From contig JACVTC010000045.1 of the NCBI GenBank assembly GCA_016946835.1, forward strand, positions 280,501 through 344,500: 64,000 nucleotides of DNA, in the 5' to 3' direction. This document shows positions 1 to 64,000 of the stretch, in pieces. Within the stretch, counting starts at the first letter, position 1; every line of letters begins with the position of its first letter. This stretch comes from Neocallimastix lanati (nom. inval.). Lineage: Eukaryota > Neocallimastigomycota > Neocallimastigomycetes > Neocallimastigales > Neocallimastigaceae. The position numbers and the translations under genes are program-made. The notes under the pieces were generated by a model. It worked only from the letters and a program-made list of their open reading frames with translations. It ran no database searches and was not told the origin of the DNA.

Positions 1-305
1 AAAAAATAAAAATATCATTATTTTTATTATATTTTTTAATTAAAAAACGTCATTATTTTTTCTTTAATGAATAAATTATTTAAGTAATATATAGCAAGAA
101 AAGCAATTATTTAGGTTACATATATATATTATTTTTTTTTTCTGATTATATATATAATAGTTTATATCTCATTAATTATTTTCATCAACTTTTATTTAAG
201 ATTGATAAAAATATTAATAAAAAAAAAATGCAAATTATACATAAGTAAAAATCAATTTTTTTTATTTATTAATAATAAAATTTTTCATTCTTATATTATT
301 ATTTT
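1..305. other. AT-rich flank of the LINE, no gene
   Basis: A/T-rich sequence with short homopolymers. I see no coding potential or RNA gene. It ends abruptly at about 306, where base composition shifts and the LINE leader begins. Confidence 0.7.
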
Positions 306-960
306 CCCGAGCAGGGGTGTACTCGATTTATGTATTTAAATCGCTTGCAAGGGGAATTAACTTTACTCTTTTAAAGTAGATCCACAGTACTGGTGCAAAA
401 TAGTAGTAAAGTTATATTTTGTGTTAATTAATAACATTATGCGCAATGGTAATGTTATTGGTAAAATTTTTCTGGTGAACACTCACTGCGGAATATAATG
501 GTGCATTTTTGGAACATTGTTAATTAAGTTACACCCAAGAATTAGTAATACATTTTCATTGTATTTTAATTTTCATGTAGTATTACTATTCTCATGTAAG
601 AATCTATTGTATTCAATTGTATTTCAACTATATATTTCATGTATCACGTTGTAAGAGATTGATTCACTCTAAATCTTGTAGTAATTTATTTAACTCTGTA
701 CTAATTTTGTGCCATTTTATTTCATCAATTCAATCTTAGTCATTAAATACTTTATGATATTCAATTTAAATAATATACTGAAAAAAGTGCTAAATCAAAT
801 TATTTTTCAATCATTCAACAAACTACTAATTATCGAAATTATTTACTCCAAAAAGATATAAATTTATTACAATTCTCATTATACTCAAGACTTTATAATA
901 AAAACTGACTTTTATTTTTTATTTTTTTTAGTTATTAATTTTTAGTTTTTTATTACTATT
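306..960 (+). promoter_or_regulatory. LINE 5' leader with probable internal promoter
   Basis: About 650 bases precede the first ATG of the LINE ORF and are clearly less AT-biased than the flank. They begin with a C-rich then G-rich stretch at 306-317 that could fold on itself. LINEs need an internal promoter to survive transposition, so this leader is the natural place for it. No specific factor site is recognisable; the promoter role is inferred from position. Confidence 0.5.
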
Positions 961-3900
961 ATGGAAATCCAATATATAAGAAATAAGAATTTCATTCTAA
1001 GAGGTTCAAGGTGCCACGGTATACCAATGGAGAATACGAAACTACTCTTTATCCGCGGACTTCGATCTTGGCCAGAAATCAAAATGAGAAGACATTTAAA
1101 GAAAACTCTGAATGAATTAAATGATAAGGTTTTATCAATTAAACGTATTGCTAATTTTAATGATGCATTCTTTAAAATTAAAATAGTAGGTAATGAAGAA
1201 GAAATAACATCTATTACTGATTGTATTGTTAATAGTTTCAAACGTGCTTCAATTAATGTTATTAATTGTAGCAAAAGGAATCATAAATACAGTTTTTCTT
1301 CACTCAAAAGGAAACATTTTGCTTTATCAGAAAAAGTGAATTCATCATATAATATCAATTTATTCACTATTTCAAATTCAAATGCAGATTCAAGTCAAAA
1401 TTTAAATTCAAGTTCAAAAACAGATTCATGTTCAAGTTCAAATACAAGTTCAAGTACAAGCTCAAGTTCAAGTACAAGTTCAAGTTCAAGTTCTAGTTCA
1501 AGTTTAAGTTTAAGTTCAAGTTCAAGTTCAAGTTCAAGTTCAAGTTCAAGTTCAAGTTCAAGTTCAAGTTCAAGTTCAAGTTCAAGTTCAAGTTCAAGTT
1601 CAAGTTCAAGTTCAAGTCCAATTTCCAATTTATGTTTAAATTCAGTTTCAAGTTCAGATTCAAATTCAAATTCCAGTTCAATCAATTATAATATCTCCAA
1701 TAATATTAATAACACTCATATTAATAATAATACAGTTAAAGAATTTTCTCTATGTATCAGTTGGAATACTAATGGATGGAACTTTGATAAAAAAGACAGT
1801 GTTGAATTCTTTATTTCAATGTACAAACCACTTTTCTTATGCTTTCAGGAAACAGGAAATGGTTCAGGTTCTAGCAGTAAATATCCATGTCGAGTATCAT
1901 TAAAAAACTACAAACATTTCTTCAAAAAAGCTAATAATGAAATTCCCTGTAAAAGAGGACTTTATATAGGGTTTCATAATTCTTGTCAAGCCTCTCTTGA
2001 AAACAACACTTATGAGTATATTATTTCCTTGTATACTTATAATTTTTGGAATTTCACTAAATGTTCTATTGGTAATGTGTACGTACCTCATAGTGGCCAT
2101 AGCCTTCATGCTAGAGCTGCTAGAATTGAAATATTGTCTTGGTTAAATAGTCACTCTTCTCATCCTTCAATGTTGGTTGGTGATTTTAATTTACCTACTG
2201 AGAAATTAGGTAATTTGCTCTCTAAATTTAGTAATTGGAAAATTCTTCCCTTATGGGGCTCCCCAATTTCATGGAGTAGAGGTAATAGAGAATCTGATAT
2301 AGATCATGCGATTGTCAATGATCATATGTTAGATTTACTTTCATATGGTACTTTTATTGACTTTCCCCCCATTTCGGATCATAAACCTTTATTAATAAAA
2401 GGTAAATGTTTTTCATCAGTTAATTCAGATAATTCTTTCTCTCTGCCTAAAAAGACAGTTAAATGGGATAGATTAAAATGTATAAATGAAAAAGAATCAA
2501 TTTTTGACAACAACTATTTTAGTGTATTAGAGGAAGTGATTCCAGATCCTAATATTAGTATTGATGATATTTCTAAGAAATTTATTTCAACTTCATTCAA
2601 TATTGCTAAGGAACTTAATATCACGTCAATTTCAGAAGTTCGAAAATCTTTTTTTCATATGTCGCAGAAAATATTTAATTTGCAAAAACTCAAAATGAAA
2701 TTATATAAATCCATTAAAAGAAGAGGTTCTTATCATAATTTAGATGAATTTGAAGAATTAATTGATAAATATAATAGAATGTGCAAAATTATTCATCATA
2801 TGTGTAATATTTATAGGAAAACTGAATACCAACATTGGATCAATACAGGATGTGAATATATGAAATCTCATAACCCTAAGAAAGATTGGAAATGGCTTAA
2901 AACAACAGCAAAAGTAGATAAATTTAAAAATATGTCAAATTCTCCAGTAAAGGACAAAAATGGTAAACTAGCTACTTCTACTAAAGAACAGTTAGAAGTA
3001 TGGCACAATCACTATAAAAAACTTGCTTCAAGTCATTCTGATATCAATAGTGCATTAATCGAATGGTCTAATAAATTTTCCAATGGAACAATCAGGTATA
3101 CGAGACACAATGAATGGGATATAAATCAAGACATCAGTATAGAAGAAATTAGAGAAGCAATTTTGGCTACTCCAAATTATAAAGCTTCAGGCCCGGATGG
3201 AATTCCTATTGAATTTTATAAAGCTTTAATTCCTCCGGATGACGAAAATTCAGTAAATAATTCTTCTTCTGGTTTAAATTGTTTACAGAAGATATACTCA
3301 AGAATTTGGAATGGAGAATTTCCTAGCTCTTGGAATGAAGCAAGTATTATATCTATTCCTAAAAAAGGAGATGGTCTATCTGATTGTGACAATTATCGAG
3401 GTATCTCTCTGATTAACAATGGTATTAGACTCATTTCGAAAATAGTCTCCAAAAGAATTTCGGAATATGGACTTAAAAATAATTTTATTAGGCCAGAGCA
3501 ATTTGGATTTCGTACAAAAGAAGAATGTGTTAGTTTATTTATTTCAATTCGAGAAATTTGTCAAAGGCGTAAAAATGATAATAAAGAAACTTACCTTGCT
3601 TTTCTAGATTTAAAAAAGGCATATGATTCTGTTCCAATAGGTAATATTTTATATAAATTAGATGCTTTAGGTATTAGAGGTAAATGTTATCAATTTATAA
3701 AAAATCTATATATGACTTCCAAAGCCAGTGTTAAAATTGATGATCAATATTCGGAATCTTTTAATATTATGAAAGGAGTTAGACAAGGTTGTCCACTATC
3801 ACCAATTCTTTTCTATCTTTTTATTAATGACATTTTTAATGATGTTTCAGAACTTGGAATTCCTTTAGGCGAATCTAGATGTTGTGGTGGACTCTTTGCA

Positions 3901-5397
3901 GATGATATTGTTCTATGCGCACCATCAAGAACTAAGTTAAAAAAAATGCTTAAGAAGGTAAATGAATGGGCTAAATTTAATATGATGAATTTTGGAATTA
4001 ATAAGTGTGCAACGATGGTGATTCGACCAGACACACCTCTTTTTCAAAATAAAAGAGATCCTACTTTTTATCTTGCTGGTCAACCAATCCCTATAACTAA
4101 ATGTTATACCTATTTAGGTATACCATTTGATAAAAGCTTATCATTGAACTCTATTATTAAATTATTTAACTCTAAAGTTACTAAAGCTCTCTTTTCTGTT
4201 AGTAAATTTCTTTCAAACTCCAAAATTCCTATTCCATTTAAAAAGATTATAATTAACTCTTATGTACTTAGTAAAGTCTCTTACTTTGCGCCTTTACTTG
4301 GTTCAAATAAAGCTAGAACAAATAATACTCAGAAATTAATTAATAAAGAATTAAGATGGATTGCAGGTATACAAAAAGCCAAATCATTTATTAATGTATA
4401 TTCTATTTCAAAAGATTTACATATTCCTCCATTGTCAGCTAAGTGTGCTTTGTCTCAAGTCAAATGTTTTGATAAATGGAAAGATTCAAATTGTATTATT
4501 TCCTATTTAGTTAATAATATTCAAAGATCTAGAAAATATACATGGACAAAAGAAAGTAGAACTCTTAAACGTAAACTAGAGAAAAGAGGTAATAACGATA
4601 ATAAAATCAAGGATTTTTATTGGAAAAGAGATATGAAAATCAATTCTATTAAAGCTGAGTTTTATGACAAAAACAAATTCGAAGAAACATCAAAATTTAT
4701 TAAACTTTGTTATGAATATCCTAATCTTTCATATGGTTTCTATTGGCTATTGAGAGCACGAAGCAGATATAGATTAGATGCTAGAATTGCTAAAGCTGCA
4801 AAAATTGTAGATCAAATGTGTCCTAATTATTGTCCCTGTTGTAAAAGTAATAAACAATGGATAAGTCATTGGTTAATTGATTGTCCTTTTTTCAATCATA
4901 TTCGTAGTAAAGTTAATGATAAAATTTTATTTTTATATAATGCTTTTTACCGTGGCAACCTAACAAATGATATTGTTAATAGTAATAATGATAATAGTAA
5001 TAGTAATAGTAGTAATAGTAATAATAGTAATAGTAATAATAGTTATAGTAATATTAGTAATAGTATTGAAAATAATGTGTATATTGATTCTAGTGTGTGT
5101 GAAAAAGTGTTTAATTTCCTTCTTGGAGGTCGAAGTATTAAAAACAGTACAAGGGAATGGGAGGATCTATTTAAGTGCCAGATGAAATCAGGTGCTTATT
5201 CTGATACTCCGTTCTTAGTGGTTACTGCGGCACTTCTTCAATCGATTTTACCTATTGCTATTGGCCAGCAATGGTCTTTGTTCAATAGGTTCAAATCGAA
5301 TCGTACTACTACTACCAAGAGCGTCAATGCTGAAGAAACAGTAAGACAGGCCAGCAGGGCTAGCGCAACCAATGAAGATCATAATTTTGTATCTTAA
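961..5397 (+). CDS. LINE polyprotein: APE endonuclease, reverse transcriptase, C-terminal zinc knuckle
   Basis: The 1478-residue protein would nick target DNA and prime cDNA synthesis from the nick. The first 130 residues are basic with no domain I can name. Residues about 130-220 are Ser-rich from an in-frame microsatellite. The endonuclease spans about 265-480: SWNTNGW near 267, the QE pair near 297, GDFN at 407-410 and SDH at 472-474 mark its catalytic residues. Reverse transcriptase spans about 740-1090, with the LDLKKAYDS block, RQGCPLSP and the catalytic FADD at 979-982. A Cys/His cluster follows (C1287, C1291, C1293/C1294, then H and C near 1303-1309), typical of LINE C-termini. No RNase H domain is evident. 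A second Asn/Ser-rich low-complexity stretch lies near 1338-1370. The ORF is open from the first ATG to a single TAA. Confidence 0.93.
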   Translation: MEIQYIRNKNFILRGSRCHGIPMENTKLLFIRGLRSWPEIKMRRHLKKTLNELNDKVLSIKRIANFNDAFFKIKIVGNEEEITSITDCIVNSFKRASINVINCSKRNHKYSFSSLKRKHFALSEKVNSSYNINLFTISNSNADSSQNLNSSSKTDSCSSSNTSSSTSSSSSTSSSSSSSSSLSLSSSSSSSSSSSSSSSSSSSSSSSSSSSSSSSSSSSPISNLCLNSVSSSDSNSNSSSINYNISNNINNTHINNNTVKEFSLCISWNTNGWNFDKKDSVEFFISMYKPLFLCFQETGNGSGSSSKYPCRVSLKNYKHFFKKANNEIPCKRGLYIGFHNSCQASLENNTYEYIISLYTYNFWNFTKCSIGNVYVPHSGHSLHARAARIEILSWLNSHSSHPSMLVGDFNLPTEKLGNLLSKFSNWKILPLWGSPISWSRGNRESDIDHAIVNDHMLDLLSYGTFIDFPPISDHKPLLIKGKCFSSVNSDNSFSLPKKTVKWDRLKCINEKESIFDNNYFSVLEEVIPDPNISIDDISKKFISTSFNIAKELNITSISEVRKSFFHMSQKIFNLQKLKMKLYKSIKRRGSYHNLDEFEELIDKYNRMCKIIHHMCNIYRKTEYQHWINTGCEYMKSHNPKKDWKWLKTTAKVDKFKNMSNSPVKDKNGKLATSTKEQLEVWHNHYKKLASSHSDINSALIEWSNKFSNGTIRYTRHNEWDINQDISIEEIREAILATPNYKASGPDGIPIEFYKALIPPDDENSVNNSSSGLNCLQKIYSRIWNGEFPSSWNEASIISIPKKGDGLSDCDNYRGISLINNGIRLISKIVSKRISEYGLKNNFIRPEQFGFRTKEECVSLFISIREICQRRKNDNKETYLAFLDLKKAYDSVPIGNILYKLDALGIRGKCYQFIKNLYMTSKASVKIDDQYSESFNIMKGVRQGCPLSPILFYLFINDIFNDVSELGIPLGESRCCGGLFADDIVLCAPSRTKLKKMLKKVNEWAKFNMMNFGINKCATMVIRPDTPLFQNKRDPTFYLAGQPIPITKCYTYLGIPFDKSLSLNSIIKLFNSKVTKALFSVSKFLSNSKIPIPFKKIIINSYVLSKVSYFAPLLGSNKARTNNTQKLINKELRWIAGIQKAKSFINVYSISKDLHIPPLSAKCALSQVKCFDKWKDSNCIISYLVNNIQRSRKYTWTKESRTLKRKLEKRGNNDNKIKDFYWKRDMKINSIKAEFYDKNKFEETSKFIKLCYEYPNLSYGFYWLLRARSRYRLDARIAKAAKIVDQMCPNYCPCCKSNKQWISHWLIDCPFFNHIRSKVNDKILFLYNAFYRGNLTNDIVNSNNDNSNSNSSNSNNSNSNNSYSNISNSIENNVYIDSSVCEKVFNFLLGGRSIKNSTREWEDLFKCQMKSGAYSDTPFLVVTAALLQSILPIAIGQQWSLFNRFKSNRTTTTKSVNAEETVRQASRASATNEDHNFVS
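1393..1616 (+). repeat. (TTCAAG)n coding microsatellite
   Basis: A hexanucleotide repeat lies inside the LINE ORF. It is imperfect from about 1393 and pure for 17 units from 1515 to 1616. Because the unit is six bases long, length changes keep the frame and simply lengthen or shorten a poly-Ser linker in front of the endonuclease domain. The open antisense frames across it (Leu-Glu or Leu-Asn repeats) are by-products. Confidence 0.93.
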
Positions 5398-5428
5398 AAT
5401 TATGATTAACATTGCGAAGTCAAAATTA

Positions 5429-5452
5429 ATTATTATACTTCAGTATAATAAT
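5429..5452 (+). promoter_or_regulatory. 3' UTR stem-loop of the LINE
   Basis: A perfect 10-bp stem (ATTATTATAC with GTATAATAAT) closes a TTCA loop 32 bases after the stop codon. The motif is kept in the truncated copy at 29981-30004 with nine of ten pairs, and partly in the relic near 10162-10185. The place and partial conservation suggest a recognition structure for the element's own reverse transcriptase; that role is inference. Confidence 0.6.
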
Positions 5453-5675
5453 GCCCTTGTGAAGTCTTACAAATATTAATTAAATGAAACTAGAATATAT
5501 TATACCATTATTTTATTTTATTTTGTGTTTTTTTTTTTTGTTTATTTTTTTTATCTTTTTTTTATTATTTTATTACATGTATTTTATCAAATATTTAATT
5601 AATAAAGATGAAACAAGTTTGTTGCCGTTAAAAAAAAAAAAAAAAAATAAAAAAAAAAAAAAAAAAAAAAAAAAA

Positions 5676-7472
5676 TAAAATATATACTTAATTCTAATTA
5701 TTTCTTATTATAAATCATTACTTTGAAAAGTTTTTTTTTTATTAAATAAACTATTAAATAAACTTGTAAATAATTTTATAAATAGTAAACTTGCAAATAA
5801 GTAATTTTCTTTTTGTATCTTTTAATTTCTTTTTGTTTTTATTATTATTTAAAATATAAAATAGTTTATTTCTTTTGAAAAATATAAATAGATGTAAATA
5901 TATTCTTCATTCAATTTTTCTTGGTTACAAAATTTTATAATTAATGTTTAATATTAATTCTTCATAATATTTACATTAATATTTATATTTAATTCTATAA
6001 TTTAATAAATCACATTAAAAATTTTATTAGTATTTTATTGTTAAATCATTAAAAACTAAATAAAAATTTACAATAAAACAAATTTGTAATGATAAATTAT
6101 TTTTAATCTTTTTATAATATTTAATTTTCTTTATATTGATATACATGGTCTTTTATTTTTTTTTATTATCATTTAAATGAACATGTGATCCTATAACCTA
6201 AACGATATTAATGTTAAATCATTATATATTAACTATAAAAGGAAGATAATATTTCTAAAGTAATTCTTAATTTATCAAAAGTAGTTCTTAACTTAAATGA
6301 ATAAAGTTGTAAAATTTACTTTCTATTATAATTACTAATATTCTTTATAAAATTTTAACCTTTAAACTAATTTAATATTAACATTTAAAGTGTCAAAGGA
6401 ACGGTTATCATAGTTTTAATACTTTGATTTCACAAAATATTAAATAATTTTTAATTTTCATATTATTAAAAATAAATGAAAAATTATTTCTTCTGAACTT
6501 TTATAAATTAAAGATAATAATATATTTGTAATAATTATATAATTAAATAAAAAAAATTATAAATTAATAAACAAATAATAAATAAATAAAAATATAAATA
6601 GATAGATAAAAATAAACAAATAAATAAAATATATATTTTAAATATATAAATATTATATAAATAAATAAAAATAAATAATAAATAATAAATAATAATAATT
6701 AAATAATAATAAATAGTAAATAATAAATTAATAGATAAATAATAAATAAATAAAAAATAAATAATTAGATAAACAATAAACAAATAAATAATATATATAT
6801 TTTAATAATTAATAATAAATAATAAATCATTGAATAATAATTAATAAATAATATGTAATATATAATAATAATAAATAATATAAAAATAAGTCAATAAATT
6901 ATAATTAAAAACAAATATAATTGTTTATAAAGTTTATTTTGTACAGATATTATTACAATTTATTATTAATGTTTTTATTTCATGATATGAAAGTACTACT
7001 TATGTAAAATTATTTCAAAATCGTCAATTAAAAAAAAAATAAATTATAATAATATACAATATTTTTAATACTCTAACTGATTATGTTTTTAATTATCTGA
7101 GTTAAATAGAATTAAATCATAAACAAAAACAAAAACAAACAAAAAAAAAATCAAACTTAATTTTAATTATTGATATTATAAAAAATTCACTTTTTTTTAT
7201 TAAAAAAATTAAAATTTATTTAAAAAGTATAAAAAATTTTATAAAAATATTTAATATATACACTATATTTTTTTTTATTTTAGATAAATATATTTTTTAT
7301 ATTTAAAGTTATTTTATATAACTTTTTGGTATTTTTTTTATTTTTTATTATAAAATTATTTTAATTGTTATATATATAATTCCTTTTAAAATATATCTAT
7401 TTAACTATAAAAAAAATAAAGATATTTCATTAATTTAACTTTATTATTACTATTATATTATTAAATATTAAA
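5676..7472. other. AT-rich intergenic stretch with low-complexity core
   Basis: No gene is visible. From about 6535 to 6900 it is almost pure A/T built from short TAAATAAA-type units, which produces an open antisense frame of Ile, Tyr, Leu and Phe that is not a credible protein. The stretch upstream of 7473 must hold the promoter of the CapA-like gene, but no element can be recognised. Confidence 0.6.
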
Positions 7473-9658
7473 ATGGTAACCAATAGGGAATATATGTTTT
7501 ATCCTTCTTTTATGTGGGATATTTTTTTCAGTAATAAAATAAAACAATTATTTGAAATTAAATCTTATACCGTAATACTAACTATCATATTTGTTGAAGA
7601 ATTTATTCTAAATGTTTTATCAAATTATTCAAAAAGTGATTTATTGAAAATAAAGATGTCAGACATTATTTTAATTAAACTACTAACAAATATTTCTGTG
7701 CTTTGCTTTTTATTATTTCTTGCATCCTTTTTTATAAGTATTAGAAAAATACCTTTATTTTCAACAAAAACATCCTTGAAAATTATTAAAAGTTTTTGTT
7801 TTTTGAATTTCATTATTACGGTATCCGCCAATAAAGTCGATCCAATCTACAGAGTAATTAGTTCTGACTTAAAAAAACAATTTGACGATTCATTTAAATT
7901 AATATTTAGTGGTGATTTAATTTTATTAGAAGATCAAGTACGTAATGCCTATAACGGTTCTGGATATGATTTCACAGAAAATTTTGAGTATACAAAAAAG
8001 TATATATCTCCAGCTGATTTAGCAATAGGTGTTTTTGAAGGACCTATGGCAGGAAGTGAAGTTGGTTACTCCTCAGGTAATTACGACGATAGGAAATATT
8101 TTTATGTAAATTATCCTGATGAATGGGCAGATGCAATAAAAAATGCAGGATTTGATCTGGTAACTACGGCTAATAATCATCTGATGGACAGAGGTATTGA
8201 AGGGGTTAAAAGAACCATAAAAGTTTTAAATGAAAAAAAAATTAATTTTGTAGGTTCGTATTTAGATAAAAATGATAAAGAATCGAAAAAAGTAAAAATT
8301 TTGGAGAGACAAGGAATTAAGTTTGCTATACTCGCTTACACATATGGTATTAATAGAGTGAAAAAGGAATCATTAGTGAGAGGCAATCTTTCACATATTA
8401 CATCAATGATTGTTGATCCTAGAAATGAGTTTTATGAGAAAGTAAAAAGTGAAGTGAAAAAGGATTTTGAAATTGCTAAAAGTCATAATCCAGATATTAT
8501 TGTAGTCTTACCACATTGGGGAACTCAATTTAGTAACAATGCGAATAAATTTCAGGAAATTTGGAGGAAAAACTTTATATTGAATTTGGAGCAGATATTA
8601 TTTTTGGAGATCACACTCACTCAGTTCAACCTGTTTTTATTTCAAAAGAAAACGGTAAAAATACTGCAACATTGTATTGTCCTGGAAATTATGCAAATGT
8701 CTATAGAAAGCACAATGGTGATTTTAGTGCACTAGTTGAAGTTTTTATTGATAGAAAAGAAAAAAAAGTGATTGGAGGATCAGTCATTCCTATGTGGACA
8801 GCATCGTCATTAGTTGGAAATTATAGACCACTTCCTATTTATGATATTCTGACGGATAAAAAATTGGGTAAAATTATTACAACTCATGATTTAGAAAGAA
8901 TTAAGCAGGCTCAAAACCATATCACCAAAGTTATGTTAGGAGAAGAAATAAGTATAAAGACAGCACAAAGTAGATATTATTTTGATGAGGGTGGATTTTT
9001 AAGAAATAAAATAGAACCATTAGAATTATCAGATGCCTTAAAAGCGAAAAAGAATTATCAATTGATTAGTACAGCAAAAAGTATATGTTTTGTTGGAGAT
9101 TCAATCACTGAAGGAACAAAGAATGGAGGTGTTGGATGGTATGAACCTCTAGAAAGTTACATCTCTGGAAAAATCTTTAATCACAGTAAGGGTGGTATAA
9201 CTACTAAACGTATAGTAAAAGAACGTTTAAAAAAAATAGTTGAAACCAAAGCAGAATTATTTATTATAGCTATCGGAACAAATGATGTCCGTTATCGATC
9301 TAAACAGTGTTCACTAACAAGTGAAGAATTTATAAGTAACCTTAGTATATTACGTGATGAAATTAAAAAAGAAAATCCAGAATCAAAATTCATTTTCATT
9401 GCTCCCTGGACTTCAACCGATGGAGATAGATTTAGTAAATTGAGATATAAAGCAAAAATAAGACTGAATAATGAGTATTCGAAAGCACTTGAGGATTGGG
9501 TTAAGAATAATAAAGATATTTATGTAGATCCTAATGATTATATCAATAGCTATATAAATGTATATAGTCAATCGAAATATTTAATAGATTATATACACCC
9601 TAATTCTTTAGATGGAGTTCAACTTTATTCTAAAGCATTTTTAGAAGCCAGTGATTAA
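7473..9658 (+). CDS. CapA-like (PGA_cap) metallophosphatase-fold plus SGNH hydrolase protein, frameshifted
   Basis: Two overlapping reading frames form one gene of about 728 codons if read through the shift near 8570. Hydrophobic segments near residues 31-52, 66-91 and 104-118 suggest membrane anchoring. The CapA domain follows: SGD at 146-148, NNH at 234-236 (TANNHLMDRG) and PHWG at 347-350, and after the shift the GDHTHSVQP motif. A C-terminal SGNH hydrolase completes it. CapA-family proteins are bacterial polymer (for example poly-gamma-glutamate) capsule or ester-processing enzymes, and the combination with an SGNH esterase is bacterial in style. In this genome it looks horizontally acquired, probably from a gut bacterium. 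Substrate is unknown. No intron is apparent. The frame break makes this a pseudogene, a sequencing error, or less likely a recoded gene. Confidence 0.8.
8561..9658 (+). CDS. Second-frame segment: end of CapA domain and SGNH (GDSL-like) hydrolase
   Basis: This frame begins inside the CapA domain (LYIEFGADIIFGDHTHSVQP), so it is a continuation and not an independent gene; its first codon is TTG. Counting from 8561, the SGNH catalytic blocks are GDS at residues 179-181 (block I, nucleophile Ser181), GTND at 239-242 (block III, Asn241) and DYIH at 343-346 (block V, Asp343 and His346). All residues needed for Ser hydrolase chemistry are present. The domain most likely removes acyl (often acetyl) groups from a polysaccharide or peptidoglycan-like polymer; the substrate cannot be told. 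It ends 18 bases before a long A tract. Confidence 0.85.
   Translation: MEEKLYIEFGADIIFGDHTHSVQPVFISKENGKNTATLYCPGNYANVYRKHNGDFSALVEVFIDRKEKKVIGGSVIPMWTASSLVGNYRPLPIYDILTDKKLGKIITTHDLERIKQAQNHITKVMLGEEISIKTAQSRYYFDEGGFLRNKIEPLELSDALKAKKNYQLISTAKSICFVGDSITEGTKNGGVGWYEPLESYISGKIFNHSKGGITTKRIVKERLKKIVETKAELFIIAIGTNDVRYRSKQCSLTSEEFISNLSILRDEIKKENPESKFIFIAPWTSTDGDRFSKLRYKAKIRLNNEYSKALEDWVKNNKDIYVDPNDYINSYINVYSQSKYLIDYIHPNSLDGVQLYSKAFLEASD
8567..8573 (+). other. Frameshift point at an A5 run (G AAA AAC)
   Basis: The first frame reads AGG AAA AAC TTT here and then loses homology, while the -1 frame continues the CapA domain with CTT TAT ATT GAA. A single A lost from a six-A run explains it. The heptamer G AAA AAC also has the phase of a -1 slippery site, but nothing else supports recoding. 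Confidence 0.65.
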
Positions 9659-9676
9659 ATATATTATCGATTAAAG

Positions 9677-9719
<43 letters not shown>
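9677..9719 (+). repeat. 43-base A tract just after the CapA-like gene
   Basis: An uninterrupted A tract begins 18 bases after the stop codon. It could be the tail of a retrocopied mRNA or simply one of the many A tracts of this genome. I found no flanking duplication to decide. Confidence 0.6.
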
Positions 9720-9721
<2 letters not shown>

Positions 9722-9955
9722 TAATATAAATATATCTATTTTTAATAAATTTTAAATAATAGTTAAATATTGTATATTAAAATTAATATTTGTAATAAAA
9801 TTATTACGAATATTACGAAATTAATAAAAATAATAATTATTATAAAAATATTTTATGAATTTTAAATAAGTTTTTTATATTTTAATTTTTTGAAAATTTC
9901 GTTAAATTTTTCATTTTATATTTAAATTTTTAGTAAAACAAAGAAATTGACCATT

Positions 9956-10487
9956 TTTTGTAGTTATATTTACTACAGTTCTTCTTCAATTGATTATTCT
10001 CAGCAAAAGTCATTGTTATATAGATTTAAGTAGAGCAATACTAAGAGATCTAATGATGAAAATATAGTAAGATAAGCCTGTAGGGCTAGCGCAACCAATG
10101 ATGATTTTAATTTTTTGAATCATAAATTTATGATAACCTATCGTTGCGAAGTCAAAAATAATTATAGTGCTTGAGTACATAAGTGCTTTTACAAAGTCTT
10201 ATTTACCTTCATTAAATCGTACTATAAATGTAGTAATTTTTTTATTATTAGGTAGTTATTTTATTCTGTGTTTTTTTTTGTATCTTTTTTTTTTTTTTAT
10301 ATTATTAATTTTTCTTTATTTTTAATTTTTATATATCTATTTATAAATTAAATTTAATTAATAAATATTGAGAAGTTTTAGGTATAAATGTCTTGAACTT
10401 AAGAAAGAAATTTGTATTCATAATAATAAATTTGAGATACTTAGTTAAGAGTTACGAATTGAAGAACTTTCATCAATCATATAGTAG

Positions 10488-10516
<29 letters not shown>
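9956..10516 (+). mobile_element. 5'-truncated, decayed LINE copy L3
   Basis: The stretch matches the last part of the LINE at 5210-5640: the block CTAGCGCAACCAATGA, the TTGCGAAGTCAAAA block, the degenerate 3' hairpin and the T-rich 3' UTR are all recognisable. Coding remnants are short and interrupted. Similarity fades after about 10400, but an A tract (10488-10516) closes the unit. It is older than L2 and L1 by its divergence. Confidence 0.75.
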
Positions 10517-10521
<5 letters not shown>

Positions 10522-10849
10522 CAACTAATAATATTTCAAATATTTACATTATAATATATAAAAATAAAATAATTTAATCAATTAATTATATTTTAAATAT
10601 CAAAAAAGTAAAATTGAGATGAGGTTGTTCGCATATGAATTTTTTTCTGAATTTATTTAAACACTTTTATTTTGTATATTATTTTTTATTTAACTTTACT
10701 AATTTAAATATCATTATGTTCTAATTAAACAAATAATATTCATTATTTTATTAATTCAGTGATTTTTTTAAAAAATAAAAAAATATTCATATATTTATAT
10801 AATTATCAAAGATTAAATTTTGAAGTAATTATAGCTAAAAATAAAAATA
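10517..10849. other. AT-rich intergenic stretch
   Basis: A/T-rich DNA without recognisable gene, RNA or element structure. Confidence 0.5.
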
Positions 10850-10932
10850 AGATAAATTACTCAAACAAAATAAATAAACAAAAAATTTTTTATTTAAATC
10901 TTAAATGAATTTAAAACTAATAAATAATAATG

Positions 10933-10964
<32 letters not shown>

Positions 10965-11640
10965 AAATTTAAGTTTTTTTTTTTTTTTTGTATATTTCAA
11001 TTTTTTTTTAAATAGATTTAATATGTTTCTCTTGTAAGTATTAATAATGCTAATTTAAAAGATACTTATCTTTATATGTGTATAATAAAAAAATATAAGT
11101 AATATTTCGAAGTCATGTGTTAATTTAGTGATTAAAATAAAATTATGTTAATATTTAATAAAACTATGAAGGACCATAAAATTTTTGTTAATAGATTATT
11201 CAAATAAAATAAATAAAAAAAAAGTTTTTTTAAATAAATCTTAAATGATTGAGAAACTATTAAAATATGATGGAAAAAAAAAACAAAATTAAATTCAAAT
11301 TTTTTTTTTGTAAATTTCAATATTTAAATATATTTAATATGTTCTCTTGTAAGTATTAATGTTATATTTTTATTATATATTTATCTTTAAAATTACTAAG
11401 TAATATATATATAATAAAAAAATATAAGTAATATTTCAGAGTCAAGTGATAATTTAATGATTATAATAGAATTATGTTATGATTTAATAAAACTATGAAG
11501 GACTAATAAATGTTTTAATTATTTAAATCCTATATAAATGAGTTATAGAAAATTGATGAGTAAAACACCGAAATTAATTAATTTCAATTTTTTTTTTTTT
11601 TTTTAAAAAATTTCAATTTTTTAAATATGAAAATATTATC
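10850..11640 (+). repeat. Imperfect tandem repeat, unit about 325 bp
   Basis: Blocks such as TAATATGTTTCTCTTGTAAG, ATATAAGTAATATTTC and AATAAAACTATGAAGGAC recur about 325 bases apart, giving a little over two diverged copies (roughly 10850-11130, 11130-11460 and a partial third). No coding frame is shared. It may be a decayed non-coding element that duplicated locally. Confidence 0.6.
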
Positions 11641-11930
11641 TTTAAATTTTTTAAATAATTTTTTTCTATAATATTTAAAATTAAAATTTCAATTAAAATA
11701 AAGAAAAAATTTAATTATATATATATATAATTATTAACAATTTTTAATATCAATACAAAAGATTTGAATATTAATATAAATAAATTTATATAACATTATT
11801 TAATGGTATCATCAATTGATATAAAACAAATAGGTGTAGCAACATATTTGTATATTTGAATATTTATATATATTCCGATATTAAATTTATATCTTATTAT
11901 AATAATTTAAATTATTATAAATTTTATATT

Positions 11931-11993
11931 ATTATTTATATTTATATATTATTTATATTTATATATTATTTATATTTATATATTATTTATATT
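11931..11993 (+). repeat. Short tandem repeat, 17-bp unit
   Basis: About 3.7 copies of ATTATTTATATTTATAT stand head to tail in A/T-only sequence. Confidence 0.8.
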
Positions 11994-12992
11994 TTGTATA
12001 AATTATATTTCTGATAAATATTTCATAAATATTAAATTATACTTCTTATTATAAATTATTAAAGTTTATAATTATTAAAGTTAATATAATTAATATAAGA
12101 ATTTATATTATTTACATATTATTCATATTAAAATATTATTATATTCTTATTTTTTATATTTATTTATAATTATATATAATTAATACTTTACAGTATTATT
12201 ATTAATTCTTTTTCTTGTTTTTGTTTTCTTTGGTAGAAGTAATATTGTAATTATAAAATAATAAAATATTAATAAAATTTATTAAAATCTAAAATATACT
12301 TATTAAACCAGCTACAACATAAAGAATATCACATTAAAAATAGTTGTACTTAAAAATAGGTTTACTAGGGTACAGTTATTAATTGTAACTAATATTTACT
12401 ATTTAGTTAGATTTCGGAGAAATTGCGTATAGAGGTTAAAGACGTCGTTTCTCAATATTTTTATTAAATTTTGTGTTAGAGTTATTGTAGTCAAATATGA
12501 AGTAAGAGACTGGGAAATCGAACCAGAATAAAAACGATTAACCTATCTTCATATACTACAATATTATAAATAAATTTCATATTTAGAATTTTATAATTAA
12601 TTTTTGTTGAACAGAAAATTAAGTGTAAATAAAACTTTTATTAATTTGGAAATAATTATTAGTTAATAATAATATAATTTTTAAGATTAGGAAATAATTT
12701 ATCTAAGTATGTCTTAGTAGTTAGTTGTTTATTATTAGCTTGGAATTTGAATAATAATAATATATATTTATTAATACTTAATAATAGTAATTTGGTAGTA
12801 ATAGAATAAATAAAATTATAATCATAGATAATAGTAATTAGTACAGTGTACAAATATATTTATTTTATATTCAATATAATAGTATTTCTAATAGTAATAA
12901 TATAGATAAATAATAATAATAATTAGTCAATAAATCAATTTTAATATTTTATAATAATTACAATACATTACTACTACATAGAATAATAATAA
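11994..12992. other. Region upstream of gypsy element E1
   Basis: A/T-rich sequence with a slightly GC-richer island at about 12360-12560. By position it should hold the 5' LTR and leader of E1, but I could not find a matching second LTR or a convincing primer-binding site. Confidence 0.4.
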
Positions 12993-13957
12993 ATGAGTAG
13001 AGAAGGAAGAAAAATTGCAGTACCAGTTATTGGTGGTGGAAATTGCAATGTTAAATCCTAGTATATTCTGATGAAAAACTGGATAAATATGGAAAAAGTT
13101 GAAGATAATGATGAAAGATTCGGGTTTATTTTAGAAGGAACTGTGGAAAAAGCTTTTTAAGAAATTAGTGACAAATCAGTTGAGGAGGATAAATCTTTAA
13201 CAATAGAAGAGAGTAGGGATATTTTGATAAATAAATATAGACAAAATGAAGATGAAAAGTTTAGAGCCTTGAAAACTTATACCATATATACAAATGAAAG
13301 TATAAGAGATTTCAATGATAGATATCTAAATCTTTATATCCAACTATCAACTAAGAATAAAGCCATATTATCTGTGTATGATTACGAAAATTCTATAAGA
13401 AGTAAACAAAAATATGTGAGTGTTGCCCATGAAGAACCTACTACCATTGAAGATTCATGTGAAATTGCCGACAAAATGGAACGTATAAAAGCCGCTCTTT
13501 ACAAAGAAATAAAATGAATAATAATAATTCATTTATGAATAATTTTAATTATGGGTATGGAATCAACTCCAATTTTAGTCAATTGAATAATAATTATAAT
13601 CCCTTCCTAACTAATAATTTACAAAGTGGAAATAACAATTTTCATAATGATATGAGAAGAAACGCTAATAATTATAAACTCAACAATATCAATTGTAGCT
13701 ATAATTTTTATAATAATTACAATAATTACAATAGTATTAATAATCCTATCATAAATAAATAAAACGCACAAAGTAATAGAAATAATACTAGAAATTTTAA
13801 TAATAATCAAAATAATAATATTAATAATATTGATGATATCACAAAAATAATTGAGAATTTACATATTAATGTCTGTTATTGGTGTAACGAACCTGGTCAT
13901 TTTGTGAGATATTTCCTACATCGAATGTACCAACAAAATAATCATTATCATACAAAA
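12993..13957 (+). pseudogene. Gag relic of E1
   Basis: The frame starts at ATG 12993 (MSREGRKIAV) and is interrupted by TAG near 13056 and TAA near 13158 before an open stretch 13224-13517. A frame change then leads into an Asn-rich tract (13514-13759), a TAA, and a zinc knuckle reading CYWCNEPGHFVRYF at about 13877-13920. The last Cys of the expected C-X2-C-X4-H-X4-C is replaced by Phe, so the knuckle is damaged. Gag would form the particle and bind RNA. Confidence 0.75.
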
Positions 13958-15230
13958 AACTAGATTATAGAAGAAGGCTAACTTCTAGTAATCTAAATGC
14001 CGACTATAATTATCATATTAAACATTACATTTCTAATGTCTGTGTAAATAATACTGATATTAACGATAATCATTATATTAATAAATATAATAATAACAAT
14101 TCTAAAGATTATAAAGATAATCATAATAATATTCAAATTGACTTCAATGGAAATAATTATAATAATTGCAATAATCATTGTTTTAATAATAATAATAATA
14201 ATTGTAATACAAATTATAATAAGTATTAAAATAATAACTTTTATAATAATAAAATAGAAGATGAAAATAGAAATGAAAATCATATAACAACTGCATATAA
14301 TAATCATTATAACAACATTGACGATATTATGGCTGCAGCAAAGAGAGAAAGAGATGAAAAATATAATATTTTCTTAACAAATGTTAACAAGAAAATACAC
14401 CGTAATATTAATAATAATAATTTTCAAAGCAATAATAATAACTTAAATAATATACCAATTATATATAACAATACTAATAATGTGCTAAATAATAATTTAA
14501 ATAATATGGTGAATAATAGATTGGGTATTAAACCAGCAAGAAAAAGCCTAGTGAATAAAAATAAAATTAACCATAATGAAAATAAAGATATAAACAAGGA
14601 CAATAATCAGAAGGCAAAGGTAGAGTTAAATGAAAATGGTAAAAAATCGTCTGTTAATGATAAAAAAATATTCACACAAAAAAATAAAAATACGAAAACT
14701 AAGACTGTTAAGAAGAAAATTAATGATAGTAACAATAATAGTACTAAAATAGAAAGCAATAGTACTGAAAATAAAGGTAATAGACAGAAACCAGTGTTAC
14801 TAATGCTAAAGAACAAAGAACAATATTTTATCTGTGAAGATCTCTTAAACATTCCAACCAATATTACTACTGGACAATTATTAGGAATTTCGAAAATTTC
14901 AAAGGATGAATTAATTAAAGGTACTAAAAATGTAAAGAAAGATGATGTTAATATTGTGAGTATTATCAACTCAGATAAATTTGATATAAGTAATATTGCA
15001 AGTAACACGTCAAATAATGTCCCTTGTAATGAGTCAATTACTGTCGCGAATTACACATCAAATAATTTGTCGAATAGCGATTAGATACTTCCAAAAATAT
15101 AGTTCATGAATATGATATTGGTATTGTACATGGTTATATTAATAGTTTCACCGCTGCTATTTTTATTGATGCTTGTAGTAAGCTAATCTAATTTCATGTA
15201 AATATTTGGAAAAATTTATTAAAAATTAAC
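13958..15230 (+). pseudogene. Asn-rich linker and protease relic of E1
   Basis: Open in one frame from about 13957 to 15083 except for a TAA at about 14227. Its last third contains EDLLNIPTNITTGQLLGIS, which resembles the block seen before the protease in fungal gypsy polyproteins. After a frame change, AAIFIDACSK near 15160 looks like the protease D-T/S-G motif with the Gly lost (DAC). Low-complexity Asn repeats dominate the first half. Confidence 0.6.
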
Positions 15231-15320
15231 AAATTGTTGGTCAATCTAGAAGTAAAATTAGGCAAGCCACTATTGCTAATGTTAGTCACGTTTATGATAT
15301 TGTTTGTTTGTCTGTAAAAC

Positions 15321-16735
15321 TTGGTCCTGTGGAATTTATTTCTTAATTCAAGATTATCGATAATGATGACTCATTTTATTAACTTCAAAACACAATCTGA
15401 TAATAGAATTTTTATTGATACAATAGATAAAGTACTTGCTTATAAAAATATTGATAGTAGTTTAATTCCTTTTGTCGATTTAGAAGATATTAAAACCTTT
15501 CGTGTACAGTCGTTATTATGCTTTTCTGATGAGTCTTAAGATATCGTAAAATCTACTTTATTTGTTAATAGTGAAATGGATGATTTCAAGGATAATACTA
15601 ATGAGAAAGAAAAAGCAATTAATTCCATTGTAAATAAAATAAAATATAAAAATATATCTGATTATAATTAATTCATCAGATTAATAAAATCATATAGAGA
15701 TATTATAGCTATATCTTCCGATGAATTGGAACCATCCAAGTTACTTCCACGTCATATTGTGCTTGAAGATAAACTAGCCCAATTAAACAAGCACCTTATA
15801 TGATTTCTCAGGTACAAATAGAGACTTTGAAAGAAGAACTTAGAAAATCTACTGAAAAGAAAAGTTAATTGAACCTTCTCATTTTCCTTGGGCTTCATCT
15901 GTGGTACTGGTGTTAAAGAAAAATATAAAATGGAGTCTATGCATTGATCTATGGAAGCTTAACAAGGTCACTATTAAAGATTCTTATGCTCATCCAAAAA
16001 TTCGTGAGATATTTGATGCTTTAAAAGATACTAGAATATTTTCTTTTATTGACTTGTTTAGAGGTTATCATCAAATTCCTATATGGGCTGATGATATGCA
16101 GAAAATATCTTTTACTACATAGTTTGGTAATTATTATTTTAAAGTCATGACTTTTGGTCTATCGAATGCCCCAGCTACTTTCCAACGTGTGATGAATTAT
16201 ATTTTTTTTGATTTGATTAATGACTGTGTCCAGATCTATTTGGATGACATTATTTATTCTGATAATATTGAAAATCATATAATTCATATGTCTAAAGTTT
16301 TTAATATTTTAAGATAATATAATTTAAAATTAAACATTGAAAAATGTAGTTTTTGTCAACCTGAAATTGAAGATTTAGGTCATAGAATTACTGTTCAAGG
16401 TCTGCTTCCTTTGGAAAAGAAAACTATAGCTATCATTAATATGAATCCTCCTACAAATGTTTCTGATTTTCGTTCTTTTTTAGGTATGACTGGTTACTAT
16501 AGAAATTTTATCAAAAATTATTCTTCTAAAGCTGCTCCTCTTTGTTTATTATTGAAAAAGAATGCTACTTTGAATGGTCGCATATTCAGGATAATAGTTT
16601 CCAATTATTAAAAAATTGTTTAATTAGTGCTCCTATTCTTTGTTATCCTAAATACAACATTCCTTTTATTATTCGTTCTGATGTTTGTGGTTATGGTATT
16701 AGATTACTTTTTAATATTAAAATTAAATGAATTTC
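15321..16735 (+). pseudogene. Reverse transcriptase and partial RNase H relic of E1
   Basis: RT begins near 15820 and is readable from 15901 to about 16560 in a single frame except for TAG at 16120 and TAA at 16315. The catalytic motif is YLDD (near 16240). FLGMTGYYRNFIKNYS marks the connection domain, and a frame change near 16560 leads into the start of RNase H (IRSDVCGYGI). The earlier part (15321-15820) is a spacer broken by TAA codons at 15538 and 15668. Everything downstream, including integrase, is missing. Confidence 0.85.
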
Positions 16736-16776
16736 ACTGAATTGAGTATCAGGATAATTAATTTTATGATAAAGTT

Positions 16777-17134
16777 TTAAAGAAAAATAGACACCATAAT
16801 ATTATTAAGAATAGTATATCTAACTTCTAAATCCATAATTAGCACGTTATCTGTGAAAGAAATTTCAAAATGATCATTTGTAATCTTAATTATAAAACTT
16901 CTTTTTGTATGGAAACCAGCTTTTGAACCACTAGCATTAATATAAGAATTATTTAAAAATTCTTAAATGTCACTAGCAATCTTTAATGAAATAATATAAC
17001 CATTCTTTCTTAGAAATAACAAGAGTAAAATAATTATTCTTTAAAATGTATGAATTATTATTTTGTGTCAAACTGAGAGCAGAAACAATAGAAGCCAAGA
17101 ATATTACTAATAAACTAATAAATAAAATTTTCAT
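16777..17134 (-). pseudogene. Relic of a small secreted protein gene
   Basis: Read on the minus strand from ATG 17134, the protein starts MKILFISLLVIFLASIVSA, a textbook signal peptide with a likely cleavage after Ala19. A 53-residue frame ends at 16973. Directly after, another frame continues with sensible protein (SYINASGSKAGFHTKRSFI and further), broken by one TAA, until about 16777. The pattern is a secreted protein of about 110 or more residues damaged by one frameshift and one stop. I recognise no family. It lies just beyond the truncated end of E1, which may have been cut off by the same rearrangement. Confidence 0.55.
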
Positions 17135-17861
17135 TTTTTATTAATGAGGAATGTCGTACAACAATAGAATTATATTTATAACTAATCATTTGAAAATGAA
17201 TAACGTCAAACAAGTGAAATCTTTCTTCATATAAATTGAATAAATTGTTAAAATGAATATATTAAAAATGTTACATATTAGTAAGGAAAGAATAAAAAGT
17301 TGTAAATTTTACTATTAAAAATAAAATAATGATTTATAATATAACATAATAGAATATAGTATAAAAAAGAACATTAAAATCAAACTTATTCTATTTTTGT
17401 GTTTTAAATGTTTCTTTTCTATTAATAATGGATAATGGATAAATAAATATTAATTACTTATAAATCCTTTTGGTGCTGTGCTATAATTAAAAATATTACT
17501 AATAAAATAAATATTGTGATAAATTGAATTTAACCTAAATTTTTATCTCAAAAATAAATCTTTTAAAATTAACCGTTCTTATAGGTATTTGTAAAGATCA
17601 TTTTAATTTTCAAAGAGAACTTTTTAGAATTGGTTATTCCAATATTTTTTTGTCAATATGAATTTCTTCGAATCATGTTATTTCAAAACTTTTATCTATA
17701 AATAATTCCGTAATTTCAAATTTTCTTACAGTTTTTACCAGCAGTCTTATTTAATAACAATTTTTAAAATGTAATTGACTGTTTGAATTATTTTGATCTT
17801 AAAATTGTTATTATTGTGATGATTTTTGATGCATTTGAATATTGTACATTTGATTTGTTTT
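17135..17861. other. AT-rich stretch between secreted-protein relic and E2
   Basis: No gene or repeat structure recognised. The bases next to 17134 would be the promoter of the relic gene. Confidence 0.5.
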
Positions 17862-18032
17862 TATTAAATAAAATAAATGAGAACAACACATTAAAATATT
17901 TTTATTGTTAAGAATTTAAGATAACTTTTTTATCTTGTTATACAATTTTTACTTTATATATATATGTGTTTATTTAAATATTATTGGTAGAATAACTTAT
18001 TTTAATTTACATTAATTTTATATTATTTGACA
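17862..18032 (-). repeat. 3' LTR of E2
   Basis: Starts TGTCA at 18032 (minus) directly after the purine tract, and matches the right LTR up to ...TTTAATA. The 3' terminus is therefore TA rather than the usual CA. Confidence 0.75.
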
Positions 18033-18070
18033 CTCCCTCTCATATCTAACTTTCAATTTTATTTAGATAT
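18033..18070 (-). promoter_or_regulatory. Polypurine tract of E2 with adjoining stem-loop
   Basis: The purine run GAGAGGGAG (18033-18041, minus) primes plus-strand DNA. Immediately upstream in element orientation, ATATCTAA (18042-18049) pairs with TTAGATAT (18063-18070) to form an 8-bp stem-loop. E3, E4 and E5 have a stem-loop at the same place with other sequences. Confidence 0.65.
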
Positions 18071-18118
18071 TAAAGTTTGATTTGATTAATAGTAATTATT
18101 ATTATTCCTTATTTTTTA

Positions 18119-21100
18119 TCAAATTTTAAAAAGTAAATTATTTCTGAATCTATCCATTGATGTACTATTTAGGAATTTTGTGAATCCATCTGCTAGATTG
18201 TTCTCGGACTTATTATATTTTAATTTTATTGTACCTTTACTTATTAAATCTCTTATGTGGTGATATTTAATATCAATATGTTTAGATTTTGTGTTAATTG
18301 ATTTATTCTGGTAATTATAGATAGCAGTCTTATTATTAGTATTTATAGACACGGTTTTTATTTTGATATATAATTCTTTAAAAATGTTCATATACCACAA
18401 ACTGTGTTTTGCACAATCACTAACACTTATATATTCCGATTCCGCCGTAGAAGTAGGAACGACATGTTGCAATTTTGAATACAAACTTGTTGGTGAGTAA
18501 CCGATCATCATTACGAAACCTGAAGTTGATTTCCTTGTCTCTTCGTCCCTGGCATAATCAGCATCAGCAAAAACTCTTAAAGTTTTTTCATTTAAAAATT
18601 ATATACCATAATTCAAAGTACCCTTTAGATATCTAATAAATTTCTTCACATTGTGCCAGTCTTCTATTGTTGGGTTTTTACTTTTTCTTGCGGCTCTGAC
18701 TACTGAGAATATTATATCTGGTCTTGTACATACAGCCAAATATAGTAAGTTTCCTATGGCACTTCTATAACTTGTCTCATTGAAAGCTTTGCATCTATTT
18801 TTAATTTTATTTAAAGGTTTTAAATTTCTTTCTGGTTTAGTATTTGATAAATTGTATCTTTCAATTAATTACTTTATATATCCTTTTTGGTGTAGGAAAT
18901 ATATGTTCTTTTGTTTTTCGAATTTTAAGATGATTACGAGATCAACTTCGCCTATATCTTTAATTTTATAAATATTTTTTATCTGATCTTTCACATCTAA
19001 TATTTCATTTTTCTTACCTATTATTAGAATGTCATCTACATACACTGTTTATATACAAATAATTTCTTTGTTTTTATTTTCTTTTGTATACAGATAGGGT
19101 TCGCTAATGAGCCTTTTAAAATTTATTTTTATTAATGTTTCGTTTAATTTTTTGTTCCTCTGGCGGCCTGCTTGTTTAAGACCTTAAAGTACTTTCTTTA
19201 ATTTCCAAAAACCTTTGTTTTCCAATGAGTATCCTTCCGGTGGTATAATTCTAAAAGATTCTTGTTTTAATATTGGTGAGAAAGAGTTTGAATAATCAAT
19301 ACCAAAACGTTGTGAAAACCCTCTCGCAACTTACCTGGCTTTTCGTTTTGTTATATTTCCATTTTCATTACGTTTATATTTGAATAACCATTTGCATGAT
19401 ATAAGGTTGGCCTTTTTGGGAATATTGTTTACTGTTTGAAAAACATTTAAATTCTTCATATTGTTTATTTCTTCTTTTTTTGCATTCATCCATTCATCTT
19501 TATCTGGTAGGTTGAATATATATTTTTATAATTTTGTGTTTCACTAAAATTTTTATTTATTATCTTTTCTAATTTTGTTTTTTGATTGTGGTATTAACTG
19601 TATTATCTTCATTTTTTCTTTTATTTCTTCCATTATTATCATTGATTGCGAGTAAATTAGTTGATGGGGTGGATTCAAAGTTTGTTATGTTTAATGAAAC
19701 ATAACAAACTTAATATTAATCTGAAGTAATTTATTTTTAAGGTGATTAATATTAAAATGTCCAAGGTGGCGATGCCAAAGGTTGATTTTGTCTTTTCTGG
19801 AGAGATTAGATAAACTGTATACTGAAGGAAAGTTTATAATATTTTTCTAATAAAAGGAACATAATGTACATTTCTCAAAATAATTTTATTTCCATTAATA
19901 AATCCAATAATGTCGCCGGAAATGGTAGAATTAACAATAATTCCATTTGGAAGTATGATATTTTCCTTACAGTTACAGAGATTTGTAAGGTTTATTAATG
20001 AATTTGTCAAATGTAAGGAGGAACCTGAATCTAAAATCCAAGCTGTAAAGTCGTTATGAGAAGAATATGTTATTTCATTAGTTACCTGTGAATTGGAATT
20101 ATTTTTTATGACGCATCCTAAAAACGAGTAGTTTTCAGTATTGTAATCCTTTGATAAGGAGTTATTATTGTTGGTATCATTGATATTGTTTTCTAATGAA
20201 TTTAATTGTTCATAGCTTTTGTGTTTGTATCCTTGTTTAATTATTGAATGATTGTGATATTTGTTACTATTTTTCAATTGACTTTTAAATTTCTTATTTT
20301 TTGTTAAATTGAATCTGACGGGTTTGTTGAATTTCCTATACTCCTTGGCATAATGTCAGAATTTGTTACATAGATAACATTTTCCATTTCTATATGTTCT
20401 TTTTCTTTTGGATGAAAAGTGCTTTTTATTTATACTTGAATCTGTAGTAGTCAAAAATATTTGTTTTGTGGATTCCTCAGATTTTAATGATTTTTTTAAA
20501 TTGGAAAAGACAATATCGGGGATAACATTCTTCACATATTCGCAAAGTTTGTTACAATCGTGATTGTATTGGAATACGTTGATGAATCTTAAGTTTTCAG
20601 GGAGTGTTCTATTGAGTATTCCCGTTTTGGTACTAGGTTCCATGTCATGGATCGATGTTTTCGAGTTCATTGATCAAGTTCTACAGAGTAGCTATGAATA
20701 TATTTATATCTTGTTCTTCATTATATTTGAGAGAATTTAATTTCTTTTTGATTTCCATACATATTCTCTCTTGACTAACGGTAAAGGATTTTTTTAGTGT
20801 CTTCTATGTTTCAAAGGCTTTTTTTCCTTGACTTGCGATAATTTTTCTTGTTTCTTTAAATAGACTATTTATGATGATCCACTTTACCATAACGTCACTT
20901 TTAATATCCAGGAGGCTTGTTTTTTTGTCATATACCAGGCTTGTGTCAAATTGGTCAGTTAAGTAATCATCATGATCATCTTTGATATCTTTTATCCTAA
21001 GTCTTTTTACCTTTCTTATTAAGGCATAACTTACGAGATTATTGATCATTAAAAGATAAAAAATATTAGTTTTCCAATCTGAATAGTTTTCTGTAGTTAA

Positions 21101-21211
21101 TTCAACTACTCTGTTATAATTTTCAGAATAAGTAAAATTGATTCCTTTTGGAATTGGTTGTTCGTTTTCACTAACAAGGATCGATTGGTTTGATGTTTGA
21201 CGTCTTCTCAT
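18119..21211 (-). pseudogene. Gag-Pol relic of E2
   Basis: From ATG 21211 (MRRRQTSNQSILVSENEQPI) the minus strand encodes a copia Gag of the UBN2 type, related to E4 and E5 by NYSENFNRV-like and LNRTLPENLRFINVFQYN blocks. A zinc knuckle remnant (CYLCNKF) lies near 20360, the protease motif LDSGSS near 20040, then an integrase start that is cut short near 19720. RT (YVDD near 19040) and RNase H (DADYARD near 18560, to NLADGFTKFL near 18180) follow. Several stops and shifts interrupt RT, for example TAA in place of Leu before VYVDD and of Tyr before GLKQAG. The element could not produce a functional polyprotein. Confidence 0.87.
19678..19711. repeat. Perfect palindrome at the integrase deletion junction of E2
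   Basis: Arms AAGTTTGTTATGTTT and its exact complement (15 bp each) flank the loop AATG. It sits where E2 jumps from the integrase zinc-finger region to the linker before RT. Such a palindrome is not present at the matching place of E4 or E5. Confidence 0.75.
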
Positions 21212-21518
21212 TTTGTTTTGACTTCTTAAATATTGTGATTTTTTTTTGAAAAGAAAAATAATTTTATTACAAATATAATGAATATTATTAAGACGTATTT
21301 GAAGAGCTGAAAAAATATTATTATTAAAAAATTCAAGGTTATACAAATGATGTTATTATTTTCAGTATTGTATTTAATTAATTTCAATATTATATTGTTA
21401 TTTATTGATATAATAATTATTTTGATTGGTTCAAAATAATTATTATATTTTTTTTTTATTGTAAAATATTGATTGGTGAGGAAATAAAAAAATGAAGTTT
21501 GTATATTTTTATTAGAAA

Positions 21519-21730
21519 ATTTATATTCTTACATATCAATATATTGTTTATTCAAATTAGTTCCATGAATCCATGTATTGGCATTTCATTCAATATAATT
21601 TATAATATAATTAAAATATTGGTTAATTTATAATCCTTACGTATTACTATGTTGTTTATTTAAATTAGTTCAGTGAATCTATGCATTGCCATTTTATTTA
21701 GCACTATTTATAATGAAATTAAAATATTTA
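21519..21730 (-). repeat. Leader duplication of E2
   Basis: Two tandem copies of about 107 bp lie between PBS and gag; both contain TTTATT-AAATTAGTTC and a GAATC(C/T)ATG block. This is where other copia elements of the window have hairpin arrays. Confidence 0.6.
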
Positions 21731-21835
21731 TTTATGTATTTAACAATATTCAGTAATATCTTTTAATATTATTAATTTCACTTATTAAAAGACGTATATA
21801 TATTTATTTAATTCTTATTTAATTCTTTTTAAGAA

Positions 21836-21856
21836 GAGTCAATGAGACTTTTAATC
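21836..21856 (-). promoter_or_regulatory. Primer-binding site of E2, tRNA-Lys(CUU) half-tRNA type
   Basis: Adjoining the 5' LTR, the minus strand reads GATTAAAAGTCTCATTGACTC. Apart from one change it equals the PBS of E3-E6 (GATTAAGAGTCTCA), which is complementary to the anticodon arm of tRNA-Lys(CUU). Confidence 0.7.
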
Positions 21857-22018
21857 TATTAAACACAATAAATGAGAACAACACATGAAAAATTTTATTA
21901 TTAAGAATATAATATAGTTTTTATTTTGTTATACAATTCTTACTTTATATATACGTGCTTATTTAAATATTATTGGTGGAATAACTAATTATTTACGTTA
22001 ATTTTATATAATTTGACA
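21857..22018 (-). repeat. 5' LTR of E2
   Basis: Begins TGTCA at 22018 (minus) and ends at 21857 next to the PBS. Similarity to the left LTR is clear but reduced, pointing to an old insertion. Confidence 0.75.
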
Positions 22019-22615
22019 ATAACCAAGTTTTAGTAAAATTTCTTTTATATATTTTTAATTACAATTAAATTATTTTTAAATATTACATTACTTATATTTA
22101 TTAAAATAAAAACAAAAATGAATTATTGATATAAAATCAATTTAATAACTCTTCAAAATACATTTAATTTTTAAATTATTAATTATAGTAAAAAATTTAT
22201 TTTTTTATTTTTTATTTTTTTTTTATAACATTCAAAATCCAGTTCTATTAATTTTTGAAATATAAATAAAAAATAAATTAACCGTTGATAAAATTAATTA
22301 TTTCAACCTAATCTAAAACTAAATATAATTAATTTGATTACTAAAAAACTTACAACGAATTTAAAGAAATTATTTATAACTAAGCCATAAAGAAATTTAT
22401 TAAATTACTCTGATCATGATACGTAAATTTTGATCGATTTAATTTAATTATTGTACTATGGCTTTAAAGAACTAAATAATTAAACTAGACTAATTTCATA
22501 AAAATACAGAATTAAAAATACAGAATTAAAAATGAAGAAATAATTTTCTTTTAATTTATGGTTAATATGCTGTACAAAAGTAAAAAAAGAAATATATAAA
22601 TTAAATATTAAATGT
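22019..22615. other. AT-rich spacer between E2 and E3
   Basis: No gene or element recognised. AATGT at 22611-22615 is the left TSD of E3. Confidence 0.55.
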
Positions 22616-22837
22616 TTTTAGAAATGATTATCTCTTCTTTTTATTGTATTCTTGTTTTTTTTTTAAAAGTCACTGTTCGAGGAAATTATCTTTAAAAAAA
22701 TATTTTATAATTATGTTAATATAGGTTACACAAGAATATATTATTGGTCATATACTTTATATATATAAATTAAAATTATACTACAAAACTCCTTAATTTA
22801 ATATGAATATAAAACTTTAATATTTATATTTTTAACA
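22616..22837 (-). repeat. 3' LTR of E3
   Basis: Begins TGTTAAAAAT (minus) after the purine tract and ends CTAAAA at 22616, fixed by the TSD. The 3' dinucleotide is AA, not CA. Confidence 0.8.
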
Positions 22838-22871
22838 TTCCTCCTCAAGTCTAACTTTGAAACAAGTTAGA
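22838..22871 (-). promoter_or_regulatory. Polypurine tract of E3 with adjoining stem-loop
   Basis: Purine tract GAGGAGGAA (22838-22846, minus). Next to it TCTAACTT (22850-22857) pairs with AAGTTAGA (22864-22871) in an 8-bp stem. Confidence 0.65.
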
Positions 22872-25800
22872 ATTGAATTGATTTTATGATGTTATTCGGA
22901 TATATTTGATATTTAATATTTTGGATGTTAAATCATTAATTGCTTTATGGGTGCCATTTTTATATGATGTGCTATTATTAACTCTCAAATTAATTCAGGT
23001 TACTGATATTCACTATATTCCTGATTTTTGTCCATTTAATGACATTACGTAAATATTTTTATGTTTACTTGGTAAAGGTAGCTGATACCAGAATTTCATG
23101 AAAGGAAATTTTATTTTATTAATTGAATATTATATGTTGCTCCTTATAAGATAAATAATTAGTCGAAATTTTACATTCCCTTTTTATTTTCTTTAAACAT
23201 TAATAGTGGTTTTACTAATTAATATAGATAATGTGGAATTTAACGCTTTTCTAAATGTAGAAATATTCTAGAAGTGAAATATATCTAAAATACTTATTAT
23301 AAATAATTTATTTATAATATTCTTACTTATTAAGATTTTGTTTAACTCTTTGGCCAATAGCTATTAATTCATTTCATGCTAGGTATTGTTTCATTTTATT
23401 TTAATTATTTTTTATTAAAATATAAAATATTAAATTTATACTTGAAAGGGATTTCAATTAATCTTCTTTTAATGAATCTATAATTATATGATATCGAATT
23501 ATATTTGTTGGGATTCTTTTAAATTTATTTTGCCAACAGAATCAAAATCACCTTCGTTTTCAGTAGAATTGGCATTGAAAATTAAATTTAATTTATTTTT
23601 GATGTTTAAATTATGATCATTATGATAATTATTAAAAATATCTCAGAGATTAATTTGCATGTGGAAATTAGTAAAATTGTATATCGAATATTTGAATTCT
23701 TCTCGTATGGATTATTATGTTAATTGAAGGTAATTGAGTTATGACTAATACATTTATTTATTGATTACACAAAGCTTATGATTGAGTTTTCAGTTTTGAT
23801 TGATATTATATTTTAATTGCGAAATCAATAATAAATTTGAATAGTCATTAAATATATTAACGTTATATTCAGGGTGTTCAATGATATTACTTATTTGAAA
23901 TTATTACACTTTGACGATAATTATTCCCCCTGATTTCGTAATTAGAATAAAAGTTATAGAATCTATTTATTTTTGGTAATAAAATTTGAAATAGAGAGGT
24001 ATTTATGTTTAAATATTTCCGCTCTAATATGGGTTGATGGTCAAAATAGGAAATATATAAAATTTTAATATATTAATTTTGTTCCTAATATAACTTAAAA
24101 TATGGAAATGATAACAAATGATGATGATGATATGTCCCGTTTTTATAGGTGGGAAATTGAAATAAGATTATTTTAATAAAATTTAATTATATATATATCC
24201 AGGAACTATATTAATGTTAATAGTGCATTCATTTTTCAAAATTTCTTGAACCATTTTTGATTGTTGATTTTAATAACGATCACACTTTTGATTTATTAAT
24301 AAGATGAATTGCATTTTCAACATAATCTCAGAATTTACACGATTTATTAAAGAAATATTATTAATATTAAAATCATTTTCTTTAATATCTAAAGTTATAT
24401 TAAGATCAGTAGCATAATCTAATTATTTATGTTTAAAACAAAATTGTCATTTTGTAACCTTCTATGATAGGGGTATCATTTATATTTAAATTGATATTAG
24501 TTTGATTGGAATAATTCATTAGTTACTTTATAATTTATTTTATTTTGATGTTTTACAGAACAATACGAAGGGAAATGACCCTGTTTTTATTTATATAGTA
24601 TTGTTTAGCATATATAATTGATAAATTTGCCATTTCAATATTATTTATTTTACAAACGGTTAAATCATGATATTGTTCATAAATGTTTGCATCGTTGATA
24701 TTAGATATTGAATATATCTTTATTAAATGTATTGTTAATAAATGATTTAAAAATATCGGAATATCCTTTTTGAATTGATAAATGTATTATTGAATTTTTC
24801 TTCATTATCTTTATTATTTAAATTTATATGGTATATTTGAGTGAGATTGTAGTATTTCAAATAATTTTATTGACTTAACTTGCAGATTGTTGGAAATATA
24901 TTATAACAATAATATTTTAAGAAATTTAGTATATTTTCCTTTTAATGAAATATTAATTTTTTTTTTTTTTTTTTTTATCTAATAAAACAAAATCCAATTC
25001 ATCAGCGTCTGTTTTGAAATTGATGGAATAATTTATTAATATTTCAATTCTTTCAACATTATCTATTTCTATTAATTGTTTGACTAAGGAATTTTCTTTA
25101 TTGTTTTATTTATATACTATAATAATATTATTTTTCTATGGTGATTGAAGTTTAAAGTGCATTACAAAAATATCATCTCTTTTATTAAAATCTAGTAAGT
25201 AATCATAGTAATGACTTATCGGTTCTATTAAAATTATTTAAATTTTCTATTCATTGTCTTTTATATGATATGAGAATGGTAATTCATTTTCTCTGATTTG
25301 ATTTTTTTTATTTTTTTTTTATCTATTTTATACGGTAACGTAATAATAAATATTATAGGTTAAATATTGGAAAATTATCGAGAGACCTATACTATTACAA
25401 ATATTATAATGCGTTTTCTATACTTAAATATAAATTATTATCATATTCAAATTACAGTATTAGTTTAAATATAATAATAATTATGTTATAAAAAATATTA
25501 GTTTTTGTGAGTTTAGATCGTGATATTTCAACAATAATTGATTCTTTAGTTTTAAAGGTTTCTTGATTTATGATTGCAATTTCTATGATATTGTGTTCAT
25601 AATACTAGTATAATATTAATTATAAATATATATTGTAATTTATAATTTAATAAAAATCGTTATTCTAGTACTACTGTTCAGTTTGTGAATTACTTTATAA
25701 ATTGGAGAATTTGAAGGTTAAAAAATTGGTATTGTTAATGTATTTATTCATTTTATTTAATATATTTTGCAATAAATTTTTGTTTTCGTCTTTGTATAAA

Positions 25801-26954
25801 TCGATTTATGCTTTAATTTCAGAGAACATCTCCATTGTTTTATTTTAGTTATGATTTTATAAACCTATTTCTTTATTAATAGTTTCTAGTATATCTAACT
25901 TTTATTTGTATTTTTTAATATTTATTGTATTCATAATATAGGAGGCATTATGATTGAAGGAGAAACTTTAGAGTCGGCTTCAATATTCTCAACAAATTTA
26001 TTTATTTTTCATGAAATATATTTGTTGGTATATTTACTTCGATCGGTAGATTAAGAATTTTTTAGTTCAACTATTATTTTCATCTTAAAAAATTTATTTT
26101 ATCAGCTATTTGAATTTATGTTTCTTATAAATTGGATCAATTTTTTTGACTAATTTCATTAATCCTTTTTACTCTATTGTCCAAATTACATTGAAAGTTA
26201 TTTTTTAAATTCTATTTATTAATTTTGATTTTAAGTTATTTTCTTACAATGAATTAAAAATATAATACTAAAAATATAATTTTGTATTATATTTTTAGTT
26301 TTTAATTTTATTATTCTTAAAATTATTTAATATTTCATTAATATTTGATGTAATTTTATTAGTATTATTATTGTTGTTAATATTATTAATATAATTGTTA
26401 TTTTCTAATATATCTTTAATTTTTTTATTTTTGGAAATTACTTTAATTTTTTTTATTTATATATAAAATTCCATTTTTGAACCCATTTTCTATAATATTG
26501 AAATATATTGAAAATTGAATGTATGTCACGCGATTGTTATATTGAAACTATAAAAATTCTCAGCTCTTTGCAATGACACTATTATCATATTTGAATTAAT
26601 TTCTGTTAAATACATTATTGAATTTATATCTAATAATATCTTTTTATGAATATAGAATTAAAATTTATAAAAGATACTACTTTATTAATATAAAAAAGGA
26701 ACTTTTATTATATGAGAAAAAAAATATATTTTTGTTTAGTTCGAATATTCATACTATTTCTATCATAGTATTTTGTTAAAGGTTTATCAGACAAAATGAA
26801 AGATAAAAATAATAAAGCATCCACCAGATTGGGAGCGGTTTTAGGAAAATATTAAGATGTTCAGAAATATGCTGTGTATTATTATTTTTATGAGTAGTTG
26901 AATTAAATTTTATTTAAATTTTTAGAAAAGAAAATACGATATATTTTAGCTTCC
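22872..26954 (-). other. Interior of E3 without readable coding domains
   Basis: About 4 kb of A/T-rich sequence stands where Gag-Pol should be. I find no RT, integrase or protease motif in any minus frame. It may be an extremely mutated Gag-Pol or replaced sequence. Confidence 0.45.
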
Positions 26955-27118
26955 TGTTGACTATTTTCAATTAAGCTTTTATCAAGCTTTTAACTATTTT
27001 CAACTAGAATTTTATTAAGCTGTTGACTATTTTCAACTAGCCTTTTATTAAGCTGTTGACTATTTTCAACTAGCCTTTTATTAAGCTGTTGACTATTTTC
27101 AACTAGCCTTTTATTAAT
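26955..27118 (-). repeat. Leader hairpin array of E3, 33-bp unit
   Basis: Five copies of a 33-bp unit contain GTTGACTATTTTCAAC, in which GTTGA pairs with TCAAC around a six-base loop. Related CTGA/TCAG hairpins continue to about 27400. The array lies between PBS and the expected gag start. Confidence 0.8.
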
Positions 27119-27734
27119 AATATATATATATTCTTATTATACTTATGCATTTATAATAACTCAAACACTCAAAATATATAAATTGTTTTTTATTTTTATT
27201 TATATATATAATTATCTTATTTTATTTATTTATATATATTATTATCATTACTAGTAATTTCATTACATCATCGCCTGACAATAATATATTTAACTCGATA
27301 TCTTTAATTATTTTTATTTTCTTTTTGTTTAATTATTATATTGGCTGATGATAATTATTTTTTCAGCTTAATATGTACATTATTTTATACCTGCTGACTA
27401 TTTGTTTTCAGCTTGATATAATACAATATTAATAAATTGTTTATATTTTATACAATATAAATTATACTTATCTTTTTAACGCTCATATAAATCACCCAAC
27501 GTTAGTTTAATGTATTTAGTTGTATAGATTTTTGAATTTTGAATATATGATTTGATTAGTAGTTATTTCAAAAAAAATGTGATTAAATATTTAATTATAA
27601 CGTAATATAAATTCAAAAAAAAAAAAATTATTAAAATTATTAATTATAACGTTATATAAAATGATTTAAAGTTAAATGGAGAGTTATATATTTTTATTAA
27701 TTTATTTTATAAAATACTTAACTTTCATGTCTTT

Positions 27735-27775
27735 GCTCAATCTGGTAAGATTGAGACTCTTAATCTTTTAGAAAT
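27735..27775 (-). promoter_or_regulatory. Primer-binding site of E3 with D-arm extension
   Basis: The minus strand reads GATTAAGAGTCTCA next to the LTR, then ATCTTACCAGATTGAGC. The first part is complementary to the anticodon arm of tRNA-Lys(CUU), the second resembles the complement of its D arm, so the whole 5' half of the tRNA could anneal. Confidence 0.72.
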
Positions 27776-27987
27776 GATTATCTCTTCTTTTTATTGTATT
27801 TTTATTTTTTTTTTAAAAGTTACTGTTCGAGGAAATTATCTTTAAAAAAATATTTTATAATTATGTTAATATAGGATACACAAGAATATATTATTGGTCA
27901 TATACTTTATATATATAAATTAAAATTATACTACAAAATTCCTTAATTTAATATGAATATAAAACTTTAATATTTATATTTTTAACA
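27776..27987 (-). repeat. 5' LTR of E3
   Basis: Starts TGTTAAA at 27987 (minus) and ends against the PBS at 27776. Right TSD AATGT follows at 27988. Confidence 0.8.
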
Positions 27988-28117
27988 AATGTATAACTAA
28001 ATAAAATTTATAATTTAAATTAATGCATAAATAATTAATGTTTAAATATTGATCATTACTAAAATAATAAGAAATTATAATTATTTTTAATAAATAATTA
28101 TTATTTAATATATTATG

Positions 28118-28842
28118 TGTAATGATTCTATCAAATAAATTAATAAATTTAAATAACAGAATTATTAACTACAATTTAATAATTAAATAATATTATTAAA
28201 TTGAGAATTTAAATATACTTATCTAAAAGAGTTTATTACAACAAAGTAGTAAGGCAGTACACGCAAAATTCATTCAATTAAAACTGTTTTGTTATAAATT
28301 TATAATACGTTTTATTAATAATTAAAAATACTTTATTTTAAAATTTTTTAAAAGATAAAATATAATTTAGTAAAGAAAAAGTTATAAAGTGTTTTATTTT
28401 ATATTTTTGAATTATTATTACTACAGTTTGTTATAATAATAACTCTTGATTTCTCAAAGAGAACTCAAGAGTTTCTATTTATACTTTTAAATTTTAATAA
28501 ATTTGTTTCTAATCTTAACAAAGCAATTGTTTAGGAAAAGATTAGAAGAAAAACCTAAACAAGAATTCGACCGATAATCTATACATATCGGTCATCGAAT
28601 GTTTTAAGTAAAACCGATTGGTAAAATCGGGAAAAACCTTAAAATACTGATTGTCTAATATTAAATACACTAGAAATAGATAAAATAAACGAAAATATAA
28701 TAAAAATGATTTAAAATGAATTATTTAAATATTATTGGTTACTAATTAAATAAAATAACGAATTCATAAAAATAAAATCAATCTTTTACAAAAATTATTA
28801 AAACATGATTTATTTTAAATTAATATTATTAGAATGACAATA
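28118..28842 (+). repeat. Solo LTR, family S, copy S1 (725 bp)
   Basis: Begins TGTAATGATTCTATC and ends GACAATA, flanked by TTATG and TTATA (4 of 5 TSD bases). It is nearly identical to S3, which has the same length in inverted orientation. It folds into successive elements: H1 28172-28203, H3 28443-28471, an H-type pseudoknot 28509-28562, H5 28569-28593 and H6 28614-28630. No internal region or second LTR is near, so it is read as a solo LTR. Confidence 0.75.
28509..28562 (+). ncRNA. Candidate structured RNA: H-type pseudoknot of S1
   Basis: Helix A CTAATCTT (28509-28516) pairs with AAGATTAG (28538-28545); helix B TTGTTTAGG (28527-28535) pairs with CCTAAACAA (28554-28562). The order A, B, A', B' is a pseudoknot with loops of 10, 2 and 8 bases; the last loop is A-rich, as in pseudoknots with minor-groove triples. 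S2, S4 and S5 keep the topology with changed helix B sequences. Confidence 0.65.
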
Positions 28843-28906
28843 TTATATTATTAAAAACAAACTTATATTAAAATATTAAAAATATTTTTTTTTTCAATAT
28901 ATTATC

Positions 28907-30181
28907 AATTGTAGGTTTACACAAAGCTAAATCTATTATTACTATATATTCTATTTCAAAATATTTAAATATTCCTCTATTATTAGCTAATTGTACTTTG
29001 TCTCAAGTTTAAATATCTTGATAAATGGAAAGATTTAAATTGTATTATTTCCTATTTAGTTAATAATAATCCAAAATCTAGAAAATATACATGGATGAAA
29101 GAAAGTAGAACTCTTAAACGTAAACTAGAGAAAAGAAGTAGTAACTATAAAAAAATCAAAGATTTTTATTGGAAAAGAAATATGAAAAATTAATTCTATT
29201 AAAGCTGAATTTTATGACAAAAACAGATTCAAAGAAATATCAGATATTATAAAACTTTATTATGAATATCTTGAATTTCATATGGTTTCTATTGGCTACT
29301 GAGAGCACGAAGCGGATATATATTAGATGCTCGAATTGCTAAAGCTGCAAAAATAATAGATCAAATGTGTGTTAATTTTTATCCCTGATTTAAAAGTAAT
29401 AAACAATGGATAAGGCATTAGTTAATTGATTGTTCTTTTTTCAATCATATTCATTGTAAAATCAATGATAAATTTTTATTTTTATATAACGCTTTTAACC
29501 GTGGCGACCTAACAAATGATATCGTTAATAGTAATAATAGAAATAGAAATAATAGCTATAATAATAATATTTATAATAATATTAGTAATATCATTATTAA
29601 TAATGTTAGTAATAGTATTGAAAATAATGTGTATGTTAATTCTAGTTTGTGTGAAAAAGTGTTTAATTTCTTTCTTGGCGAAAGAAGTATTAATAACAGT
29701 ACAAGGGAATGGAAGGATCTATTTAAGTGCTGGATGAATTCAGGTGCATATTCTAATACTCCAATCTTGGTGGTTACTGCGGCTCTTTTTCAATTGATTA
29801 TACCTATTGCTATTGGCCAGCAGTAGTCTTTGTTCAAAAGGTTCAAATCAAATCGTACTATTATAACCAAGAGCGTCAATGCTGAAGAAATAATAAGACA
29901 GGCCAGTAAGGCTAGCGCAACCAATTAAGATCATAATTTCGTATTTTAAAATTATGATTAACATTGTAAAGTCAAAAATAATTATTATACTACAGTATTA
30001 TAATGCTCTTGTGAAGTCTTACAGATATTAATTAAATGAAACTAGAATACATTATACTATTATTTTATTTTATTTTATTTTTTTTTTTTTTTTTTTTATT
30101 CATTTATCTTTTTTTTCTTTTTATTAAATGTATTTTATCAAATATTTAATTAATAAAAATTAAAAAAGTTTGCTGCAGTTA

Positions 30182-30190
<9 letters not shown>
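28907..30190 (+). mobile_element. 5'-truncated, decayed LINE copy L2
   Basis: Matches the LINE from about its codon 1135 to the 3' end. The C-terminal peptide is recognisable (SRKYTWMKESRTLKRKLEKR, later NNSTREWKDLFKCW) but carries stops and frame changes, including loss of Cys in the zinc cluster. The 3' hairpin survives with nine of ten pairs (29981-30004). The unit ends in a short A run (30181-30190) followed by a TA repeat. Confidence 0.85.
29629..29826 (+). pseudogene. C-terminal LINE ORF fragment in L2
   Basis: An open piece of 65 codons corresponds to the last part of the LINE protein (VNSSLCEKVFNFFLGE to AIGQQ). It is only a remnant of the dead L2 copy. Confidence 0.7.
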
Positions 30191-30222
<32 letters not shown>

Positions 30223-30779
30223 ATCAATTTATTAATTGAAAATTTAAACAAAAGAAAAAAGCATTTGTTAAATTCTAGTTATTTCTAATAATAAATTATT
30301 ACGTTGGAAGTAACTTTCTTTATTAAATAAGCTTATAAATTATCTTGTAAATAGTAAACTTGTAAATAAATAATCTTCTTTTATTTCTTTTTTTTTTTTT
30401 ATTTTTATTTCATTTTTATTTCTTTTATTATTTACATTATATAATAGTTTAATTATTTTGAAAAATATAAATTAAAGTAAATATTTTCTTTATTTAGATT
30501 AGCATTTATATTTAATTTTGATTTATTAATCTTATTTAAAAATTTTATTATTATTTTAATGTTAAATTAAATTATTATCATATAAATAAGATTTTTTGAT
30601 AAAAAAAAATTTGTTATGATAAAATATTTTTAAAATTTTGTGTTATTTAAACATTTTTATTTTTATTTTGATATACTCTATTATTATTTCTAATTTTATA
30701 TTAGATTAAGGTAATAGATTCTTTGTATCAATTCAGTATATATTTTTCATATTCTTTTTTTTTATTTTATTATATTTTA
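30191..30779. other. TA repeat and AT-rich spacer
   Basis: A (TA)n tract at about 30190-30218 follows the LINE tail. The rest is A/T-rich without recognised features. Confidence 0.55.
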
Positions 30780-31130
30780 TTTTATTTCTGTTTTAGTTAA
30801 AATATTAATTCAAATAAATTATCTTTTTAATTAAATTCACTAATTATAGGAATATTAAAATATTTAGAAGTTAATATTTACTACAAAAAAAATATATTTT
30901 AAAAGGACTTTATTTGAAATCAAATTATTTCAATAATTAGATCTTAAGTAAATTAATTTTAAACTATTAACCCTATTTTAAAAAAAAAAAAAAAAACTGA
31001 AATAAAATAAAAAAAAAGACAGGGTCGTTCTGGATTTGAACCGAAGACCTATTGATCTGCAGTCAATTGCTCTACCACTGAGCTAACACCCCTTTCAAAT
31101 ATTGAAGCTGTCAGCTGCAGGATTTGAACC
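30780..31130. repeat. Segmental duplication, copy with intact tRNAs
   Basis: This stretch, including the tRNA-Cys gene and part of tRNA-Ser, matches 40255-40815. Shared blocks are TTTAAAAGGACTTT and TTAATTTTAAACTATTAACC. In the second copy both tRNAs have decayed. Confidence 0.7.
31021..31092 (-). tRNA. tRNA-Cys(GCA)
   Basis: The minus strand from 31092 reads GGGGTGT TA GCTC AGTGGTA GAGC, then ATTGA-CTGCAGA-TCAAT with anticodon GCA, a T arm with TTCAAAT, and ACGACCC closing the acceptor. D and anticodon stems are perfect. The acceptor and T stems each have one mismatch. A T run just downstream (31011-31019 complement) suits Pol III termination. No intron. Confidence 0.88.
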
Positions 31131-31190
31131 TGCGCGGACAGAGCCCACCAGATTTCAAGTCTGACTCCTTAACCACTCGGACAAACTGAC
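31109..31190 (-). tRNA. tRNA-Ser(UGA)
   Basis: From 31190 on the minus strand GTCAGTT pairs with AGCTGAC (one G-T pair). The anticodon arm TCAGA-CTTGAAA-TCTGG shows anticodon TGA. A long variable arm of the type II class (GGGCTCTGTCC) and a perfect T arm with TTCAAAT follow. The gene lies 16 bases upstream of tRNA-Cys with no T run between, so the two are probably co-transcribed. Confidence 0.92.
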
Positions 31191-31206
31191 TACTTCTCCA
31201 AATTTT

Positions 31207-32162
31207 TGTAATAATCATACTAAGTTCTATTACTAAATATAATTATTAACTTCAACTTAATGACTAATTCATTAAGTTGAGAAATAAAATAAAAATAAAA
31301 ATTTTACCTAAAAAAGAGTTTATTATAAAATTAATTATAATAACAACACAAAAACCAAAAGAAGAAATATTTGTATAAAGTTAAAGTTGGTTTTAAAAAT
31401 ATGTTTTTAAATAAAATATTTTATTAATTTATTAAAGTTTAAAATATAATATTGTTATTATTATAACTATCTTTTTTATATAATAATAACTCTTGATTTC
31501 TTAAAGAGAAATCAAGAGCCCTTTTTATATTTTTTTATTGAATTAAGGTTAAATAAAAAGTTTTTCTAATCTTAAAAATTATCTTATCTAGAAAAAGATT
31601 AGAAGAAAAAACTAGATAAGTTTTGATCGATATTCTATTCATATCGATCATCGTATATATTAAGTAAAACCAAATATATTATTTTATATTTGGATAAAAC
31701 CTTAATATATCGATTTTCTAAATTTTAATTTAGATCATCAAATAAAAGGAAAATAACTAATAACCGGAATGATCTAAATTATTCTATTTTTCTAAATATT
31801 ATTTTTAAAATCTAATCTAAACTTATTAACATAAAACTATCTTTAAAAAATACAGAAACTTATTAATTGTTCTTTTAAATGTACAATGTACAAAATAAAT
31901 AAAACTAATGTTTACATTAACTTAATAATTAAATGAATAACTAAATAAGATTAATAATATTAATAAAAGTATATATAATAATTATTTAAATAAATTTTTA
32001 ATATTATTTTAGTGTATGAATAATTATATTTTTAATAAATTTGATAATAATATTTCAATGTATGAATTAATTATAATTTAAATAAATTTATAATTATTAT
32101 CAATAATTATAAAGACTAAGAAATAGTAATTATTTATTAATAAATAATTATTATTTCTTACA
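31207..32162 (+). repeat. Solo LTR, family S, copy S2 (956 bp)
   Basis: Begins TGTAATAATC at 31207 and ends TTCTTACA at 32162, flanked by ATTTT and ATTTG. Hairpins: H1 31253-31279 (10 perfect pairs), H3 31490-31518 (12 perfect pairs), pseudoknot 31566-31620, H5 31625-31649, H6 31670-31693 and H7 31727-31780 (12 perfect pairs). It is inserted 16 bases upstream of the mature 5' end of tRNA-Ser. Confidence 0.75.
31566..31620 (+). ncRNA. Candidate structured RNA: pseudoknot of S2
   Basis: Helix A CTAATCTT (31566-31573) with AAGATTAG (31595-31602); helix B CTTATCTAG (31583-31591) with CTAGATAAG (31612-31620). Helix B differs from S1 at several positions on both strands yet still pairs fully. Confidence 0.65.
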
Positions 32163-32165
32163 ATT

Positions 32166-33451
32166 TGATACGGGGTGTCACTAAATACCTTGTATTTCCT
32201 ATTAAATACTCTTAATAATAATAAAATAAAATTATTATTAAATATTCTTATTAAAATCTTTTATTAATATCAAATATAATAAAAACTATTATTAAATATT
32301 CTTATAAATTTCTTTTATTAATATCAAATATAGTAAAAATTATTATTAAATATTCTTATAAAATTCTTTTATTAATATTAAATATAATAAAAATTATTAT
32401 TAAGTATTCTTATAAATTTCTTTTATTAATATTAAATATAATAAAAATTATTATTAAGTATTCTTATAAATTTCTTTTATTAATATTAAATATAATAAAA
32501 ATTATTATTAAATATTCTTTTATTAATATCAAATCTAATAAAAATTATTATTAAATATTCTTATTAAAATCTTTTATTAATATCAAATCTAATAAAAATT
32601 ATTATTAAATATTCTTATTAAAATCTTTTATTAATATCAAATCTAATAAAAATTATTATTAAATATTCTTATTAAAATCTTTTATTAATATCAAATATAA
32701 CAAAAATTATTATTAAATATTCTAATAAAAAAATCTTTTATTAATATTAAATATAATAAAAATTATTACTAAATATTCTTATTAAAAATTATATATAATT
32801 TAAATCATTACTAATTCTTATTTTTATATTAAGAATAATAAAAACCTATTTCAATAAATATTTGATATAAAATACAGAATTATAAGTTTCTGTATAATAT
32901 TTTCTAAACCTTTGAAATAAACTAAAAATAAAACAAAAATCAAAAATAAATTAAATCTTTATTAAAATAAAAACGAACTAAAATACAGAAGAATTTCAAT
33001 AATAAAAATGATCTAAAATACAGAAAATATCAATTCTGTATAATTCTCTCTCTGAAAAACAATATCAAGAAGAAGCTACCGCCCGGAATGCCCTTCGTGA
33101 TACAATCTCTAAATTAATTTTTTATATTTTAATTTAATAAATCTTATTTTTTTTTTTTTTAAAAAAAATAATTTAAAATAATAGTTAAAAATTAAAATAA
33201 AATAGTTATAATAGTTTTTTTTTTATAAAGAATATATTAATAATAAATAAAATGTATTAAAATAAAAGTATAAAAAGAAGAATAAATTTCTTTCTTTTTA
33301 ATACTTGGAACAAATAATTTTAATTTTAAATTTAAATAAAGAATATTTTAAAATTTAATTTTTTTTCTTGTTTCCAAATTTATTTTTATAGTTATGTGTT
33401 AATATTATTTTTTTTGTTTTGAATATCTTAGTGTTTCAACCCCAGCCCGTA
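32166..33451 (+). mobile_element. Element U1, TGATACGGG-ended (solo LTR or terminal-inverted-repeat element)
   Basis: The unit starts TGATACGGGGTG and ends CAGCCCGTATCA, terminal inverted repeats with one mismatch, and before S2 arrived it was flanked by AATT on both sides. Its first 600 bases are a tandem array of about 55 bp. A GC-richer island lies at 33050-33110 with an open frame reading YQEEATARNALRDTISKL, too short to classify. A second copy, U2, in the opposite orientation, carries the same array. Whether it is an LTR or a DNA element is open. Confidence 0.55.
32195..32790 (+). repeat. Tandem array, unit about 55 bp
   Basis: About ten to eleven copies of a unit containing TTATTATTAAATATTCTT and TTTTATTAATATCAAAT. 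Units differ by small indels and point changes. The same unit forms five inverted copies at 58829-59104. Confidence 0.88.
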
Positions 33452-33762
33452 TCAAATTAAATATATTTTTTTTAACTCATTTTTTCATACTTATTTTTTT
33501 TTTTTTTTTGTTAAGATAATAACTGAATTTCCATTTAATTCAATTTCAATTTCAATTTCAATTTAAATTTCAGTAATTCAGTTATTTGAATTTCAATATT
33601 AATGAATAATAATATATAATAATTATTATTAAATTAACTTTATTAAAATATTTAGGAATTAGTCTAGGCCAACTAATTGACTAAATATTATTAACATATT
33701 GAAATTAATTTATTTTAAATAATGTAAACACGTGATTGTCATATTAAATTAATTTTTATATT
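33452..33762. other. AT-rich spacer with TTTCAA microsatellite
   Basis: A short (TTTCAA)n run lies at about 33538-33565. ATATT at 33758-33762 is the left TSD of E4. Nothing else recognised. Confidence 0.6.
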
Positions 33763-34033
33763 TGTTAGAGACGAAATTGTTACATACATTTATTTATATT
33801 ATTAATTTATATCAACCAATAATTAATCTTTAATTAAATTAAATAATGTTAACTAAGATATAAAATATGAAATAAATTTAATGTAAAAATACCTCTTAGA
33901 AAAAAATATATATATCCTCATAATAAAAATTATTAATAAACATTTTATAATATTACTCATAACATAAAATACTTTGTTATATTGTTTTTATTAATACAGT
34001 GTTTGTCTTAGATTTATAAATTTGTTTTTCACA
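33763..34033 (+). repeat. 5' LTR of E4
   Basis: TGTTAGAGACG at the start, TTTTCACA at the end, directly followed by the PBS. A solo copy of this family lies at 52920-53188. Confidence 0.95.
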
Positions 34034-34075
34034 GATTAAGAGTCTCAACTCTTCAGTTGAGCTATCAATAAAGCT
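34034..34075 (+). promoter_or_regulatory. Primer-binding site of E4 with D-arm extension
   Basis: GATTAAGAGTCTCA follows the LTR and is complementary to the anticodon arm of tRNA-Lys(CUU). The next bases, ending CAGTTGAGCTA, resemble the complement of the D arm. Starting pairing in the anticodon stem rather than at the CCA end implies a half-tRNA primer, as in Drosophila copia. Confidence 0.78.
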
Positions 34076-34343
34076 AAGTTGGAATAAATAAAACATAAAA
34101 TCAATTTATCATTAATATCCTAACTAATAAAATTATATTTTTATTATTTTCATAATATTCATTATAGAAATAAAAAGTAATAACCAATATTAATAGACAA
34201 ATATTACAAAACAAAGGTGAGAATATATTGTAATAGGCCATAGTTATTTTTGATTTTTTAAAAAAAAAAAAAAAAATATATATACATAATTATATAAATA
34301 AAAATAATAAAATAAATAAAATAAAAAATAAAATAAAATAATA

Positions 34344-34560
34344 GTCAACTAGTTCATCTAAGTTGAGAATTATTGAAAATAAAAAATAAATGCAAACTAG
34401 CTAAGTTGTAAATAATTGATATTAAAATATAAATAATTGTCAACTAGCTAGGTTGAATAAAAATAAAAATAAAATAAATATCAACTAGTTAAGTTGTAAA
34501 TAATTGACTATTAAATAAAAATAATTGACAACTAACTATGTTGAAAATAATTGAAATAAA
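34344..34560 (+). repeat. Leader hairpin array of E4
   Basis: Five spaced units of the type CAACTAGTTAAGTTG occur between PBS and gag. CAAC(T) pairs with (A)GTTG in most of them, while the spacers vary in length. Confidence 0.75.
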
Positions 34561-34983
34561 TAATAGTAATTTATGTCATTAAAACTAGGGGTTAAAAATA
34601 AATAAAACTTAAATTAAATTAATATAGAATAAAAGCAATCAAATACATTTATAGTTATAGACAAAGTAATTTCAATATTCACAACAATATATATATATAC
34701 AAAACAAAATTTGTTACTATTAATAGTACCCAATGAATTTAAATGGTTTATATTTTTTATTTTTATATACGAATTAAAGGACATATATAATATAAACAAA
34801 ATTTATTTTTAATATAAATATATATAATTTTAATATATAATTAATAAAATAATAAAAATAATATATATAAAATAGAATATCCTAAAACACAAAATTCTCT
34901 TCTGATATTAAATAATTTAAAACAATATTAAAAATTAAATATAAGATATATTAATATTACTTCAATTATTAATAAAGAATAAA

Positions 34984-37506
34984 ATGACACCAAGAAGAAT
35001 TAATCAAGTAATCAACGTGGAAGCTACTGACAATCCAAGGAAGATAGTGAATTTCAATTACTCTGAGAATTTCAATAGAGTAATTGAATTAACAACTGAA
35101 AATTATCCGAGATGGAAAGGAAACATCCTTTATTTATTGACCATAAATGATCTAGTACTTTACGCCACTAAAGAAAAAATTAAGAAATTAAGAAAGAAAG
35201 ACATCAAAGAGGACATATTAAACTACACGGAAGACCAATTTGACAACACATTAGTATATGCTAAAAATACTAATGAAAATGACATTAACAACGATATTAC
35301 AGCAAAGTGGATGATACTTAACACCTTAGGAAAAAAGACTCAAGAAATAGTAAAGGGAAATGGAAAAACAGCTCATCAAGTTTGGAAACTCTTAGAGAAA
35401 TCATTTACTAAATCAAAGGAATCTAGAAAGTTAGAACTAAAGAAAAAACTAAACGAGTTAAAGTTCGAAGAAGAACAAGATATAAATATATTTATGGCAG
35501 ATCTTCAAAACACTATTGAAGAATTAGAAAAAATAGATGAAGATCTAAGCACCAGCACAAAAGTCGGTATTTTGAATAGGGCGCTACCGGAAAACCTTCG
35601 ATTCATCAATGTATTTCAATACAACAGTGATTGGGAAAAATGTACCGATTATGTAAAAAATGTAATACCACAAATCTTGTTATCCAATCTAACAGAATCA
35701 AATTACATTAAAGAAAACAATAATAAAAACATTTTTTCAGCTGAGAGTACATACAAAAAGAATCAAGAAAAATCAAAACGATACATCAAGAATATCAATA
35801 AAAATACAAAACGACCAAATATAAAATGCAACTACTGTGGTAAAAGAGGGCATTTCTTTTACAATTGCTTTAAAAGAAAAAGAAACCAATTAAGAAGACG
35901 AAGCAATACAAATTTTAAAAGAAAAAACAATTATAATAAATCAAATATAAAAAACAAAAAGGTTATAGATAACATTCAAAGAAACAACTATAACGATATA
36001 TATGCAGAGTGTTTTTCTCAAGATTACAACACAAATGAATCAAATACTATAGACTTAATAGATAATAAAAATAAATCAACAAAGTCTATTAATAAAGAAT
36101 TAATCTGTTGGACCTTAGATTCAGGAGCTTCAATCAACATCACCAACAGACTAGATAAACTCACAAATATTAAATATTGCAATGAAAAAATATTTTTTGC
36201 AAATAATCAATCGATTATCATTAATAAAGTAGGCACCTTCATAGGATACATTAATGAATACGAATTTACAATCGAAGATGTTTATTACTCACCATTAATC
36301 AATAAAAATTTAATATCAATTGGAAACTTAATTAAACAAAATTATAAAATTTTATTTAACACCAATCACAACAAATCATATGTCACGATCTATGACAAAT
36401 ACCAAAACAAAATCGCCAATATTATTTCAAATGCAAATAACACATTCAACATTTGGTTATCAACCCAACGTATATTTCTACACGACAATAATACCAGAAA
36501 CACAAATGATGAAATCAACTATATTAACATGAAGATTCCTTATAAATTAAATTTATGGCACAGAAGGTTTAGTCACTTCGATATAAAATCAATTAAAAAC
36601 AAATTACTTAAGACAGATATCAAATTAAAATGTCCTCTATGTGCTCAATCCAAGATTAAAAACAAACCTTATTCAAAAAATATCAATACAACTAAGCATA
36701 TCTTTGAACTACTACACTTGGACTTGGTAGGTCCATTACCTGAATCCATTCACGGAAACAAATATTTTTTTACTATTTTAGATGATTACTCTAGATACGG
36801 ATGGGTTCTTTTTCTAAAAGGTAAAGATTACACATTTCCCGCTTTTTATAAATGGTTCAATAACGTAAAAAATTTGTACAATACTAGAATAAAATATTTA
36901 CGGTCTGATAATGGTACGGAATTCCGCAATAATAACTTCAAGGACTTCTGTCAATCTTACGGAATCATTCAACAATTTACTGTTCCACACAATCCTCAGC
37001 AAAATGGAAGAGCTGAGCGATTCAATGGAACTCTAATCTCATCTGCCAAAGTAATGCTTAACGATGCTAAGCTGAGTAAACACTTTTGGGAAGACGCCGT
37101 TCAAACCTCTAATTATATACATAATCGACTACCACATCGTGGAATCAACAACATCATCCCATATGAACGGCTAAACAAATCAAAAGTAGATTATTCAAAT
37201 ATAAGAGTATTTGGATGTAAAGTCTATTACTACATCCCAAAATCCTTTAGAACAAAATTTCAAAATAATGCTTCTCCTGGTATTTTTCTTGGTTATTCAG
37301 ATAACCCCAGAGCTTATAAAATTTTAGACACATCTAACAATAAAATAATACTCTCACGTAGTGTTGAATTTTTTGAATCCAATCCTGGAGATTTTTATAC
37401 GACTAATTGCTGTACTGACCATCAAAATTTTATTCCCAATTATGAAATTTGGAGGAATAGTAGTTCTTATTACTACAATAACTCCTACACAAAAAAATCC
37501 TATTAA
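34984..37506 (+). CDS. E4 Gag-protease-integrase
   Basis: The 840-residue frame begins at ATG 34984 (MTPRRINQV). Gag of the UBN2/copia type covers about 15-270 (NYSENFNRVIELT, LNRALPENLRFINVFQYN). A zinc knuckle C-X2-C-X4-H-X4-C (CNYCGKRGHFFYNC) starts at 282. The protease motif DSGA starts at 379. Integrase begins with an HHCC zinc finger (LWHRRFSH to CPLCAQ, about 520-558), then the DDE core in LDLVGP, RSDNGTEF and NPQQNGRAERF, all intact. It ends after VEFFESNPGD in a polar tail at TAA 37504. It makes the particle, processes it and inserts cDNA. Confidence 0.93.
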   Translation: MTPRRINQVINVEATDNPRKIVNFNYSENFNRVIELTTENYPRWKGNILYLLTINDLVLYATKEKIKKLRKKDIKEDILNYTEDQFDNTLVYAKNTNENDINNDITAKWMILNTLGKKTQEIVKGNGKTAHQVWKLLEKSFTKSKESRKLELKKKLNELKFEEEQDINIFMADLQNTIEELEKIDEDLSTSTKVGILNRALPENLRFINVFQYNSDWEKCTDYVKNVIPQILLSNLTESNYIKENNNKNIFSAESTYKKNQEKSKRYIKNINKNTKRPNIKCNYCGKRGHFFYNCFKRKRNQLRRRSNTNFKRKNNYNKSNIKNKKVIDNIQRNNYNDIYAECFSQDYNTNESNTIDLIDNKNKSTKSINKELICWTLDSGASINITNRLDKLTNIKYCNEKIFFANNQSIIINKVGTFIGYINEYEFTIEDVYYSPLINKNLISIGNLIKQNYKILFNTNHNKSYVTIYDKYQNKIANIISNANNTFNIWLSTQRIFLHDNNTRNTNDEINYINMKIPYKLNLWHRRFSHFDIKSIKNKLLKTDIKLKCPLCAQSKIKNKPYSKNINTTKHIFELLHLDLVGPLPESIHGNKYFFTILDDYSRYGWVLFLKGKDYTFPAFYKWFNNVKNLYNTRIKYLRSDNGTEFRNNNFKDFCQSYGIIQQFTVPHNPQQNGRAERFNGTLISSAKVMLNDAKLSKHFWEDAVQTSNYIHNRLPHRGINNIIPYERLNKSKVDYSNIRVFGCKVYYYIPKSFRTKFQNNASPGIFLGYSDNPRAYKILDTSNNKIILSRSVEFFESNPGDFYTTNCCTDHQNFIPNYEIWRNSSSYYYNNSYTKKSY
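37349..37506 (+). other. +1 overlap between integrase and RT frames of E4
   Basis: Both frames are open here. The zero frame ends TAT TAA C; skipping the T of the stop gives AAC GCA AAA in the RT frame. A T5 run (GAT TTT TAT) earlier in the overlap is another candidate point. E5 has the same arrangement. Confidence 0.6.
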
Positions 37507-39448
37507 CGCAAAACCAGCATCAATATTTATTCCAGAAAACAGCATAAACAAAAACACAGTTCATTTCAATAAACAAGGAAAAGACCAAAACACTAATAAC
37601 ACTTCTACTCTAAATACAACTAATAGCACAAATCAACGCAAAGTTACCAGCACTATCAAAAATAACAACATCAATAATAATCAAAATAACACTATTAATA
37701 CTACTCAAAGCAATGATAATAACATCAACACTAATCAAACAAAAAACAACAACAATCATTTAAATACGAACATTCATTCTGAAACAAACGATATGAATAT
37801 CAACAGTATTATAAGCAACCAAAACAATAAAGTTAAAGGAAACCAAACACCTAACAATAATAATACTTTTATATGTAACAATCAAGTATTAAATAAAAAT
37901 TTAAGAGAACCTTTAGACTATGACGATATATACAACCTCGAAGATCAAGAAGAATGGTTTAACTCTGCTGAAAATGAATTTGGCAACTTGAGAGACCTAA
38001 AAGTTTATGAACAAGTAAATAAAGATGAAATCCCAGAAGAAGCTAATATTATCAAATCCAGACTAATATTCAAATACAAAAGAAATTCTAAAGGGGACAT
38101 AATCAAAAGAAAAACAAGACTTGTAGCAAAAGGGTTCACACAGCAACATGGAATAGACTATAAAGATACATTTGCACCCACCTTAAAACTAGATTCGATA
38201 AGAATATTTACACATATAGCTGCAAGAAATAATTTCCAAATAGAACAAATAGATGTTAATGCTGCTTATTTAAACGCTCATCTAAAGGAAGAAATATACA
38301 TGGAGCCTCCAAAAGGACATCCCGATCACAAGAAATACATCTGGAAACTCAAGAAAGCCATATATGGTTTAAAGCAAAGCGGAATGGAATGGAACAATGA
38401 ATCAAATGGGCATCTACTAAACATTGGCTTCAAAAGATTGACTTGTGAACCATGTATATACTTTACAACAGATAAACATAACAAGATTACATGCCTCATA
38501 GCTGTTTATGTGGACGATATACTACTTGCAGGTAACAAAGCAAAAGTAGATCAAATCAAAAATATGATAAAAAATAAATTCAAAATAAAAGAAATCGGTG
38601 AAGTCAATTTCATAATAGGAATAAAATTTGTAAAGCATAAAAACGGTTATTTCTTAAATCAAGAAAGATATATAAACGATATAATTATCAAATATGGATT
38701 GTCAAGTGCTACTCCTATTCGTAATATAACACCAATTGAAAATGAAGAATTAAGAAAAACGAAAATGAATGAAACTACTTATAGAAGCGCTGTTGGAAGC
38801 TTATTATACTTAGGTATCTGTACTAGACCCGATATATTATATGCAGTATCCAAAGCGGCACAAAAATCAAAAGAACCTAACTTGGAAGATTGGGAAAATT
38901 TAAAACGAATATTAAAATATTTAAAGGGAACAATAAAATATGGTATTAACATATCAAGAAACTCAAATGTCAAAGCTTTCGTAGATGCAGACTACGCTGG
39001 GGACACAAAAACAAGAAGATCGACTACAGGATTTGTAATTACAATAGGAGATTCACCTACTAGTTGGTGTTCAAAACTACAGCATTGTGTATCGACTTCC
39101 ACAGCTGAGGCCGAATATTATAGTCTTAGCGAATGTAGCAAACATTGCATGTGGTACATAAATTTATTGAAGGAATTAAAATACAACATCAGTGGTATTG
39201 AAGTCAACATAGACAATAAAGCCGCAATCTATAATGCAAAAAACCAATCGATTAATCCAAGAACAAAGCATATGGACATAAAATTGCACTATGTAAGAGA
39301 ATTAGTAAAGAGCAATAAAATAATATTGAAATATGTAAAATCTCAAAACAATTTAGCAGATGGCTTTACGAAATATCTAAACGGATCTTCCATGGATAAA
39401 TTTAGAAATTCATTATTAACACAGCCAATGGACTTAAAAATTTATTAA
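37361..39448 (+). CDS. E4 reverse transcriptase-RNase H
   Basis: This +1 frame is open from 37349 and overlaps the end of the integrase frame by about 155 bases; it has no credible own start (GTG at 37361), so it is probably reached by frameshifting. An Asn/Thr-rich linker is followed by RT from about 37900: RLVAKGFTQQHGIDY, IDVNAAYLNAHL, AIYGLKQ and catalytic VYVDD near 38510. RNase H shows DADYAGD, STSTAEAEYYSLSE and NLADGFTKYL. Length and motifs are complete for copia RT-RH, and it ends 70 bases before the purine tract. Confidence 0.92.
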   Translation: MLNFLNPILEIFIRLIAVLTIKILFPIMKFGGIVVLITTITPTQKNPINAKPASIFIPENSINKNTVHFNKQGKDQNTNNTSTLNTTNSTNQRKVTSTIKNNNINNNQNNTINTTQSNDNNINTNQTKNNNNHLNTNIHSETNDMNINSIISNQNNKVKGNQTPNNNNTFICNNQVLNKNLREPLDYDDIYNLEDQEEWFNSAENEFGNLRDLKVYEQVNKDEIPEEANIIKSRLIFKYKRNSKGDIIKRKTRLVAKGFTQQHGIDYKDTFAPTLKLDSIRIFTHIAARNNFQIEQIDVNAAYLNAHLKEEIYMEPPKGHPDHKKYIWKLKKAIYGLKQSGMEWNNESNGHLLNIGFKRLTCEPCIYFTTDKHNKITCLIAVYVDDILLAGNKAKVDQIKNMIKNKFKIKEIGEVNFIIGIKFVKHKNGYFLNQERYINDIIIKYGLSSATPIRNITPIENEELRKTKMNETTYRSAVGSLLYLGICTRPDILYAVSKAAQKSKEPNLEDWENLKRILKYLKGTIKYGINISRNSNVKAFVDADYAGDTKTRRSTTGFVITIGDSPTSWCSKLQHCVSTSTAEAEYYSLSECSKHCMWYINLLKELKYNISGIEVNIDNKAAIYNAKNQSINPRTKHMDIKLHYVRELVKSNKIILKYVKSQNNLADGFTKYLNGSSMDKFRNSLLTQPMDLKIY

Positions 39449-39477
39449 CTTAAGTTTTTTAAAATAAAAAAAATAAT

Positions 39478-39517
39478 CAATTATAACCTTAAAAAATAGG
39501 TTATAATTGTGGGGGAA
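39478..39517 (+). promoter_or_regulatory. PPT-proximal stem-loop and polypurine tract of E4
   Basis: CAATTATAACCT (39478-39489) pairs perfectly with AGGTTATAATTG (39498-39509) around eight bases. The purine tract GGGGGAA follows at 39511-39517 and abuts the 3' LTR. Confidence 0.75.
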
Positions 39518-39788
39518 TGTTAGAGACGAAATCGTTACATACATTTATTTATATTATTAATTTATATCAACCAATAATTAATCTTTAATTAAATTAAATA
39601 ATGTTAACTAAGATATAAAATATGAAATAAATTTAATGTAAAAATACCTCTTAGAAAAAAATATATATATCCTCATAATAAAAATTATTAATAAACATTT
39701 TATAATATTACTCTTAACATAAAATACTTTGTTATATTGTTTTTATTAATACAGTGTTTGTCTTAGATTTATAAATTTGTTTTTCACA
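39518..39788 (+). repeat. 3' LTR of E4
   Basis: 271 bp, two substitutions from the 5' LTR. TSD ATATT follows at 39789-39793. Confidence 0.95.
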
Positions 39789-40254
39789 ATATTAATTTAT
39801 TATCAAAATCTTTGCATATTATAATTTAATTATAAAATATAATACTTAGCTATATCAGATTCTTATATTTTATTTATATTAAATATTTATATTATTATCT
39901 TATTTTATAATATCAATATCAAATTTATATTGATACTATTACATATTCATATTAATAATTAATATTTTAATAATTAATTATTTTATATAAATACATGTTT
40001 AAATCTTTTGATTAATCCTTTGTAGGATTATTATAATTTAAATTATAGTAATAATTATAAAAAAATAATGTAATAAAATATTATTAAGATTAAATAAAAT
40101 TTATATTTTAAATAAAAACTTAATTATAAAATTTACTAATAACAATATGTTTTAAATAAGAGTAAAATTAAATTATTAATTAATTACTATAATTTGGCAT
40201 CTTGACCTAATCGTTAAGACCAAATTATCTCAAAACTTTGACATTTTTTGTCTT
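39789..40254. other. AT-rich spacer after E4
   Basis: No gene recognised. Beyond about 40255 similarity to the tRNA-bearing duplication begins. Confidence 0.55.
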
Positions 40255-40815
40255 ATTTTGTTTTTTGATTTTTTGTTAAAATACTAATACGAATAAATGA
40301 ATTTTTTTAATTAATTTACTAATTATTCTAATATTTTAAATTATTTCGATACTAATATTTTCTACTAGCAAACATAATTTAAAAGGACTTTTTTTTTTTC
40401 GAATCAAATTAATTCTATAATTAGATTGTAAATAAATTAATTTTAAACTATTAACCTTATCTTAAAAAAAATGTAATTTTTTAAATAGAAATTATTATTT
40501 TTTTTCTTTTTAACTTTTTATTTTATTAAATAATATGAATAGGATATATATATGTAAACCTTTAAAAATAAAAAAAAAAAAAAATAAAGAAGAGTCTTCT
40601 TTATTTTTTTTTTTTAGTAACCAAAAAATGAGATTAAATAAAAAAAAATTGAAATAAAAATTAAAATTAAGAAAAATGAAAGAACATTTGGAAAATAAAC
40701 CCAAAACCTATTCATCTTCAGTCAATTACTCTAACGCTGAGCAAAAAGCCCTTTCAATAATAAAGCGTTAGCTACAAGGTTTGAACCTGCAATCCAATAC
40801 TTTAGTTCTCCTTTT
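40255..40815. repeat. Segmental duplication, copy with decayed tRNAs
   Basis: Matches 30780-31130 through the blocks TTTAAAAGGACTTT and TTAATTTTAAACTATTAACC and then through both tRNA genes. It is more diverged and carries extra T runs. Confidence 0.7.
40683..40812 (-). pseudogene. tRNA-Cys/tRNA-Ser pseudogene pair
   Basis: The block ACCTATTCATCTTCAGTCAA corresponds to the anticodon arm of tRNA-Cys with GCA changed, and GTTTGAACCTGC to the T arm of tRNA-Ser. Acceptor stems are disrupted in both. Order and spacing equal those of the intact pair at 31021-31190. Confidence 0.75.
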
Positions 40816-41915
40816 TTATCTTACAACATTATTTTTATATTATTATTTTAATATTCTCTAAAGTTTAAATAATAATTTTTAATTAGCTTAGAATAGATAA
40901 ATAAATACTTTGAAATTTAATTGTTAAACATTTTTAAGACACTACAATTAGTAAATCATTCAAAGTTTAGCATTTTATAATTTGTAAGTAATATTAGATA
41001 TATAAAAATAATAGATTAAAAAATTTAGATATTAGAAGGATATTAATTAAATTGGTTAAATTATTTATTTTAGTTTAGGATATTTTATTTTAAGCTATTT
41101 TAATTTAGTTTAAATCATTTTAAATTAAAATCATTTAGGTTAAAATTAAAATATTTTATTAATTAATTCAAAATTTTAGAATTATAAACAGTATTTAAGG
41201 TTTTCTCTAATTATTAGAATATATATATATTTTTTTTATTATTAAGATCTTTAATTCTTATTCTTTTACTTGCCAATTTTATCATAGCTTTTTTTTTCGG
41301 TTTGTTTATTTGTTTGTCATTGTTTTTTTATTGTTGAAATTATAAATTTATTGAAATATCAATAACTTTTATTTAATAAAATTAATTATTGAAATACAAA
41401 AAATTGTAATTAAAATTTTCATTTTTTTTTTGTTATAATTTCAATAAAATAGCTCACCTTTGATTGGTCTACTTGATTTTGTAAATTTATTTAGAAAATT
41501 TTATATTCTAAATTGCATAACGCTAAAACTTTATTATTCTAAAAAATAATTAGAGATTCTTACAAATCGTTATATGGTCATTATTAAATGATTTTTCTAT
41601 TTCTTTATTTTAAGTTTAATCTTATAAGAATCCATATTGATAACAAAAATAGGAATATTAATATTAGATATAATGAAAATTATAGTATCGTTACTAATAA
41701 TGTAATGAATACGTTAATTTTTGAAAATTTTACTAATATTAGTAATTTTCTGATTAATGAATGTGTAAATATATATGTGACGTAGTACCTGTTATGTTAC
41801 TTCCTTCACGGTGGAAGAAAGGCAGATTTTATTGATTTAAATTATAAAAAGTAATGGAATGTTTTGTTTAAGAACTAAATAATTATTCTAAAACTTCACT
41901 CTTGATGAGATAGGG
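40816..41915. other. AT-rich stretch between the tRNA relics and gypsy relic E7
   Basis: A 65-codon open frame at 41588-41785 has no recognisable features and typical low-complexity composition. No other structure seen. Confidence 0.5.
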
Positions 41916-42765
41916 TTAGAATTGAAAATTTAGACTAAGTATAACACAAATTTTACCATTAATGATAAGAAAACTATTATCAAGAGAGAAAATTTTTAGT
42001 TTAATGGTGTCCTTGAATGTTTCAAAGTCAATTTGCAAGTATATGTCATATAAAAAATTATCATTCTTATATTTTTGGTTAATTTGATAGGTAAAAGAGG
42101 AAACATAATTAATGAAAGTATGAAAATATTCCAGATGTAAACTACTAAAAGAAATTTCAACTGAGGTAGAATCACTAAAGAGTGTGTAATAAGATCTATG
42201 AGAAAAGAATATCAGGTTTACCATTAGGTGGTCGGGTACAACGAACAATTTTTAAATTAAATTCCAAAAGGAGAAGTGACCAGCGGACAAGTCTTTCAGC
42301 CAACTTTTCTGTTTTTTTTTTTTTGGTAAAGAAGGTTACAATGGTCAGAAAAAACGGTGAATGGTTTATCAATGCCCTTTAGTAAATATCTCCAGTATTC
42401 CAAAATAGAAATGATTGCTAGGAATTATTTGTCATAAATTAGATAATTCTTTTCAACTTGAATAAGTGATCTTGAGAAAAACGAAAATGGTTGGGTTTTG
42501 TTGTCTTTTAGACAAAGTTTGGAAAAAGAATGGCATCACTGGCAAAGTTGCTATGGTCAGTTTCGAGTATGAAAGGAAGATCTCCATTAGAATAAGCAAG
42601 AATTCGAGGGGCTGAAAATTTTGATTTGATTAGGTCAAAGGATTTTTTGAGTTTCAGATAACTAACCGAATTTTATATTTTTCCTATGAAGAGAGGAAAG
42701 AAGATAAGATAGTTTGCAAACCCGGGGCTAAAACGGATATAATAGTTGATGAGTCCTTTCAATTT
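41916..42765 (-). pseudogene. RNase H part of E7
   Basis: The minus strand encodes GLINYYIRFSPGFANYL, then SAPRILAYSNGDLPFILETD (RNase H first Asp), then weaker traces to VVPDHLMVNL, which matches the RPG-type end of gypsy RNase H. Several stops interrupt it. The antisense frame at 42182-42382 is a shadow. Confidence 0.75.
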
Positions 42766-44010
42766 TTTTTTGGGGGGTTGGTTTTTATCTTATTAATATT
42801 TAATTTGAAAAATTAAAATTTCTAATTAAATTACTAGGTAAATACATATTGTATTAATTATATATTTAATTTAAAGGTTCTATAAAAAATTAAAATATTT
42901 TTCCTATAAAATTTTTAGCCTTTTTAAAAATTATATTTGATATTAAAAATATATTAAAACTAATTATTACTATTTATTAATATAGAAGAAACACAAAAAC
43001 ATTTTATAATAATATTTTTATATTTATTTTTTAAGAAAACTATTTAATTCATTTTATTATAATATTAATTAATATTTATTAATTATTAAAGATTATTTTT
43101 AATTAAATAATAATTAATGTAAAATACTTTATGGTTGTATTTTAATAATTAATGTGTAACTAAATGACAAGGGTTTAATATTTAATATTTTTAGTAGTTA
43201 ATATTTAATTGTTATTAATCTAATAAAGTATTTTAATTTTTAGAAAAATTTTAAAATTATTTATATTTTAACATTAAATATAGTATTTTATAATTTATAA
43301 TATCTATTTAATTACTGTTATTTTAATTGATAAATTTTAAATAAAACTATACTAAACTATTAAATAAAATTATACTAAAGTAATAATAATATTTATTATT
43401 AGTAAAATTAATGATATAAATATTTATATCATAATTTATATTAATATTGTAATTGTTAAGAATTAATTTAATATAGTTTTGTTTTAGAAGAATATCTCAA
43501 GACTAACGATGTACTAATTTATGATATTATATAATATAAAAATTATTATAAAAATATAATTATTAATAATTAATATAATAAAATAATATTTCTTATAATA
43601 AAAAATTAATTTGAGTATTTAAAATTATTCTGAAATAGTAATTTTTATTAATATAGAATTAATTATTCAATTTTGAATTATAAAAATTATTAATTAATTG
43701 CATCTGTTGTTTAATGGAAAATCAGTTCTTATTTTCAAATGATCATTACTACTTTAATATTTAAATTAGGAGCATGATTTTAATATCATTGTATAGTTTA
43801 TTCAGAGTAATTTCAGAAAATGTACACAGAATCGCTCATTCTCTATATATAAAGAAGATATATGGATGATTTTAAAATTTATAGTTGCAACTAATTTTTA
43901 TTTAATAATTTTTGTATTATTTTTAGTTATTATATATATTATTGGGTAAATATTGTCATTCTGAAGTTTTATTTTGAATAAAAATTTCATGTAAAATACT
44001 ATCAGCTATT
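42766..44010. mobile_element. Unidentified AT-rich insertion in E7 (about 1.25 kb)
   Basis: It separates FLGLV (minus, near 44020) from the following GLINYY codons at 42760. Edges show a diverged duplication (TTGACAAGTCCT and TTGATGAGTCCT). Inside there is only A/T-rich sequence and a G run at 42771-42776; no family recognised. Confidence 0.5.
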
Positions 44011-44286
44011 TGACAAGTCCTAAGAATGATTGTATCACTTTAATATTTGTAGAAGGAAGACTTTCTAAAATGGATTAAACTTTATTCCGATTTATACATA
44101 TACCTTCAGGAGAAATTCGATGTCCAAGGAAATCGAAGAAATGAGTATAAAATACTCATTTTTCTAAAATGTGAATAGTCTATCTTCTCTAAGTCTTAGT
44201 AGTGCTTTGACTAAATGTGTATAATTAGTACTAAGATCTAGAGAGAAAATAATAATAACGTCAATGTAGCTGTAAATGAAGATTCT
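44011..44286 (-). pseudogene. RT palm end and connection part of E7
   Basis: Minus-strand peptide IFIYSYIDVIIIFSLDLSTN corresponds to the VVYLDDILIFS catalytic block with the first Asp changed (YID rather than LDD), and SISLDIEFLLK-like text to FLGHRISPEG. It continues upstream into 45039-45420. Confidence 0.65.
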
Positions 44287-45038
44287 TATTTATATCAATT
44301 TAATTTTTAATCGTGGAAAATCGTTTCTATCAAGAAAAATATTAGAAAAGAAAAAACTAGATAGAATTTTGATTTGTGTTTTAATTTCATCAATCATTAA
44401 TTAATAAGAAAACCTTAAAAAAGGGAGAAATTTTATTAACTATTAATTACATATGTTCATATTAGTAATTGTTCGATCACGAGTATGATTAAATAATTGA
44501 TTCTTTTAATTTTCTTAATTAAATGATCAATAAATAATTTAATTTTTCTTAATTAATTATAAATATTATCATTTAAATATAATTTATTTTTTCTTGATAA
44601 AATTATTATCATTTTAATACAATAATACGTAATTAAAATTTAATATATATAATTAATTATTGATTATTTAAGATAAAATTTAAAACAATAATATTAAATT
44701 AATAATTAGGATGTAATAAAATTAATAAAATTATTAATAAAATTTTAAAACTTAATAAACTTTAATTTATAATTTTATAATAAAGAATAATAATTATTTA
44801 AGAAAATAATTATAATTCTTTATATGTACGGTGATTTAGTACTAATTTCTTAATTTACAAAATTAGATTTTGTAAAAGTGAATATAAGCACAAATACGAA
44901 ATAAAATAAAAGTTAAAAAAAAAAATCTAAATAAAAATATTTTATTAGAAACATTAAAATTGTTTTATAAAAAACTATGATTTAATTTTAAAAATTTATA
45001 ATTTTATTTATTTAACTTTTAAATAATATCTTCAATAA
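44287..45038. mobile_element. 752-bp insertion in E7 with 19-bp target duplication
   Basis: AGCTGTAAATGAAGATTCT occurs at both edges (44268-44286 and 45039-45057), interrupting the RT codons. The insert is A/T-rich; near 44313-44440 it shows a block resembling the pseudoknot region of family S (AAAAAACTAGATAGA), and near 44825-44920 a block also found at 60785-60870. A 19-bp duplication does not suit an LTR element. Confidence 0.55.
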
Positions 45039-45420
45039 AGCTGTAAATGAAGATTCTGAGAAAGTCTTCCAGTACGTCATTAATAAAGTATTAGAAAACA
45101 GATGGAACATTCCTCAGGTCTAATAGTTTAATCAAGTACTGAAAGTGGCCATATTTACAATACTCGTCTCCTTCTTTGATTCTTATAAGATTATAGGCTA
45201 GTCGGATATGAAGTTTTGAAAATACTCTACTCTGACTGAGAAGTTCAAGAATATCGTTGATGAGTAGTAAAAGGTATGAAACTTGTATAATGATCTCGTT
45301 GAGTCTCCCGTAGTCAATATACATGCCTAATTCACCAGATTTCTTAGGTACGAAAAGTAAAGATACAGTAACAGGAGATTTGAATTTTCTAATGACATCT
45401 TCGGAAAGATTTTAATTAGT
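45039..45420 (-). pseudogene. RT fingers/palm part of E7
   Basis: Minus frame from 45420: VTVSLLFVPKKSGELGMYID, then a Leu-Asn block, VFSKLHIRLAYNLIRIKEGD and KYGHFQYLIKLLDLRNVPS. These match gypsy RT motifs (KKDGSLRMCVDYR, KIDLRSGYHQIRI, GHFEYLVMPFGL) in order. It stops where the insertion at 45038 begins. Confidence 0.82.
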
Positions 45421-45456
45421 AATTTATTTATTTATTCATTTAATTTTAACATATAA

Positions 45457-46181
45457 TATTGTCATTTTATTAATATTAATTTAAAATTAATCATGTTTTA
45501 GTAATTTTTGTAAAAGATTAATTTTATTTTTATGAATTTGTTATTTTTTTTAATTAGTAACCAATAATATTTAAATAATTCATTTTTAATCATTTTTATT
45601 ATATTTTCGTTTATTTTATCTATTTCTAGTGTATTTAATATTAGACAATCAGTATTTTAAGGTTTTTCCCGATTTTACCAATCGGTTTTACTTAAAACAT
45701 TCGATGACCGATATGTATAGATTATCGGTCGAATTCTTGTTTAGGTTTTTCTTCTAATCTTTTCCTAAACAATTGCTTTGTTAAGATTAGAAACAAATTT
45801 ATTAAAATTTAAAAGTATAAATAGAAACTCTTGAGTTCTCTTTGAGAAATCAAGAGTTATTATTATAACAAACTGTAGTAATAATAATTCAAAAATATAA
45901 AATAAAACACTTTATAACTTTTTCTTTACTAAATTATATTTTATCTTTTAAAAAATTTTAAAATAAAGTATTTTTAATTATTAATAAAACGTATTATAAA
46001 TTTATAACAAAACAGTTTTAATTGAATGAATTTTGCGTGTACTGCCTTACTACTTTGTTGTAATAAACTCTTTTAGATAAGTATATTTAAATTCTCAATT
46101 TAATAATATTATTTAATTATTAAATTGTAGTTAATAATTCTGTTATTTAAAGTTATTAATTTATTTAATAGAATTATTACA
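45457..46181 (-). repeat. Solo LTR, family S, copy S3 (725 bp)
   Basis: Minus-strand LTR from TGTAATAATTC (46181) to GACAATA (45457), with TTATA on both sides. Nearly identical to S1 including the pseudoknot (45737-45790, minus) and H5 (45706-45730). The two copies are inverted relative to each other and about 17 kb apart. Confidence 0.78.
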
Positions 46182-46897
46182 TATAACTGTTATGGTTCGG
46201 GTTTATTAAAAGTATTTTTATTTAATTAATTATTTTTTTTTTCTGCCTGTCCACATTTTAATTATTGAAAAACTTCACTTATTTATACTTTTTGAAAAAA
46301 AATAAATATGTAAAACCTTTCTACATTTTATCATCATATTTAAAAAAAATAATTCACTATTAGTAATTACTTCAAATTTTATACTAAATAAAATTAACTA
46401 ATTCGTAAGTATTTTATTTTAATAAATTTTGTTTATATAATTTTATATATAATTTTTCATATACTAAAACTAAATTATTTAATATATAAAATAAATTTAA
46501 AAATTATAATATATTTAATATTTATTATTAATCAATTAAGATTTGATTTTATTTATGGGGAATAAAAATATTTATAAATTAAATAATCAATTTAAAAATA
46601 AAATAAAATACTAAAAAGAATACAATTTTAATATTGATATAATATAATAAAAATATAATAATATACTTGAAAATAAAATAAAATATTAATATTGATAATA
46701 GGCACTTTAATAAAATAATAAAATTTAAGGTTATATTATAGATATTGATATTAATAATTAAAATATAGAATTATTAATAAAATTTTAGTAACTTTTTAAT
46801 AAAAATATAGAAAAAAAATTATATTTAAAAATATTTTAGTATAGAAAATATAGTAAAGTAATATTAAGTAAAGAATAATATAATGGATTCTAAAGTA
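46182..46897. other. AT-rich spacer
   Basis: No gene recognised; AAGTA at 46893-46897 is the TSD of the next LTR. Confidence 0.5.
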
Positions 46898-47646
46898 TGT
46901 TAAAATTAAGATATAAAATAGCTTTATAATTAATAACGTTACTAGGTTAATATGTTGAATTATATATTAATAATCCCAATAATAATTAATTATTAATAAA
47001 TTGGTAATTAAATAAAATAAGATAATTAATTAAATTATTTAAACACTTAATATTTAAAGAATAATTTAAACAATAATTTCTTTGAAAGATTTATAAAAAA
47101 TATTTATTTATTTTAATAAAAGTTGAATTATTAGTATATAATTATTGTGAACACAATAACCTTACAAAGAACATAAAAGATAGATTTTTACATCTTTCTT
47201 TTATACTTTGTAAGTTACATAATAATAGTATTTAATTATAAGATATTAATAATATAGTAATATGAATAAAATATTAAGATAATAACAATATCGATATGTT
47301 TAAAATATTTAATGTAACTAAATAAATTTAATTTGTAATTATATAATTAATTTGAATAATTAAAAATAGAAGTTAATATATATGATGTAAACATATATAT
47401 AAACATAATATAAATAAATACATGTGAAGTCATATGTAGATAATTGAAATTATTAATATAAATCTTATTTACTAATATTTTCAGAATTATTAGACCTAAG
47501 ATAATTCTTTAAATATTAAATAAGAATTTATATTAATTATTAATTATTTAAATATATATAGTATTTATAATTAAATAAATAATATTTTCAACTATTGAAA
47601 TGTAAATAACTGAAATTGAGATTTCAACTCAGTTATAATTTCAACA
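46898..47646 (+). repeat. Solo LTR, family R, copy Ra
   Basis: TGTTAAAATTAAG at the start, TTTCAACA at the end, and an exact TSD AAGTA (46893-46897 and 47647-47651). Inside, CTTACAAAG and ACTTTGTAAG form the arms of a hairpin of about 20 bp (about 47161-47214), kept in Rb and Rc. Confidence 0.75.
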
Positions 47647-47747
47647 AAGTAAGTTGAAATTCTAATTAATAATCCATTATATATTCGTTCTTTACCACAA
47701 TGTAATAATTTAATTATAAAGTTAATTATAATTAAATTATTAACTGC

Positions 47748-47983
47748 TGTTAAAATATAAATATTAAAGTTTTGTATATATATAATATTAAGGAATTTTG
47801 TGATATATTTTAATATATATTTTCAAGTATAAGACCAATAATATATTTGTGTAACCTTAATAAAATAACTATAAATATTTTATAATATAAATCTCTTCAA
47901 CAATAACTCCTTTTAATAAAATAGACGAAATTAGATTTTCACATTTTTAAAACATAATCAAAGGAGATTTCTTATATTTAACA
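47748..47983 (+). repeat. E3-like solo LTR nested in S4
   Basis: TGTTAAAATATAAATATTAA to TTTAACA, 236 bp, similar along most of its length to the E3 LTR. TSD ACTGC at 47743-47747 and 47984-47988 is exact. Here the LTR ends in CA. Confidence 0.8.
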
Positions 47984-48346
47984 ACTGCAACTTAATAATA
48001 ACTTTATAAAAATTATTATTCAATTAAGAAAAATAAAATAATAAATTTATACTTATCTAAATATTGAAGAGTTTATTATAACTTAATTATAATAAACAAA
48101 TACCAAAAGTTACACCAATTCGTTACGAGGAAAATTTTTTATTTATTTTATTTTTTATTTTAAAATTTATTTTATTATTAAACTATCTTTATTAAATTAG
48201 AAATTTAAATATTTAATATTTTTATTATTATTTTATAATTGTTATATTATAATCGTTATAATAATAACTCTTAATTTCTCAAAGAGAACTCAAGAGCCTT
48301 ATTTATATTTTTTTTGAAATATAAGGTTAAATTAAAAAAGTGTTTT

Positions 48347-48400
48347 CTAATCATAACAAATCTTATCTAGGAAAAGATTAGAGAGAAAAACCTAGATAAG
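48347..48400 (+). ncRNA. Candidate structured RNA: pseudoknot of S4
   Basis: Helix B CTTATCTAGG (48362-48371) pairs with CCTAGATAAG (48391-48400), ten pairs. Helix A has one mismatch (CTAATCAT with AAGATTAG). Confidence 0.6.
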
Positions 48401-48952
48401 AATTTTGATCGATATTCTATCCATATCGATTATCGTATCAATTAGGTAAAAGCAATTACTTTTAAGAAGTGATTAGGAAAAACCCTAATTAACCGATTCA
48501 CTAATCTAATTTAATTGATCGAAAATAAAAGAATAAAATAATAAAAGATATTTTGATCATAAAATCATAAATTTACAAATAAGGAAAATAACATATTAAT
48601 AATATTAATAAACAAAATACAGAATACATTATTAAATACATAATAGAATACATAATAGAATACATAATGTGTTTGTTTACAATTTAATTAAATAAATAAG
48701 CTAAAACTAATAAATTTAATAATTAAATGTTTAATTAAATAAACTATAATTATTTATAAATGAATAAATAATAATTAATTAAATAAATTTTGTTATATTA
48801 AATTAATGAATATCTAAAATTGAATTAAATAAATTATTAATAATATTTAAATGAATAAATATAATATAATTAAATAAAGTTATAATAATTATAACTTCAC
48901 TAAGAAAATATAATTATTTTATTTAAAAATAATTATAGATTCTTATACACAA

Positions 48953-49931
48953 TGTAATAATTCTATTAAGAACTAACTCAAAACAGAATTATTAACTACA
49001 ACTTAACGACTAATTCATTAAGTTGAGAAAATAGAAAATAAAATAAAATAAATCTTTTACCTATAGAGTTTATTATAAAATTAATTATAATAATAGCACG
49101 CAAAGCAAAAAAAGAACTATTTGTATAAATTTGATTTTAAAAATATGTTTTTTGAATAAAATATTTTATTAATTTATTAAAGTTAAAAATATAAAATTGT
49201 TATTATTATAACTATATTTTTTTATAATAATAACTCTTGATTTCTTAAAGGGAAATCAAGATCCTTATTTATATTTTTTTTTGGAAATAAGGTTAAATAA
49301 AAAAAAGGTTTTCTAATCTTAAAAAATATCTTATCTAGAAAAAGATTAGAAGAAAAAACTAGATAAGTTTTGATCGATATTTTATTCATATCGATCATCC
49401 TATATATTAAGTAAAACCAAATATATTATTTTATATTTGGATAAAACCTTAAAATATCGATTTTCTAAATTTTAATTTAGATCATCAAATAAAAAGAGAA
49501 ATAAATAATAACCGGAATGATCTAAATTAATCTATTTTTCTAAATATCATTTTTTAAAATCTAATCTAAACTTATTAACGTAAAACTATCCTTAAACTAA
49601 AATGTAGAATTATAAAGAATACAGAAACTTATTAATTGTTCTTTTAAATGTATAATGTACAAAATAAATAAAACTAATGTTTATATTAACTTGATAATTA
49701 AATAAATAACTAAATAAAAATAATAATCTTAATAAGTGTACTTATAATAATTATTTAAATAAATTTTCTAATATTATTTAAGTGTATGAATAATTATAAT
49801 TTTAATAATTTGATAATAGTATCTCAATGTATGAATTAGTTATAATTTAAATAAATTTATAATTATTATTAATAATTATAAAGACTAAGAAATATTAATT
49901 ATTTATTAATAAATAATTATTATTTCTTATA
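48953..49931 (+). repeat. Solo LTR, family S, copy S5 (979 bp)
   Basis: Starts TGTAATAATTC, ends TTCTTATA, flanked by CACAA and CCCAA. Close to S2 in sequence and hairpins: H1 48999-49025, H3 49234-49262, pseudoknot 49313-49367, H5 49372-49396 and H7 near 49470-49530. It adjoins S4 with only the 5-bp target between. Confidence 0.75.
49313..49367 (+). ncRNA. Candidate structured RNA: pseudoknot of S5
   Basis: Helix A CTAATCTT (49313-49320) with AAGATTAG (49342-49349); helix B CTTATCTAG (49330-49338) with CTAGATAAG (49359-49367). All pairs intact. Confidence 0.65.
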
Positions 49932-51285
49932 CCCAAATGATAAGAAATTATTAATTACTTACTTTTGTTTATTAATAACTCTTTATCAAAGAGATAAATT
50001 TTAAAATAATTAAAATATGTTTTATTATGAAACTTTTTAAAATTGATTTGTTAGAAATACTAACGTTATTTTAACACATAAATTTTATTTAATTTTTAAA
50101 TATTAATTTTTATTAAGTTTTTAAATTTATAATATTAAATAAATACTTTTAAATTTAAATAAAAATAAAATAAGTATTTATTGAACAAGTTTTGATAAAC
50201 AAAAATGTTAACAAAAATGTTGTTCTTTTAAATAAGAATTATTATATGTTTTTATAATTTTCGTTAAGATTAAACTATATAATTAACTATCTAATTTAAT
50301 TACTATTTATATCTTTTAGAAATATTAAAAATAAAAAGTATTACTATTTTAATTCTATTTAAAGTCTTAGTTTCTAATTTTAAAAAAGAATTAGTTTTAA
50401 GTCTTTAAAATAAAATAACTATTTACTAATTATATCAAATAATAACAAACTTTTATATAATAAAATATAATTTACATAATAAAATTATTTAAATTTAATT
50501 TCTATATTAATTATTTAAATTTATATTGTTCTTTTATTAATCTTAAAATTTTATTTGGAAATACTAACTTATTATAATAATTATTTATGATTTTATAATT
50601 TAGTAAATTATTATTATAAATTGTTAATGTCAAGGATTTGATACAAATTAATTTATATTCAATACTACAGAAATAATAATTTAATTAAAAATATAATTTG
50701 TACTCCTTAAATCCTTGTACCGTTCATAACCTAATTAATATTGTATTACATATTAATTAATATTATCACTTTTATACATTATTGAATCCCAAATATATTA
50801 ATTGATTAATATCGTATTACATATTAATTAATATTATCCCTTTTTTTATATTAATTAATATAGTTGAATATTATTTATAAAAATTATTTTTTATTAATTA
50901 TATTATTTTATATATTTTTATTATCTTATATTATATATATATTATTTTATTACTTTCTATATTAAAATTATAATTTTTATTGTTATCTTTAAATTAGTAT
51001 TTATTAAAATATATTACTAAATATTTTATATTGTTTTTCAAAAATATAAAAGAACTAAAAAATATTCTTTATAAATCTTTGTAAGATTATTATTTACAAA
51101 TAATTTGATAACTTTATAATAAAACATATTAAATAAAATATAGTTAATTAAAAGTTTAATAATAAAATATTATTTTTAAATTTGAATAAATAAATTTATA
51201 AAATAAAATAATATCAATAAGGTTATTAGATTAAAGGCTTCCAACCAAGTTTACCCTTTAATCTAAGTACCAATTCAACAGTTAA
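49932..51285. other. AT-rich stretch with two inverted repeats
   Basis: No gene. At 50631-50717, CAAGGATTT and TACAAATT reappear as AATTTGTA and AAATCCTTG, forming a long imperfect stem. At 51226-51266, TTAGATTAAAGG pairs perfectly with CCTTTAATCTAA around 17 bases. Their meaning is unknown. Confidence 0.55.
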
Positions 51286-51795
51286 TGTTAAGATTTTGAT
51301 ATAATTTATAGTTTAAATTTAAATAAAATAATATGTTTTATTAAAAAATAATCACTAAGTCAATATGTCTATATAGTAATATGCTATATAGATATATAAT
51401 AATAATAATAAATATTTAAATGGTTTAGTTTAATAAAAATTATTTATAATAAACTTTGATAATTAGAATTATTAAATTAATTTGATTTTAAATTTATTTA
51501 TTTTATCTAATAATAAAATATCTATAATATATTACTATTAAGGTAATTTTACAATAACCTTACAAAGAACATAAAATAGAGATTTTTATATCCTTTTATA
51601 CTTTGTAAGTTACATAATAATAATATTTAATTATAAGATATTAATAATATAGTAATATAAATATTAATAAAATATAAGGATAAATTTAATTATATAATTA
51701 ATTTGAATAATTGAAATTAATATAGATATGTTGTAAACATATATAAAACATAATATAAATAAAATACACGAGACGTCAAATGTATCATTGAAATT
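51286..51795 (+). repeat. Truncated LTR, family R, copy Rb
   Basis: Matches the first about 515 bases of Rc, starting TGTTAAGATTTTG, and stops exactly where E5 begins. The missing last 200 bases are not found on the other side of E5. Confidence 0.72.
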
Positions 51796-52056
51796 TGTCA
51801 AAATAATGATTAATTTAATTAATCTATCTTTAATATAAATAATGACCAATTACTTGTATTAATATTTAAAATAAAAAGTATAAAAATCATGGAATTATTA
51901 TTTTATAAAAAAATAATATCTTATACAAAAAAGAGAATAAAAATAATTTATACTGTTATAAAAAATATTTTTTCTAAAAAACTACTAATCCATATATATT
52001 TATTATTGTGTTTATTATAACTTATTTGAGTGTTTCTTAACATAATATTTTTGACA
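51796..52056 (+). repeat. 5' LTR of E5
   Basis: 261 bp, TGTCAAAATAATG to TTTTTGACA. It holds the uninterrupted target of the SINE that sits in the 3' LTR. Confidence 0.9.
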
Positions 52057-52104
52057 GATTAAGAGTCTCAATCTCAACCGATTAATCCATATAAAAGCTA
52101 AGTA
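52057..52104 (+). promoter_or_regulatory. Primer-binding site of E5
   Basis: GATTAAGAGTCTCA, complementary to the anticodon arm of tRNA-Lys(CUU), adjoins the LTR. The continuation (AACCGATTAATC) resembles the D-arm complement more weakly than in E3 or E4. Confidence 0.72.
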
Positions 52105-52306
52105 TTTTTTTTTAAATAAAAATTTAACATTAAATAAATTTGAAATTTATATATTTATTATTAAATATTAATTTTTAATTATTTATATATATATATAAAT
52201 ATTTATAATTTATAAAACTAAAATAAAAGTGGAATCTTTAATATTTAAAATAATTGTACAAAGAAGTCCAATATCAATATAATTGAATTTGAAAATAAAC
52301 AAAAGG

Positions 52307-52528
52307 TCAGCTATTAGACATAAGCTGAGGATGAAATAAAAGATCAGCTATTGAATATAAGCTGAGAATGAAACAAAAAATCAGCTATATTATATAAGCT
52401 GAGAATAAAAGAACATAACATGTCAGCTATACTATATAAGCTGAGGACAAAAGAACATAACATGTCAGCTATGCTATATAAGCTGAGAATAAAAGAACAT
52501 GACATGTCAGCTATGCTATATAAGCTGG
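52307..52528 (+). repeat. Leader hairpin array of E5, six units
   Basis: Six units of TCAGCT, ten variable bases, AGCTGA (last base G in the final unit). The stems are constant while the loops drift (ATTAGACATA, ATTGAATATA, ATATTATATA, ATACTATATA, ATGCTATATA). Spacing is about 38-46 bases. Confidence 0.88.
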
Positions 52529-52919
52529 GAAAAATATAATAAAAAATTCAATTATATAATAAATAATTAAAATAAAGATTTTAATTAAAATGAAATTATA
52601 ATAATATATTAAATATGAACAATTAATGATATAATCATTTTCACAACAATAACAAAAATTTTTAAATACACTTAATATAAATAAATTAATCTCTTTATAC
52701 TATTGTTCGTAATATAAATATATACAATACTTTGTAATAAACATTAATAAAAATAATTTATTCTTAATTAAAAAGGAATAGTAATATAATCACACTCACA
52801 TTATTTAATAAAAGAACCAAAATGATAGGTCTCAGTAATAATAAAATTATACTATTTCAACCTTCAATATTAAAAAAATGTATATTAATATTTTTAAATT
52901 AAATTTTTTAAATATTAAT

Positions 52920-53188
52920 TGTTAGAGACGAAATCGTTACATATATTTATTTATATTATTAATTTATATCAACCAATAATTAATCTTTAATTAAATTAAA
53001 TAATGTTAACTAAGATATAAAATATGAAATAAATTTAATGTAAAAATATCTCTTAGAAAAATATATATATCCTCATAATAAAAATTATTAATAAACATTT
53101 TATAATATTACTCATAACATAAAATACTTTGTTATATTGTTTTTATTAATACAGTGTTTGTCTTAGATTTATAAATTTGTTTTCCACA
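52920..53188 (+). repeat. Solo LTR of the E4 family inside the E5 leader
   Basis: 269 bp, TGTTAGAGACG to CCACA, very similar to the E4 LTRs. Exact TSD TTAAT at 52915-52919 and 53189-53193. It postdates E5. Confidence 0.93.
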
Positions 53189-55336
53189 TTAATCATTAAA
53201 AAATCTATATAAATAGATTAATAATAAATTGTCACTAAAAATAGAACCAATCAAAATTAATTACAATTTACATTATTTAATTTAATAAAATAAAATCTAA
53301 CTAAAGAAATAAAAAATATATAAAAGACAAATTAAAGAAAAGCAATAAAAAACAAATTAAGAAAATAATAAAACATAAATACTTTTAATTAAAATAAGAA
53401 AGTAAAAATAAAAAAATAGAAAATGAGCAGAAACAATTCAAGAAGTAACTCCAGAAACCAAATCATCGAAATTCCCGAATCAGAAAGTAATTTTTTCGCT
53501 AAAGGAATCTCTTTCAATTACTCCGAGAATTTCAATCATGTTACCGAATTAACGGTTGAAAACTTCCAAGATTGGAAAACTAACGTATTGGACCTCTTAA
53601 TCATCAATAATCTAGATGAATACGTTAGTTTACCAAAAGTAAAAAAATTGAGAAAGAAGGATATTAAAGAAGATTTAGATAAGTACATTAAAGATAAATT
53701 TAATAATTCTCTTGTTTACGATATTGGGACAACCCAAACAGATATCAAGAATGACATCATGGTCAAATGGATAATTAATAATAGCCTGGGAAAGAAAACG
53801 AAAGAAATAATAAAAAGCCATAGTAAGACCGCCTTCGAAATGTGGAACTTCCTTCAAGATTCCTTTACTTTAGGAGAAGAGCATCAAAAAATGCTATTAC
53901 GAAATAAATTAAACAGATTGAAATTTACCACAGATGATGACATACATATCTTCCTTGCAACACTTCAAAATATGATCGATGAATTGGAAATCATCGATAC
54001 AGACATGAGTGATAGTGTAAAGGTAGGGATTCTGAATAGAGCCTTACCTGAAAATCTAAGGTGGATAAATGTTTTCCAGTACAATAATGAATGGATAAAA
54101 TGTTGCAATTACGTAAAAAGAATAATACCAGATATTCTTTTCTCGAACATCAAGGAAAGAAAACTTCAAGAAGAAAACGCAAAAAATATTTTTAATTTAC
54201 AAACTGAAAACAAAAATAAACAAAATAATAAGCATTTAAAAATAAGAAGAAGAAAAAATGGAAAATGTTTCTTATGTGGAAAATACGGCCACTACAAAAA
54301 GGAATGTTATAAGTATAAAAGAAATAAGCTCTTGAATCAAAACAATGAAAATAAATCAATGAAAATTCGAAGAAAATTGAACAAAAAATATAATAAAAGT
54401 AAAATTAATAACAAGCATTTATATTCAATAAGCAATTACAACAACTATAAAGACGACTACTTAGAAGATTTTTCTAAAGATTATAACTCTGACAATGCAA
54501 TCGAAATTAATTGTTTAGAAAGAATAAATAATAAAAATCACGAAAATAGTAATATACATAATAATAACTTCATAGTTTGGATTTTAGATTCAGGTACATC
54601 AATCAGTACTATTAATGACATAAAATTTCTTACTAACATTAAAAAATGTAAAACAAAAATTTTACTAGCGAATGGTAAAGAAGTATTATCTGAATTTTGT
54701 GGCGATTTTGTAGGATTCATTAACAACAACAAATTCATTTTAAAAAATGTTTATTATTCACGATATATTAAGAGAAACTTAATTTCAATCAATCAATTAA
54801 TTTCTCAAAATTATAAAGTAATATTCAATAATTATGACAACTCCCCACAAGCATTAATTTATGATAATAATGGAAATAGAATTTATAAATCTTTATCTAA
54901 TGATAAAAATACATATCAAATTTTCACTTCCAAATACCAAACAAATTTAAATTCAACAAAACATAACGAAATCAATTATACAGTATCAAATAACCAACAA
55001 GTAATAGACCTTTGGCATAGACGCCTAGGTCATTATGATATTTCTAAAATAAAAAATAAATTAAGTAATATCAATCTAAAATTAAAATGCCCAGTATGTA
55101 TTAATTCCAAATTAAAAAATAAGTCATTTAAACCATCTACCAATAAGACTAAACAAATTTTAGAATTAATACATCTAGATCTTGTAGGACCTGTTAATCC
55201 TTCAATAAATAACAATAAGTATTTCCTTACAATTTTAGATGACTACTCTAGATATGGATGGGTCATCTTCACTGAAAATAAAAATGATGTATTTAACAAA
55301 TTTATCATTTGGTATAATAAAATTTATAATTCATTA

Positions 55337-55370
55337 AATATAAATATCAAAGCAATATAAATATCAAAGC
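55337..55370 (+). repeat. 17-bp tandem duplication that breaks E5 integrase
   Basis: AATATAAATATCAAAGC stands twice in a row. The extra 17 bases create a stop and shift the frame. Confidence 0.93.
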
Positions 55371-55840
55371 AATTCGGTCTGATAATGGGAAGGAATTTCA
55401 AAATAGTAAATTTCAAATTTTCTATGAAGAAAATGGAATCCATCATCAGTTTTCAGTTCCTTATAACCCTTCTCAAAATGGAAGGGCTGAAAGATTTAAT
55501 GGTATACTCATTGCTTCTTCAAAATCACTTCTTAACGACGCTAAACTCAGTCATGATTTTTGGGAGTTTGCTGTTGATACTGCAAACTATATTCATAATC
55601 GACTTCCCCATCAAGGCATTCAAAACAAAATTCCATTTGAAGTATTTTATAATAAGCATGTAGATTACAATACATTTAGAGTATTCGGATGTAGAGTCTA
55701 TTTCTTTGTGCCAAAGGAACTAAGATCAAAATTTGACAATAATTCACATCCTGGTATTTTTCTTGGATATTGCGATCATCCTTCCACTTACAAAATTCTT
55801 GATGTTATCAATAATAAAATCATCCAATCTCGCACTGTAG

Positions 55841-55896
55841 AATTTATGGAAAATGAACCAGGAAATTCCTTTTTTAAATCGTATTCATTCCAATAA
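55841..55896 (+). other. +1 overlap between integrase and RT frames of E5
   Basis: The +1 frame is closed by TAG at 55838 and open afterwards; the zero frame ends CAA TAA C at 55894. The shared peptide EF(F/M)E..PG(D/N) shows the zero frame is real up to about 55868, so the change falls in the next 26 bases, which include a T6 run. Confidence 0.6.
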
Positions 55897-58043
55897 CAAA
55901 TTCAGGGAGAGCAACTGTCTAAACCGACTTAGATACCGTAATGAAATTGATGATTATAATAATAAAATAACAGATATTATCAATGAAAGAAATGCTACAA
56001 CAAATTTTAACCAGAATAGAAATATTAACCAGAATAAAAATATTAAAAATCAATCCAAAAATAAATCTTCTAAAACAAATAGAATTAGTCGTAAATATTA
56101 TCCCAATTATCAAAATAATAATGAAAAAATTATCATTAATAACAGTAATCAAAATAATAATAATGAAAATAACAAAAATACTATTGACAATAATACAATC
56201 AATAATAGTAACAATACTTTCAATCAGGAATTGTTAAATTCAAATGATCACAATTTCAATAATAATTCAATCAATATTAATAATGAAATTAAAAATACGA
56301 CTGAAAATGATAACAACAAAATATCAACAGAAAACCAACAAGAAATTAACAACATTAATAATAAATATAACACAAATAAAGAGAAAAATCAAAACTATCA
56401 ACATCCTAAAAATTCAAAAAGGAATTTAAACAATTTTACAATTAATTCAAATAAAAGAAAAAAAATAAACAACACAGATGAATCAGACATGAAAATTAAT
56501 GAAAATACATTAATTGAACCATATAACTTCAAGGATATATTCAAATTTAAAGATAAAATAGAATGGCTAAACGCAATCAAGAAAGAATTAGAAATCATGA
56601 AAAACCTTGATGTTTATAAAATTGTTAAAACAGTACCATCAGGATCCAACGTAATATCATCACGATAGGTATTTAAGTATAAAAGAGATGCAAACGGAAA
56701 TATTATTAAAAGAAAGGCAAGATTAGTTGCAAAAGGATACACTCAACAGTACGGTATCGACTACAAAGAAACATTTGCACCAACACTAAAACAGGATACA
56801 GTTCGAATCATTACAGTTATCGCGGTTCAGAAAAATTTCAATATTGTTCAAATAGACATCAATTCAGCTTATTTAAATGCACCATTAAATGAGCGTATAT
56901 ACATGAAAGCACCAGAGGGTCATCCATCTTACGGAAAATCTTTTTGGGAACTTCACAAAGCTCTTTACGGCTTAAAACAAGCTGGTAAAGAATGGAATGA
57001 TAAACTCAATGAAGAATTGATAAAAATAGGTTTCAATAGAATAAAAAGTGAGCCATGTGTTTATATTAAATTAAACAATGGGAAGGAAATAGTTTGTATT
57101 CTCTCAGTATACGTTGATGACATTCTCATTGCAGGAACAAATCAAGAAATAAATAAAGTAAAACAATCTATTCAAAGGAAGTTCAATATAAAGGATATTG
57201 GGGATGTTGAATTTGTAATTGGAATAAAATTTACCAAAACTTTAAATGGTTACATTTTACATCAAGGTAGATATATAAATGACATTTTAAATAAATTCGA
57301 TATTAACAACTTAACACCAGTAAAAAATCTTATGCCATTAGTAAATCCAAATCTAAGAACCAAGAAATTCAATGAAACAAAATACCGAAGTGCAATAGGA
57401 AGTTTACTATATTTAGCTATCTGTACCCGTCCTGATATTCTTTTTGTTAGTAGAGCTTCAAGAAAATCAACAGATCCCAACTTAGAAGATTGGATGAATG
57501 TTTTAAAAATTTTTAGATATCTCAAATATACAAAAAATTATGGAATCAAAATAGAAAAGGGAATGAATTTAAAAATATTTGTAGATGCCGATTTTGCTGG
57601 CGATCCGAATACAAGAAAATCAACTTCTGGATTTCTCATGTTAATGGGGGACACTCCAACAAGTTGGTATTCCAAATTACAGCACTGTGTCTCCACCTCA
57701 ACTACAGAAGCTGAATATTATAGCTTAAGTGAATGCGCAAAACATTCATTATGGTACAAAAATTTACTAAACGAATTAAACATAAATATCAAAGAAATAA
57801 CAATTTTCGTAGACAATAAAGCAACAATATATAATAGTGAAAATCAATCAATAAATCCGAAATCAAAACACATTGATATTAGGTATCATCATATTAGGGA
57901 TTTAGTAAATAAGAAAATTATAAAATTAAAATACATAAAATCAAAGGACAACCTTGCTGATGGTTTTACAAAATACTTAAATAACTCTTTAATGGACAAA
58001 TTTAGAAATACCTTATTAACGAAAATAATTAATTAATTATATT

Positions 58044-58110
58044 AAAATCTATCTTCATTTTTTTTATCTTTTAAAAAGTTTTTTTTTTTGAAGCTAGATT
58101 TTTGGGGGAA
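58044..58110 (+). promoter_or_regulatory. PPT-proximal stem-loop and polypurine tract of E5
   Basis: AAAATCTATCTTC (58044-58056) pairs with GAAGCTAGATTTT (58090-58102) at 12 of 13 positions; GGGGGAA (58104-58110) precedes the LTR. Confidence 0.7.
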
Positions 58111-58359
58111 TGTCAAAATAATGATTAATTTAATTAATCTCTCTTTAATATAAATAATGACCAATTACTTGTATTAATATTTAAAATAAAAAGTATAAAA
58201 ATCATGGAATTATTATTTTATAAAAAATAATATCTTATACAAAGAGAGAATAAAAATAATTTATACTGTTATAAAAAAATATTTTTCTAAAAACTACTAA
58301 TCCATATATATTTATTATTGTGTTTATTATAACTTATTTGAGTGTTTCTTAACATAATA

Positions 58360-58805
58360 AAACATAGACTGCACATACTGGGTACCCATCTCCCAATATG
58401 GCCATACAGTTATTAATTAACTGTAAGGTGATGAGTTATTGGCATACTGTATCAGCTTCGCCGCTCTCAATCGTCGTTACACACTGCCCGGAGATGCATT
58501 CCTAACGTTCCTACATATATCTCTAATGACCACGAGCATCAGAACGGAATCATTAACTCCTCCCTAGTGGGTGTAATCATTGGCGATTGGAAATATTACA
58601 ACCATCAAGGTCTATGCTTAAATTCAAAGCGTAGTATCAGGGTTGGGTGAAATAATCATTTGAGGGAAAGCCTTATGAATATCACGTGTTGTCTCATGAT
58701 ATCCCAGGATAGAAACCTCATCCGATTATTTGGTGCCATGCCGAGGATTCGAACCCCGCCCTCTACAGTAACCTGTATCGTCCTAACCGACTGGACCAAC
58801 ATGGC
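58360..58805 (-). mobile_element. tRNA-derived SINE (446 bp)
   Basis: The insert is far richer in G+C than its surroundings and is bounded by the 14-bp duplication TTCTTAACATAATA (58346-58359 and 58806-58819). The minus strand begins at 58805 exactly with the first base of a tRNA-like head, followed by a body of about 370 bases without coding frame and a short T-rich end. No autonomous ORF is present, so it must borrow LINE machinery. No second copy was noticed in the window. Confidence 0.85.
58731..58805 (-). other. tRNA-like head of the SINE, with CCA end
   Basis: GCCATGT pairs with GCATGGC over the full acceptor stem. The D stem GTCC/GGAC and T arm CGGGG-TTCGAAT-CCTCG are perfect. The anticodon arm does not fold canonically, so it is not a working tRNA. 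After the acceptor comes ACCA, that is a discriminator A plus CCA, which eukaryotic tRNA genes do not encode. Confidence 0.75.
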
Positions 58806-58828
58806 TTCTTAACATAATATTTTTGACA

Positions 58829-59104
58829 TATTTGATATTAATAAAAGATTTTAATAAGAATTTTTAATAATAATTTTTATTATATTTAATATTATTAAAA
58901 GAAATTTATAAGAATATTTAATAATAATTTTTATTATATTTAATATTAGTAAAAGAATTTTATAAGAATATTTAATAATAATTTTTATTATATTTGATAT
59001 TAATAAGAGATTTTAATAAGAATATTTAATAATAATTTTTATTATATTTGATATTAATAAGAGATTTTAATAAGAATATTTAATAATAATTTTATTTTAT
59101 TATT
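58829..59104 (-). repeat. Tandem array of U2, about five 55-bp units
   Basis: Reverse complement of the unit array at 32195-32790. Confidence 0.85.
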
Positions 59105-59109
59105 ATTAA

Positions 59110-59822
59110 TGTTAAGATTTTGATATAATTTATAGTTTAAATTTAAATAAAATAATATGGTTTATTAAAAAATATTCACTAAGTCGATATATCTATATAG
59201 TAATATACTATATAGATATATAATAAAAATAATAAATATTTAAATGTTTAGTTTAATAAAAATTTATTTATAATAAACTTTGATAATTAGAATTATCAAA
59301 TTAATTTAATTTTAAATTTGTTTATTTTATTTAATAATAAAATATCTATAATATATTACTATTAAGGTAATTTTACAATAACCTTACAAAGAACATAAAA
59401 GATAGATTTTTACATCTTTCTTTTATACTTTGTAAGTTACATAATAATAATATTTAATTATAAGATAGTAATAATATAGTAATATAAATACTAATAAAAT
59501 ATAAGGATAAATTTAATTATATAATTAATTTGAATAATTGAATTTAATATAGATATGTTGTAAACATATATAAAAACATAATATAAATAAAATACACGAG
59601 ACGTCAAATATATCATTGAAATTAATTATTAATATAAACCTTATTTATTAATATTCTCAGAATTATTAGGCCTAAGATAACCCTTTAAATATTAAACAAG
59701 AATTTATATTAATTATTAATTATTTAAATATATATATTATTTATAATTAAATAAATAATATTTTTAATTATTGAAATGTAAATAACTGAAATTGAGATTT
59801 CAATTCAGTTATAATTTCAACA
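59110..59822 (+). repeat. Solo LTR, family R, copy Rc (713 bp)
   Basis: TGTTAAGATTTTG to TTTCAACA with an exact TSD ATTAA (59105-59109 and 59823-59827). U1 (about 32200-32215, opposite strand) shows the same spot without the LTR and with a single ATTAA. Confidence 0.85.
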
Positions 59823-59872
59823 ATTAAGAGTATTTAATAGGAAATACAAGGTATTTAGTACATCCTGTATCA

Positions 59873-61879
59873 GCGAATGTTGAGGTTCGGGACAGAATAA
59901 TAATAAATATAGAAATAAACACTAAAATAAAAAAAATTAAAAATTAAAATATATCTTTTTTTTTTTAAAATATTTTATTTATTTATTTAATAAAAATTAT
60001 TCAATTAAAAACTAAAAATAAATTAATTTCTTTAATAAGATTATATTTTTTTCAGATTATTTTTCTAAAATACAATTTTCTCATCTATTTATATTTTTTT
60101 TTATCGTTAGAAATGGTCAAGCCATTTCTTTAGAATATCTTAGAGTTACATGTTTGAATTGTATTTAAATTATAAATTCATAATCTATTTTATTATAATA
60201 AATAATAATTACATATTATTAAATTCTAAACTATTTATTATTAATTGTAGTGATAATATATTTTAAAAATAATTTTATTACTTTTACAGAACTATTAGTA
60301 ATAGAGTATTATTTAATTTTATACTATTTTTAAATAAAAGTATTTTAGATTATTATCTATTATTAATCTTATTATAAATAGGGTGTATTTTGGAAGGAAG
60401 TATTACTAATTTTAATGACAAGGATCATGGATTTAAGTAAAATATTTTTAAATCATTATTAATTATATTAATTTTTATTAATAATAAATAATCTGTATTA
60501 GTAATATTTGTAAAATAAAATTTTCTTTAATAATAAAATAAATCATATTAATAAAACTAGATATTGATAATAATATTGATATTAATAATATAGTATTAAT
60601 TTTAATAATAAAGTATTGATATTAATAAAGAATTTATATTAATAATAATAAATTTAATATTAGTAATAATTTGGCAGTAATAGAACATAAGAAAGTTCCC
60701 CAAATAAGGAAATAAATAATTTAATTTTAGTGGTTAAGTTATTTTTATGAAAAATAATAAAATTAACATTATTTGTTCATTCCTTAACACTGATTTATAC
60801 CTAATATTCTTAATCTACAAAAATTAAATTTTGCAGAAGTGAATAAAAGGATAAATACTGAATAAAAATTGATTTAAGGAATTTAAAAAAAATAAATATG
60901 TTTTATTATTAAACACAAAAATGTTTTATTAAAAAAAAATTTATTTTTATTTTAATATTAATCTTTATTTATTTAATAATTAATTTTGTTTAAATTAATA
61001 AAATAATTGTTAAAACTAATAAAATAATAAAATGAAATATTTATTATTTAAACTAATTTATTTTAAATTTTAATAATAAAATTGATTATTAATAACTAAT
61101 AAAATATTTATAATAATTTATTAACTAATTAATAATAAAGAATAATTTATAAGAAATATTTACATGTTTTTATATTTTTCTTTGATTTTAAACTATTTAC
61201 ATTAAAAATAATAAAATTAATAAAAGAGAAATAAAGAATAATTTATTATTAAATTAAACAATATTTACAATTAAAATATTAATAAAGGCGAGTTTTAAAA
61301 TGTAATTCTAGTTATAATTTGTTTATAAAAGTTGAGTTATAAAATAAATAAAATAATCATTATTTTAAATAAAAGTAACTTAAAAATTATTTAACTATTT
61401 AATTTTAATTTTGCGATGTTTATAAGTTTGTTTATTTATTATTTATAATTTATTAAATATGTTTATTATTTTGTTTATTTGTTGTTTTAGAAAAATATTA
61501 TTTATTAATTTATTTTAGTTTTTAATTAAAATTATTAATGATTAATTAATTTATTATTATTTTATTTTAATTATCTTTATTTAATTAATTTTTCTTAAAT
61601 ATGGATTTAATTTTTTTTAGAATGGATTAATTTTTGGGTTAAGCTAGAAAACTTTAACATGAATTTGTTTTTTATTATTTATTTTAATTTAATAATTTTG
61701 TTATTTATAAACACGAAAATGTAACAGATACATGGTAACTTCAAGCCTATCCAATGATAGTTCTTTGGTTACGTAACGTATTTCTAAACAGCTAGCAATT
61801 TCGGCTAATCAAATAAAATCTTTTATTACTTTCGTACATTAAATTTTATTATTTTATAAATAATTATATAGTTAAATAT
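59873..61879. other. AT-rich stretch, no gene recognised
   Basis: A block at 60785-60870 (CTTAATCTACAAAAATTAAA and beyond) resembles 44845-44920 in the insertion within E7, so an unnamed repeat family is present. A GC-richer island lies at 61715-61815 with no frame or fold that I can name. Confidence 0.5.
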
Positions 61880-62118
61880 TGTTAGAATATAAAAAAATAA
61901 ATACTTAATAATGACTTTATTATATTTTACCCAATCAGAATATTATTATATTTAAATAAAATTATAAAAGAAATAAAATGTAACCTTGTTAAAAATATAT
62001 ACACTTTTGTAATTATAAAAAAATAAAGATAAATAAAATTAAATATTAAGTATTATATATAAAATGTTATTCTAAAAATATATCTAATTTTCTCAATATT
62101 TGTTTTTGGTGTTTAATA
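61880..62118 (+). repeat. 5' LTR of E6
   Basis: Starts TGTTAGAATAT and ends GTTTAATA against the PBS. No second LTR is available for comparison; the 3' terminus appears to be TA, as in E2. Confidence 0.65.
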
Positions 62119-62152
62119 GATTAAGAGTCTCAGTCTACAACTGAGCTTAACC
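62119..62152 (+). promoter_or_regulatory. Primer-binding site of E6 with D-arm extension
   Basis: GATTAAGAGTCTCA then GTCTACAACTGAGCTTAACC; the second part closely resembles the complement of a tRNA D arm. Confidence 0.75.
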
Positions 62153-62358
62153 ATAAGTTAAGTTATAATTTACATAATTAATATATAAATATATTCATTT
62201 TATAAATAAATTGAACTAACGCTTTCTTATTTTTAATATTAAAAATCATTTTTATATTTATCAATAATAACATCTAATTTTGAATTATCAAAGAAATAAT
62301 TTAATTAATTATGAATCTACATAATTAACTTTGTTATCTTCAAAATATATTATCAAAA

Positions 62359-62365
<7 letters not shown>

Positions 62366-62439
<74 letters not shown>
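62366..62439 (+). repeat. 74-base A tract in the E6 leader
   Basis: One of three A tracts in this leader; others lie at about 62630-62651 and 62850-62905. Confidence 0.9.
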
Positions 62440-62441
<2 letters not shown>

Positions 62442-62529
62442 AATAAATAAATAAATTAATGAGGGATTAATACAATTTAATAATATCACTATTTATTCAT
62501 TGTATATAAAAATATACGTATATATTATA

Positions 62530-62628
62530 GTCAGTCAAATTATAATTCGAACTGAAAAAAATAATATAGTCAGTCAATTATAATTTGAACTGAAAATTAG
62601 TATTATCAATAAAATTTTATATTGAAAT

Positions 62629-62659
<31 letters not shown>

Positions 62660-62820
62660 TAAAATAAAATAATAAAATAGTCAGTCAATTATAATTTGAA
62701 CTGAAAATCATATGGTCAGTCAAATTATTAATTTGAACTGTAAAAATAGTATAGTCAGTCAAATAATTAATTTGAACTGAAAATCATATGGTCAGTCAAA
62801 TAATTAATTTGAACTGAAAA
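62530..62820 (+). repeat. Leader hairpin array of E6, six units
   Basis: Six units of the type CAGTCAAATTATTAATTTGAACTG, each able to form about 11 pairs with one bulged A. Small changes between units (AAATTATAATT, AAATAATTAATTT) mostly keep pairing. Confidence 0.82.
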
Positions 62821-62844
62821 TATTATTGTCAATTATTAACAATA

Positions 62845-62909
<65 letters not shown>

Positions 62910-63379
62910 TATTTCCAATATTAATAAATGTAAATCAAATATAAATACCTTTTTCAAACATAAAAAACCAATAATATAAATGTTTAATTAAATTAATTTC
63001 AAATAGCATAATGAAAAATATTACATTAAAAAATAAGATAAAAATAGAAACCAATCATAATTCTGAATTATATTATTTTATAATTTTTTATTAAGTAATA
63101 AATATAACTTAACCAATTATCAAAAAATATATATTATTAAAGTTCATTATAAATTATCAAGGAAATATTAAACAATATATATTTCAATTTACATTTATTT
63201 AATGAAAATAGAATAAGGTTTTAATCAATATATTGAATATGTATAAATAAACAATCCAGACATACAACATATCCCTCATCAATTATTCTTTAAAATTTTA
63301 AAAAAAAAAAAAGAAATATTCGCATAATATAAAATATTAATAAATTATTAAAAAATAAATTAATTTAAAATTCTCCACA

Positions 63380-64000
63380 ATGGCTAACACAAGAAGAAAC
63401 AATAGAAATGAAGTAATTACCATTGAAGAACCCATTGACATCAGGCCAACAATTAAATTTAACTACTCTGAAAATTTTAACAGAGTAGTTGAATTAAATA
63501 CTGAAAACTATAATAGATGGAGAACCAAAATCCTTCATCTATTATCAATTAACAACCTAGTTAGCTATATCACCAAAGAAAAAGTTAAGAAATTAAGGAA
63601 GAGAGATATACAAGATGACCTATCTAAGTATATCGAAGATGAATTTGATGACACATTGGTGTATGACAAAAGCACCAATGTAGTTGATATCAATAACGAT
63701 ATCACAACAAAATGGATCGTCCTAAACAGTATTGGAGAAAAAACACAAGACATTGTGCAAGGATCAAATAAAACCGCCTTTGAATTGTGGAAGATTCTAA
63801 AAAGATCTTTTACCAAAAACATCAACACGCGTAAATTAGAACTTAAAACCAAACTCGATAATTTGAAGTATAACCCAGAAGTGGACATTAATATATTTAT
63901 TGCTGAACTACAGAACACACTTGATGAACTCGAGAAAATAGATAATGACATTGAATCAAGTGTTAAAGTAGGCATCCTTAACAGAAGCCTCCCAGAAGAA
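63380..64000 (+). CDS. E6 Gag, N-terminal part
   Basis: ATG 63380 opens a frame that continues to the window edge (207 codons), starting MANTRRNNRNEVITIEEP. It aligns with E4 and E5 Gag: FNYSENFNRVVELNTENY, VKKLRKRDIQDDLSKYIEDE, TTKWIVLNSIGEKTQDIV and VGILNRSLPEE. This is the UBN2-type copia Gag that forms the particle shell. No stop or shift is seen, so the element may be intact beyond the window. Confidence 0.92.
   Translation, partial: MANTRRNNRNEVITIEEPIDIRPTIKFNYSENFNRVVELNTENYNRWRTKILHLLSINNLVSYITKEKVKKLRKRDIQDDLSKYIEDEFDDTLVYDKSTNVVDINNDITTKWIVLNSIGEKTQDIVQGSNKTAFELWKILKRSFTKNINTRKLELKTKLDNLKYNPEVDINIFIAELQNTLDELEKIDNDIESSVKVGILNRSLPEE

Follow-up and report, generated by a model that had tools for sequence, protein, structure and literature searches.

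The LTRs of family S carry in U3 a conserved fold in which a hairpin with a U-rich internal loop is followed by a second hairpin and an H-type pseudoknot. The module is fairly likely to be an RNA-stability device in the U3 of apparently self-priming Ty3/Gypsy elements, in which an ENE is joined to the pseudoknot; the element's RNA probably carries at its end a conserved structure that holds the poly(A) tail and so protects the RNA from decay. What the sequence shows is the sense strand of the elements, the place of the module in U3 relative to the TATA box, covariation at the level of helices, the invariant U tracts and most of pseudoknot loop 1, closing G-C pairs around the U loop that seldom vary, and the complementarity between PBS and LTR; the transcription start and poly(A) site, poly(A) binding, RNA stability and the part played by the pseudoknot are inferred from it.

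Family S elements and their sense strand

All five LTR copies of the sequence-only reading, S1-S5, are present in the window (the whole 64,000-nucleotide stretch of Neocallimastix lanati DNA analysed), at these positions:

28118..28842, minus strand: S1, solo LTR, flanks TTATG/TTATA
31207..32162, sense on the minus strand: S2, Ty3/Gypsy LTR, flanks ATTTT/ATTTG
45457..46181, plus strand: S3, solo LTR, inverted relative to S1, flanks TATAA/TATAA
48028..48949, minus strand: S4, LTR, left end approximate
48953..49931, minus strand: S5, LTR, flanks CACAA/CCCAA, right end approximate

Short target duplications, compared by eye, bear out the description of solo LTRs: that of S3 is exact, and those of S1, S2 and S5 agree at 4 of 5 bases. 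S3 is 98.1% identical to S1 over a 744-column alignment. The idea that this inverted pair marks the two ends of one large DNA transposon was rejected, as each looks like a solo LTR with its own flanking duplication; the C155 pair is a duplicate of that same stretch.

S1-S5 belong, as LTRs, to Ty3/Gypsy elements encoded on the strand opposite to the one first read. In a related full-length copy (L039), a pair of LTRs 99.9% identical encloses a gag-pol frame on the minus strand, in which Pfam searches of four pieces found Ty3_capsid, RVP_2, RVT_1, RT_RNaseH, Integrase_H2C2, rve and SH3_Tf2-1. The Gag, PR, RT, RNase H, IN order of Ty3/Gypsy elements is thus present between the LTRs of this one copy, with rve below its own cut-off. 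Gag-pol, the TATA box and the PBS all lie on the strand opposite to that of the sequence-only reading, which had folded the antisense of the element. Reversing the strand puts the pseudoknot in U3, in what should be the 3' part of the RNA; a role in polyadenylation or 3'-end stability fits this better than 5' packaging or initiation of reverse transcription.

A search with nhmmer gave 143 hits, of which 7 partial ones were dropped, leaving 136 full cores. Read in the sense direction, the module is part of U3 and precedes both the TATA box and the PBS-complement, and is therefore expected only near the RNA 3' end. A TATA-like box (loose pattern) lies downstream of the pseudoknot in 136/136 full cores. 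The PBS, ATAATAACTCTT, comes after the LTR in 15 of the 136, spread over six subfamilies. The LTR stretch to which it is complementary lies 34-36 nt beyond the TATA box in 105 of the 111 cores that have a primer motif; the motif is missing in 25/136. The corresponding features of S2 are:

31522..31529, minus strand: TATA box, 35 nt before the primer stretch
31483..31494, minus strand: 12-nt likely self-primer near the predicted RNA 5' end, complementary to the PBS after the 5' LTRs of related elements

Transcription is predicted to start at or just before AAGAGTTATTAT. The elements look self-primed like Tf1/Tj1, with the primer stretch the likely, predicted mRNA 5' end, and L039 shares its Tf2-1-like SH3 domain with Tf1/Tj1-type elements. 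In Tf1/Tj1 of fission yeasts, according to PMC4600332, the PBS is also complementary to part of the LTR that lies close to the 5' end of the mRNA. The same text has Tj1 inserting upstream of tRNA genes, whereas the 92 loci here lack a Tj1/Ty3-like habit of insertion just upstream of these genes. A tRNA-Ser gene lies 16 bp away from S2, which together with L039 had suggested such targeting; as a rule it was rejected because ARAGORN (bacterial code) found tRNA genes in only 3/92 loci, namely L059, L001 (S2 of the window) and L039.

Architecture and covariation of the module

In sense order the module consists of P1/P2, two stems with a U-rich internal loop between them, then the P3 hairpin, then an H-type pseudoknot formed by P4 and P5. 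P2, P3, P4 and P5 are the H6, H5, helix B and helix A named earlier. The module of S2 and the hairpins seen directly in its sequence are:

31650..31714, minus strand: P1/P2 with the U-rich internal loop, ENE-like
31625..31649, minus strand: P3 hairpin (H5)
31566..31620, minus strand: H-type pseudoknot, P4 and P5, with a U-rich, mostly invariant loop 1
31490..31518, minus strand: hairpin over the predicted start site (H3)
31319..31344, minus strand: U5 hairpin (H2)
31253..31279, minus strand: U5 hairpin close to the LTR 3' end (H1)

Trained on 17 copies, a covariance model matched the module at six places in the window, among them:

28507..28654, minus strand: ENE-like hairpin, P3 and pseudoknot of S1
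45645..45792, plus strand: ENE-like hairpin, P3 and pseudoknot of S3
48345..48500, minus strand: ENE-like hairpin, P3 and pseudoknot of S4
49311..49464, minus strand: ENE-like hairpin, P3 and pseudoknot of S5
44305..44446, minus strand: decayed extra copy of the module (E 4.4e-5)

The pairings spelled out earlier for helix B, H5, H6 and H1 are in the sequence as written. Of the folds named earlier, H2 is by eye clear in S2 and S4 and weak in S1/S3.

The fold exceeds chance. The S2 core has a minimum free energy of -40.8 kcal/mol against -20.1 +- 3.3 in 200 dinucleotide shuffles (z -6.4, 0/200 as low); the cores of S3 (the same as S1) and S4 gave z -3.2 and -3.9, with 1/200 and 0/200 shuffles as low. 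In 52 aligned copies 91.1% of the cells are paired; shifting the partners by 1-3 columns lowers this to 27-41%. Across the AT-rich genome, 144 places contain a 22-base stretch taken from the pseudoknot and 0 its reverse, and 306 places fit the ENE-like pattern and 3 its reverse. No Rfam family matches the module; only two tRNAs reached the gathering threshold, and positions 31400-31800 gave one chance match (E 3.6). The pseudoknot pattern had no match among viral contigs, for which the ENE pattern is too loose. The loop 1/P5 stretch was also considered by eye as a splice site and rejected because the AG varies among subfamilies.

Covariation was analysed in 83 distinct copies, 52 of which entered a second alignment (A2); the first (A1) used 17 of 19 references. 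Compensatory change in P1-P4 goes beyond a phylogeny-aware null, for which a custom script was used rather than R-scape: double-change cells number 320 in the 83 distinct copies, compared with 58 +- 21 (maximum 143) in 300 simulations. Each helix contributes, with 116 observed against 22 in P1, 65 against 11 in P2, 69 against 13 in P3 and 70 against 11 in P4; the mean number of changes per site is 2.9-4.1. P5 is near-constant (97.6% of cells paired, no double changes) and, hardly varying, shows no covariation of its own, so that of the crossing helices of the pseudoknot it is P4 that covaries. Compensatory change beyond this null, in line with the earlier claim, is thus borne out in four of the five helices of the module. 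At the level of single column pairs none of all 10,878 reached E<0.05, although the three best-scoring all fall inside the structure (P1, E 0.92; P4, E 1.33; P3, E 4.75). By the refuting criterion of the sequence-only reading this counts partly against it, no single pair being significant, while the helix-level test is clearly positive.

Other counts are closer to expectation. In the 52 copies, 22 pairs are altered on both sides, compared with 18.4 in simple shuffles (reached by 12/500), and further pair types number 54, compared with 54.2 (reached by 312/500). Under the phylogeny-aware null, the extra pair types of P3 were reached by 17/300 simulations and those of P4 by 22/300. The commonest subfamily has, by eye, an A.C mismatch in P2. 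In sum, the earlier observation of a conserved fold is confirmed, and its interpretation is partly supported.

ENE anatomy and competing readings

ENEs clamp a poly(A) tail in a triple helix. Both sides of the internal loop keep three invariant U in 83/83 copies, and a fourth on the 5' side is present in 74/83; by a crude text search, 58/83 have at least four U on both sides. The tracts are often 4, not 5, long, and in many copies one G separates the adjoining tract from the closing P1 G-C pair. The pairs closing the loop are G-C in 47/52 copies on the P1 side and C-G in 48/52 on the P2 side. U runs are cheap in the window, since it is about 80% A+T. Two facing U tracts in an internal loop between stems, with G-C pairs beside them, are the marks of an ENE, and judged by these features of the sequence P1-U-loop-P2 has ENE anatomy. 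Outside the U loop, 7 of the 9 columns of pseudoknot loop 1 are constant in 83/83, and a bulge in P1, variable in base, is kept in 81/83, the other two copies having a deletion there.

Covariation and invariant loops need only some RNA role, and a selected U3 structure could serve another task, such as nuclear export, Gag binding or packaging, strand transfer or translation, with a protein or a different segment of the RNA as the partner of its U loop. For Ty1 and HIV-1, PMC11381356 states that pseudoknots in the RNA matter for replication. The facing U tracts with mostly constant closing G-C pairs nevertheless form the ENE pattern, which the 3' position suits, and a different task is on balance unlikely.

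A role in DNA is less likely still. With the module in the promoter region, directly before the TATA box, its inverted repeats could instead work as promoter or enhancer elements, as cruciforms or as palindromes bound by protein, with no role in RNA, and the strand tests do not point to RNA. An excess of G.U over A.C changes would show the strand under selection, but the counts, 62 and 45, split 44:30 (p 0.13) and 18:15 (p 0.73), neither significant. The sense strand folds better than the antisense in 77/83 cores, but shuffles of 14 representatives show an equal bias, so this number is uninformative on the selected strand. Protein sites, however, keep their sequence, whereas here the stems change on both sides and the U loops and most of loop 1 stay fixed; interleaved arms and a kept bulge are also ill-suited to cruciforms. 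A DNA-level origin of the pattern is very unlikely. Template switching during reverse transcription or replication could homogenise the arms of imperfect palindromes and mimic compensation, the more so in copies that arise by reverse transcription and have arms close together, but it would fix neither the U loops and loop 1 in 83/83 nor the P1 bulge in 81/83; already disfavoured, it is extremely improbable.

Proposed role at the RNA 3' end

As a poly(A)-tail clamp, the module would lie near the 3' end of the transcript, ahead of R and the poly(A) tail, given the predicted poly(A) site. The two U tracts would clamp a poly(A) stretch as U.A-U triples, and the clamp would slow deadenylation and decay, so that more RNA would be available for Gag-Pol and reverse transcription. 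P3 and the H-type pseudoknot, which follow directly, probably brace or extend the 3' structure.

Telomerase RNA contains a triple-helix pseudoknot in which a U-rich loop 1 faces the A-rich strand of stem 2. A similar triple could form here, with UUCU of loop 1 lying on AAGA of P5. In a bolder and quite unlikely version, ENE and pseudoknot would act as a single composite device: the nearly invariant loop 1 (UUUUUCUU) would form these major-groove triples with P5 and dock the stacked P1-P3. The 3' end would then be locked by two triplexes, which would protect the tail and also hold the self-primer copy at this end in folded form, so that reverse transcription starts only from the 5' end. If true, such a lock would represent a type of 3' end new to retrotransposons.

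Tail clamps are known from other mobile elements. A survey by Tycowski in 2016 reportedly found about 200 ENE motifs, mostly in plants and fungi and strongly associated with LTR retrotransposons. Li et al. 2025 (PMC12501189) also describe ENEs in LTR-retrotransposon RNAs, and with such folds already reported from plant and fungal elements the earlier claim that no LTR of this architecture had been described is too strong for the hairpin part. The ENE of Arabidopsis Copia93/Evade, as presented there, likewise consists of a stem close to the RNA 3' end that is interrupted by a U-rich internal loop, with G-C pairs beside the U tracts, and these adjoining pairs are essential. It differs in belonging to a Copia element and in having four U tracts, which lie in a spacer ahead of the 3' LTR, whereas the Gypsy module has two, inside the LTR (U3), with a hairpin and a pseudoknot after them; triplex and stability were demonstrated for Evade (PMC12501189), while for family S both are predicted. 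Ty1 and Ty3 genomic RNAs also carry pseudoknots, those of Ty3 being predicted in the GAG and POL frames in the available part of PMC11381356, whereas family S has one in U3, with covariation in 1 of its 2 helices. No report of an ENE combined with a pseudoknot turned up in the literature listings and review passages covered. What appears new here is the joining of a probable ENE to a conserved pseudoknot.

If the clamp is real, poly(A)-clamping would extend from plant Copia to a Gypsy group of many copies, of which at least one, L039, looks young (LTRs 99.9% identical). As the module lies inside the LTR, new copies and solo LTRs spread it through the genome. Since one genome offers many natural variants, direct tests of the stems, the U tracts and the pseudoknot are within reach, and a single LTR that would combine stabilisation of the RNA 3' end with self-primed reverse transcription would allow the two to be studied jointly.

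Coding strand and fold of the U3 module

A full-length element related to the family S LTRs (L039, from the same genome) has two LTRs of ~949 bp that are 99.9% identical, and its gag-pol frame is read from the minus strand of the sequence fetched for this locus. In four separate pieces of this frame Pfam matched Ty3_capsid and Retrotrans_gag, RVP_2, RVT_1, RT_RNaseH, Integrase_H2C2, rve (below its own cut-off) and SH3_Tf2-1, which is the Gypsy order of domains. The strand that the sequence-only reading described is antisense, because gag-pol and its Gypsy-order domains read on the opposite one. The pairings it described are present on the sense strand as well, since a helix stays a helix on either strand.

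In sense order the LTR consists of stem P1, a U-rich internal loop, P2 (formerly H6), P3 (formerly H5), P4/P5 (formerly helices B/A), a TATA box, a hairpin covering the predicted transcription start, and R-U5 with more hairpins. In S2, P1 has 14 pairs and one bulge. P2 has 6-10 pairs in most subfamilies seen and about 4 in one; P3 sits directly on P1. P4 and P5 interleave to form an H-type pseudoknot, whose loops in S2 measure about 9, 3 and 9 bases. The S2 core folds at -40.8 kcal/mol (z -6.4); the z scores of S3 and S4 are -3.2 and -3.9.

Two loci, L005 and L008, share the start-site hairpin, and L005 and L065 have the primer binding site (PBS) junction. The core of U-rich loop and pseudoknot is absent from the 700 nt preceding that junction in all three; it seems that the U3 module can be swapped while R and PBS are retained.

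Covariation and the molecule under selection

An nhmmer search over loci fetched from the genome gave 143 matches, 136 complete and 83 distinct. For the null, the 83 were aligned by sequence only (MAFFT), a tree was built (FastTree), and each site's own change count was re-placed on the branches in 300 simulations; the copies share a single source genome and include many decayed ones, and the tree may have been disturbed by LTR recombination. Double-change cells numbered 320 versus 58 +- 21 simulated (maximum 143), and 3397 of 3881 cells were Watson-Crick versus 2648 +- 94. P1, P2 and P4 exceeded all 300 simulations in double changes, and P3 all but one. Extra Watson-Crick pair types totaled 21 versus 7, a number reached in 0 of 300 simulations; within P3 or P4 alone, the observed number was reached by 17 and 22 of 300. 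The compensatory changes claimed from the window copies thus hold as a helix-level excess in P1-P4; P5 has no double changes among the 83 copies, and none of the 10,878 column pairs of this alignment has E<0.05. The three best-scoring pairs all lie in the structure (P1, E 0.92; P4, E 1.33; P3, E 4.75), and the top 17 include 5 structural pairs.

In an alignment of 52 copies, 91.1% of cells are paired; shuffling gives 84.3%, and sliding the partners gives 27-41%. Double-change cells number 209 versus 87. There is little gain in pairs changed on both sides (22 versus 18.4 shuffled; 12 of 500 shuffles reach 22) and none in further pair types (54 versus 54.2; 312 of 500 reach 54).

Watson-Crick pairs changed to G.U 62 times and to A.C 45 times, a difference that is not significant once terminal and internal branches are split. 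The sense strand folds better than the antisense in 77 of 83 cores, and shuffled sequences of 14 representatives differ equally. Changes per site average 2.9-4.1 in P1-P4 and 1.2 in P5. Three internal-loop U's per side, and seven of the nine columns of pseudoknot loop 1, are unchanged in all 83. Selection at the RNA level is argued by stems that vary while loops stay, by the P1 bulge, kept in 81 of 83, and by the position in U3, where the module should be transcribed. The structure is real and very likely selected.

Genomic copies and probable self-priming

The genome measures 199 Mb in 762 contigs. By eye, the 5-bp flanks of the LTRs S1, S2, S3 and S5 match completely or at 4 of the 5 positions. 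S1 and S3, in contig 390, are 98.1% identical in inverted orientation; the pair recurs in contig 155 through duplication of this stretch, and a third inverted pair, again in contig 390, has differing flanks. Also by eye, one LTR is inserted directly against the end of another group LTR at the S4-S5 contact (48940-48953), an S4-type LTR adjoins the L039 element (600-612 of that locus, flanks CAAAT/CAAAT), and antisense remnants resembling Gypsy pol lie between S1 and S3 (42000-45410). Other features of the window are:

31020-31190, tRNA-Cys and tRNA-Ser genes; S2 (31207-32162, minus strand) begins 16 bp upstream of tRNA-Ser
32149-32837, 54-bp unit repeated in tandem, starting at the S2 end and running onward
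33763-39788, Copia element; LTR stretches 99% identical, gag-pol over two overlapping frames
961-5397, LINE; single long frame with endonuclease and RT domains
29011-29828, broken 3' part of a LINE related to that at 961-5397, near S1
7473-9658, bacterial-type PGA_cap protein in two overlapping frames, the second running on into a GDSL lipase

The U-rich loop resembles an ENE, an element that clamps the poly(A) tail in a triple helix. Among the first 100 of 306 ENE-pattern matches, at least 12 same-strand pairs 5.6-6.4 kb apart were counted by eye; this separation is the spacing of full-length elements. An LTR-PBS junction lies 489-490 bases downstream of the ENE start of the 5' copy in at least 10 of the 12 (first 100 of 161 junction matches); for the contig 68 and contig 70 pairs the exact junction is absent among these matches.

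Downstream of the LTR, 15 of 136 full cores have ATAATAACTCTT; the others are solo, ended by the fetched stretch, or altered. The 15 span six subfamilies (L039/L040; L111; L016/L049; L031/L032; L090/L096; L044/L050/L061/L062/L069/L086), and what follows ATAATAACTCTT diverges from the second base. ATAATAACTCTT is complementary to the LTR stretch AAGAGTTATTAT. Of 136 cores, 25 lack the primer motif as searched; among the other 111, the stretch lies 34-36 nt past a TATA-like box in 105, and the loose TATA pattern hit another site in the remaining 6. The LTR-PBS junction occurs at 161 genomic places and its reversed sequence at 0. Tj1 and Tf1 have likewise been described as having a PBS complementary to an LTR stretch (PMC4600332).

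In the hairpin earlier named H3, a U3 stretch pairs with AAGAGTTATTAT. Because one arm comes from U3, H3 is possible in the RNA only at the 3' copy, and our guess is that it hides that copy of the primer stretch. A U5 stretch, TTATAATAAACTC (31317-31329, minus strand), recurs at the corresponding position of several other LTRs and likewise complements the predicted self-primer. It could offer the 5' end of the RNA an alternative partner to the PBS, as in the predicted MFE folds of several copies.

Relation to ENE elements

As described in PMC12501189, U tracts flank the internal loop of an ENE on both sides, and the adjacent G-C pairs are essential in Evade; ENE deletion from Evade in Arabidopsis lowers RNA stability and yields fewer new insertions. 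That paper cites a set of around 200 motifs of this kind, which belong largely to plants and fungi and are tied to LTR retrotransposons. As in Evade, G-C pairs adjoin the facing U tracts in family S, where poly(A) clamping is predicted. Of 52 copies, 47 close the U loop with G-C on the P1 side and 48 with C-G on the P2 side; the other pairs of those stems vary freely. In many copies an extra G separates the U tract from the closing pair of P1, and U tracts of four are common.

A literature search for Neocallimastix together with Gypsy elements matched no paper on all terms, and the accessible parts of the open-licence literature yielded no report of an ENE combined with a pseudoknot. The ENE is already known as a kind; what the module adds is the pseudoknot. 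Judged from sequence, the most likely reading is a 3' stability module of the ENE type, extended by a pseudoknot and carried by Gypsy elements that are probably self-priming.
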